Position numbers and translations under genes: made by a program. DNA of 38,192 nucleotides from a virus: positions 1 through 38,192 of IMG/VR virus record IMGVR_UViG_3300044911_000938; one strand, written 5' to 3'. Of the stretch, positions 1 to 38,192 are shown one piece after another (the first letter of the stretch is position 1; each line of letters begins with the position of its first letter). The notes beneath the pieces were generated by a model. The model was not told the DNA's origin. It searched no databases and saw only the letters and a list, made by a program, of their open reading frames with translations.

Positions 1-12
1 GGTAACCAAACT
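1..12. repeat. Terminal direct repeat, left copy (candidate cos end)
   Basis: The 12 bases GGTAACCAAACT at the left edge are repeated exactly at 38181-38192. This means either that the sequence is a closed circle written with a 12-base overlap, or that it is a linear genome whose 12-nt cohesive ends have been filled in. Lambda has 12-nt cos overhangs beside its small terminase gene, and here the small terminase gene starts 236 bp to the right. An assembly overlap cannot be excluded. Confidence 0.75.
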
Positions 13-23
13 CTCGGAACTTT

Positions 24-49
24 CCTATGAATAGGCAAAAAATGCCGAG
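24..49. promoter_or_regulatory. Nested inverted repeats near left end (cos or operator-like)
   Basis: CCTAT-GA-ATAGG occupies 24-35 and GGCA-AAAAA-TGCC occupies 34-46. An outer CTCGG/CCGAG pair spans 13-17 and 45-49. The GGCAAAAAATGCC element resembles the 38131-38143 palindrome GGCAAAATTTGCC about 97 bp away across the circle junction. A TATAAA at 51-56 follows, but no convincing -35 box is present. Possible roles are a small-terminase binding site or an operator. Confidence 0.4.
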
Positions 50-73
50 TTATAAAAAATCCACAAAAACCCT

Positions 74-251
74 ATGAAAATCGAACAAATCCCAACAGAA
101 AAACTCATCCCCTACGCACGAAATGCCAAGAAGCACGACGCCGAGCTGTGTGAAGATAGCTGATATGGGGCCGGTATTCAGAAGAATGCACCATCGAGTT
201 TCGTGGAAGCATACGACGCCATGCATATTGGATGAGTCGTTTAAGAAATGA
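74..251 (+). pseudogene. Broken ParB-N-like gene fragment
   Basis: The ATG at 74 opens 29 codons ending TGA at 161-163. The peptide begins MKIEQIPTEKLIPYARNAKK, which matches the start of ParB/Srx-type N-terminal domains that phages often carry fused to DNA methylases near the terminase. A real domain needs about 90 residues, so this is a remnant. Moving one base forward near 150 gives VKIA, the expected continuation of such domains, and this frame stays open to a TGA at 249-251 that overlaps the small terminase start by ATGA. I infer a frameshifted and deleted gene. A sequencing error is an alternative, but the remaining length is still too short for a whole domain. Confidence 0.55.
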
Positions 252-835
252 AAAAGAAACCCGCCGCCCCACCGCCTGAACCCGCTCCCGACCTCTCGCG
301 CAAGATCCGCGAAGCCGAGTTCAAGAACATCCTGCAAAAGCTGAAGGACGGGAAGACGCTGACGGCGCGAGAGTCGAAGATCGCGGCAGAGTTTGCGGAG
401 CAGCGGGACGGAAAAAAGAAACTGACGCAGGCCGAGCTCGCGGAGCTGTGGGGCATGACACAGCCGAACATCCACAAAATGGTAAAGCAGGGCATGCCGA
501 TGGACAGCGTGGAATCGGCGACCGCCTGGCGCAAAAAGTTTTTGGAAGAGCGCACACCGGCAGACTACAACGAAGCCCGCACGAAGAAGGCACTACTCGA
601 GTGCGAGAAGCTGGAAATGCAACTAGCGATCCTGAAGGGCGACTATGTCTTAAGCACCCAAGTTCGCGAATCCGGAATCCGAATTGGCGCGATCCTTACC
701 GCTAAGTTTGCCGCGCTGGTGAATGACGCGAGCGGCGCGCTGGCGGGACTCGATGAAATGACTCATCGGAAGAAACTCCACGAGCGCACGCAGCAGATGC
801 TCGCGGAAATCAAAGACGAACTCAAAAAATCATGA
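248..835 (+). CDS. Terminase small subunit (probable)
   Basis: A 195-residue protein directly upstream of the packaging genes and next to the candidate cos. A Pro/Lys-rich start is followed by a charged helix, then a helix-turn-helix at about residues 58-90 (KKLTQAELAELWGMTQPNIH), and a long helical C-terminal half that could mediate oligomerisation and contact with the large subunit. This is the plan of Nu1-like small terminases, which recognise the packaging site and bring in the large subunit. The start follows the preceding frame by an ATGA overlap and no clear Shine-Dalgarno is present. It ends in an ATGA overlap with the next gene. The call rests on fold pattern and position, not on a family signature I can prove. 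Confidence 0.72.
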   Translation: MKKKPAAPPPEPAPDLSRKIREAEFKNILQKLKDGKTLTARESKIAAEFAEQRDGKKKLTQAELAELWGMTQPNIHKMVKQGMPMDSVESATAWRKKFLEERTPADYNEARTKKALLECEKLEMQLAILKGDYVLSTQVRESGIRIGAILTAKFAALVNDASGALAGLDEMTHRKKLHERTQQMLAEIKDELKKS

Positions 836-1479
836 AAACAAAAACAACATGCTACATCGCCGGTCCGATGACCGGATATCCACGATTCAACTTCGACGCA
901 TTCGACGCCGCGCGGGATGTCCTGCTCGGCGACGGATTCAACGTCATCAGCCCTGCCGACCTAGATCGCGAAATGGGATTCGACCCCGACATCAACGAAG
1001 TCACGCCGATGCTTATCGACGAAATGCAGAGGCGTGATGTTGATGCGATCTTCAAATGCGATATGGTTTTCGTTCTCGACGGTTGGGAAAAATCGCGAGG
1101 GGCGAGGGCGGAAATATCCCTTGCAAATTGGCGTGGGATTCCAGTCGTTTCATATCGGAATCGAAATTTTACTGAATCCGAAATTGACCTGCTTCCGAAC
1201 TCAAAGCCGGAACCGAAAGCCGAAGATGTCCTCGAAGAGGCGCTTCGACTCACGACCGGCGATCGGCAGAACAGCTACGGACCTCCGACGCAGGACTTCG
1301 CGCGAACTGCCGCAATGTGGGCGGTGATTCTTGAATGTGCCGTCACAGCCAAGCAGGTTGCGCTCTGCATGATCGCCCTGAAGATTTCACGCGCAACTTG
1401 GGCGAAAAAGCGCGACAACTGGACCGACATCGCAGGATATGCCAGGTGTGGTTTTCTTTGTGAGGAGGATGAAAAATGA
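832..1479 (+). CDS. DUF4406 / DUF6378 (MazG-like) fusion protein
   Basis: A 215-residue protein with two parts. Residues 4-105 begin CYIAGPMTGYPRFNF and look like DUF4406, a nucleoside 2-deoxyribosyltransferase-like fold. Residues 130-210 carry GDRQNSYGPPTQDF, VALCMIALKISR and RDNWTDIAGYA, typical of the DUF6378 MazG-like phage proteins. Both families are linked to nucleotide handling, so a role in hydrolysing or trimming nucleotides during infection is plausible but not shown. The two domains are often separate genes, and the fusion is clear from one uninterrupted frame. It is coupled to neighbours by ATGA overlaps on both sides, downstream with a GAGGAGG site that serves the next gene. Confidence 0.75.
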   Translation: MKTKTTCYIAGPMTGYPRFNFDAFDAARDVLLGDGFNVISPADLDREMGFDPDINEVTPMLIDEMQRRDVDAIFKCDMVFVLDGWEKSRGARAEISLANWRGIPVVSYRNRNFTESEIDLLPNSKPEPKAEDVLEEALRLTTGDRQNSYGPPTQDFARTAAMWAVILECAVTAKQVALCMIALKISRATWAKKRDNWTDIAGYARCGFLCEEDEK

Positions 1480-1694
1480 CACGCTCACAACTCTGGAAAA
1501 TCTACGTCAAGCGCAATCCTTCATTCGACGGCAACGGCAATGTCACGATGACCGCGCGCGGGCTTCGCAAGCTGTTTGATACGACGTGGGACGTGGCTTA
1601 TTTTGACGGAGAAATTGAGTCGGATGAATCATATCGTCGGCATCAACAAAATGATCAGGTTGAGGCGCTGAAAAAAATGTTCGGCATGAAATAA
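1476..1694 (+). CDS. Small conserved phage protein, unknown function
   Basis: A 72-residue protein beginning MTRSQLWKIYVKRNPSF. Small proteins with the pattern NPSF...VTMTARGLRKLFDTTWD are common in phage genomes, but no function is known to me. A strong GAGGAGG site lies 9-15 bases upstream of the ATG, inside the end of the preceding gene, which makes the start secure. It ends before an intergenic stretch with two inverted repeats. Confidence 0.7.
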   Translation: MTRSQLWKIYVKRNPSFDGNGNVTMTARGLRKLFDTTWDVAYFDGEIESDESYRRHQQNDQVEALKKMFGMK

Positions 1695-1705
1695 AAAACT
1701 TTACA

Positions 1706-1721
1706 TTGATTCTGGAATCAA
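1706..1721. promoter_or_regulatory. Inverted repeat, operator-like
   Basis: TTGATTC-TG-GAATCAA, a perfect 7-bp dyad with a 2-base centre, in the A/T-rich gap before the helicase-methyltransferase gene. It is followed by AT-rich sequence and has no T run after it, so a protein-binding site is likelier than a terminator. No -10/-35 pair is obvious. Confidence 0.45.
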
Positions 1722-1734
1722 TAAAACCAGTCGC

Positions 1735-1751
1735 GTCATGCGATCCATGAC
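1735..1751. promoter_or_regulatory. Inverted repeat, operator-like
   Basis: GTCATG-CGATC-CATGAC, 6-bp arms around a 5-base centre, 22 bases before the start of the helicase-methyltransferase gene. It is the second dyad in this 78-bp gap. A site for control of the methyltransferase is a reasonable inference, since DNA methyltransferase genes are often tightly regulated. Confidence 0.4.
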
Positions 1752-1772
1752 ACATTAAAAAATAAAAAAAAT

Positions 1773-3980
1773 ATGAACACAGAAAATGAATATGATAGTT
1801 TCATCAAAGCAAAAACACATCGAGCTGAAGCCCACGGATTTGATCCGCTGCCTATAAAGGCCCCGTTATTTGAATGGCAGCAACACATAGTCAAGTGGGC
1901 AGTTCGACAAGGGCGGGCCGCATTGTTTGAGGATTGCGGGCTAGGCAAGACGGCGCAGCAACTCGAATGGGCATCGCAGGTTTGCCGCAAGACTGGCGGG
2001 AGTGTATTGATTTTGACGCCGCTCTCAGTCGCTCACCAGACAGCAAAGGAGGCGATTAAATTTGGACTGGAGGCCAAGGTTGCAGAGTCCGGCGACGACA
2101 TCAAAGGCGCGGGCATTTGGATAACCAACTATGAGAAGCTGGAGAAATTTGATTGTTCAATTTTTGCGGGAGTTGTGCTTGATGAATCGTCCATCCTGAA
2201 AAACTTTACGGGCAAGATGCGGCGGTTGCTCACGTCGACGTTTGCCGAGACTCCGTATCGCCTTTGCTGCACGGCTACGCCATCGCCAAACGATTACACT
2301 GAGTTTGGTCAGCACGCCGATTTCCTTGGCGTTTGCTCGCCCGCTCAGATGCTTGCTACGTTCTTTCTGAACGATACCTTCAACACTGGAGATTGGAGGC
2401 TAAAAGGTCACGCGGAAGCCGAGTTTTGGCGATGGGTCGCAAGCTGGGCGGCGTGTGTTTCCAAGCCGTCTGACATCGGCTATTCAGACGAAGGCTATGA
2501 CCTGCCGCCGCTCAATTTGCAGACGATTACGGTCATGGTCGATCAGTCCCAAGGTGCCATTGAGGGCGAGCTTTTTCGCGCTCCTACGCTGTCGGCAACG
2601 ACGATGCACAAAGAGATGCGGCTCACGTCACCCGCTCGCGTTGAGAAGGTATCTGAGATGGTCAACGCATCGATCGAGTCATGGATTGTATGGTGCAATA
2701 CCAACGATGAGAGCGAGCAGCTAGCGAAGGCAATTCCCGATGCTGTCGAGATTCGCGGCTCCGATTCATCCAAGAAAAAGGAGCAAGCGGCAGATGACTT
2801 TGTGCATGGCAAGTTGCGCGTGCTGATTTCCAAGAGCGGCATCTTTGGTTACGGGATGAACTGGCAGCATTGCTGCAACGTCGCCTTTGTTGGCTTGTCC
2901 TACTCGTTTGAAGACTTCTATCAGGCGTTGCGTAGGTCATACCGCTTTGGGCAAAAGCGACAAGTCAACGCTTACATCGTCCAGGCATCCACCGAAGATG
3001 CCATCATCAAAACTGTCAGGCGCAAAATCGAACAACACCAAAATATGCAAGAGCGGATGAAGATCGCATCCGCCGCATTCACTGAACATCAAACAAAAAA
3101 GCTCACAATGAAAACAGACATCACGACGGAATTTGGCAAGGATTGGACACTATACCACGGCGACTGCGTGAGGGTCGCAAAGCAGATTGAGGACGAGTCT
3201 ATCGACTTCTCTGTTTTCTCTCCGCCGTTCGCGGATCTGTTCACCTATTCGGACGATTTGCAGGACATGGGAAACTGCGCGGATTTATCGGAGTTCACAC
3301 AGCACTTCGAGCTTTTGATTGAGGAGATGATGCGGATTATGGTCCCCGGGCGTGAGGTTGCGGTGCATTGCGTTGATCTTCTTTCAACGAAATGGAAGCA
3401 CGGAAAGATTGAGTTTCAGGACTTCTCCGGCGAGCTGATCCGCGCATTCTGGCGCAAGGGCTTTCTGTTCCACTCGCGTATCTGTATATGGAAGTCTCCA
3501 GTCACAGAAATGCAACGTACCAAGGCTCACGGGTTGCTTTACAAGACGCTCAAAGCTGATTCTTGCGATTCGCGGGTTGGCTGCTCTGATTACTTGCTCG
3601 TTTTCCGCAAGCCCGGCAAAAATCCAAAGCCAGTTACCAAAGATCCCGCAAAGTATCCTGTGGACTGGTGGCAAGAGGTCGCTTCGCCAGTTTGGATGAC
3701 CGTCGATCAAGGGCGCGTTTTGAATCGCGATGGCGCGAGAGATGACCAAGACGAAAAGCACATTTGCCCGTTGCAGTTGGATGTCATTGATCGAGCGGTA
3801 ACACTTTGGAGTAACGAGGGCGATTTAGTTTATAGCCCGTTCACCGGCATCGGCAGTGAAGGCTTTTCCGCGCTTGAGTTGAATCGCCGATTTGTCGGAT
3901 CGGAGTTAAAGGAGTCCTATTTTAAGCAGGCTTGCCAGAACTTGAAAAATGCTAAAGCTCAACTTGATTTATTCGCATGA
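1773..3980 (+). CDS. SNF2-like helicase fused to N4-cytosine-type DNA methyltransferase
   Basis: A 735-residue two-enzyme protein. Residues 1-440 are a superfamily 2 helicase/translocase: Walker A GLGKT (56-60), Walker B DESS (137-140), TATPSPND (168-174) and a motif VI-like QALRRSYRFGQKRQ near 382. From Met446 a methyltransferase follows: HGDC near 462, catalytic SPPF (483-486) and an SAM-binding FTGIGSEG (690-697). The order of SPPF before FxGxG is that of beta-class enzymes, and SPPF favours N4-cytosine. The likely role is modifying phage DNA against host restriction, with the motor perhaps moving the enzyme along DNA. The Met446 codon suggests the methyltransferase was once a separate gene. 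No Shine-Dalgarno is present and the leader is A-rich. It overlaps the large terminase gene by ATGA. Confidence 0.85.
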   Translation: MNTENEYDSFIKAKTHRAEAHGFDPLPIKAPLFEWQQHIVKWAVRQGRAALFEDCGLGKTAQQLEWASQVCRKTGGSVLILTPLSVAHQTAKEAIKFGLEAKVAESGDDIKGAGIWITNYEKLEKFDCSIFAGVVLDESSILKNFTGKMRRLLTSTFAETPYRLCCTATPSPNDYTEFGQHADFLGVCSPAQMLATFFLNDTFNTGDWRLKGHAEAEFWRWVASWAACVSKPSDIGYSDEGYDLPPLNLQTITVMVDQSQGAIEGELFRAPTLSATTMHKEMRLTSPARVEKVSEMVNASIESWIVWCNTNDESEQLAKAIPDAVEIRGSDSSKKKEQAADDFVHGKLRVLISKSGIFGYGMNWQHCCNVAFVGLSYSFEDFYQALRRSYRFGQKRQVNAYIVQASTEDAIIKTVRRKIEQHQNMQERMKIASAAFTEHQTKKLTMKTDITTEFGKDWTLYHGDCVRVAKQIEDESIDFSVFSPPFADLFTYSDDLQDMGNCADLSEFTQHFELLIEEMMRIMVPGREVAVHCVDLLSTKWKHGKIEFQDFSGELIRAFWRKGFLFHSRICIWKSPVTEMQRTKAHGLLYKTLKADSCDSRVGCSDYLLVFRKPGKNPKPVTKDPAKYPVDWWQEVASPVWMTVDQGRVLNRDGARDDQDEKHICPLQLDVIDRAVTLWSNEGDLVYSPFTGIGSEGFSALELNRRFVGSELKESYFKQACQNLKNAKAQLDLFA

Positions 3981-5707
3981 TCGGCTCGCTTAAAATCGGA
4001 GTCCATGATGGAATCAAACTCGCCTATGACGGGACGATTCTCGACTGGGCCGAGGCGCATGTGCGCTTTCCGAACAGCGACAGGGCGAGCCGCTTTGATC
4101 GCACTGTCGCGCCGTGGATGAACGATGTCTTGCTTGCCGTCACGGACGACGAATCCACGCAGGTCTTTCTCCGCGCGAGTACCGGCGCTGGTAAGACAAC
4201 GATGATGGAAACCCTCGCCTGTTTCATCGTCGCGCAGAAGCCAGGGCCGACGTTATTCGTTGGGCAGACTGACGACATGGTGAAGGACTGGACGGAATCG
4301 CGATTACTCCCGATTTTTCGAGAGTGCGAGCCAGTTCGCGCATTGTTCCCCGAGGACCGGCACGCGCTCCGCAAAACGACGATCTTCTTTCCGCACATGG
4401 TTCTTTTCGCAGGCGGTGCGAACATGACGAACCTCCAGGAGAAATCCATGCGATATTGCATCGGTGACGAAGTCTGGCGCTGGAAAGACGGCATGATCAA
4501 GGAACTGAAAGCCCGACATCACGATCGCTGGAACCGCAAGACGTTCCTATGCTCGCAGGGCGGCAGCAGCAACGATGAAATGGAACACGAGTGGGACAGT
4601 GGCACGCGCGAGGTCTGGGGCTGGACGTGTCCGCATTGTCAGGCGTGGCAGCGGTACACTTTCGACGCGATCAAATTTGAGCAGCCGAAGAACGTAGCGG
4701 GCGAGATGCTTTGGGACGCTGTGCAGGACTCGGTGCGGATGGAGTGCGAACACTGCAAGACGCAGTTTGCCGACACCGCCGCGACTCGCCGTAACCTTTC
4801 AAATACTGCAACCTTCCGCGCACTCAACCCGAACCCGGTCCGAGGCCATCGCTCATTTGAAGTGCCAGCCTACGGAGTCTGGTGGATTCCGTGGTTTTCG
4901 ATTGTGAAAGAGTTCCTCGAAGCCAGCGAAGCGAAGGGCAACGGGAACCTCGAACCGCTGAAGCAATTCATCCAAAAGCGCAAGGCTCAGACGTGGCAGG
5001 AGGAGGTCGTTTCCGACCTTCCGGAGATTACCGCCGGCGATTATTCGAAACTTGATTTTGTCGACGGGCAGAAGATCGACGGCGAGCACCGGCGCTTTCT
5101 CTGTGTGGACAAACAGCGCGACCATTTTTGGTATGTCATCCGGGCATTCCGTGCGGATGGATCTTCCATGCTTTTGTCCGAGGGCAAAATCCTGACGTGG
5201 GAGACGATCGAATCTCTGGCGTTGCAATACAACGTCCCGCCTCGCTCCGTAGTGATCGACGCCGGCTACGACACGCCGCTTGTTTACGAACGCTGTGCGC
5301 GCAATGGCTGGACCGCCTCGCACGGATCGGGGCAGGATGGCTTTTCGCATATCGACGGCAACGGGCGGCGCGTGAAAAAATTCGTGTCGAAGATCGAGAC
5401 TGCCGTCGCCGGATCGGACAACCTCCGCGCGTTCTACTTTTTTCACTCGAACGAAAAGATCAAAGACAAGCTCGCTGCAATCCGCCAACCGGATGCAATG
5501 CCGAAGTGGGAAACCCCGCGAGATGCGTCTACAGATTACCGCGCGCAGATGGTTTCAGAAATGAAAAAAGACATCGTGAACTCCAAGACGAAACAGGTTG
5601 AGTCGCGCTGGGTCCGGATCGGCGGGAGGCCGAACCATCTTTTCGATTGCGAGTGTATCGCGCTCGCGTCTGCTATGCTTGCGGGCGTTTTGCCGATTGG
5701 GGAGTGA
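3977..5707 (+). CDS. Terminase large subunit, GpA family
   Basis: A 576-residue packaging motor and nuclease. The ATPase has Walker A RASTGAGKT (66-74) and Walker B YCIGDE (160-165). A zinc-finger-like pair, CPHC (218-221) and CEHC (257-260), is typical of the lambda GpA family. A C-terminal RNase H-like nuclease is marked by VVIDAGYDTPLVYERC near residue 425. It acts with the small subunit to cut concatemers and pump DNA through the portal into the prohead. The GpA family is mostly of the cos-cutting type, which supports cohesive ends. The start overlaps the helicase-methyltransferase stop (ATGA), and a strong terminator begins at the base after its stop codon. Confidence 0.93.
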   Translation: MIGSLKIGVHDGIKLAYDGTILDWAEAHVRFPNSDRASRFDRTVAPWMNDVLLAVTDDESTQVFLRASTGAGKTTMMETLACFIVAQKPGPTLFVGQTDDMVKDWTESRLLPIFRECEPVRALFPEDRHALRKTTIFFPHMVLFAGGANMTNLQEKSMRYCIGDEVWRWKDGMIKELKARHHDRWNRKTFLCSQGGSSNDEMEHEWDSGTREVWGWTCPHCQAWQRYTFDAIKFEQPKNVAGEMLWDAVQDSVRMECEHCKTQFADTAATRRNLSNTATFRALNPNPVRGHRSFEVPAYGVWWIPWFSIVKEFLEASEAKGNGNLEPLKQFIQKRKAQTWQEEVVSDLPEITAGDYSKLDFVDGQKIDGEHRRFLCVDKQRDHFWYVIRAFRADGSSMLLSEGKILTWETIESLALQYNVPPRSVVIDAGYDTPLVYERCARNGWTASHGSGQDGFSHIDGNGRRVKKFVSKIETAVAGSDNLRAFYFFHSNEKIKDKLAAIRQPDAMPKWETPRDASTDYRAQMVSEMKKDIVNSKTKQVESRWVRIGGRPNHLFDCECIALASAMLAGVLPIGE

Positions 5708-5737
5708 CCATTTTCCTGACGATAGGAAAATGGTTTT
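5708..5737 (+). terminator. Rho-independent terminator after large terminase
   Basis: A perfect 10-bp stem CCATTTTCCT / AGGAAAATGG with a 6-base loop (5718-5723) followed by TTTT. It starts directly after the terminase TGA and separates packaging genes from the head genes. Confidence 0.8.
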
Positions 5738-5743
5738 CATCAT

Positions 5744-5761
5744 TTTCGTGGCGTCACGAAA
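5744..5761. promoter_or_regulatory. Inverted repeat TTTCGTG-GCGT-CACGAAA
   Basis: A perfect 7-bp dyad with a 4-base loop just past the terminator at 5708-5737. No T run follows. It may be an operator or an RNA hairpin in the leader of the next gene. The rest of the gap to 5837 shows no convincing promoter. Confidence 0.4.
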
Positions 5762-5837
5762 TTGATCGCGTCCGCAGAGCTAGTGTTCATGCGGATCCCC
5801 CTGCTCTTGCAAAGACTGCCTCGCCGCCTAACCAAAT

Positions 5838-6026
5838 ATGAACAAAACAACCACTCACGGCGGCCCGCGCAAAGGCGCGGGCCGTCCGAAAGGCAAGAAG
5901 AACGCTAACGCCAAAGGCAGGACTGCCGTTACGCGCTCTGTCTCCATGCCGGCCGAGGTATGGCGGGATTTCGATATTCAGCGAGGAACGATGAGCAGAG
6001 GGAAGTTTATCGCGTCCATACTTTGA
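5838..6026 (+). CDS. Small basic protein with AT-hook-like start
   Basis: A 62-residue protein beginning MNKTTTHGGPRKGAGRPKGK. GPRKGAGRPKG is like the Gly-Arg-Pro core of AT-hook DNA-binding peptides and is widely seen at the start of small phage proteins between terminase and portal. The second half (VTRSVSMPAEVWRDFD...GKFIASIL) resembles a ribbon-helix-helix strand and helix. A DNA-binding role is inferred. The leader CTAACCAAAT is A/C-rich with no Shine-Dalgarno. Its stop codon lies inside the TTGACA element of the next gene. Confidence 0.65.
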   Translation: MNKTTTHGGPRKGAGRPKGKKNANAKGRTAVTRSVSMPAEVWRDFDIQRGTMSRGKFIASIL

Positions 6027-6028
6027 CA
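6023..6028 (+). promoter_or_regulatory. TTGACA element, 13 nt before gpW-like start
   Basis: TTGACA followed by 13 nt and the ATG at 6042. The TGA within it is the stop codon of the previous gene. The same hexamer and spacing precede five other structural genes. A -35 box here would put the -10 on top of the start codon, so a translation-related role is likelier. Confidence 0.5.
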
Positions 6029-6041
6029 GCCGCGCCCAAGG

Positions 6042-6290
6042 ATGGCGCTTTCAAAATCCTTTTTCGGTCTCCCGCTTGCAAACTTACAGAGTTTGCAGAC
6101 GCAATTTATCGCGTGCCTTGAGGCAATCGCCGTGGCTGGGGCGAGTTACAGCATAGCCGGGCGATCGTTCACTCGCGCGAATTTGAGCGAGGTCTCGCAA
6201 ACGCTCAAAGAACTTCAGGCTGCGATTGATAACGCCAACGGAACCCGCGTAAAACGCGTCGTCTCCGCATTCCCCACTCAAAGGCCGTAA
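6042..6290 (+). CDS. gpW-like head-tail joining protein
   Basis: An 82-residue protein between terminase and portal, where lambda has gpW. The central SYSIAGRSFTRANLSEVSQT and following LKELQAAIDNANG give the beta-hairpin plus helix pattern of gpW, and length fits (lambda gpW is 68). Family members fill the portal channel after packaging so that DNA stays in and the tail can attach. No Shine-Dalgarno is visible, but a TTGACA element lies 13 nt before the ATG. Confidence 0.7.
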   Translation: MALSKSFFGLPLANLQSLQTQFIACLEAIAVAGASYSIAGRSFTRANLSEVSQTLKELQAAIDNANGTRVKRVVSAFPTQRP

Positions 6291-6292
6291 GT

Positions 6293-8512
6293 ATGGAACA
6301 AGACCTACTTACTCGCGCCTTGGCCGTTGTCGCACCTAAAGCCGCAATGGCTCGCATGATAGCACAAGATCGCCTTCGCAATTTCGGACGATTCGACGCG
6401 GCACTCGAATCCAGCAAACGCGGGATCTCGCGCAACATCGCGGGTGGCGAGGACACGAGCGGCACAGCCGAGCGTTACAAACTCATCCGCGCGGCTCGCG
6501 ATCTTGCCGATAACTTCCCACCCGTCCGATCGTTGCTCCTGAAATTCGCAACCTACGTCTCTGGCCGTCTCTCCTACCAAGCGCGGACAGGCAACAAGGA
6601 TCTCGACGCCCAGGTTGAGCGATACTGGGCTGACTGGTGCAGCAAGTGCGATTTCCTACGGAGGCACGATTTCACCACCCTGCTTCAGCTCGCAGTCATG
6701 GCAATCTTGCGCGATGGCGACTGCGGATTTGTGATCGTCCGAGAAGCTGGCGAACTCCGCTTGCAGAGCGTGGAAGCCGACCGCATCGGCTCGCCTTACA
6801 ACCGCTTGATTGACTCCGACAAATACATCGGCGGAATCATGCTCGATGAATACGGCAGACCGGATAAATATCAAATATACGTTCGGACGATAAACAACCA
6901 ATATCTCGACCCGACCGACATCGACGCTGCTGAGTTTATCCACCTATTCGACGCCACGCGGCTCGACGAATATCGCGGACGCTCCGCATTTGCTACGGCG
7001 CTGAACGCCGCACGCGATTTGCAAGAAGCACTCAAGGCTGAAATCCAAGCGATCAAGTACGCCTCTTACCAGACCGGCGTCATAACCACGGAAAACGGAT
7101 CGGCGGACGCATCCGACTACTTCGAGACCAGCCCACGGAATGACAACGGGCAAACCGAGAAGCTCTCGAATATCGACCCCGGCGCGATCAATTATCTTTC
7201 GCCTGGCGAGAAGATGGAAATGTTCCAGAGCGAGCGCCCGGGCGGAGCGTTCGGCGAGTTCATTCGGCTGGTGCAATCTCACATTTGCATGAGCGTCGGC
7301 TTGCCCTACGGCTTTGCATTTGACGCAGACAAGAGCGGTCCCATGGCTCGCATGGAGGCAGCGATGGCAGAGCGCACGTTTGCGCGTTGGCGCGGGTTGC
7401 TCGAATCGCAATTTCTGAACCGAATCAAAAACATCGTCCTTCTCGACGCCGCTTCCCGTGGGGAGATTGACGACTCTGAATTTTTGCTTGACGGTCGCTG
7501 GTGCTGGCCGGCAAAGGTCTCGATCGATTACGGACGCGAGGCTCAGGCTGACATCGCGCTCTGGAAAGCGGGACTGAAGACAGCCGGTCAGATTTACGCA
7601 GACGCAGGCGAGGACTACGAAGAGGCACTCCGCGCAAGGGCGAAGGAGGCCAACATGATAAAAGAACTCGGGCAGGAATTTGAAATCCAAGCCAGCCGGA
7701 TTTCCGATTCGGTGCCTGAGTCGGCAATCGATATTTCGCCCGAAAATAACGACGTTGCTCCGCTCATCGAAACGATCGGCATCGGCGGAACGGATGCGCT
7801 CTCGGGAATCCTCGCATCACTCGGACGCGGTGAACTTTCACCCGAACAAGTCGGCATCATTCTCCGAACGGTTTTTGGCATGGACGAAGCCAGCGCGAAT
7901 CAGATCACAAACGCAGAGCCAGCCCCCACACCCGCACCGCAACCCGCCGCAGCCTCGCAATTCGAGGACGTCAAAAACAAGCCGACCGACGGCATGGTTG
8001 CCGAAGCAAAAAAGGGATTGGAGTGGCGTACGAAATACAATCGCGGCGGGACGAATGTCGGAGTTGCACGCGCTCGCGACATATCAAACGGGAAGAACCT
8101 CCCCGACGAAACTGTGAAGCGGATGCATAGCTATTTTTCGCGTCACGAAGTTGATAAAAAGGGGCAGGGTTTTCAACCAGGTGAACAGGGTTTCCCGTCT
8201 GCCGGCCGCATTGCATGGGCATTGTGGGGCGGAGACGCCGGCCAGACGTGGGCGGCAGCGAAAGTTCGACGCATCGCCGCAAAGGAAGCTGCAAAGAAAG
8301 GTCTTAATATGACATTGCAACGCGACGCGCACGGACGGGTTGCCAATCTCTCACTCCCAAGCCCGACCGAGTTTGTCATCCCATCCCCTACGGGGGGTGA
8401 GTCTGAAAAAGATTTCGTCTCCCGCTGTATGGCGGATGACACCATGCTCGCAGAATTTCCAGACACAACCGAACGCGCGGCAGTCTGCTACGCACAACTC
8501 AAATCAAAATGA
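6293..8512 (+). CDS. Portal protein, lambda family, with two C-terminal extra domains
   Basis: A 739-residue protein. Residues 1-475 match lambda-type portals: SRNIAGGEDTSGTAERYKLI near the start, the RDGDCGFVIV core, and HICMSVGLPYGFAFDADKSG with MARMEAAMAERTF further on. It forms the dodecameric ring for DNA entry and tail attachment. After a Pro/Ala-rich linker (about 541-555) come two small domains: about 561-670 (GLEWRTKYNRGGTNVGVARA, HEVDKKGQGFQPGEQGFPSA) and about 700-739 (DFVSRCMADDTMLAEFPD...RAAVCYAQLK). Both are known as small units attached to various phage head proteins. They make this portal unusually long, against about 530 residues in lambda. It ends in an ATGA overlap. Confidence 0.9.
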   Translation: MEQDLLTRALAVVAPKAAMARMIAQDRLRNFGRFDAALESSKRGISRNIAGGEDTSGTAERYKLIRAARDLADNFPPVRSLLLKFATYVSGRLSYQARTGNKDLDAQVERYWADWCSKCDFLRRHDFTTLLQLAVMAILRDGDCGFVIVREAGELRLQSVEADRIGSPYNRLIDSDKYIGGIMLDEYGRPDKYQIYVRTINNQYLDPTDIDAAEFIHLFDATRLDEYRGRSAFATALNAARDLQEALKAEIQAIKYASYQTGVITTENGSADASDYFETSPRNDNGQTEKLSNIDPGAINYLSPGEKMEMFQSERPGGAFGEFIRLVQSHICMSVGLPYGFAFDADKSGPMARMEAAMAERTFARWRGLLESQFLNRIKNIVLLDAASRGEIDDSEFLLDGRWCWPAKVSIDYGREAQADIALWKAGLKTAGQIYADAGEDYEEALRARAKEANMIKELGQEFEIQASRISDSVPESAIDISPENNDVAPLIETIGIGGTDALSGILASLGRGELSPEQVGIILRTVFGMDEASANQITNAEPAPTPAPQPAAASQFEDVKNKPTDGMVAEAKKGLEWRTKYNRGGTNVGVARARDISNGKNLPDETVKRMHSYFSRHEVDKKGQGFQPGEQGFPSAGRIAWALWGGDAGQTWAAAKVRRIAAKEAAKKGLNMTLQRDAHGRVANLSLPSPTEFVIPSPTGGESEKDFVSRCMADDTMLAEFPDTTERAAVCYAQLKSK

Positions 8513-8922
8513 TCGTACAAGGCATCGCACTTTCAGCCAAGCAAGCATTTTTGCTAGGCATCCACCAACCGACCGACACCTACAAGATCGCGCTCTACAC
8601 GAGCCGCGCGACGATCGGGCCTGACCTCGCACACTACACCGAGGCCGGCGAGGTCAGCGGTCCCGGGTACGATCGCGGCGGCTACGTGCTCACCGGATTC
8701 AAGAACGGCATGGCAGGGCGCAGCGCCTTTGTCACGTTCAACGATTTGAAGATCGACCGCGCATCATTCACGGCTCACGGCGCGATCATCTACAACGCAT
8801 CGAAGAACAACGCCGTGATTTGCGCGCTGAATTTCGGAGCCGACCGACCCGTTTTCGACGGCGCTTTTGAAATCAAGTTCCCGACCCCTACGGAAAAAAA
8901 TGCGTTGATTTTACTCGCTTAA
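8509..8922 (+). CDS. Conserved phage structural-type protein, unknown role
   Basis: A 137-residue, mostly beta protein starting MIVQGIALSAKQAFLLGIHQ. The pattern HQPTDTYKIALYTSRATIGP, then GEVSGPGYDRGGYVLTGF and FTAHGAIIYNASKNNAVICA, is a recurring phage family often beside tail fibre or glycine-rich genes. Function is not established; decoration or fibre assembly is a guess from context. It overlaps the portal stop by ATGA and is followed 4 bp later by the polyglycine gene. Confidence 0.65.
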   Translation: MIVQGIALSAKQAFLLGIHQPTDTYKIALYTSRATIGPDLAHYTEAGEVSGPGYDRGGYVLTGFKNGMAGRSAFVTFNDLKIDRASFTAHGAIIYNASKNNAVICALNFGADRPVFDGAFEIKFPTPTEKNALILLA

Positions 8923-8926
8923 AAAC

Positions 8927-9769
8927 ATGATCGGAACACCCATCCCGCGTCCTCCAAAGATTGAAATTTTTACCGCGTCCGGAACGTGGACGAAAGAACC
9001 GGGAGCAAAAGTTATCCAAGTGCAGCTTATGGGCGGCGGAGGCGGTGGGGCGTCTGGGCGAAAAGACATTGCTGGAACATCAAAATCCGGCGGAGGCGGA
9101 GGGGGAGGCGGCGGATGGTTTGTAACGAATCTTCCGGCTAGTCTTTTGGGCGCAACCGAAAGCGTCACGATTGGCGCAGGTGGAACTGGCGCGGCTGGTC
9201 AAACTGGCAACGCGAATGGCACTGGCGGCGGACAGGGTGGCTCAACAACATTTAATTCAATGCTGGCAGGCGGAGGCGCAGGTGGATCGGCTGGATCAGC
9301 CACGACAGGAACAGGCGGTGCAGGCTCAATGCAGGCAAACGCTGGAGGAGCAGCGGGCGCATCGGGGGCGGCTGGAGTCGTGGGAAACCCAGGTTTTGCT
9401 GCATCCACATCGCAGATCGGAGGGCCAGGCGGTGGTGGTGCTGGCGGTGTGACGGCAGCCGGCGTTGCAGCAGCGGGGGCAAATGGTGGGCGATCGAATG
9501 CACTTACCCTAGCAGGCGGAACGGCTGGAGCGATCGCTGGAGCCGGAGGAGCAGGGAACAACAACACACAAGCAGCAAACGGACTATTTGCTCCCGGATC
9601 GGGTGGTGGCTCAGGTGGTGGTGGCGTAGCTGTCTCAGGTGGCGCAGGAGGCAACGGCGGATTCCCAGGTGGCGGCGGAGGCGGCGGTGGTGCAACGGAA
9701 ACCGGAGCCGCATCGGGGGCCGGAGGAACAGGCGGAGCGGGCATCGCAATCATCACCACGTTTTTTTAA
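8927..9769 (+). CDS. Glycine-rich adhesin-like protein (polyglycine II type)
   Basis: A 280-residue protein. Residues 12-45 (EIFTASGTWTKEPGAKVIQV, then QLMGGGGGGASG) are the common opening of phage glycine-rich tip proteins. The rest is runs of Gly with Ala, Ser and Asn, expected to pack as a polyglycine II bundle, as in the gp38-type adhesins of T-even-like phages that bind the host receptor. Such genes normally lie with the tail fibres, but this one sits between portal and protease. A head-attached fibre or a displaced receptor-binding gene are the two readings. The repetitive Gly codons make it prone to recombination. Confidence 0.7.
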   Translation: MIGTPIPRPPKIEIFTASGTWTKEPGAKVIQVQLMGGGGGGASGRKDIAGTSKSGGGGGGGGGWFVTNLPASLLGATESVTIGAGGTGAAGQTGNANGTGGGQGGSTTFNSMLAGGGAGGSAGSATTGTGGAGSMQANAGGAAGASGAAGVVGNPGFAASTSQIGGPGGGGAGGVTAAGVAAAGANGGRSNALTLAGGTAGAIAGAGGAGNNNTQAANGLFAPGSGGGSGGGGVAVSGGAGGNGGFPGGGGGGGGATETGAASGAGGTGGAGIAIITTFF

Positions 9770-9770
9770 A

Positions 9771-9941
9771 ATGGACGAAAGCCCCATTGACGATTGGGTA
9801 ATTCTCGACGGCGAATCGATTGAAAACATGATTCGATGGAATGGCAGCACGCAAACCTGGCCGCTTCCAGAAGGACGTATAGCAATCAAGCGCAATGAAT
9901 TTGATTTTTCAAACACAACACAACAAAGCGAACCGACTTAA
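9771..9941 (+). CDS. Small protein, unknown function
   Basis: A 56-residue protein starting at the ATG two bases after the polyglycine gene's stop. The first part (PIDDWVILDGESIENMIRWNG) is acidic and the end is Asn/Gln/Thr-rich. I do not recognise a family. Position and spacing place it in the adhesin-like block. There is no Shine-Dalgarno; the start follows a T7-AAA run. Confidence 0.5.
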   Translation: MDESPIDDWVILDGESIENMIRWNGSTQTWPLPEGRIAIKRNEFDFSNTTQQSEPT

Positions 9942-9944
9942 AAT

Positions 9945-10523
9945 ATGCCGAACGAATTAAACATTGCATTACAAACAGGGCTCACCGTAACGGCACAGCG
10001 CTTTAGCGGAGGCGCATCAGTTGGAAGCGCAATCACTCTCTCAGAAGTCGGATCGTCTGGATTTTATTCCGGCAACATGACAGGCACGGCCGGTACGTAT
10101 CAGCTCGCATTTTTAGCCGGCGGAACCAATGTCGGGAGCGGAGAGATTATTTGGGACGGGACAAACGAGCTTTCAGTCGCTGACTCGATATGGGAAGAAG
10201 CGCTTGCCGATCACACCACAAGCGGCACATACGGCGCGCGAGTCGTGCGTTCATCTGGCGCAAACAACGAACTACAACTGAACGCGCAACATCATGCAGC
10301 AGCAAATGTCCATCAATTCCAGACCGGCGTGATCGTCTCAGGTGCTTTCGATGCTGGCGTTTTAACCGCATTTGCAGTGCCTGAGCTGCAAGAAATCCAC
10401 CTCATCCACGGTTTGAAATCCGGCAGTGCACTCACCGTCACGCCGACAAGCCGCGCGGCTGGGGCCGTCTCACAAACAATCGGCGGCGACGGCACAACGA
10501 ACACGACCGTCACGCGAGTTTAA
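9945..10523 (+). CDS. Fibre or head-surface protein with Ig-like and SIWEEAL modules
   Basis: A 192-residue protein with two parts. Residues 1-75 (NIALQTGLTVTAQRFSGGAS, GSSGFYSGNMTGTAGTYQLA) look like an Ig-like beta domain. Residues 80-110 hold SIWEEALADHTTSGTYGARV, a short module frequent in phage virion proteins, and the remainder is beta-rich and Ala/Thr-rich. Both modules are usual in fibres or decoration proteins, and the gene sits three bases after its neighbour in the block between portal and protease. Exact place in the virion is unknown. Confidence 0.6.
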   Translation: MPNELNIALQTGLTVTAQRFSGGASVGSAITLSEVGSSGFYSGNMTGTAGTYQLAFLAGGTNVGSGEIIWDGTNELSVADSIWEEALADHTTSGTYGARVVRSSGANNELQLNAQHHAAANVHQFQTGVIVSGAFDAGVLTAFAVPELQEIHLIHGLKSGSALTVTPTSRAAGAVSQTIGGDGTTNTTVTRV

Positions 10524-10527
10524 TCGC

Positions 10528-11004
10528 ATGCTCATCAGCCTGCTCATCGCCACGCAGGGGTTGCTGCCAAGCCCCACGCCGCAATCAATCGGCGTGCAGG
10601 GATTGCTTGCTGCTGGCGTCGTACCGCCAGCACCAATCGTTAGCGCGCGGGATTTGCCGGGTGGCTTCAGCCGAGAGCGACAAAAAGCAGTTATCGAAAT
10701 CAAACGCGGAGTCTCTGCGAGGCTCACCACGAGCGAAGTCGACGTCTCAACATCCGCAAACGCAACGGCGCGCGGAAACGTCCTATTCTCTAAAATCCAC
10801 AATCTCGACGTCTCGACATGCGAAATGATTTTTTTGCAGGGCAACGTGCAAAACATTTCTGCCAATCGCGTGAAGCAGTCGATTTCCAGCTCGTTTGAAA
10901 TTGTCGGATGTCGCGAGGATGACGAGGCAGAAATTTTCCTACTCGCTCAGGCCGCGCTTGAGGAAATGTTTTTGCAGGACATCATTGACCAATATGACGA
11001 TTAA
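10528..11004 (+). CDS. Hypothetical protein with hydrophobic GLL repeats at N-terminus
   Basis: A 158-residue protein from the ATG at 10528, four bases after the previous stop; an upstream in-frame ATG at 10426 lies inside the neighbour and is less likely. Residues 1-35 are hydrophobic with repeated GLL (IATQGLLPSPTPQSIGVQGL), and the rest is mixed alpha/beta ending in an acidic tail. I know no family. It ends the adhesin-like block and is followed by a 235-bp gap with a terminator. Confidence 0.55.
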   Translation: MLISLLIATQGLLPSPTPQSIGVQGLLAAGVVPPAPIVSARDLPGGFSRERQKAVIEIKRGVSARLTTSEVDVSTSANATARGNVLFSKIHNLDVSTCEMIFLQGNVQNISANRVKQSISSSFEIVGCREDDEAEIFLLAQAALEEMFLQDIIDQYDD

Positions 11005-11098
11005 TTTTGCCGGTGGAGCATCGAGGGCGGTGCGCCACTAAGTCGTAGCTTGGGGCGGGCGAGAGGCGTTGAGTATCGACGCCGCTACCCTTACTTGA

Positions 11099-11118
11099 CG
11101 CGGGCAACCGCGCTTTTT
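11099..11118 (+). terminator. Rho-independent terminator with GNRA loop
   Basis: CGCGG-GCAA-CCGCG, then C and five T (11114-11118). The GCAA tetraloop makes the short GC stem very stable. It would end transcripts from the portal/adhesin block before the protease gene. Confidence 0.65.
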
Positions 11119-11220
11119 CGAGGAAGCGCATCAAGCCACCGAGCGACCTGGACTCCATCGGCACCCTCTTATCATACCCGCCGCGCCTCTTGACAATGCG
11201 TAATTCGGCGGGGCTTTCTT

Positions 11221-11226
11221 TTGACA
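11221..11226 (+). promoter_or_regulatory. TTGACA element, 13 nt before protease start
   Basis: TTGACA, 13 nt, then the ATG at 11240. It has the same spacing as at the gpW-like, connector, tail tube, tape measure and fibre genes. A second TTGACA at 11190 lies 31 bases further upstream. Confidence 0.5.
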
Positions 11227-11239
11227 TCGCCGCCTCGGC

Positions 11240-12088
11240 ATGAGCGACGTCATCGAAGCAGTCTCCATCATCTCAGTCGGCGAGGCCAAGGGCCACGGAC
11301 TCTACGTGGACGCGCAAACATTGCGAGAAGTCAAGGCATGCGCGGAGACCTACGCGGGCGGAGTCAAAGTCAATTTGGACCACGGTGCGGGCATCAAAGA
11401 CATCATCGGCTTTGTCGATAACTTCCGCATCGTTGGCGAAAAACTCCTCGGAGATTTAAACCTCCTGCAAAACGCAGACCGGCGCGCATACGTTTTGGAA
11501 ATCGCCGAAAAACTTCCCGACACATTCGGCATCTCGATCGCATTCAGCGGTCCAGTGCGCGAAATCGGAGGCAAGTGTTTTGCGTCGTGTGAGGAGCTTT
11601 ACTCTGCCGACCTCGTGCAGACCCCGGCAGCAAATCCCACCGGGCTTTTCAGTTTCGAAGTGAAGTCAGTTGACAAAATTTCCAAGCAAATGGAAGACGC
11701 ACCCGAAATCGAAATCGAACCCAAGGAAGACGAAGTAAGCATCGCCGACCTCCTCTCCCGACTCAGCGCCCTTGAATCCGCCTTTGGCGATTACAAGAAG
11801 GCGATGGAAGCCGCTCCCGAAGAGCCAAAGGAAGAGGCTCCGAAGGACTCTGAAATGGCCAAACTCGAAGCAAAGCTCGACACCATCATTTCCAACTTTG
11901 GCGCGGCTCCCATGAAGGGATCCGCTCCCGCTGAAGTCCCCGCCGAAGTCAAATTTGATTTCAAGAAATTGATCGAAGACAAAACCGCTGAACTCGGTTC
12001 TAAGACTGCCGCGATCAAATTTGCGATGTCGAATCACCCCGCTGAATACATCGCCCTTCGCGACTCCAATCAACTCAACAACCTCTAA
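11240..12088 (+). CDS. Prohead protease with C-terminal scaffold region
   Basis: A 282-residue protein. Residues 1-140 are protease-like: a candidate catalytic His48 in VNLDHG, a candidate Ser99 in FGISIAFSG, and LYSADLVQTPAANP (120-133), the strand pattern seen near the end of the domain in phage head maturation proteases. Residues 150-282 are acidic and helical (LLSRLSALESAFGDYKKA), as expected of a scaffold. So one gene gives protease plus scaffold, as lambda C/Nu3 does. It would build the prohead and then cut scaffold and capsid proteins. It starts after a TTGACA element and is followed by decoration and capsid genes. Confidence 0.78.
   Translation: MSDVIEAVSIISVGEAKGHGLYVDAQTLREVKACAETYAGGVKVNLDHGAGIKDIIGFVDNFRIVGEKLLGDLNLLQNADRRAYVLEIAEKLPDTFGISIAFSGPVREIGGKCFASCEELYSADLVQTPAANPTGLFSFEVKSVDKISKQMEDAPEIEIEPKEDEVSIADLLSRLSALESAFGDYKKAMEAAPEEPKEEAPKDSEMAKLEAKLDTIISNFGAAPMKGSAPAEVPAEVKFDFKKLIEDKTAELGSKTAAIKFAMSNHPAEYIALRDSNQLNNL
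11670..11675 (+). promoter_or_regulatory. Internal TTGACA element before nested scaffold start
   Basis: TTGACA followed by 14 nt and an in-frame ATG at 11690, inside the protease gene. It is one base longer than the 13-nt spacing of the other sites. It falls exactly at the join between the protease and scaffold parts, which supports its use as a start signal. Confidence 0.4.
11690..12088 (+). CDS. Nested scaffold protein from internal start (inferred)
   Basis: An in-frame start at Met151 of the protease gene would give a 132-residue acidic, largely helical protein: an acidic segment (EIEIEPKEDEV), a coiled-coil-like part (LSRLSALESAFGDYKKAMEA), a Pro/Glu linker and a basic-helical C-terminus (VKFDFKKLIEDKTAELG) likely to touch the capsid protein. 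Lambda makes its scaffold Nu3 in the same way from inside C. The start is supported by the domain border and by TTGACA 14 nt before it. Production as a separate protein is an inference. Confidence 0.5.
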   Translation: MEDAPEIEIEPKEDEVSIADLLSRLSALESAFGDYKKAMEAAPEEPKEEAPKDSEMAKLEAKLDTIISNFGAAPMKGSAPAEVPAEVKFDFKKLIEDKTAELGSKTAAIKFAMSNHPAEYIALRDSNQLNNL

Positions 12089-12100
12089 TCACTACTCATC

Positions 12101-12454
12101 ATGGCATCCCAAACAGACATCGCATTTCGGTCGTTCACATTCGCGACCGCGCTCTCAGCTAACACGCTCGTTCGTTGCTCAGGCGACAACGCAGCCGCCG
12201 CACTCGTAACCGCAGCCGAAGTCATCGGCGTCCTTCAAGACGACGTTTCCGCTGGCGGAGTCGGCGAAGTGAAACTCTTCAAGGCAACTCAATTCGGAAT
12301 CGTTTCGCCCGGTCCTGTGACCGCTGGCAATTCGGTTTTCGCAACAACTGGAGGCGTGATTGTCGGAACGCTCGTCACCTCTGGCGTGACTCTCGGCACT
12401 GCGATCAATTCCGGCGTAACCGGCGACATCATCGAGTTCGCAGTCCGCATCTGA
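12101..12454 (+). CDS. Capsid decoration protein, DUF2190-like
   Basis: A 117-residue protein rich in beta strands, Ala, Val and Gly, between scaffold and major capsid genes. SANTLVRCSGDNAAAALVTA, then VIGVLQDDVSAGGVGEVKLF and the closing GDIIEFAVRI follow the DUF2190 pattern, a family of small trimeric capsid-cementing proteins. It would bind the outside of the expanded head and stabilise it. No Shine-Dalgarno; the leader is A/C/T-rich (CTAATCACTACTCATC). Confidence 0.75.
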   Translation: MASQTDIAFRSFTFATALSANTLVRCSGDNAAAALVTAAEVIGVLQDDVSAGGVGEVKLFKATQFGIVSPGPVTAGNSVFATTGGVIVGTLVTSGVTLGTAINSGVTGDIIEFAVRI

Positions 12455-12486
12455 TGCACACCGAAACACTCAACTAACCAACTACC

Positions 12487-13446
12487 ATGTCACTCACCAC
12501 TACCACAATTCGCGGAGATATCGCACAGGCCGTTTACGAGGGCCGCTCCAACAAGCAGAACCTTTTCATCGGCGCCGAAGTCATGCCGATCTACGTTGCA
12601 GACGTTCGCTCTGGCGAATATCTGAAAATCAACATTGGACAGTCTGAGGCACTCAACGACGACGCGACCAAGATCGCCGCTGGATCCGCTTATCCCCGCG
12701 TTGGACGGAAGTTCACGTCCGACACATTCGCAACGACTGAATACGGTCTTGAGGAAGTTCTTCCAGACGCAACTCAGCGCGACCTCGCCCGCTTCCTCGA
12801 CGTTGAAGTTGCCGTTGCAGACATGCTTCTCAACCAGATTCAAATCGGCCACGAGCTTCGCGTTGCCTCGCTCACCTACGCTGCGAACGGCCTTACAGCC
12901 ATTTCCGCAGCCGGTGCAACCGCCGCTTATACCGAAGCCAACATCACGAGCTTCGATCTCGCTGCCGACGTTGCCGCTGGCAAGTTGGAACTCGCCAAAT
13001 ATGGTGTGCTCCCTAACACGCTCATCATGTCCGCAGTCCTGTTCGAGCGCGTTCGCCGCTCGACCAAGGTGCAAAATCAAATGTTCGGCGTTGTCGCCAC
13101 GAACTCCACTCGACTCCTCTCCGAGCAAGAAGTCGCTCAGGCAGTCGGCGTGGAAAAAGTCCTTGTGGGTCGGGCTCCTCGCAATACCGCGAAGAAGGGA
13201 CAGAACTACTCGGGCGGATTCGTCTGGGGCGACAGCTACATTGCACTCGCCAACACAGTTGGCGGTGAGTTCGCAGCCGGTGGATTCGGCCGCACGATCC
13301 TCTGGGGCGCTGACAGCCCAGTGCCTTTCGTCTCCGAGACCTACCGCGACGAAGCCCGCCGCTCGAACATTCTCCGCGTGCGCCAGCACGTATCCGAGAA
13401 GGTTATCGACGGCTCCTCGATCATCCGCATCACGACCGGCCTGTAA
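12487..13446 (+). CDS. Major capsid protein (HK97 fold expected)
   Basis: A 319-residue protein forming the head shell. It follows the protease/scaffold and decoration genes, ends at a strong terminator, and has capsid-like features: an N-terminal arm (residues 1-45), an extended-loop region with ATKIAAGSAYPRVGRKFTSD, a P-domain-like helix (TQRDLARFLDVEVAVADMLL) and an A-domain with PNTLIMSAVLFERVRRS. The C-terminus TYRDEARRSNILRVRQHVSE is typical of this class. Length fits a capsid of about 35 kDa. The leader is A/C-rich (CTCAACTAACCAACTACC) without Shine-Dalgarno, which is notable for what should be the most abundant phage protein. Confidence 0.88.
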   Translation: MSLTTTTIRGDIAQAVYEGRSNKQNLFIGAEVMPIYVADVRSGEYLKINIGQSEALNDDATKIAAGSAYPRVGRKFTSDTFATTEYGLEEVLPDATQRDLARFLDVEVAVADMLLNQIQIGHELRVASLTYAANGLTAISAAGATAAYTEANITSFDLAADVAAGKLELAKYGVLPNTLIMSAVLFERVRRSTKVQNQMFGVVATNSTRLLSEQEVAQAVGVEKVLVGRAPRNTAKKGQNYSGGFVWGDSYIALANTVGGEFAAGGFGRTILWGADSPVPFVSETYRDEARRSNILRVRQHVSEKVIDGSSIIRITTGL

Positions 13447-13464
13447 AATATCACGGTTCACATC

Positions 13465-13494
13465 AAACCCGCTCTCACAAGGAGCGGGTTTTTT
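13465..13494 (+). terminator. Rho-independent terminator after major capsid gene
   Basis: A perfect 10-bp stem AAACCCGCTC / GAGCGGGTTT with a 7-base loop (13475-13481) and a run of T through 13494. It closes the head operon before the glycosyltransferase cassette. Confidence 0.9.
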
Positions 13495-13503
13495 GTTGCC
13501 CTT

Positions 13504-13509
13504 TTGACA
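13504..13509 (+). promoter_or_regulatory. TTGACA element before glycosyltransferase gene (longer spacing)
   Basis: TTGACA followed by 19 nt and the ATG at 13529. The hexamer and downstream bases (TTTTGACATCG) match the protease-gene site, but the spacing is 6 nt longer than the 13 nt seen elsewhere. It may be a degenerate member of the set. Confidence 0.3.
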
Positions 13510-13528
13510 TCGCTCCCTTGGCAGAAAC

Positions 13529-15202
13529 ATGAACCAAAAAAATCGCCTTGTCGCAGGCTTAATTTGCGGCAACGAAGCCGAGCACATCGAGCGGTGCGTC
13601 CGATCCTTGCAAAAAATCTGCGATGATGTCGTCATCATCCGCGCCGTCGGAGCACTCGAACCCGACGCAACTCTCGACATCGCAAAGAGCCTCGGCTGTC
13701 ACGTCGGAGAATATCGCAACTCACCACTCTGTCGGCATTGGCCGCACCTCGACGACTTCGCTGCCGCGCGCAATGTGGCATTTGAAAAGGCCTACGATCT
13801 GACCGGCGAAGGCGGCTGGGTCATGTGGGCAGACTGTGACGACGTGCTCCAGGACAACATGGTTGAGCCTACGTTGAAGGCGCTCTGCGATTGCCCGGCA
13901 GAGTGTGACTGGATACTCAGCGACTACGTCATCCCTGAGCAGCACAAGCGCGCGCCACGCGAGCGGTTCTTTCGCTACCGCACCGGATACTGGTGGCGGG
14001 CGGTGCATGAAAACGTCCACCCGACAAAGACAATCAAAATTTACATGCGGCGTGACTTGGAAATCCATCACATGCCGCCACTAGGCCAGCGCAAGAGCAA
14101 CGAGCGCAACCAGCGAATCTTGGAATGGCAGGATCAATTCGCCCCGCATTGGAAGTTTTATCTGCACTACGAAAAAATGATCACCGGCCAGCGCGACCTC
14201 GCCTTGCGATACGGGGCCGAGGCTCTCGCAATGAAAGATTTCGACCTCGTGAACAAATACGAGACGCTGATGAATATGAGCAACATGACGGACGGTGCAT
14301 CCGCTCTGCGCTTTGCTCAGGCCGCGCGCAAGCTCGACCCCGCACGCCGCGAGGCGGTCGCGCTTGAGGCTTCCATCCTTCTTGACGACGGCAAGCCGGA
14401 AGAGGCTCTCACGCTCCTCGACGAAATGGAGAAAATTCCCGTCCCCGCTTTCACACAATGGACGCACAAGGCCGAGTACTATGGCGTCAAAGCCAAGCGA
14501 CTCCGCGCTTGGGCGCTCAGGCTGGCAGGCCGAAAGGAAGAGGCATTCAATCTCGAAATGCAGGTTCTCAACGCCGCTCCGCGCCCGCGCATTTCGCTCC
14601 TTCACGCCACGCGCGGAAGGCCGTTGCAAGCAGTTCAAAACATGAACCTGTGGCTCTCACGCGCAAACAAGCCGGAGCGCGTAGAACACATCTTTGCGGT
14701 CGATTCAGACGACGCCTCCGCAGCCGTCCTACAACGATTCTGCGGAGTCTGCCAAGAGACGGACGGCGGATCAGTCGGAGCGTGGAATCTGGCGGCTAGT
14801 GTGAGCACCGGCGACATCCTCGTGCAATTCTCAGACGATTTTGAGTGCCCGCCTGGATGGGACGATATGATTGAAAACCGCTTGGACATTAATGCCGAGA
14901 AGGTTCTCCGCATATCGGACGGCTACCGCACCGACGAACTCCTGCCGATGGCAATTTGCACGCGAAAATTCTATGACAAACACGGACTCTTTCACCCCGA
15001 TTTCAAAAACCAATTCTCAGATGCAGAGTTCACCGTTTGTGCCGAGAAAGCAGGCGCGATTGTGGACGCTCGCGACATTGTTTTCGTTCATCACCATCCG
15101 GCTTTTGAGCCAATCCCCATTGACGCCACGCATGCACGGTGCAATGATCCGCAAGAGCGCGAACGCGCGAAGCAGATATTCGAAACACTAACCAAAAAAT
15201 GA
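13529..15202 (+). CDS. Two-domain glycosyltransferase with TPR-like linker
   Basis: A 557-residue protein. Residues 6-200 are a GT2 family domain (LVAGLICGNEAEHIERCVRS; DXD-type metal site WADCDD near 100-105). Residues 215-345 are helical repeats with TPR character (ASILLDDGKPEEALTLLDEM). From about 351 a second transferase-like domain begins with RISLLHATRGRP and continues with GAWNLAASVSTGDILVQFSD, DDFECPPGW. That second domain is clearly related to the first domain of the gene at 15462. It would transfer sugars from nucleotide-sugar donors, most likely onto virion proteins or the host surface; the acceptor is unknown. ATGA overlap with the next gene. Confidence 0.8.
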   Translation: MNQKNRLVAGLICGNEAEHIERCVRSLQKICDDVVIIRAVGALEPDATLDIAKSLGCHVGEYRNSPLCRHWPHLDDFAAARNVAFEKAYDLTGEGGWVMWADCDDVLQDNMVEPTLKALCDCPAECDWILSDYVIPEQHKRAPRERFFRYRTGYWWRAVHENVHPTKTIKIYMRRDLEIHHMPPLGQRKSNERNQRILEWQDQFAPHWKFYLHYEKMITGQRDLALRYGAEALAMKDFDLVNKYETLMNMSNMTDGASALRFAQAARKLDPARREAVALEASILLDDGKPEEALTLLDEMEKIPVPAFTQWTHKAEYYGVKAKRLRAWALRLAGRKEEAFNLEMQVLNAAPRPRISLLHATRGRPLQAVQNMNLWLSRANKPERVEHIFAVDSDDASAAVLQRFCGVCQETDGGSVGAWNLAASVSTGDILVQFSDDFECPPGWDDMIENRLDINAEKVLRISDGYRTDELLPMAICTRKFYDKHGLFHPDFKNQFSDAEFTVCAEKAGAIVDARDIVFVHHHPAFEPIPIDATHARCNDPQERERAKQIFETLTKK

Positions 15203-15465
15203 AAAAAAAATACTGGATTATTGACCTTGAAAATATGGGGGAGTCATTCCATCAGGCTCGCGGACCCTTCAAATCCGTTGCTGAAGCCGAAGATCTACTA
15301 AGGCAAGAGGCTATGGAATCATTTCAGGATTTTAACGAGCCGGAGAACATTGGTGAAAACCTCAACTGGGCGCATCCTGTTTTGATCGTCGAAGAAAAAA
15401 AGAAAATCCAACAAGTCCCTGTTGTGAAATTTGAAATCAAATTGAAAACTTTAAAAAATCCATGA
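15199..15465 (+). CDS. Small protein inside glycosyltransferase cassette, unknown
   Basis: An 88-residue protein coupled by ATGA overlaps to transferase genes on both sides. The N-terminus KKKYWIIDLENMGESFHQAR and the segment FKSVAEAEDLLRQEAMESF suggest a small alpha/beta fold; the C-terminus is Lys-rich. I know no family. The tight coupling suggests a helper for the transferases. Its region is more A-rich than its neighbours. Confidence 0.5.
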   Translation: MKKKYWIIDLENMGESFHQARGPFKSVAEAEDLLRQEAMESFQDFNEPENIGENLNWAHPVLIVEEKKKIQQVPVVKFEIKLKTLKNP

Positions 15466-16619
15466 AAAAAATCAGCCTGCTACACGCAACCCGAAACACA
15501 CCCTACCGCGCCATCGCCACGAAAAACACGTGGCTTCAGCGAGCGACAAACCCCGAGAACGTCGAACATATTTTTGGCATTCAGTCGAATGACATTGAGT
15601 CCTATTCGAAATTTCAAATTTACGCGCTCAGCGTCCCGCCGCCCGACTGGGCATCGTCGAGCGTTGCAAACTGGAACGCCGCAGCCGCAATCTCATCCGG
15701 CGACATCCTTGTCGTCATTGCCGACGACCTCACGCCGCCGCAGGGATGGGATGAGGAACTTCAAAAGCTTCCCGCTGGCACAGAGGAATGGGCATGTTAC
15801 GTGCCAGACTCGCTCCGAGACGACGGCCTCATGTGCCATCCCGTCCTCTCTCGGGCGCTCTACAATAAGCGAGGATACGTTTTCCATCCGTCATACTACG
15901 GGGTTTTCTGTGACAATGATTTCACGACTCGCACACTGCTGGAAGCCCATGTTCTTCAGGTCAAAGGATTGAAATGGCAGCACGATCACCCGATGAACGG
16001 AACGCGCCCGACCGACGCCATCGTTGATCTTCAAAACTCCGAACGTGCCTACCAATACGGGGTCAACAAATTCGTGGAACATTGGCCGCTCATTAACATA
16101 TTCAACCGCTCACGATCCATCGCCGGCGACATCAACGAACACATGCTCCGCCTTGCACAGCTCGCGCGGCAATGCAATCACGTCACCGAGTTTGGAGTTC
16201 GAACTGGGATGTCCACGTATTCATTCCTCCACGGGCTTTCAAACAAGCCAAACACGAAGCTCCGCAGCTACGATCTTCACGACTTTTTCAACGTGCACGG
16301 CATCAGTTCGCAGCTTGCAATCGACTGGACTTTTCAGCAGGGCAGCACACTCGACGCCGAAACGATCGAACCGACCGACTTGCTTTTTATCGACACGTTA
16401 CACACCTACGCACAGGTCAAAGGCGAACTCGAAAAGCACGGCAACCAGGCGCGCAAATACATCGTCTTCCACGACACGGTTGCTTTCGGCGTTCTCGGTG
16501 AAGACAACGGAACCGGAATCAACCTTGCGATCCAAGAGTTCCTACGCGACAACGAACACTGGCGTATCGCGGAGGATTACGAGAACTGCAACGGCCTAAC
16601 CGTCCTCGCCCGCAAATGA
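15462..16619 (+). CDS. Glycosyltransferase-SAM methyltransferase fusion
   Basis: A 385-residue bifunctional protein. Residues 1-170 repeat the C-terminal domain of the 13529 gene: KISLLHATRNTPYRAIATKN, VEHIFGIQSND, VANWNAAAAISSGDILVVIA and ADDLTPPQGW. The second part (about 225-385) is a class I methyltransferase of the Methyltransf_24 type: SAM-binding VTEFGVRTGMSTYSF near 241-255, then LFIDTLHTYAQVKGEL and FHDTVAFG. Such enzymes often methylate sugars, so one protein could add and then cap a sugar. Partner, acceptor and donor are unknown. ATGA overlaps on both sides place it in one translation unit. Confidence 0.78.
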   Translation: MKKISLLHATRNTPYRAIATKNTWLQRATNPENVEHIFGIQSNDIESYSKFQIYALSVPPPDWASSSVANWNAAAAISSGDILVVIADDLTPPQGWDEELQKLPAGTEEWACYVPDSLRDDGLMCHPVLSRALYNKRGYVFHPSYYGVFCDNDFTTRTLLEAHVLQVKGLKWQHDHPMNGTRPTDAIVDLQNSERAYQYGVNKFVEHWPLINIFNRSRSIAGDINEHMLRLAQLARQCNHVTEFGVRTGMSTYSFLHGLSNKPNTKLRSYDLHDFFNVHGISSQLAIDWTFQQGSTLDAETIEPTDLLFIDTLHTYAQVKGELEKHGNQARKYIVFHDTVAFGVLGEDNGTGINLAIQEFLRDNEHWRIAEDYENCNGLTVLARK

Positions 16620-17314
16620 GTACCGTCACACATTCAGTCTGGATCGGGCCGCGACTCGGCCTCATGGAAAAACTCACACTCCAGCTTTTACTCGACACCG
16701 GACACAAGCCGATTCTCTGGACTAACCAAAAAGTTGCTGGCGTTCCCGACTTGGTTGAAGTGCGCCAAGTGCCGAAAGACTACGTTCAGCCCATCGGATT
16801 TGCTGGACATCCGCATGCTGGAATTCCGAACGGAGGCATTGGATCGTTTGCACACTGGAGCGACTACTTCGCATTCAAAACCCTGAACGAGCACGGCGGG
16901 ATATGGGTGCAGATGGATGTCGCCGTCACGAAAAAGATCACCGCTACGGACTACACATTCACGCCGTGGCTTTCGATGGTCTCACCTGTTGTCATGTCAA
17001 TCCCGAAAGGCTCATTCTACGCCGCTCAGATGGCTGAAATCATCGGCGGCATGCTCAAAGACGGCATGGCAGGCCACGATTGGCACGAGGCAATGCTGGC
17101 AATGATTAACACGCTCCAACGAAGCGGGATTCAATACAGCACGTTTGCCAATTACTTCGATTGCGGCGGCGTGGAAGGCTCGCCATACACGCATCCGGTG
17201 GCGACGCCTTACGACATCATTCACTGGTCGAACGCAACGCACAACACAAGCAAGGAGACGCCAACGCGGGGCGGTGAGTATCACCGACTGTGCAAGAGCG
17301 TGGGGCTGATTTGA
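16616..17314 (+). CDS. GT32-like glycosyltransferase (DXD-region variant)
   Basis: A 232-residue protein with the pattern of the Gly_transf_sug/GT32 family: a start VTHSVWIGPRLGLMEKLTLQ, then HWSDYFAFKTLNEHGGIWVQ and MDVAVTKKI. In family members this last part is usually YGGIYLDTDV, where the two Asp of DXD bind metal and sugar nucleotide. Here the site reads QMD, so the first Asp is replaced by Gln and activity may be altered. The middle has an Asp-Trp-His motif (GHDWHEAML). It closes the sugar cassette, and its stop codon lies within the TTGACG element of the connector gene. Confidence 0.7.
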   Translation: MSTVTHSVWIGPRLGLMEKLTLQLLLDTGHKPILWTNQKVAGVPDLVEVRQVPKDYVQPIGFAGHPHAGIPNGGIGSFAHWSDYFAFKTLNEHGGIWVQMDVAVTKKITATDYTFTPWLSMVSPVVMSIPKGSFYAAQMAEIIGGMLKDGMAGHDWHEAMLAMINTLQRSGIQYSTFANYFDCGGVEGSPYTHPVATPYDIIHWSNATHNTSKETPTRGGEYHRLCKSVGLI

Positions 17315-17316
17315 CG
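17311..17316 (+). promoter_or_regulatory. TTGACG element, 13 nt before connector GTG start
   Basis: TTGACG, 13 nt, then GTG at 17330. This case supports GTG as the real start. The TGA within it is the stop codon of the transferase gene, so termination and re-initiation occur within 20 bases. Confidence 0.5.
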
Positions 17317-17329
17317 AAACTGGCAGAGT

Positions 17330-17638
17330 GTGAGCCTCGCCACTTATTTCGCTGCCGATTTTGCTGCCGTCCTCGGGGAACTGCCGATCACTGTAACATT
17401 TCAAGGCTCCACATTCTCCGCGAACCGCTCAACATTTCGGTGCGAAAATAGCGTGGAAGACGGTGGCTTCATGACGCAAATCGCAATGGTACTCACAGCG
17501 CCTTACAACGCAACAACGCAGCAAATCAACTTAGGTGACATCGTAACGATTGACTCTGCCAACTTCCGTGTCGTCTCTGCGGAGCTGGCACAGGATGCCG
17601 TTTCCGTGGATTTTGCGCTCCAGGATGTGAACAAATGA
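17330..17638 (+). CDS. Head-tail connector / head closure protein
   Basis: A 102-residue beta-rich protein (ITVTFQGSTFSANRSTFRCE, later NLGDIVTIDSANFRVVSAEL) in the place where tailed phages have their head-closure or stopper protein, directly before a tail-completion-like gene. The GTG start is chosen because it lies 13 nt after TTGACG and gives the natural N-terminus SLATYFAADF. Role: to link portal/adaptor ring to tail. The sequence-level evidence for the precise family is modest. Confidence 0.6.
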   Translation: MSLATYFAADFAAVLGELPITVTFQGSTFSANRSTFRCENSVEDGGFMTQIAMVLTAPYNATTQQINLGDIVTIDSANFRVVSAELAQDAVSVDFALQDVNK

Positions 17639-18105
17639 TCTTTTTCTCGACAACACCCGAACCAAAAAGCGCGGTCGCGACTACAACGCGCACGCTCGAG
17701 AAGGCAATCACAGACGCGTTCATCCGATATTTGCAGGCTGAATTTGAAAGCGACTTGACCGTCACATCGTCGGAGAACTTCGCCGCAATGACGCTGCCAG
17801 CGTGCTTTGTAAAGGCAACTCGGCAGTCGGAGTCGATTACAAACAGCGCGATTTTTCAATTCACGATTGACGTTGTTCTGGCCGTCCAAGCAGACGACGC
17901 CAACGCGCAAACACTCGAAAATCTCTGGGCTGAATTGCTGTGTGTGACTCACGATGTCTTTGGAATCGTGGACAAGCTCAATGCTATTGAGCCAAAGTCC
18001 TGCCAAGTTTACGGCGTTCTGAGAGACGGGCCGGTTGCACTCTCGACAACCGACCGGCACTTTTTGCGGAGCGTCTCTGTCACGGTCCACACCGGACTTA
18101 TCTAA
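17635..18105 (+). CDS. Tail completion / terminator-like protein
   Basis: A 156-residue alpha/beta protein after the connector gene (ATGA overlap). The helix LEKAITDAFIRYLQAEFESD, strands around SAIFQFTIDVVLAVQADD and the ending RHFLRSVSVTVHTGLI match the layout of tail-terminator proteins (gpU-like) that cap the tail tube and join it to the head. Position before the tail tube agrees. Assignment is by layout, not by a sure motif. Confidence 0.55.
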   Translation: MIFFSTTPEPKSAVATTTRTLEKAITDAFIRYLQAEFESDLTVTSSENFAAMTLPACFVKATRQSESITNSAIFQFTIDVVLAVQADDANAQTLENLWAELLCVTHDVFGIVDKLNAIEPKSCQVYGVLRDGPVALSTTDRHFLRSVSVTVHTGLI

Positions 18106-18106
18106 G

Positions 18107-18472
18107 GTGAGATTCGCGCTCGCCATCCTGCTTCTCACATTGTCGGCATGCACTCCGACAAACCCCGAGCGGTGGATGGAAATGGAACGCAACGCTTGCC
18201 TGCCGACCGCAATCGCAATGGATGCAGGGCTTCGCAGGCAGGGGATCACAAGTCGCGTCTTGCAGTACGGCTACCAGCGCGGCGACAAGATCGCCGGACA
18301 CGCTTTGACGGTCTATCTCTTCGCACCTGGGGAAAATAAACTTTGGGCTTACGATTTCGAAGGCAGTACGCGCATCCGCGCTTTTATTGACGATCCGGTT
18401 CAGGTGGCGACACAGGCGGAAGCTCAACGCGGGCGAAATACGAAGATTGTTTTTGCCGAGTTCCTCGACTGA
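18107..18472 (+). CDS. Phage lipoprotein with Cys-His-Asp (papain-like) pattern
   Basis: A 121-residue protein starting at GTG 18107, one base after the previous stop; this start gives a perfect lipoprotein signal (MRFALAILLLTLSAC, lipid on Cys15). The mature part has Cys31 (NACLPTAIAM), His65 (KIAGHALTVYLF) and Asp83 (LWAYDFEGS), the order and surroundings of papain-fold or transglutaminase-like enzymes. It would be anchored in the periplasmic or outer membrane of a Gram-negative host. Possible roles are exclusion of later phages or cell-wall work; both are inferred. It sits oddly between tail completion and tail tube genes. Confidence 0.7.
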   Translation: MRFALAILLLTLSACTPTNPERWMEMERNACLPTAIAMDAGLRRQGITSRVLQYGYQRGDKIAGHALTVYLFAPGENKLWAYDFEGSTRIRAFIDDPVQVATQAEAQRGRNTKIVFAEFLD

Positions 18473-18473
18473 G

Positions 18474-18479
18474 TTGACA
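18474..18479 (+). promoter_or_regulatory. TTGACA element, 13 nt before tail tube start
   Basis: TTGACA, 13 nt, then ATG 18493. It favours this ATG over the TTG nine bases upstream. Confidence 0.5.
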
Positions 18480-18492
18480 ATTTTTGCGGGAT

Positions 18493-18864
18493 ATGCCCGC
18501 ATCCGTCATTACCTCATCCGCTGCCGCAAACGTTTCTTTCGGCATTACCGCCGAAACCGGCATCATCCTCTCCACTTTCACCCGATCCGTCCAAGGCCAA
18601 AAGGCCGAACTCATGGACGAAGACGGCGACATCGTTGCGATCTCAACCTATGGACGCACCGCGACCATTTCGCTTGCAGGCGCGATCAACGGAACATCTG
18701 GCATCGCCACAGCCTCAGTCGGCGGTCTCTTGACTATCGCCAACGCAACAACTGAATTTGGCGTAACCGGTGGCCGCATCGTTGTCGATTCGGTTAGCTC
18801 CGAATTTGGCGCTGACAAATTCCGCACAATCACCGTTCAGGCCACGCAGTACCCAAGCCTCTAA
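18493..18864 (+). CDS. Tail tube-like protein (small)
   Basis: A 123-residue beta-rich protein (VITSSAAANVSFGITAETGI, GDIVAISTYGRTATISLAGA, KFRTITVQATQYPSL) placed between tail completion and chaperone genes, where the tail tube gene lies in siphophages. The closing FRTITVQATQYPSL resembles the last strands of tube-type domains. It is shorter than most tube proteins (usually 140-250), so a related minor tail protein is possible. It starts at ATG 18493 after a TTGACA element and is followed by a terminator. Confidence 0.55.
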   Translation: MPASVITSSAAANVSFGITAETGIILSTFTRSVQGQKAELMDEDGDIVAISTYGRTATISLAGAINGTSGIATASVGGLLTIANATTEFGVTGGRIVVDSVSSEFGADKFRTITVQATQYPSL

Positions 18865-18905
18865 TCTCGCGCATCCGCACACACATCCGCTGGCACGCGC
18901 CCGCT

Positions 18906-18936
18906 GACAGACCGGCTAAAGTCTGTCGCATTTTTT
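18906..18936 (+). terminator. Rho-independent terminator after tail tube gene
   Basis: GACAGAC / GTCTGTC stem with an 8-base loop (18913-18920), then GCA and six T. The T run ends six bases before the next ATG, so terminator and leader of the next gene overlap. Confidence 0.75.
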
Positions 18937-18941
18937 AAAAT

Positions 18942-19355
18942 ATGAACACTGAAACGATTAACGAGCAGGAGCAGTATTTCTACACTCCAAACCTCAAAGT
19001 TGCCACAGCGATGGTGACTCTTGGTTTTCTTCCCAAGATGCCTTGTCCAATTACTCGCACCGTGCGCTCAGACGGGCGGGAATCGACGGTTTTTTGGCTG
19101 GACGCTGTGAATGACAAGGGACAGCGCGCCGAAGATGTCTTTGCCGGCATGACAAAGGGCGGCGAAGCACTCAACGAAAGCGACCCTGAGAACCCTATCA
19201 ACTATCTGCGCGCCGCACTCGCCAACCGCGATGCTCTCGTGGACTGGATTCGCAATACACCGCGCCGGATTGAAGTCGAAATCAAGGGCAAACGGCTCCT
19301 CATCCGCGAAGACGCGACCCCCGAGGACAAAAAAGAACTGGTCAATTTCATTTAA
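18942..19355 (+). CDS. Tail-region protein, unknown
   Basis: A 137-residue protein between the tail tube and chaperone genes. It begins with an acidic, Glu/Gln-rich stretch, then KVATAMVTLGFLPKMPCPIT, a charged middle and a C-terminal IEVEIKGKRLLIREDATPED. I do not recognise a family. Position suggests a part in tail assembly. It starts right after a terminator's T run (leader TTTTTTAAAAT), with no Shine-Dalgarno. Confidence 0.55.
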   Translation: MNTETINEQEQYFYTPNLKVATAMVTLGFLPKMPCPITRTVRSDGRESTVFWLDAVNDKGQRAEDVFAGMTKGGEALNESDPENPINYLRAALANRDALVDWIRNTPRRIEVEIKGKRLLIREDATPEDKKELVNFI

Positions 19356-19381
19356 CCACAAACCAAACCAAAACAAAACAC

Positions 19382-19771
19382 ATGAACGAAGAACTATTAA
19401 CAGACGACGAAGTACTCCGCGAAGCAGGCATGCGTGAGGGAACCCGCAAAACAGGCAAGTGGAAGCTCAGGCCATGTGTGCCTGGAACAATCTCCATCAT
19501 CCGCTCAAACATGCTGGAGAAGCGTGATGAGTTCTGGTTTGTCGCGGCATTTGCTTTCGTACACATCGCACCGATTGAAGACGTGCTAGCAGTGGACAGC
19601 GATCAAATTGCGTTTAACAAGGCGGTCCGCCGCTGGCAGCTCGAAAACCTCACCACAATCGACGAGCAAAACGAACTCTCTGAGCTTGTCTCTGCGGCGT
19701 GGGAAAAGGTGAACGCTGCCGAAACCAAGGCACAGCACGCCTCTGGATCGAGTCCGAGCGGGGGAAAGTAG
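19382..19771 (+). CDS. Tail assembly chaperone, gpG-like (unshifted product)
   Basis: A 129-residue protein before the tape measure region. A charged N-terminus is followed by KWKLRPCVPGTISIIRSNML and a helical part ending in a Ser/Gly-rich tail (HASGSSPSGGK). Just before the stop, GGGAAAG at 19762-19768 allows a -1 shift into the next frame. In lambda, gpG and gpGT are made this way and hold the tape measure during tube growth. The leader is A/C-rich and G-free (CCAAACCAAAACAAAACAC). Confidence 0.7.
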   Translation: MNEELLTDDEVLREAGMREGTRKTGKWKLRPCVPGTISIIRSNMLEKRDEFWFVAAFAFVHIAPIEDVLAVDSDQIAFNKAVRRWQLENLTTIDEQNELSELVSAAWEKVNAAETKAQHASGSSPSGGK

Positions 19772-19998
19772 CATCCCCCAACTGGCTCGCGTCCTACGTG
19801 TACAGGCTCGCGAGTGTGACAGGATGGGGGTTCAGGGAGTGCATGTGGGAAATTCCGTATGCGGCAGGCTTGCAAATTCTCGACGCCGATTCATTCGCTC
19901 GCGGGATTCCGCGAGTGTATCTCCGCAACAATGCCAAGGAAGATTTTGACTCTCTCGCCGAGCTAGAAAGGGTTTTCCAAAAAATCGGCCATGTTTAA
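19382..19998 (+). CDS. Tail assembly chaperone, gpGT-like frameshift product
   Basis: Predicted 205-residue product: 129 residues of the gpG-like frame, then a -1 shift at GGGAAAG and 76 residues from the second frame (VASPNWLASYVYRLASVTGW to ERVFQKIGHV). The second frame has no convincing start of its own; its only upstream ATG, at 19699, lies deep inside the first gene in a different frame. In lambda the T part binds the tail tube protein while G coats the tape measure, and the ratio of the two products matters. The fused frame ends eight bases into the next gene. Confidence 0.72.
19762..19768 (+). promoter_or_regulatory. -1 ribosomal frameshift site GGGAAAG
   Basis: Read as G-GGA-AAG in the zero frame, three bases before the TAG at 19769-19771. 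Slipping back one base on both codons gives GGG-AAA and continues GTA-GCA-TCC in the other frame. The heptamer is the same as the lambda G/T slippery site. Confidence 0.8.
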
Positions 19999-20770
19999 AT
20001 TCGACAAACAGAAGTTCGTGGAAATTCTCGACGAGTATTCCAAGATCGTCGAAAAATCCATTCCCGATTGCGTGGCTCTCAATGCTCGCCTGCTTTGCGT
20101 GGAGCTTGCGAGGCGGACTCAGCCATTCGGAACGAAGCCTGAAAGCGGAATTGGCCGCGTAGAAAAAGATATCGGCAAGATCATCAAGACGGATCAAAAA
20201 CTTGACGAAATGGTTGCCGCAGTCTCGACCAAAAAAATCCGGAATCGCTTGGAAACTCTGGTGAAACAAAAGCGTTACGATGCCATCAAGATCGTTCTGG
20301 AGAAGATTGGATTTTTAAAAAAGTGGGGCGAGCTTGAAGTAACAAGCGACTTTAAAACCATCCACCAAGCGCATCGCGATCCGCGAGACGGGCGCACGCG
20401 AAATAGGGGCGACAAGCTCTACATTGCCGAAGGAGATTTGACTGGCTACATCGAAGGCGTTGCCGAGCACGTCGGTATCGCAAAGTCTGGCTGGGCGCGT
20501 TGCGCGGAGCAGCTTCCGCGAGTCATAAGCGGGAAGATGACGCGTGGGATTCCCGACTGGGTTGTAGACCAGACAAAGGCGACCGGCGAAATAGAAAACC
20601 ACCTTGGGGATACATCGAACCCGCGCGTGCTGATGACAAACAAAGTGCCGTGGCTTAGTCGCATTTGCCCGCCTGAGCAACAGCTCAAAGCATCTCAGGT
20701 TGTAGTCGCAAAAATGAAAAAGCAGATAGAGAAGATTTTGAAGAAGCGACAGACGACTTTGACGGAATGA
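19991..20770 (+). CDS. Minor tail or virion protein, unknown
   Basis: A 259-residue, Lys-rich, mostly helical protein between the chaperones and the tape measure. The first third is helical (FVEILDEYSKIVEKSIPDCV, LNARLLCVELARRT), the middle has EVTSDFKTIHQAHRDPRDGR and WARCAEQLPRVISGK, and the C-terminus is a basic helix (KMKKQIEKILKKRQTT). No family is recognised. The start ATG at 19991 overlaps the frameshift product by eight bases. Confidence 0.55.
   Translation: MFKFDKQKFVEILDEYSKIVEKSIPDCVALNARLLCVELARRTQPFGTKPESGIGRVEKDIGKIIKTDQKLDEMVAAVSTKKIRNRLETLVKQKRYDAIKIVLEKIGFLKKWGELEVTSDFKTIHQAHRDPRDGRTRNRGDKLYIAEGDLTGYIEGVAEHVGIAKSGWARCAEQLPRVISGKMTRGIPDWVVDQTKATGEIENHLGDTSNPRVLMTNKVPWLSRICPPEQQLKASQVVVAKMKKQIEKILKKRQTTLTE
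20759..20764 (+). promoter_or_regulatory. TTGACG element, 13 nt before tape measure start
   Basis: TTGACG, 13 nt, then ATG 20778. It lies inside the last codons of the previous gene. Confidence 0.5.
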
Positions 20771-20777
20771 CCCATAT

Positions 20778-23258
20778 ATGGCTGACGTAACAGTTGAGTT
20801 TGGAGCAAAGGACGCGGGACTCTCGCAGACGTTGAAGAACGTCCAAAAGGAACTCGCTGACCTCGATACGCAGCAAAAGAAAACGGCTATGTCCGCCGAT
20901 GAGTTTCAGCGGTCGCTAAGCCGGACGAAACAGCTTGAGGGAATGGAAAAAAAGCTGCGATCAATGAGCGATGCAACATCGAATCTTGGAGGGTTTTTCG
21001 ATTCTTCTTTTGCAAAAATCACAGGCGCATTCACGCTTGGAAATATCGCCGCCGATGGATTTAACAAGGCGATCAACCTTGCATTCAGCGGAGCGCAATC
21101 GGTGGCTCGGGGATTTGGTGACGCGCTTGATCTTGGCGGACGGCTTACGGATCTAAGCGCACGAACGGGCGAGGCAGCAGGCAAGTTGCTTGTATTGGAA
21201 ACGGCTTTCAAAAATTCAGGACTCGGAGCCGAGATGGTAGGAACCGTCATAAATAAGCTGCAAAACTTCATGCAGGATGCGGCCAACGGCGGAGACAAAC
21301 AAGCCACCGCAATGACCGACCTGGGGATTTCGTTGGCAGAACTCAAAGGCAAGACGCCAACCGAGCAGATGAAGATTTTCGCCGACAAGATCGCGGCGAT
21401 TGAAGATCCTACACAGCGAGCAGCGATGGCTTCCGAAGTATTCGGTGAAAAACTTGGCGGCAAGTTGCTCCCACTTCTTATGAGCTTTTCACCGGCGATT
21501 GACGATGCTCGTGGAAAAGTGGGATCGATGGAGCGCGTGATGAACGAAAACGCCGCAACGTTCGACGCGGCTGGAGAAAAGATTGACGCTGTAAAGGGAA
21601 AAATGGCCGCATTTGCCGCAGGTATTTTGAGCGAGGTCATTCCTGCCGTGGACGGCTTGGGGACCAGCATGGAGAATGTTGACGCCGCTGGATTGGGACA
21701 AGAAATAGGATCGTCTCTTAATCCCATTCTTGAAGAATCGCAAAAAAAATTAAGCGAGCTAATAAAAGAATATCGTGAATATGCAATAGTTACATCGGCA
21801 GCTGCAAGGGGCGACGCAGAAACGGCAAATTCAACCGGAAAGGCTACCGGAGCCTTGGATCTTTTGGGTGTAATGGTCAAATCTGTAGTCGGTCCTCTCC
21901 ACGACCTTGTCACTGGTACGACGACATACATCGACGAATCCAATCGCTTGGCTGAAAGTGCAAAAAAAGCAGGTTTAAGCGTTACTGATTTTGTTACTCT
22001 CACTCAGGCAGGGGTGCAAAAAATCGCAGACTTAGGTGCAAACTCGCAAAAAGTCGCCGAAAAAATTGGCGAGCTTGGGGAAAAAGCAAAAGAAACAGGC
22101 GCGGAAATCGGATCGGCCTTTTCTTTAAGCTCAGACTTCAAGCCTGCCATAGACGGGATCAGCTCTGCCTGGTCGAATTTCAACAGCGAGATAACTGGCA
22201 CCACGCCGTTGCTGGAAAGCAACTACTCACTCAGCGAATCTATCGCCGGAAAAATTGACGAGCAAACTCAGGGAATCGGAGACTTAAACAAGCAACTCGA
22301 CGTTTCCAAGAGCCTCGAAGAGCAAATCAAAAACATCAAAACCGTCCGCTTGGAAAAGGAAAAAGAATCCGCAGACAAGGAACGCGAACGCCAATCGGAA
22401 CTCCGCGCAAGTCTGGATCTTGATCTTGAAATTTTAAAAGCTCAAATCAGCGGGAATGAACAAGAGAAAAAAGCGGTGCAGTACAAAAAAGACTACAACG
22501 CCGCCTTAAAACAAGCCATCGACGCAGGCATGGGGCAACCGCAAGCGAAATCATTTGCCGATGAAATTGCACGCGCCCGACAAGAACAAGCGGGGATGAA
22601 TAAAGAGCTCTCAACCTCTGCCAGCCTCCTTAAAGGCATCGCCCAAGCAGAATCGCAGCAACGCGTTGACCCCGGTGGGAAGTTGCAACAAAAGGCGCAA
22701 CAGCAGGTTCAGAAAAATCAATTTGTCGCAGCCAAGAGGACAGCGGAGCAGATACGATTCAAAGAACTGGAAACCAGTTTGCGATACGGTGGTCCGAAAG
22801 AATTTCAGAACTCTGGGGGAAGAGATAGTCGAGACATAGGGGACATCGGGAAGTCATACGGTGTGCGACAAGCCGGAGACTCAACTTCTGATTTCATGGA
22901 GCGAATCAAGCGCGTCAGAGAAGGATTGGACACGGTTGATAAATTCGGGCGCAATATCCGAGAGGGCGAAAAAATAAGTCGCGAAGACCCATTTGCTAAA
23001 TACAAGGATTTGAAAACCGGCAAAGAATTAACCAAAGAACAAAAAGATGCGATGAAACGGGAGGAAAAAGACAAGAAACTCAAAGATGAATTCGGCAAAG
23101 ACGCAAAGGCAAAAATGGATCAACCCGGCAAAGACGGCAAAAAAGAAGACGGAAAAAAAGAACAGAAGGAAGACAAGATGGCAAACCTAGTGGAAAAGAT
23201 TGAAAAATTGGTCGAAAAAATCGAAAAGAAACTGCCACAGCAGGCGCTCGCATACTAA
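20778..23258 (+). CDS. Tape measure protein
   Basis: An 826-residue protein, the longest gene, after the chaperones. The N-terminus (DVTVEFGAKDAGLSQTLKNV) and long coiled coils (residues 10-70 and 500-640) are typical. Near 75-125 is a small-residue-rich segment (ITGAFTLGNIAADGFNKAIN) that may be membrane-active, and the middle has ATAMTDLGISLAELKGKTPT, common in tape measures. The end is an extreme Lys/Glu region closing with a helical VEKIEKLVEKIEKKLPQQ. By the rule of about 0.15 nm per residue the tail would be about 120 nm. It sets tail length and may help pass DNA into the cell. Confidence 0.92.
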   Translation: MADVTVEFGAKDAGLSQTLKNVQKELADLDTQQKKTAMSADEFQRSLSRTKQLEGMEKKLRSMSDATSNLGGFFDSSFAKITGAFTLGNIAADGFNKAINLAFSGAQSVARGFGDALDLGGRLTDLSARTGEAAGKLLVLETAFKNSGLGAEMVGTVINKLQNFMQDAANGGDKQATAMTDLGISLAELKGKTPTEQMKIFADKIAAIEDPTQRAAMASEVFGEKLGGKLLPLLMSFSPAIDDARGKVGSMERVMNENAATFDAAGEKIDAVKGKMAAFAAGILSEVIPAVDGLGTSMENVDAAGLGQEIGSSLNPILEESQKKLSELIKEYREYAIVTSAAARGDAETANSTGKATGALDLLGVMVKSVVGPLHDLVTGTTTYIDESNRLAESAKKAGLSVTDFVTLTQAGVQKIADLGANSQKVAEKIGELGEKAKETGAEIGSAFSLSSDFKPAIDGISSAWSNFNSEITGTTPLLESNYSLSESIAGKIDEQTQGIGDLNKQLDVSKSLEEQIKNIKTVRLEKEKESADKERERQSELRASLDLDLEILKAQISGNEQEKKAVQYKKDYNAALKQAIDAGMGQPQAKSFADEIARARQEQAGMNKELSTSASLLKGIAQAESQQRVDPGGKLQQKAQQQVQKNQFVAAKRTAEQIRFKELETSLRYGGPKEFQNSGGRDSRDIGDIGKSYGVRQAGDSTSDFMERIKRVREGLDTVDKFGRNIREGEKISREDPFAKYKDLKTGKELTKEQKDAMKREEKDKKLKDEFGKDAKAKMDQPGKDGKKEDGKKEQKEDKMANLVEKIEKLVEKIEKKLPQQALAY

Positions 23259-23259
23259 A

Positions 23260-23961
23260 ATGGCCTACACATATCACGGAACTAGCAACCTCGTAATGGC
23301 TCCAGGGAGGTCGGTGCAGACCTTCCCGAGCGGCCTCGTTCGCGTTGAGCGCAGCTACACTTGTCGCAAAGCGGATGCCGCCCGATACCGCGCAGATTTG
23401 GCCGTGGGCAACGTATTGCCGGGCGATGATGGAACGCCGGCACTCGACGGCGTTTACATCTTCCCAGAGCCTATGGAGCTTGCGCGGGAAGACGGGTTCA
23501 CGGAGTTCCGTGTTACAGCTTATGGGCGGTCGAATGTTTTTGCAGACAACGCAATTTCCCGCTCCTCGGTGCTTTCAACCTACGTGCGATCCATCTGGAA
23601 TGGCACCCGTGGAACCGGAGCAAGTGCCGTGGACACGGCAGGCGCATTCGTTAATTCTGAGAGCCCATCGCTGAACGAAACATTCACGTTGACCGGCGTA
23701 TTGCCATCCAACGAGTCTGCCACGTCTCTTTTGACGCCGCCGAACATTTCGAATCCGCTTGTGATTCCGATTGCACAAGACGGATCGGCGTATAAGCCGC
23801 TGAAGCCAGGAGTAATTGATTATCCGTCCAGAAGCTCATTCTGGTACCGTGACACCACGATCATTTATTTGACTCTCGAAACATTTGCTTCGAAACCTTT
23901 CGGCGCATGGTCCGAGTACACGGTTGTATGGAAGGCTCAAGGTACCGTGGTCACTTTCTAA
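23260..23961 (+). CDS. Tail tip region protein, unknown
   Basis: A 233-residue beta-rich protein straight after the tape measure gene, where distal tail or tip proteins lie. Start at ATG 23260 (a longer frame from 23200 would run through the tape measure end). Features: MAYTYHGTSNLVMAPGRSVQ, FPSGLVRVERSYTCRKADA, and GAWSEYTVVWKAQGTVVTF at the end. I infer a tail tip or hub role from position alone. Confidence 0.55.
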   Translation: MAYTYHGTSNLVMAPGRSVQTFPSGLVRVERSYTCRKADAARYRADLAVGNVLPGDDGTPALDGVYIFPEPMELAREDGFTEFRVTAYGRSNVFADNAISRSSVLSTYVRSIWNGTRGTGASAVDTAGAFVNSESPSLNETFTLTGVLPSNESATSLLTPPNISNPLVIPIAQDGSAYKPLKPGVIDYPSRSSFWYRDTTIIYLTLETFASKPFGAWSEYTVVWKAQGTVVTF

Positions 23962-23964
23962 GTT

Positions 23965-24240
23965 ATGGATTTCAACCCGCCAGTCGATTTTCAGGAAAAG
24001 GCGCAAGGTCCAAAAGGAACAACCAATGCAGACTATCCGTATGCCCTGAAGGCGACCGACCTGATGAAGGACTTTGTTTTTGCCACGTTGATTCTCGAAG
24101 ACGGACTAGCGGAAGAGACAACCGGCAAGAACGGACACACGCAGCGCAAGCTCAAAATTCCAAGCCCGCCGACATCGGGCACGCACGTGCTCAGCGTGCA
24201 GGATGGAACTTTTGCGTGGCTTGAAACCGAGGAGTGCTGA
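23965..24240 (+). CDS. Small tail-region protein, unknown
   Basis: A 91-residue acidic protein three bases after the previous stop. DFNPPVDFQEKAQGPKG at the start, a helix-strand region KATDLMKDFVFATLILEDGL, and the close HVLSVQDGTFAWLETEEC, which resembles the short end modules of phage fibre-associated proteins. No family is recognised. Its last codons contain the GAGGAG site for the next gene. Confidence 0.5.
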   Translation: MDFNPPVDFQEKAQGPKGTTNADYPYALKATDLMKDFVFATLILEDGLAEETTGKNGHTQRKLKIPSPPTSGTHVLSVQDGTFAWLETEEC

Positions 24241-24241
24241 C

Positions 24242-24943
24242 ATGATCATCGGGCGCACGGCGGAAAACAAAATCAAGATCAAGACTGACGAGCCGCTTGG
24301 ACTGCGGGCGGTTGAATGTGCATGTTGCAACCCGTGCGGGTATGATGCCTTTATTGAAGAGGAGGGTGGGGGATTTAAAAAGTACCGGTATCAAAAAATT
24401 ACCGTATCAGGCACTCGTTTTGTTTCTAGTCCATTCTCGTGCCCGGAAACGGAAGAATATGGCGACACTCAAAAAACCATAGAATCAACATTTACATACG
24501 ACTGTCAAAAATTTGGCTTGGAATCAAATTGCGGATCTGGAATTACGGGGGCTTACGGGTATGTAACCGATGTTTTTGAGGGGCTGACATACTCTGGCGA
24601 TTTGGGGATGCTTTTTTCTTTCAATTTTCGCACAGATTATCAAGGCGCAACTCCTGACGGATGCTTGGCTCATTTTACGGGGACTTATGAAAATTTTGCT
24701 GGCACTGGAGAAATAGACATTCTGGTTGACGCTTATGCGCCACAGTGGTTCGGAGGACTGCCATGCATTGAAAGCGATGGTGAATCCGTTGCAACGACAA
24801 TCACGAAAACAAAAAAAATCTGTGTTACAACATATTCAGATTTTACATCAACCTGCCCAGATGATGCTCCATTGCCTATTTTTCAAAGCGGAACGGCAAC
24901 GTACACAATCGAACTTTCAAATACTCCATTCGATGGTCCTTAA
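24242..24943 (+). CDS. Cysteine-rich tail-region protein, AT-rich gene
   Basis: A 233-residue protein from ATG 24242, chosen because GAGGAG lies 8-13 bases upstream. It has many Cys, starting with ECACCNPCGYDAF near residue 25 and then spaced singles (SPFSCPE, YDCQKF, SNCGSG, DGCLAH, LPCIES, KICVTT, STCPDD), likely forming disulfides or metal sites outside the cell. Base composition from about 24,380 to 24,940 is visibly more A/T-rich than neighbours, hinting at recent arrival. Function unknown; receptor-facing tip protein is a guess. Confidence 0.55.
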   Translation: MIIGRTAENKIKIKTDEPLGLRAVECACCNPCGYDAFIEEEGGGFKKYRYQKITVSGTRFVSSPFSCPETEEYGDTQKTIESTFTYDCQKFGLESNCGSGITGAYGYVTDVFEGLTYSGDLGMLFSFNFRTDYQGATPDGCLAHFTGTYENFAGTGEIDILVDAYAPQWFGGLPCIESDGESVATTITKTKKICVTTYSDFTSTCPDDAPLPIFQSGTATYTIELSNTPFDGP

Positions 24944-25196
24944 ATGCACAGACGCCGACTCATCCGAGTTATGCCGAAAAGCGATCAGCTTTGCAAGATC
25001 CCTGACATCGTGGAGCTCGAGCGGATTTCAAGCCACGCCGCCTGACATCCTCGCAACCCGCGAGGCAACGTGCCGAGAATGTCCGGAGTGGGATGCTACC
25101 GCTTTAAACAAAACCGGAAAGTGCCGAAAATGCGGATGCTCGACGTGGGCAAAGCTCCGCATGGCAACCGAGAAGTGTCCGCTGGAAAAATGGTAA
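24933..25196 (+). CDS. Small zinc-ribbon protein
   Basis: An 87-residue protein starting at ATG 24933, overlapping the Cys-rich gene by 11 bases. The second half has CRECPEW, then CRKCGCSTWAKLRMATEKCP: two CxxC pairs and a closing Cys-Pro. Small ribbons ending ATEKCP-x-x-KW recur in phage tail gene blocks, but the role is unknown. The N-terminus (TDADSSELCRKAISFARSLT) is a helix. Confidence 0.6.
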   Translation: MVLKCTDADSSELCRKAISFARSLTSWSSSGFQATPPDILATREATCRECPEWDATALNKTGKCRKCGCSTWAKLRMATEKCPLEKW

Positions 25197-25199
25197 TTG

Positions 25200-25205
25200 T
25201 TGACA
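25200..25205 (+). promoter_or_regulatory. TTGACA element, 13 nt before fibre gene start
   Basis: TTGACA, 13 nt, then ATG 25219, in the 22-bp gap after the zinc-ribbon gene. A GCAGG two bases closer than a classic Shine-Dalgarno also lies before the ATG. Confidence 0.5.
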
Positions 25206-25218
25206 ATCTCCGCAGGTA

Positions 25219-26826
25219 ATGGCACGCGACCTTTTCATCGACCTGACAAACAACCGGCTCGCTACGAGTGAGACTAACCTGGCGCCGGCCGGAACCGTCC
25301 GCCTCACCAAAGGCGATACAGGAACTTTCAACCTTTACTTTTTACAGGCGACCGGCGTCGTCAATGCGCCTTTCTCCGTTGTCGATAAATCGGCATCCAG
25401 CGTGAAATTCGGCGTTGGCTCACGCACAGCGACACCGGAGACGGGAACCTACACGCTCACGTTCGGCGGCAATACCACGACCGCGCTTGACGCAGCGGTA
25501 ACAGCCGGACAGGTACAGACCGCGCTCAATGCGCTCACAGCGATTTCCAGCGCAGGCGGAGTGACCGTGACCGGCGAAGTCGCCGAGCATTTCACCGTTC
25601 GATTTGTGACCGCTGGCACGCAAGGCAGCATCACCGCAGACGTCTCGCAGCTCATCCCCGATACTGTCGCCGTCATCGGCGAGCGCGTAGTCGGCAGCGC
25701 GAGCGCGAAGGAGGTTCAAGAAATTCAACTCCGCCTCACGCCAGCCGTTTACCAATCGACTTGGACCAACCTTTCCACCGCTGTCACTGCGACGCTCGCT
25801 ACCACCGTGACCGGCTCCGCAACGAATAACGAGGTTCAGCGCCTTTCATTTTCGCAAAAACCTTTCGCCGGCACGTACCGCCTGACCACGCCAAGCTCCT
25901 CGATCACGATTGGCTCGCTTGTCACGGCGGGCGTCTTCATCGCTCCCGAAAACCCCGGACTTGCGCTCAATCAACCCGTAACGCTCACAGGGTTTTCCGC
26001 GCTGACCGGCTACTCAAACGGAACCACGTACTTCGTAAAAACAATTCCGGATTCAAATCAATTCACAGTTTCCGTTACTGCCGGCGGCGTTGCACTGACC
26101 GGCACAGCTACGACCGGCAGCGTATTAACAACGCTCAGGCAGACTGCTCCGCTGGACGCTGATGCAACCGCTGACGACATCGCCACGGCACTTGCGGCGC
26201 TGGATTCGATCGGCGCGAACAACGTCACCGTCTCAGGCGTACAAGGCGAGTATTACGATATCGTTTTTTCCGGCAATAAAGGCTTTGCCGACTTGCCAGT
26301 GATGACTATTCAAAGCGGGTTGACCGCCAAACCCGGCAAGACTGCGGATGTAAATTTTGCCACGTATGCCCTGCGGGATTTGGTGGGCAACGAAGAGCGC
26401 ATCGATCTGGATTTGGAAATTGAACTCACTGAAGGCGGAACACGGCAGACCGTGATTTTAAGTCCTTGCTCAGTCTCCGAAGAACTCATCGATGCGGATG
26501 CGTTCTCACCCGTTCCTCAATTCTCGCTGCCGATCAACTCCGTTGCAGTCACAGCCTACACGCTCGCGCTCTCCGACGCCTACGGGCTCATCAACGCGAC
26601 CACCGGCATGACGATCACCGTCCCGCCAAACTCGACTACTCCATTCCCGACCGGCTCGCAGGTGCTACTCTACCGCTCCGCAGTGAGCGGCGTGGCTGTG
26701 ACAGCGGGCGCAGGCGTCACGATCAATGCGGCTGGCGCTGCCAGCAACCTTTCGAGCCAGCACAGCGTGGCCTCGCTCATGAAACTGGGCACCGATAACT
26801 GGGTATTCGCAGGCGACATTTTCTAA
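25219..26826 (+). CDS. Tail fibre/baseplate protein with repeated beta modules
   Basis: A 535-residue Thr/Ala/Val-rich beta protein. An N-terminal part (DLFIDLTNNRLATSETNLAP, RLTKGDTGTFNLYFLQATG) resembles virion attachment domains of siphophage fibres. Two related modules follow: GTYTLTFGGNTTTALDA with VQTALNALTAISSAGGVTVT (about 74-135), and TYRLTTPSSSITIG with IATALAALDSIGANNVTVSG (about 217-350). The end (TTGMTITVPPNSTTPFPTGS, VAVTAGAGVTINAAG, NWVFAGDIF) is a widespread phage fibre C-terminal domain. It likely helps host binding at the tail tip. Confidence 0.72.
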   Translation: MARDLFIDLTNNRLATSETNLAPAGTVRLTKGDTGTFNLYFLQATGVVNAPFSVVDKSASSVKFGVGSRTATPETGTYTLTFGGNTTTALDAAVTAGQVQTALNALTAISSAGGVTVTGEVAEHFTVRFVTAGTQGSITADVSQLIPDTVAVIGERVVGSASAKEVQEIQLRLTPAVYQSTWTNLSTAVTATLATTVTGSATNNEVQRLSFSQKPFAGTYRLTTPSSSITIGSLVTAGVFIAPENPGLALNQPVTLTGFSALTGYSNGTTYFVKTIPDSNQFTVSVTAGGVALTGTATTGSVLTTLRQTAPLDADATADDIATALAALDSIGANNVTVSGVQGEYYDIVFSGNKGFADLPVMTIQSGLTAKPGKTADVNFATYALRDLVGNEERIDLDLEIELTEGGTRQTVILSPCSVSEELIDADAFSPVPQFSLPINSVAVTAYTLALSDAYGLINATTGMTITVPPNSTTPFPTGSQVLLYRSAVSGVAVTAGAGVTINAAGAASNLSSQHSVASLMKLGTDNWVFAGDIF

Positions 26827-26829
26827 AAA

Positions 26830-27624
26830 ATGATTCTCAGCTTCCCATTTGTCTCAGCTTCTTTCGACGCAGACGCTCGGGCGTTCATCAACACAAGCGG
26901 AGCGACCGACCGCGCGGCGATCAACCATTTCGTAAAGGGAATGAAGCGCCTCGGCCTTTACAGCAGCATGGTATGCTGGCCGCTTCGCTCAACGCAGAAC
27001 GCAGGCACAGGATCAACCGCTTACTCGCTCGGTGGGCTGGGGACATACAACGGCACGCTCATCAACGGGCCTATTTGGGAGGCGGATGGGATTGTTTTTG
27101 TCCGAACAAGCAGTCAATACATCAATGTACCAACCGCGACAGCATCTCCTTCAAGCTATTTGCTTGGTGCTGTATTTAATCCAAGCACTTCTGGAACTGA
27201 CCCTTCATCACTAAGCCTTGCGCACAATGGTACTGGAAACGCCGATGCTTTTCAGATTGGAGACTCCTCTTCAAACATTTTAACCGGAGGCCACAGGCAG
27301 GTTGCAGGATCAACCTTCATTTCTCCCGCAAATCAAACTTACACAACTGGATCTTTTCAATTTGTGCAACAAGGCTGGGACGGCGCAACTGTGCGACGTT
27401 TTTTTAATAAATCCAGCGAGGTCTCTGCTGCTTCAGGTGCTTTTGGGGGTTTTATTTCGCCTCTCAGAATTAATGCACGCGGCGATTCAGTGTCTCAATT
27501 CGGAAATAACAAAACAACTTCTTTTGCATTCATGACGCACGGGGCAGGGGCATCCGCAACAATTTCAAATTCCATTTTTGACCTCTACAAATCCACCCTC
27601 GGCCAAGGACTCGGGCTGCCATGA
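26830..27624 (+). CDS. Receptor-binding candidate, LamG/concanavalin-like
   Basis: A 264-residue protein. The first part (SFDADARAFINTSGATDRAA) is a module often found at the start of phage tail proteins. The second (from about residue 45) has the jelly-roll signs of LamG/concanavalin-like domains: AYSLGGLGTYNGTLINGPIW, EADGIVFVRTSSQYINVPTA, and repeated strand-turn units up to the C-terminus. Such domains bind glycans. DNA from about 27,150 to 27,550 is more A/T-rich than the start of the gene, which suggests domain exchange. It overlaps the next gene by ATGA. Confidence 0.65.
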   Translation: MILSFPFVSASFDADARAFINTSGATDRAAINHFVKGMKRLGLYSSMVCWPLRSTQNAGTGSTAYSLGGLGTYNGTLINGPIWEADGIVFVRTSSQYINVPTATASPSSYLLGAVFNPSTSGTDPSSLSLAHNGTGNADAFQIGDSSSNILTGGHRQVAGSTFISPANQTYTTGSFQFVQQGWDGATVRRFFNKSSEVSAASGAFGGFISPLRINARGDSVSQFGNNKTTSFAFMTHGAGASATISNSIFDLYKSTLGQGLGLP

Positions 27625-27851
27625 CTTCCATGAACGCAAACCCTCCCATGCCGCGCTACCGCGCAACCGCGCTTCAAAACAACAGCCTGCCGTGGTTCTG
27701 CTGGGATACAGGCGACGGAGGCACACGCCCGATGGAATGGGGCGTCACGCTTGTCCCTACACCGAACGACCTTGAGAACCCCACCGAGTGGACATGGAGC
27801 GCAATGCTGCCGGAAAAAACGACACTGCCCGCATGGATTCAAAAGCTATGA
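27621..27851 (+). CDS. Small protein before lysis genes, unknown
   Basis: A 76-residue protein, Trp- and Pro-rich (LPWFCWDTGDGGTRPMEWGV, NPTEWTWSAMLPEKTTLPAW). Coupled by ATGA overlaps to the fibre gene and to the first holin-like gene. No family recognised; a fibre chaperone is possible from position only. Confidence 0.5.
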   Translation: MTSMNANPPMPRYRATALQNNSLPWFCWDTGDGGTRPMEWGVTLVPTPNDLENPTEWTWSAMLPEKTTLPAWIQKL

Positions 27852-28042
27852 ACGACCATCCTTTTTTTGTCGCGCTAGTCGGCACTACAACGTCGGCCAC
27901 AAGCTTCGTCATTTCCCTTCTCCCGCACCTCACCGCAGGCGTCCAATTCGCGACCGCTTGCGTGGGCCTCATCGCCGCTATCCTCACGGCGCTCTACATG
28001 TCGCGAAAAGTGAAGCACCAATCCAATGAAAAACCTGACTGA
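27848..28042 (+). CDS. Holin-like membrane protein 1
   Basis: A 64-residue protein from ATG 27848 (ATGA overlap). It has one strong membrane helix (VQFATACVGLIAAILTALYM, about 33-52), a weaker hydrophobic stretch at 7-24, and a charged end (SRKVKHQSNEKPD), the usual holin plan. It lies with a second membrane protein, a spanin-like lipoprotein and the endolysin. It would open the inner membrane to release or activate the endolysin. Confidence 0.65.
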   Translation: MNDHPFFVALVGTTTSATSFVISLLPHLTAGVQFATACVGLIAAILTALYMSRKVKHQSNEKPD

Positions 28043-28202
28043 TACAATCCTCGACTATGCCGGCCAATCTTCAACGTGGCGCGGCTTGATCTTCGTCGCC
28101 GCCAGCCTCGGGCTGACGCTCGATCCTGAACTCCAGAATCACATCATCGCCGCAGCCCTCGGGCTTGTGGGCATCATTAACGTATTCCGAAAGGGGCAGT
28201 GA
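28026..28202 (+). CDS. Holin-like membrane protein 2 (58 residues)
   Basis: A short gene starting inside the end of the previous one (17-base overlap). MKNLTDTILDYAGQSSTW is followed by two hydrophobic segments, GLIFVAASLGLTL (20-32) and HIIAAALGLVGIINVF (39-54), and a basic tip. Small proteins of this form are common in phage lysis cassettes. Together with the previous gene it may be a holin/antiholin pair. It ends in a TGATG overlap with the lipoprotein gene. Confidence 0.65.
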   Translation: MKNLTDTILDYAGQSSTWRGLIFVAASLGLTLDPELQNHIIAAALGLVGIINVFRKGQ

Positions 28203-28402
28203 TGCTCGACCATTACCGCACGATTGCCATCGGCTTTTTCGCGGCGGCGATCTTCTGTCTCCTCATGCTTCTGATGACCGGCTGCGCGGTCTCATGGCCT
28301 ACGAAGGCAGGCAACGTCACGCTCTCATTCAGCCCACCTCCCGAACTCATAAACAAATACGGAGCGCACGTATTTGACTCTCCGACCCGAAGAGACAAAT
28401 GA
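28202..28402 (+). CDS. Small lipoprotein, spanin (Rz1)-like
   Basis: A 66-residue protein from ATG 28202 (a GTG at 28199 is the alternative). Signal segment IAIGFFAAAIFCLLMLLMTG is followed by Cys (LMTGC lipobox), and the mature part is short and Pro-containing (SFSPPPELINKYG). Between holins and endolysin this fits an outer-membrane spanin, which fuses the membranes in the last step of lysis of Gram-negative cells. A separate inner-membrane spanin is not obvious. Confidence 0.6.
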   Translation: MLDHYRTIAIGFFAAAIFCLLMLLMTGCAVSWPTKAGNVTLSFSPPPELINKYGAHVFDSPTRRDK

Positions 28403-28830
28403 GCCAAGAAATTTCTGAGTTTCAAAAGCTCCTCGACCGCCAAGGAATCAAACACTTCTCGGCAAAAGAGGTTTTCTTTCTCGGCACTTCCAATTCGTTC
28501 CTCAAGTGCAACGCGATCCCCGCACAGGCACTCTGGCCAAACATCATCCCCACGCTCTACGCAGCCGACGCAATCCGCGAGCGGCTTGGCGTGCCGATCC
28601 AGATCCTCTCGGGCTACCGGAACGAAGCCTACAACAAAGCCATTGGCGGGGCGAGGAATAGCCTGCATACGCGCTTCATGGCCTTGGACATCACAGCTAA
28701 GGTCTCCATCCCCGACCTCGTGAAAATCGCGAAGGACGTCCGCAACGAAAAAATCTTTACAGGCGGAATCGGCACCTATGCCGGATTCGTTCACATCGAC
28801 TGCGGCCCGCTCCGCAACTGGCACGGATGA
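28399..28830 (+). CDS. Endolysin, peptidase M15 family
   Basis: A 143-residue enzyme that cuts peptide links of the cell wall. The family pattern is clear: SGYRNEAYNKAIGGA (71-85), SLHTRFMALD with zinc ligands His90 and Asp97, and FVHIDCG with His132 and Asp134. The Gly usually found after the first His motif (SxHxxGxAxD) is Phe here. No signal peptide is present, so it depends on a holin. ATGA overlaps join it to the lipoprotein and to the next gene. Confidence 0.9.
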   Translation: MSQEISEFQKLLDRQGIKHFSAKEVFFLGTSNSFLKCNAIPAQALWPNIIPTLYAADAIRERLGVPIQILSGYRNEAYNKAIGGARNSLHTRFMALDITAKVSIPDLVKIAKDVRNEKIFTGGIGTYAGFVHIDCGPLRNWHG

Positions 28831-29054
28831 AAAAAATGGAGAAGAGCCGCGAAGTCGTAATGGCTGAAGTTCGCAAGCTCCTTTCCGAACATTTCGACGC
28901 AGGATTTGCAATCGTCACTTGGGAACACGAGGGCGAGACGTTGCGATCTGATTTGAAATTTGGCAATCACTACGCGCTTTCAGGACTACTCGACCAAGCA
29001 AACGACATCATCAACCCACCGGAAGACGAAGACGAAGAGGAGGAACTCATATGA
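28827..29054 (+). CDS. Small acidic protein, unknown
   Basis: A 75-residue protein with a helical start (SREVVMAEVRKLLSEHFDAG), a strand pair (FAIVTWEHEGETLRSDLKFG) and a very acidic tail (PPEDEDEEEELI). No family known. ATGA overlap with the endolysin gene; its acidic end codes GAGGAGGA, which serves as the Shine-Dalgarno of the next gene. Confidence 0.55.
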   Translation: MKKMEKSREVVMAEVRKLLSEHFDAGFAIVTWEHEGETLRSDLKFGNHYALSGLLDQANDIINPPEDEDEEEELI

Positions 29055-29308
29055 AAGCCACGCTTGAATTTAACCTGCCAGAAGAACGCACAGAGCACAT
29101 TTGCGCAGTGAAGGGCGCAGACGCAATCGCAGTGATAGACGACCTTCTTGAAGAAATCCGCTCATTTATTAAATACGATGGCGGCGAGTTTCGAGAGTGG
29201 CGAACTGAAGAAGGCGGAACGCACACCGCATGCGCCGAGACCCTTGAAAAAGTCCGCAGCTACATTTGGGAACTCCGCAAAGACAACGAAATTCCCGACC
29301 TTGTATGA
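29051..29308 (+). CDS. Conserved small phage protein, unknown
   Basis: An 85-residue protein (MKATLEFNLPEERTEHICAV ... ETLEKVRSYIWELRKDNEIP). The layout strand, helix, charged loop, final helix is common in small phage proteins near replication genes; no function is known. It has a strong GAGGAGG site upstream and an ATGA overlap with the phosphoesterase gene. Confidence 0.6.
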   Translation: MKATLEFNLPEERTEHICAVKGADAIAVIDDLLEEIRSFIKYDGGEFREWRTEEGGTHTACAETLEKVRSYIWELRKDNEIPDLV

Positions 29309-30036
29309 ATATCTCAAAGGGCTGGAAAAAGTGGATGGCGGTCGGATGCTCGCACGGCGATCAAATCGACCCCGAAGCACGCAAGGCGGTGCTGACATTC
29401 CGCGAGCGTTGGAAGCCGGACACGACATTCCACCTCGGGGACTTTCTCGACCTCGCAGCATTCCGCACAGGAGCGGTCAATGACCCGAACTCCAGCGACC
29501 GCGCGGCGAGCGTGAGCGACGATCTCAGCGCCGGCATTGATTTCCTCCATGAACTCCGTCCGCAGCATATCCTATTCGGCAACCACGAAGCCCGGCTCTA
29601 CAAGCTCGCAGCCTCGCCAAACGCTTTGGCAGCGCACGCCGCCACGCTTACCATCCAAGCCATCGAGGAGGCCGCCAAGAAGCTCAAGGCGCGATTGTAT
29701 CCGTATCACGTCCGCAGCTACGCCGAACTCGGAGGAACGAAATTCATGCACGGCTACATGTTCAACGTCCAAGCGATTCGCGACCATGCGGAGACATACG
29801 GCAACTGTGTTCTAGCTCACCTTCACCGAGTTGGAAGCGAACGCGCCCGCACGCTCGACGGCGCAACCGGCCACTGCGTCGGCATGCTCGCCCGATTCGA
29901 CATGGAATACGCCAGCACACGCCGCGCAACGCTAGCGTGGTCGCAGGGCTTTGCATACGGATTCTACAACGAAAAAAACATCACAGTAAACACATGCGAA
30001 AGAAAACACAATCACCCCTGGCTTCTGCCAATATAA
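29305..30036 (+). CDS. Calcineurin-like metallophosphoesterase
   Basis: A 243-residue enzyme from ATG 29305. The metal-binding motifs are in order: GCSHGD (14-19, in place of the usual DxH), LGDFLD (44-49), GNHEAR (92-97), MHGY (148-151) and AHLHR (171-175, in place of GHTH). The family includes nucleases and phosphatases; in phages it is often thought to process nucleic acids, but the substrate here is unknown. The odd first motif may change metal use. Its last 43 bases overlap the next gene. Confidence 0.8.
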   Translation: MNISKGWKKWMAVGCSHGDQIDPEARKAVLTFRERWKPDTTFHLGDFLDLAAFRTGAVNDPNSSDRAASVSDDLSAGIDFLHELRPQHILFGNHEARLYKLAASPNALAAHAATLTIQAIEEAAKKLKARLYPYHVRSYAELGGTKFMHGYMFNVQAIRDHAETYGNCVLAHLHRVGSERARTLDGATGHCVGMLARFDMEYASTRRATLAWSQGFAYGFYNEKNITVNTCERKHNHPWLLPI

Positions 30037-30272
30037 CCGCCGCTTGGGAGCGGGTATTCGAAGATGCAAAAATTGACGACATCGAACAGCTTCACAGCGA
30101 GGGATGGCGGAGCGTTTACGAAATCGCAAAGGAATCGGGACGTGTTCGAAATACTATAGCGGCCGCACTTGATTCCGAAGTCAGGGCGGGTCGCTTTGAA
30201 AAAAAACTGGCAAAAATCAAGCGCGAAACGCAAACAAAACAGATTTGCTTTTATCGTCCTATCGGAAAATGA
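29994..30272 (+). CDS. Small winged-helix-like DNA-binding protein
   Basis: A 92-residue basic protein from ATG 29994. The central part DDIEQLHSEGWRSVYEIAKE and SGRVRNTIAAALDSEVRAGR matches a winged-helix pattern used in small phage regulators. It overlaps the phosphoesterase gene by 43 bases in another frame, so control by coupling is likely. A regulator of nearby genes is a fair guess. Confidence 0.6.
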   Translation: MRKKTQSPLASANITAAWERVFEDAKIDDIEQLHSEGWRSVYEIAKESGRVRNTIAAALDSEVRAGRFEKKLAKIKRETQTKQICFYRPIGK

Positions 30273-30283
30273 AAAGTCGTTTC

Positions 30284-30312
30284 ACCCGCACCAGCATTGG
30301 ACGCGCGGGTTT
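30284..30312 (+). terminator. Weak terminator-like hairpin
   Basis: ACCCGC (30284-30289) pairs with GCGGGT (30305-30310) across a 15-base loop, followed by only TT. It may end the lysis/early transcript weakly. The rest of the gap to 30377 is A/T-rich with no clear signal. Confidence 0.35.
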
Positions 30313-30393
30313 GTAAAGACTTTTCTCAAAATTTATTTTCGGGAAATCTCAAAAAAATCTTTTAATTTTTTGGGAAGATGAAAAATTCCCCTC

Positions 30394-30410
30394 AACGCAA
30401 CGGTTGCGTT
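30394..30410. promoter_or_regulatory. Perfect palindrome before small gene
   Basis: AACGCAAC-G-GTTGCGTT, 8-bp arms around one base, ending nine bases before the ATG at 30420. No T run follows on the + strand. Operator or RNA hairpin hiding the start are both possible. Confidence 0.45.
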
Positions 30411-30419
30411 CTAAAAAAT

Positions 30420-30569
30420 ATGAAATCCAAAACATACATCTGCGAGGGCTACGACCCTCTTTTCGGTCCGATTCGGGACATGATGGACGCCTACTCTGTT
30501 GAAGAGGCGAAAGCAAAATTTAAAACCCTTCACGGAATCGCGGCGCTTTTTGTCGCGCTCGAAAAATAA
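30420..30569 (+). CDS. Small protein, unknown
   Basis: A 49-residue protein (MKSKTYICEGYDPLFGPIRD, then YSVEEAKAKFKTLHGIAALF). I choose ATG 30420 because the CTAAAAAAT leader is like those of other genes here; an in-frame ATG at 30378 would add 14 residues and run through the palindrome. The pattern of a strand followed by a YSVEEAKAKF helix is common among small phage proteins. Function unknown. Confidence 0.5.
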   Translation: MKSKTYICEGYDPLFGPIRDMMDAYSVEEAKAKFKTLHGIAALFVALEK

Positions 30570-30570
30570 C

Positions 30571-30690
30571 ATGGAACCCGAGACTATCATCCTCAATTTG
30601 CAGTTTGCTTGGGAGGCTTTCAAGGCAGTTGGGCCGGTTGCAATTTTTGCGGCGCTGACATATTGGATGACGACATGGGGGGAGGAATGA
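30571..30690 (+). CDS. Tiny membrane protein (39 residues)
   Basis: ATG 30571, one base after the previous stop. MEPETIILNLQFAWEAFKAV is followed by a hydrophobic segment (GPVAIFAALTYWMTT). It is coupled by ATGA to another tiny membrane protein. Function unknown; possibly interference with the host envelope or a second holin-like pair away from the lysis cassette. Confidence 0.5.
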   Translation: MEPETIILNLQFAWEAFKAVGPVAIFAALTYWMTTWGEE

Positions 30691-30794
30691 GCGTGACTCT
30701 CGCCATATCGATCGCCGTGATCACTCTCGGATCATGCGTGGCGTGTTTTTTCATCGGACGCGAGGCAGGGCGGATTGAAAAGAAAGACAAATGA
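30687..30794 (+). CDS. Tiny membrane protein (35 residues)
   Basis: ATG 30687 with a strong GGAGG four bases upstream. One clear membrane helix (VTLAISIAVITLGSCVACFF) then a basic end (GREAGRIEKKDK), so one-pass with the basic end inside. The good ribosome site supports real expression despite the size. ATGA overlap with the resolvase gene. Confidence 0.6.
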   Translation: MSVTLAISIAVITLGSCVACFFIGREAGRIEKKDK

Positions 30795-31228
30795 GAACCA
30801 TCCTTGCCATTGATCCAGGAACAACGCACAGCGCGTTTGTCCAATACCGCGACGGAATCATTCTAGACCACGGCTGGATTTTAAACCACGAAATGCGCCA
30901 AGTGCTCATCGGCCGCGAATACGACGCCGTGGCAATCGAAATGATTGCGAGCTACGGCATGGCGGTCGGTGCTTCCACGTTCGAGACATGCGTCTGGATC
31001 GGACGATTCACGGAAATTGCAAGAGTCGAACCGACCCTGTGCTATCGTAAAGGCATCAAACTTTTTCTCTGCGGCACGATGCGAGCCAAGGATGCGAACA
31101 TTCGCCAAGCCTTACTCGATCTCATCGGACCGCAAGGAACAAAGGCCAAGCCGGGGCCAACATACGGCATCAAATCCCATACTTGGGCGGCGCTGGCAGT
31201 GGCCGTATACGCTGCCGACAACAAATAA
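30791..31228 (+). CDS. RuvC-like Holliday junction resolvase
   Basis: A 145-residue protein with an RNase H-like fold of the RuvC group: Asp8 in ILAIDPGTTHS, Glu50 in AVAIEMI, Asp101 in RAKDANIRQALLD, and a final helix SHTWAALAVAVYAAD. The last acidic residue of classic RuvC (usually in DALALA) is absent from WAALAVA; Asp143 nearby or His130 may stand in. It would resolve branched DNA before packaging. Genes for recombination follow. Confidence 0.78.
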   Translation: MRTILAIDPGTTHSAFVQYRDGIILDHGWILNHEMRQVLIGREYDAVAIEMIASYGMAVGASTFETCVWIGRFTEIARVEPTLCYRKGIKLFLCGTMRAKDANIRQALLDLIGPQGTKAKPGPTYGIKSHTWAALAVAVYAADNK

Positions 31229-31240
31229 GAAACCAAAAAT

Positions 31241-31420
31241 ATGAACCTAACAACAAAACAGCAGGCAAAAGCGGACGGCTACCGTCCAATGACAACGGCA
31301 TATAAACTGCCAAGCGAGCAATGGATGCTCGACAACATCCTTGCAGACATGAAGCGCGCAAATGCGGAAATCGTATTTGTCGGAGAAAATCAAAACTCAA
31401 TAGAAATCTGGAAAAAATGA
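31241..31420 (+). CDS. Small protein, unknown (59 residues)
   Basis: ATG 31241 after an AACCAAAAAT leader and ending in an ATGA overlap with the Sak4-like gene. MNLTTKQQAKADGYRPMTTA, then SEQWMLDNILADMKRANAEI and a closing strand IEIWKK. A helical core with a strand at each side. No family is known; co-translation with the ATPase suggests a linked role. Confidence 0.6.
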   Translation: MNLTTKQQAKADGYRPMTTAYKLPSEQWMLDNILADMKRANAEIVFVGENQNSIEIWKK

Positions 31421-32352
31421 AAATCACAAGAGGAAGACAGACACGGCCACAGCGGGTCGTCATTTACGGAGTTGAATCGGTCGGCAAGACAACATTCGCC
31501 GCGCAATTCCCGAATCCATTGTTTCTCGACATCGAGGGCGGAACGGCGCACCTGGAGACAGATCGCGTGGAAATCAACAGCTGGGCAGAACTTAACGCCG
31601 CGCTGAAGGAGGTCGCAGCCAGCGACTACCAGACCGTTGTCATTGACTCGGCAGACTGGGCAGAGCGCCTATGCGTTGAAGACCTACTGGCGAGCACGAA
31701 GAAAAGCAGCATTGAGGATTTTGGCTACGGCAAGGGATGGGTGCAAGTTGCTGAGCGTATGAGCCGACTCCTGACCGCTCTGGATTCGCTGATTGCGATT
31801 GGCAAGCACGTTGTCCTTCTCGCTCACAGCAAGGTTCAGCGGGTTGAGCCGCCCGACCTGATGACGGCTTACGACCGCTACGAACTCAAGATGAGCAAGC
31901 AAAGCTCGCCGCTCGTTAAGGAATGGGCAGACGAATTGTGGTTTTTCCGGTTCAAAACCAAGGTGGTGGAATCGGAAAACGGCAAGGCCAAGGGCACAGG
32001 CGGCAAGCAACGCATCATCCTGACAACACACAGCGCGGCATACGACGCGAAGACCCGCAGCGGGCTAGGCGAAGAACTCCCGATGGAGTGGGATTCGGTG
32101 GCGCATTTATTCGCTGCGGCAAATCCAAAAGCGAAGGCCGAACCAGCGGTTGTCGTAGTCGGAGCGGAGCATGTGCGAGCCTTTAAAATGTTGGCGGAAA
32201 ACGAGGATGCGGTGAACGCCTTCCTTGTCTTCAACAAATCCATCCAGCCAGGACAAACTTGGCGGGATGTCTCGGAAAAACTCCGCGCAAACATTGTCGC
32301 AAGGCCGGAGGCACTGATTGCAAAGGTTCTTGAAGTGAAGGAGGGGAAATGA
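31417..32352 (+). CDS. Sak4-like RecA-fold ATPase (recombination)
   Basis: A 311-residue protein from ATG 31417. RVVIYGVESVGKTTFAAQFP holds Walker A (18-26), FLDIEGGTAHLE follows, and TVVIDSADWAERL near 75 is the Walker B-type strand; KHVVLLAHSKVQR is a later core strand. This fits AAA_24/Sak4 proteins, RecA-like single-strand annealing partners of phages. With the Cas4-like exonuclease and SSB-like protein that follow, it makes a recombination set. The C-terminus (from about 245) is a separate helical tail. Confidence 0.8.
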   Translation: MKITRGRQTRPQRVVIYGVESVGKTTFAAQFPNPLFLDIEGGTAHLETDRVEINSWAELNAALKEVAASDYQTVVIDSADWAERLCVEDLLASTKKSSIEDFGYGKGWVQVAERMSRLLTALDSLIAIGKHVVLLAHSKVQRVEPPDLMTAYDRYELKMSKQSSPLVKEWADELWFFRFKTKVVESENGKAKGTGGKQRIILTTHSAAYDAKTRSGLGEELPMEWDSVAHLFAAANPKAKAEPAVVVVGAEHVRAFKMLAENEDAVNAFLVFNKSIQPGQTWRDVSEKLRANIVARPEALIAKVLEVKEGK

Positions 32353-32609
32353 GCGCAGTAAAAAACGGAGGTGGGGGGGGCGCAGGGCTGTCATTTCCAA
32401 TGGATTATCCAGACAGGTCAGACACAGAGGGCACGGAGAAAATGCTTGCTCTGACTCCGCTTGGGTTGATCTCGATTTACTTGGACGAATACGACGCCAA
32501 GAGAGTTGCAGACCAGATCGAACTCTATTTCCGCCGCAACCACTGCGGAATGGCGATCGACGACAACAAGTTAAGTTTTGTCCAAATAGCGGAGGTCGGC
32601 AATGAGTAA
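32349..32609 (+). CDS. Small protein with G8 tract near start
   Basis: An 86-residue protein (NGGGGGAGLSFPMDYPDRSD, LALTPLGLISIYLDEYDAKR). AAGGAGGGG lies before the ATG, so the start is secure. A run of eight G at 32373-32380 codes for part of the Gly run and could slip during replication, switching the gene on or off; an internal ATG at 32400 lies just after it. Unknown family. Confidence 0.55.
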   Translation: MSAVKNGGGGGAGLSFPMDYPDRSDTEGTEKMLALTPLGLISIYLDEYDAKRVADQIELYFRRNHCGMAIDDNKLSFVQIAEVGNE

Positions 32610-33612
32610 AGAACTCACTCCCAGCATGGCTCCCAAGCTTGCAGAGTGCGCAGTTTTCGTCGGCGCATCCGGTGCGTCGGCGGCTGCCGAGCGCGGGACG
32701 GCAATCGACTATGCGATCCGCATGGCGATGAATGGAGACATCGAACCGACCGAACAACTTCCAGCGGAAGATCAAGCCTCCGCACGATGGGGAATTAAGA
32801 CCTTGCGCCAATTAAGCGGCGGCGAGCGCGTCGAAACACGCGAGGAATATCTTGCAATGGCAGTGCCAGGCCTTTCCAAGCTTGGCACTGCAGACGCTAT
32901 TTGCAAGCGCGCGCGGTGGGTTGCGGACATTAAGACCGGCCAAGTGCGCAACTATCGCGAGCAGCTGGCGGCTTACGCGCTCGCCTGCATGGAGGACAAC
33001 TTTGCCGAGTCGTGGACGGGGCATGTTGTCTACGTCGATCAGCAGCTTGTGCGGTCCTACGACTTCACACGCGAAGAGGCCGAGGCCACTACTCAGAGGT
33101 GGATCTCAGCAGCAACGTCGACGCTCGCTCGCCCGACGCCTTGCGAGTATTGCAACTGGTGCGCTAACAAAGACAGGTGCAGCGCGCTTGTATTGCAAAG
33201 CAAGGCCGCACTCGCAGACGTGGATGCGACAAACAAGGACACGCTCACCATCATTAAAGACAGAATCCTTGCCGACCCGCTGAAGCTCTCGGACTTTGCG
33301 AAGCGGTTCAAATTCTTCGAAAAGGAGATTGCTGAACCGCTCGTGGACGCGCTCAAAGAACGCCTAACCGCCGGCGAGGAAATCCCCGGATGGAAGGTCT
33401 CGGCAACCGCAGGCCGCGAATACGTCGAAGCCGACGCCATCGCCAAGGCGTCCGAAGGAGTCTCGAAAGAGACACTCATCCTCGCACTCGGCGGCAAAAT
33501 GACCGGAGCAAAATTCCGCGAATTTTGCGCAGCCGGTGGCGTGGAGGTTGACGAGTCGGCAATTAAAGCAGGCGCGCCGATCACGACACTCAGACAAGTA
33601 AAGGCCAAGTAA
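32602..33612 (+). CDS. Cas4/RecB-like PD-(D/E)XK exonuclease with Cys cluster
   Basis: A 336-residue protein. The nuclease core is seen at Asp98 (LGTADAI), Asp109-Ile-Lys111 (VADIKTGQ) and Gln121 (REQLAAYALA). Cys181, 184, 187 and 193 (CEYCNWCANKDRC), with a possible partner Cys16, resemble the iron-sulfur cluster of Cas4/AddB-type enzymes. The C-terminal 120 residues are helical. It would resect DNA ends for the annealing ATPase upstream. GGAGGT precedes the ATG and the gene overlaps its neighbour by eight bases. Confidence 0.8.
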   Translation: MSKELTPSMAPKLAECAVFVGASGASAAAERGTAIDYAIRMAMNGDIEPTEQLPAEDQASARWGIKTLRQLSGGERVETREEYLAMAVPGLSKLGTADAICKRARWVADIKTGQVRNYREQLAAYALACMEDNFAESWTGHVVYVDQQLVRSYDFTREEAEATTQRWISAATSTLARPTPCEYCNWCANKDRCSALVLQSKAALADVDATNKDTLTIIKDRILADPLKLSDFAKRFKFFEKEIAEPLVDALKERLTAGEEIPGWKVSATAGREYVEADAIAKASEGVSKETLILALGGKMTGAKFREFCAAGGVEVDESAIKAGAPITTLRQVKAK

Positions 33613-33614
33613 AG

Positions 33615-33634
33615 GCTAAGCAAATGCTAAGCAA
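33615..33634 (+). repeat. Tandem 9-bp repeat GCTAAGCAA
   Basis: GCTAAGCAA occurs at 33615-33623 and 33626-33634 just after the exonuclease stop, with a weaker related unit (GCCAAGTAA) at 33604-33612. It may be a small slippage product or protein site. A 40-base A/C-rich leader follows up to the next ATG. Confidence 0.5.
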
Positions 33635-33676
33635 TCACCCCAAAACACACAAAACCAACATCAACACAAAATAAAT

Positions 33677-34123
33677 ATGCCAACATACACACAAACCGAA
33701 CCCCGCGAGACCTATTTCGTCGAGCCGGGCAAATACCAAGTCGAAATCACCAAAGGGATCGAGAAGACAAGCCAAGCTGGTAATTCAATGATCAAATTGA
33801 ACTGCCGCGTCAAACTTGCAGACGGAACAGACGGGCCGGAAATCTCCGAGCACCTAACCTTTACCCCAAAGGCTGCGTGGAAGATTGACCAAGTGCGCCA
33901 AGCACTCGGGCAGGCAGTTGTGCCGGGCGAGGAGTTCACCATTGAGGCCGAGGATTTTGTCGGGATGTCCGCATGGGTGGTTCTCGGAGAAGAACCCGGA
34001 AGCACAAATCCGAGCATGCGATTCAATACGATCGAACGATGGATTGAAGCGAAAAAGACGGCGAAGCCAGCCAAGGTTGGCACGATCCGAAAACCAGAAG
34101 ACAGCGACGACATCCCGTTTTAA
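33677..34123 (+). CDS. Single-strand DNA-binding protein-like
   Basis: A 148-residue protein of the DUF669 type. A beta-barrel-like core (GKYQVEITKGIEKTSQAGNS, MIKLNCRVKLADGT, HLTFTPKAAWKIDQVRQALG) and a linker rich in Lys and Pro lead to the end DSDDIPF, nearly identical to the acidic tip by which bacterial SSB proteins contact partners. It should coat single strands during replication and recombination. The leader is a G-free A/C-rich stretch of some 40 bases. Confidence 0.78.
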   Translation: MPTYTQTEPRETYFVEPGKYQVEITKGIEKTSQAGNSMIKLNCRVKLADGTDGPEISEHLTFTPKAAWKIDQVRQALGQAVVPGEEFTIEAEDFVGMSAWVVLGEEPGSTNPSMRFNTIERWIEAKKTAKPAKVGTIRKPEDSDDIPF

Positions 34124-34142
34124 CCTAACCGCAGCGACCGGG

Positions 34143-34168
34143 GCGCGACGCGATACGCGCATTTTTTT
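34143..34168 (+). terminator. Terminator directly abutting the next start codon
   Basis: GCGCG (34143-34147) / CGCGC (34156-34160) with an 8-base loop, then A and seven T (34162-34168). The next gene's ATG starts at 34169, the very next base. Read-through transcripts would carry the hairpin right before the start. Confidence 0.6.
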
Positions 34169-34537
34169 ATGAGTATAATCAGTGAATCGGAAAACATTGC
34201 AACGATGACAGTAAATCATTACGAACGCATTTTGCGCGAGCGAAACGAAGCGCGGGAACTTCTTGCTAAGGCGCTTGTTAGAGGAGATTTGGCTCTATCG
34301 GAAACTAAAAAAGCCAAGGAAGAATTGTTTTGGTCTGATTGCCAAGACAAGCGCGAGATGCAACGTGAACTCGACGAGGCGCGGGAGAAAAACGCCAAGC
34401 TGCGCGACATTGCGGGAAGGGCGATTGATATGCTGGAATTTAACGCTCACTCAAAGCATGGCACGATTGTTCAACTCCGCGCCGAACTCGATCAACTCAA
34501 GGTGAGGCGCGGCGCGAAGGACGCCGAACTCGACTAG
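34169..34537 (+). CDS. Coiled-coil protein, unknown
   Basis: A 122-residue, strongly charged helical protein (YERILRERNEARELLAKALV, ETKKAKEELFWSDCQDKREM, QRELDEAREKNAKLRDIAG). ATG 34169 follows a terminator; an in-frame ATG at 34205 is a possible second start and lies past the hairpin. No family is known. Similar coiled coils are common as small phage early proteins. Confidence 0.55.
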   Translation: MSIISESENIATMTVNHYERILRERNEARELLAKALVRGDLALSETKKAKEELFWSDCQDKREMQRELDEAREKNAKLRDIAGRAIDMLEFNAHSKHGTIVQLRAELDQLKVRRGAKDAELD

Positions 34538-34603
34538 AAACTTTCCCGCCGTTGCCTCGACCGCCTTGTTCGGCTTTCGGGGCGCGGCACAACCAACACA
34601 AAT

Positions 34604-34825
34604 ATGAACGAACCAAAACTGAAACTGACACTCAAGCCATGCGGTGACTGCTGGCTCCACATCGACGCTCCGAGCGGGCTAAGAGCATCCATCAACCTCG
34701 GGCAGCGGGGCGGGATGAATGACCAAACCATCGTCGGACGAACGATCCGAGAAGTAGCGGCACTTCACGAGGACACGCCGATAATTCCTGAGCCGAACAA
34801 CTCAAGGAGGGCGCGAAATGAGTGA
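34604..34825 (+). CDS. Small protein, unknown
   Basis: A 73-residue protein (LTLKPCGDCWLHIDAPSGLR, ASINLGQRGGMNDQTIVGRT). Leader AACCAACACAAAT is A/C-rich with no Shine-Dalgarno. The C-terminal codons contain an AAGGAGG site used by a tiny frame starting at 34818. No family is known. Confidence 0.5.
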   Translation: MNEPKLKLTLKPCGDCWLHIDAPSGLRASINLGQRGGMNDQTIVGRTIREVAALHEDTPIIPEPNNSRRARNE

Positions 34826-34838
34826 CGAATTAAAATGA
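34818..34838 (+). CDS. Six-codon leader minicistron MSDELK
   Basis: ATG 34818 has the strong AAGGAGG site ten bases before it. The frame reads only MSDELK and stops at TGA 34836-34838, which overlaps the ATG of the next gene (34835). The next gene lacks its own site, so ribosomes would load here and restart. A frameshift that split one gene is the alternative. Confidence 0.45.
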   Translation: MSDELK

Positions 34839-35029
34839 CACCTGAAATTGCCCTACGATTCACAATATGCGCCAACGGGTGCCCAGTCGGGCCGCGCTTG
34901 CAAAGAGGTGAGCGAATGCCGATATATCAACACACCTACGCGCTTGAAGAGCGCGAAAAGGCCGAGTCTGACCTCGAAAAAATTAAGAACTACATAGAAA
35001 AACATTACCTACAAAAACAAAAAAAATGA
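34835..35029 (+). CDS. Small protein, unknown, coupled to minicistron
   Basis: A 64-residue protein (IALRFTICANGCPVGPRLQR, then YALEEREKAESDLEKIKNYI). A compact Cys-containing start and a charged helical end. It begins in the ATGA overlap of the six-codon frame and ends in an ATGA overlap with the next gene. Function unknown. Confidence 0.5.
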   Translation: MTPEIALRFTICANGCPVGPRLQRGERMPIYQHTYALEEREKAESDLEKIKNYIEKHYLQKQKK

Positions 35030-35286
35030 CTGCTGACGAAAAACTAGACAACGAAATGATGTTCACCCGAAATATCCTGTGCGGAATGATTCGCCAGGCC
35101 GTTATCGACGCGAAAAACGACCGAGAGTATATGAGCTGCGCCAACGTAAACGGACGTGAGAGCAATCAGCGAAGCGCGATTCAATTCCTCAATTCTGAAT
35201 TTTACCGCCATCTGTGCGAGGCCCTCGGGAGCGCTTCAGGAGTTGGGCTTCCGCATGACCGTATCCGGCTGGAGGCGATGAAGTGA
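35026..35286 (+). CDS. Small helical protein before helicase, unknown
   Basis: An 86-residue helical protein (MTADEKLDNEMMFTRNILCG, SNQRSAIQFLNSEFYRHLCE). It lies one base before the replicative helicase gene and may be a loader or regulator, but nothing in the sequence proves this. No family is recognised. Confidence 0.5.
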   Translation: MTADEKLDNEMMFTRNILCGMIRQAVIDAKNDREYMSCANVNGRESNQRSAIQFLNSEFYRHLCEALGSASGVGLPHDRIRLEAMK

Positions 35287-35287
35287 A

Positions 35288-36796
35288 ATGCTTTCATTCC
35301 TAAAAGACCTTATCCAAAAAGAAAGTGAAATCGTCGGCTATATCAGCATTGCGGGGTTTTCGGGCATCCCAAAATCCGCGCTTGTCGATCCTGAAATTTT
35401 CCAATCGCCTTTAAACGGCCTCGCCTACGCAGCAGCGCACAGGTTACATCATTCCGGCAAGCTCGTACACGCGCGGACAATTATCGACGCCATCGAGCGT
35501 GATCCGTATTGGCTCAAATTGGCCGAGGAAACAGCGAAGAAAGACGGAATGCAATGCTGGCGGGATGCGATTGTTCTCGCTAACAAGGACCTTGGCTTCA
35601 TGCCGAACTCGGGGGCGACAATATGCACAGAGCACCTGAATGAACTCCAAGCAGCAGCAAACTACCGCAAAGCCGCAAAAGTCGGGAAAAGCCTTGCAGA
35701 TGGCCTCATCGAAATTGGCGACGCCACAAAAGAATTGGAATCGCTCGCAAAGCCGCGATCAGCAATGGCCGGCGTTGAGATGCACACGTTCAAGGAGCTC
35801 TATGAATACAACGCCGACGATGACGTTACAACGCTCATCGGCAACCGTTGGGTATGTCGAGGCGGGCAGTTGGTTTTAATCGGACACTCGGGCATTGGCA
35901 AATCAAGTTACACGATCCAGCAAGCGATGACGTGGGCGCTAGGTATGCCGTTCTTCGGAATGATGCCCAAGTTTCCACTTAAGAGTTTAATCGTCCAAGC
36001 AGAAAACGACATGGGTGATATGGCGGAGGTGGTTCAGGGCGTGATGACCTACGTCGTCACAAAGAGCGGGATGCCTCAACGTGAGGCAATGGACACGTTG
36101 AAAAAAAACATCGTCGTTGCGCGAGTGACGGCGCAAACCGGCGAGGCGTTCATCGAAGTCATTCGAGAACTCATCACCAAGCACGGTTCATTCGACCTTG
36201 TCTACGGCGACCCGCTCCTGAGCTACATCGGAGACGATATATCACAGCAGGCCGTGGCCTCGCACTTCCTTCGAGGGCTTTGCAACCCTATCGCATTTGA
36301 CCATGGCTTTGCTTGGGTATGGTCCCACCATACCGGCAAGCCGCAGAGCGACAGCAAGAGCCGTGCTCACTGGAACGCGAATGATTACGCATATGTGGGC
36401 CTAGGTAGCTCAGAACTCACGAACTGGGCACGGGCAATCTGTGTATTGCAGACGACAAAACACGATGGGATTTTTAAACTCCTTCTCGCCAAACGTGGAA
36501 CCCGTGCCGGCGTAGTTGATGAGCACGGGCACCCGACCACGGAGATTGTTTTTAAACACGCGGACAAGGGGATACACTGGGAACCGGCACAGATGCCGGA
36601 GGAACCAGAAGAAGAGGAGAAGCCGCACAAGCGCTCAGGACGGGCACCAAAGCTCTCAGACGTTGACGAGGCGGAGATTATCGCAAAACACGCATCTTGG
36701 CCGCAGAACGGGCGTGGGTTTTACTCAACTATGGCGGCAAAGTACCGAGTATCACGCGACACAATTGAGCGTGTTTTGCGGAAGTCGAAGGGATAA
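35288..36796 (+). CDS. Replicative helicase, RepA-like (RecA fold), with C-terminal HTH
   Basis: A 502-residue protein. The N-terminal 150 residues are helical and DnaB-N-like (LVDPEIFQSPLNGLAYAAAH). The motor has Walker A IGHSGIGKSS (198-207), LIVQAENDMGD, the Walker B-type FDLVYGDPLLSYIGD and VWSHHTGKPQSD with the sensor His pair. Around residues 440-455 an acidic linker (PEEPEEEEKPHKRSG) leads to a C-terminal helix-turn-helix (AAKYRVSRDTIERVLRKSKG). This is the AAA_25/RepA hexameric helicase plan. Iterons begin inside the last codons of this gene, so the C-terminal DNA-binding part may recognise the neighbouring origin. Confidence 0.82.
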   Translation: MLSFLKDLIQKESEIVGYISIAGFSGIPKSALVDPEIFQSPLNGLAYAAAHRLHHSGKLVHARTIIDAIERDPYWLKLAEETAKKDGMQCWRDAIVLANKDLGFMPNSGATICTEHLNELQAAANYRKAAKVGKSLADGLIEIGDATKELESLAKPRSAMAGVEMHTFKELYEYNADDDVTTLIGNRWVCRGGQLVLIGHSGIGKSSYTIQQAMTWALGMPFFGMMPKFPLKSLIVQAENDMGDMAEVVQGVMTYVVTKSGMPQREAMDTLKKNIVVARVTAQTGEAFIEVIRELITKHGSFDLVYGDPLLSYIGDDISQQAVASHFLRGLCNPIAFDHGFAWVWSHHTGKPQSDSKSRAHWNANDYAYVGLGSSELTNWARAICVLQTTKHDGIFKLLLAKRGTRAGVVDEHGHPTTEIVFKHADKGIHWEPAQMPEEPEEEEKPHKRSGRAPKLSDVDEAEIIAKHASWPQNGRGFYSTMAAKYRVSRDTIERVLRKSKG

Positions 36797-37083
36797 GAAG
36801 AGTGCCGCAAAACTCCAAAATCAATTTTGCGGCAAAAAAAATGGACATGAACAAGTGCCGCAAAACTGCCCTTCAGACATTTTGCGGAGGTCTGGAAAAT
36901 CAAATTAAAACAGATGGAACTACAATTCAACAATTTGCAACAAAAATACGGACAAAAAACAAGTGCCGCAAAACTACCGCAGAAGTGCCGCAAAACTCAT
37001 ATTCTGCGGCACTGGAAAAGTGCCGCAAAATTCTGCCGCAAAACCCCCCCCCCTATAAGGGGGGGGGGGTATTTTGCGGCAGT
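36774..37083. repeat. Eleven GTGCCGCAAAAC iterons, candidate replication origin
   Basis: Copies or near-copies of AGTGCCGCAAAACT: + strand at 36802, 36854, 36962, 36984, 37019 and 37033; - strand at 36774, 36825, 36880, 37002 and 37071. The core CCGCAAAA is kept in all but one (CCGCAGAA at 37002). The cluster starts inside the helicase gene end and fills the gene-free 379 bases to 37175. Iterons beside a helicase gene and an AT-rich segment are the usual form of a replication origin. A frame running through it codes repeated KCRKT because of the iterons and is unlikely to be a gene. Confidence 0.72.
37033..37082. repeat. Long hairpin C10-TATAA-G11 framed by iterons
   Basis: CTGCCGCAAAA then ten C (37044-37053), TATAA, eleven G (37059-37069), then TATTTTGCGGCAG. 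The two sides pair over more than 20 bases with a small TA bulge, giving a very stable hairpin or cruciform with a 5-base loop. The homopolymer lengths may vary or be read wrongly. It lies between the innermost iteron pair and could be the point where strands open or priming starts. Confidence 0.65.
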
Positions 37084-37175
37084 AATGTTTTCGGCGACTT
37101 TTTTCAACCAGCCAAAAAAAATAAAAAAAACCCTTCGCGAAAAAATAATCTCCCGCATACCTTCAAAAAATAAAT
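37084..37175. other. AT-rich segment after iterons (possible unwinding region)
   Basis: A stretch with long A and T runs (TTTTTT at 37099-37104, two A-runs of 7-8 near 37115-37130, later AAAAAA). AT-rich DNA next to iterons is where origins usually melt. It also forms the A-rich leader of the next gene. Confidence 0.45.
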
Positions 37176-37610
37176 ATGAACGAACCCCGAGACCCAGCAG
37201 AATACGACGAAGCCAGCTATGAGGTGGATTTTGCCGCACTGTGTGATGCGGACTCACTCAAGGCCATTCGCCTTTTCCCGACCGAGCCATCGATGTCGGC
37301 CTACCGCGAAGCCAGCGAGCGAATGATGGGAACGCTCAACACGTTTATCACGTTCCTGTCTGAGCATGGTTACGGCAAATCGAAAACCCTCTGGGGAATC
37401 GCATACGCGCTCGGGCATCCACTCACAGCGGGGATGTCCATGCTTGAAGCCGCGCGTTACCTGGGATGCACGAAACAGGCGATCAGCAAGATCGCATGTG
37501 ACTTTCTGACCGAGACGGGGCTTCCGCCGTCATCGGCTCTCAAAAGCGAGGAAGCAAAATCAACATACAAACTCACAAATGGAAATCGTAAACAACACAC
37601 TCACGCTTGA
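37176..37610 (+). CDS. Helix-turn-helix protein beside origin
   Basis: A 144-residue protein. The first half is helical (SMSAYREASERMMGTLNTFI, FLSEHGYGKSKTLWGIAYAL). The second half holds a helix-turn-helix, GMSMLEAARYLGCTKQAISK, followed by IACDFLTETGLPPSSALKSE, similar to small phage sigma-like or initiator-like DNA-binding proteins. Its place right after the iterons makes it a candidate iteron-binding initiator or origin regulator; that is inferred. Leader TTCAAAAAATAAAT has no Shine-Dalgarno. Confidence 0.6.
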   Translation: MNEPRDPAEYDEASYEVDFAALCDADSLKAIRLFPTEPSMSAYREASERMMGTLNTFITFLSEHGYGKSKTLWGIAYALGHPLTAGMSMLEAARYLGCTKQAISKIACDFLTETGLPPSSALKSEEAKSTYKLTNGNRKQHTHA

Positions 37611-38106
37611 GGCCATCGAGACTCGGGCACGCGAACAATACGCACTGGCTCAAAGCCTCGCAGCATCCGCAAAGATCACCGCACGCGATGCCGTTCTTGC
37701 AATGGCAGACTGCGGACAGATGCTCCTCATGGGCCGCGAACACGTCCGAGGCGCCAAAGGCGAATGGATCGTGGGCTTGGGCATTCCGCTCGCAGATGCG
37801 GACAAAGCCGTTTTCCTCGCTCGCAACCGTGACCAGCTTGAGCTTGACCTCTGGCCGCAAGACGTCGCCAAGGTCGGCGCGCAATTCGTCGGGATGCTCC
37901 CCCCTCCCGGTTCATCAAATCGCGCCACAGACGATCCTGAGCGAAGCACGGGCGTGCCTAGCGGGTGGTTCACACATGCCAACAAACTTCAGCGTGGATT
38001 GACTGACTTGTTTGCGGCTCGACCCATTGCGCAGTGGCGTGAGGATGAGCGGGCAAACATCAAGCTGTCACTGAAGCCAATCGTTGAACTTTACAACACA
38101 CTGTGA
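37579..38106 (+). CDS. DUF3102-like protein
   Basis: A 175-residue helical protein overlapping the previous gene by 32 bases in another frame. The segment LAMADCGQMLLMGREHVRGA, then KGEWIVGLGIPLADADKAVF, follows the pattern of DUF3102-type phage proteins (helix, GEW, helix). The later FTHANKLQRGLTDLFAARPI is a second helical part. Function unknown. It is the last gene before the candidate cos region. Confidence 0.55.
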   Translation: MEIVNNTLTLEAIETRAREQYALAQSLAASAKITARDAVLAMADCGQMLLMGREHVRGAKGEWIVGLGIPLADADKAVFLARNRDQLELDLWPQDVAKVGAQFVGMLPPPGSSNRATDDPERSTGVPSGWFTHANKLQRGLTDLFAARPIAQWREDERANIKLSLKPIVELYNTL

Positions 38107-38126
38107 GGCATTACATAGCACATGCA

Positions 38127-38145
38127 CTAGGCAAAATTTGCCTAG
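38127..38145. promoter_or_regulatory. Perfect 19-bp palindrome CTAGGCAAAATTTGCCTAG
   Basis: Nine-base arms around one A. Its core GGCAAAATTTGCC resembles GGCAAAAAATGCC at 34-46. Both flank the circle junction. Terminase-binding site, operator or terminator arm are possible; there is no T run for a terminator. Confidence 0.5.
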
Positions 38146-38148
38146 TAG

Positions 38149-38161
38149 TAGGAGACTCCTA
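38149..38161. promoter_or_regulatory. Palindrome TAGGAG-A-CTCCTA near right end
   Basis: Six-base arms around one base, three bases after the larger palindrome. A CCCC-ACGTC-GGGG dyad follows at 38169-38181. Together these make the gene-free 86 bases at the right end almost wholly dyads, as in packaging sites. Confidence 0.45.
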
Positions 38162-38180
38162 TTCAAAACCCCACGTCGGG

Positions 38181-38192
38181 GGTAACCAAACT
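38181..38192. repeat. Terminal direct repeat, right copy (candidate cos end)
   Basis: Exact second copy of bases 1-12. The first seven bases, GGTAACC, are themselves palindromic, and the flank just left of it holds a CCCC-ACGTC-GGGG dyad. Joined to the left end, the repeat lies between two similar palindromes (38127-38145 and 34-46), an arrangement that would suit a terminase cutting and binding site. Confidence 0.75.

Follow-up and report, generated by a model that had tools for sequence, protein, structure and literature searches.

A TTGACR element before the virion genes of Verrucomicrobia-type phages: a candidate class of late promoter

The element at the virion genes

The stretch of DNA analysed here, an entire IMG/VR virus record of 38,192 nucleotides (hereafter the window), carries a short recurring element on its forward strand directly before many of its virion genes. 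TTGACA-N7-C at 6023..6036 precedes the gpW-like head-tail adaptor gene (6042-6290), and further copies on the same strand stand before the protease gene 11240-12088 (element 11221..11234), the gene 17330-17638 with its GTG start (17311..17324, as TTGACG), the tail-tube-like gene 18493-18864 (18474..18487), the tape-measure gene 20778-23258 (20759..20772, as TTGACG) and the gene of a fibre/virion protein, 25219-26826 (25200..25213). The initial annotation had reported TTGACR exactly 13 nt before the start codon of these six genes, and all six sites are present. Six genes turned out to be too few, as two further sites lie before the nested in-frame start at 11690 (11670..11683, N14) and before the glycosyltransferase-like gene 13529-15202 (13504..13517, N19). 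The first of these starts, conserved and internal to the protease gene, opens a scaffold-like frame (11690-12088) in the manner of the nested scaffold of lambda C/Nu3. Behind the major capsid gene a terminator-like hairpin of the intrinsic type (13465..13491, forward strand) ends 12 nt before the element of 13529; it is seen in 13 of 18 distinct ortholog sequences.

The pattern TTGACR-N13-RTG occurs eight times in the window against 1.6 expected, and of these matches the ones at 15120 and 24726 precede no accepted gene start. Among the 32 forward TTGACR words, six lie exactly 19 nt from a listed start (random mean 0.046, maximum 2 in 20,000 trials), which bears out the earlier judgement that the six sites exceed chance, and eight lie at 18-25 nt (random mean 0.35, maximum 5). 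Similarly, among 5-mers upstream of the window's starts TTGAC shows the strongest enrichment (observed 9, expected 1.28, p 5e-6).

Conservation and inner geometry in close relatives

Using the portal protein, we retrieved 80 relatives of the window and inspected the orthologous starts; the loci partly overlap, so that distinct sequences are fewer than loci. The hexamer is present at every orthologous start of gpW (81/81, 45 distinct sequences, at -19/-20/-21), the protease (61/61, 32 distinct), the nested scaffold (57/57, 30 distinct, always -20), the glycosyltransferase (34/34, 18 distinct, -23 to -25), the tube (13/13, 11 distinct) and the fibre (10/10, 8 distinct). It is found in 21 of 25 loci of the 17330 family (14 distinct sequences), in seven of 11 for the tape measure (7 distinct) and in eight of 15 for the 16616 family (4 distinct). 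At all nine gene families the flanks have diverged despite the kept hexamer, and the element persists in intergenic as well as coding contexts with different neighbours. The proposed link to late or virion genes holds.

The exact spacing did not survive this comparison of related phages, although the hexamer did. Across the families of the window clade the distance from element to start is 18-25 nt, which places the start codons, themselves fixed by conserved N-termini, 12-19 nt after the hexamer; a constant gap of 13 nt was too narrow a description. What does not vary in any of the nine families is the C that lies 13 positions after the first T and gives the form TTGACR-N7-C. Since this C is kept while the start distance changes, the fixed spacing is one within the element. 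Within 80 nt upstream of the starts no further conserved position was found in the window clade.

Distribution across phage clades and hosts

TTGACA or TTGACG about 19 bases before virion genes is shared by this phage and more than 100 related virus contigs. A terminase search of a phage collection named Verrucomicrobia phage P8625 as a relative, and a genome scan returned relatives in an Opitutae bin, Akkermansia and Omnitrophota. From these relatives we infer a host among the Verrucomicrobiota; a prophage of the window clade, sought as a route to the host, gave no match. The short arrangement is common to three clades: that of the window, a marine sister group, which has it at gpW and the protease and holds one copy 45 nt from its start, and a gut/environmental clade that includes Akkermansia prophages. 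In an Akkermansia prophage the element precedes the small terminase, a scaffold-like protein, the tube and other genes, and the window's tail-tube element (18474..18487) has its counterpart before the homologous tube gene there. Among 67 viral loci related to this prophage the element-to-start distance peaks at 19 and 22 nt. The gut clade shows no conservation of the C that never varies in the window clade.

Counting distinct sites 18-26 nt before starts on the coding and the opposite strand gave 61 and 1 in the window clade, 83 and 4 in the gut clade and 10 and 0 in the marine clade, compared with 2 and 1 in the P8625-like clade and 20 and 16 in random viral loci. Some sites overlap upstream coding sequence, as would be expected if the element were a product of chance or of shared coding sequence; this explanation is refuted by the placement and strand statistics and by the persistence of the element in differing contexts. 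A search of other phages with the motif pattern was set aside as yielding mostly chance matches.

The initial annotation had considered the element special to this phage and its host. Neither part holds, as three phage clades carry it and the examined Akkermansia host genes do not. The Akkermansia genome of one prophage contains just nine strict pattern matches, three of them on the prophage contig, and in other Akkermansia genomes the matches are not placed before genes, which rules out a host-wide signal in those examined.

P8625 and its relatives have a different layout. There TTGACA lies 33-43 nt before starts and is followed, after N17, by a -10-like hexamer; by their sequence, these sites are ordinary promoters of the sigma70 type. 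They end about 7 nt before the starts of the homologous gpW and fibre genes, so promoters at such starts are normal in the group.

The region between hexamer and start codon

TTGACA is the -35 consensus of sigma70, and the use of the same word as a -35 box with N17 spacing in P8625-like phages invites the view that the window's sites are ordinary host sigma70 promoters whose -10 was overlooked. At a spacing of 16-18 nt such a -10 would overlap or follow the start codon, where no motif is conserved, and the conserved N-termini leave the start codons fixed. We consider this explanation very doubtful and agree with the initial annotation that the hexamer is not usable here as a -35 box, there being no room for a -10 before the start. 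Neither a conserved -10 nor an AT-rich melting region was found between hexamer and start, and both the protease gene and the gut clade have a GC-rich stretch there. A conserved hairpin in the interval was also considered and rejected: it appears at some 19-nt gut sites only, is absent from the 22-nt class and is possibly explained by position-specific composition. The missing -10 and the GC-rich spacers are the main difficulty for reading the element as a late promoter.

Terminators occur before or within the late region and at several genes abut the element. This adjacency was not accepted as proof of a promoter, because terminators also precede element-free starts, both in P8625 and at window position 18942, where a terminator-like hairpin with a T-run ends just before a conserved start.

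A DNA or an RNA signal

In some relatives (L438-L457, L054, L067, L070, L072, L105) a small, new structured RNA of about 100 nt, without an Rfam match in the loci tested, lies upstream of gpW between two copies of the element. The order is element, structured RNA with a terminal hairpin, second element and gpW; the hairpin at the RNA's end shows paired (covarying) base changes and is followed by a T-run. The RNA was detected in 24 loci, and in 23 of them it follows the upstream element (CTTTTGACATATC...); these loci are closely related copies from one clade and hence weakly independent. Where a start codon would normally lie, the RNA has none, and in one subtype an ATG at offset 15 opens a short frame only. 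An element that serves start codons and a non-coding RNA alike points to action at the DNA level, as a promoter, as the simplest account, and the marine copy 45 nt from its start likewise favours it.

The alternative is that UUGACR in the mRNA, 12-19 nt before the start, serves in place of the Shine-Dalgarno sequence as a binding site for a phage protein or the ribosome. It would account for the narrow range of distances, for the lack of a visible -10 and for the element before the internal in-frame start, a place where lambda-like phages translate internally. It would also fit the near absence of Shine-Dalgarno motifs at element genes (1% against 19% at other genes in the gut clade, where shuffled sequence gives 12%; 3% against 15% in the window clade), which is equally what leaderless mRNAs would lead one to expect. 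Some gut-clade regulator genes have a good Shine-Dalgarno sequence. TTGACR itself is not complementary to CCTCC, the anti-Shine-Dalgarno, so the element is not a Shine-Dalgarno, as had been noted before. A translation signal should stand at start codons only, and both the start-less RNA and the distant marine copy depart from this; moreover, the protein that co-occurs with the element is of a DNA-binding type and Akkermansia host genes do not use the element. We regard a translation signal as unlikely. The initial proposal of a translation-start signal or a late-gene control element therefore fares better in its second half, the first being weakened by the start-less RNA and the flexible distance.

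A candidate reader of the element

When profiles of the window's genes were compared with the gut clade, matches were confined to structural and lysis genes, one weak match for the ATPase at 35288 and the gene 37176-37610 on the forward strand. The latter encodes a helix-turn-helix (HTH) protein of 144 aa (P0001) and is the only gene of regulator type that the window has in common with the gut/environmental clade, 37579 giving a marginal match only. Iterated profile searches detected homologs in the gut, Akkermansia and marine clades, whereas the P8625-like clade gave none; among 119 random loci there were two, both in marine-type phages, and the named phages of the phage collection had none. 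Of the element-bearing whole records of at least 33 kb, nine out of ten encode a homolog, the exception being G032 (33 kb), compared with none of four element-free whole records. Four of the whole-record matches (E 4e-35 to 7e-44) come from outside the query alignment. Five element-bearing records lack a homolog, one of 33 kb and the others fragments of 18-26 kb. A candidate regulator gene is conserved together with the putative promoter element, as for late regulators of the Ltr, RinA and T4 type.

In several gut-clade phages the HTH gene ends at the first late gene, that is, at the end of the early genes. The window has it as the last gene but one, near the contig end, a place that on a circular genome would precede the packaging genes. 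Some members of the window clade have a promoter of the type TTGACA-N17-TAAGAA before the HTH gene itself, as would suit a regulator that is made early and acts on late genes.

Region 4 of sigma factors reads the TTGACA hexamer. In this context, the profile of the HTH family found RpoD region 4 as its first PDB match (E 5e-4), a modest similarity, and one family member passed the Pfam Sigma70_r4 cut-off; the window protein alone gave weak generic HTH matches only. A structure model reached a pLDDT of 73, an earlier one from a clade-only alignment having been discarded as too poor, and a fold search with it placed the plasmid repressor KorA first and sigma domains lower, none of them significant.

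The KorA match bears on another explanation, in which the element is an operator, a pausing or antitermination site or an RNA-processing site, where the HTH protein represses, pauses or modifies transcription or the RNA is cut. The terminators before and within the late region, abutting the element at several genes, and the lack of a -10 agree with it. The sites are set relative to the start codons of many genes, unlike known single-site antitermination, and the same genes carry true promoters in the related P8625 clade, so that we hold such a role to be unlikely.

A proposed late promoter and comparable systems

Building on the observed site and its conservation, its clade distribution, its occurrence before a non-coding RNA and the co-occurrence of the HTH family, we favour a late promoter of Verrucomicrobia-type phages that is read by the phage HTH protein encoded at 37176-37610, with a probability of roughly 0.55. 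TTGACR, with the start codon 12-19 nt further on, would form the core of this promoter class and act as DNA. The hexamer would be recognized by the small phage protein resembling sigma region 4 and not by host sigma70, for which a -35 box leaves no room for a -10, and RNA polymerase would melt the DNA without a visible -10. Transcription would begin on the start codon or within a few nucleotides upstream of it; late mRNAs would then be leaderless or nearly so, which would explain why Shine-Dalgarno sites are nearly absent. The more specific proposition, that a stand-alone protein similar to sigma region 4 directs -10-less transcription in a wide group of Verrucomicrobia phages from a -35-type hexamer occupying the spacer/-10 place, with leaderless mRNAs as the product, is tentative. 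We know of no other case of this promoter geometry, and searches of open-access papers found no published description of the element.

As in the window, TTGACA stands directly in front of the gpW and fibre genes of P8625, which are homologous, and the layout is near-leaderless; P8625 differs in its N17 spacing to a -10-like hexamer and in TTGACA lying about 36 nt from the start instead of 19 nt. T4 late promoters consist of a phage-specific single box served by the sigma-like gp55 with gp33. The proposed promoter would resemble them in its single box and phage-coded sigma-like protein, whereas the T4 box, TATAAATA, sits at -10 and the window's word equals the -35 consensus TTGACA. The RinA and Ltr late regulators of Staphylococcus phages turn on packaging and virion genes, and Ltr works at a single promoter by way of repeats that lie upstream of a TATA-like -10 (PMC13123087); the window has one hexamer that is repeated at many genes, close to the start codon and without a visible -10. 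The late promoters of the giant phage AR9, AACA-N6-T[A/G] with the last base as the start site (PMC5312081), are similarly short, close to the RNA start (in the window a predicted one) and repeated before many late genes. Their sequence is unlike TTGACR, and AR9 encodes a multisubunit RNA polymerase of its own, whereas the window yielded no gene for an RNA polymerase.

An uncultured phage group with relatives in Akkermansia prophages thereby gains a late-gene code that can be read, together with a named candidate for its regulator, and the element allows late operons and gene starts to be annotated from sequence. If the geometry is true, it calls into question the requirement of sigma-type promoters for a -10 some 17 bp beyond the -35, and late expression from leaderless mRNAs in Verrucomicrobia phages becomes open to direct test.

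Other sequences in the window and its relatives

An intergenic insertion before the protease gene (window 11177-11213) matches the Rfam abiF RNA (RF03085, E 1.6e-7), a defence-associated RNA here carried by a phage and recognizable by eye also in L020 and L040; we rejected it as part of the protease element, as it is a separate insertion. Upstream of gpW, L042, L070, L081, L443 and others hold variable small genes, each followed by CCGGCGCGGGTTCAATCCCCGCGCC and a T-run, a hairpin that looks like the T-arm of a tRNA and may indicate where cassettes insert.

P8625-type late promoters in L089 (5412, 10736, 15558) and L306 overlap a palindrome, GTATCC...GGATAC, which is probably a phage operator. 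The marine clade has palindromes of its own (GGTGTATTRCACC; L181:66, L182 at about 8350, L166:899), and the one at L181:66 occurs with a consensus TTGACA-N16-TATAAT promoter.

In the window, a helicase and a DNA methyltransferase are joined in one protein (1773-3980) that has no homolog in nine near-complete relatives. A 12-nt direct repeat, GGTAACCAAACT, occupies both ends of the window (1-12 and 38181-38192), and the record may be a complete circular genome.
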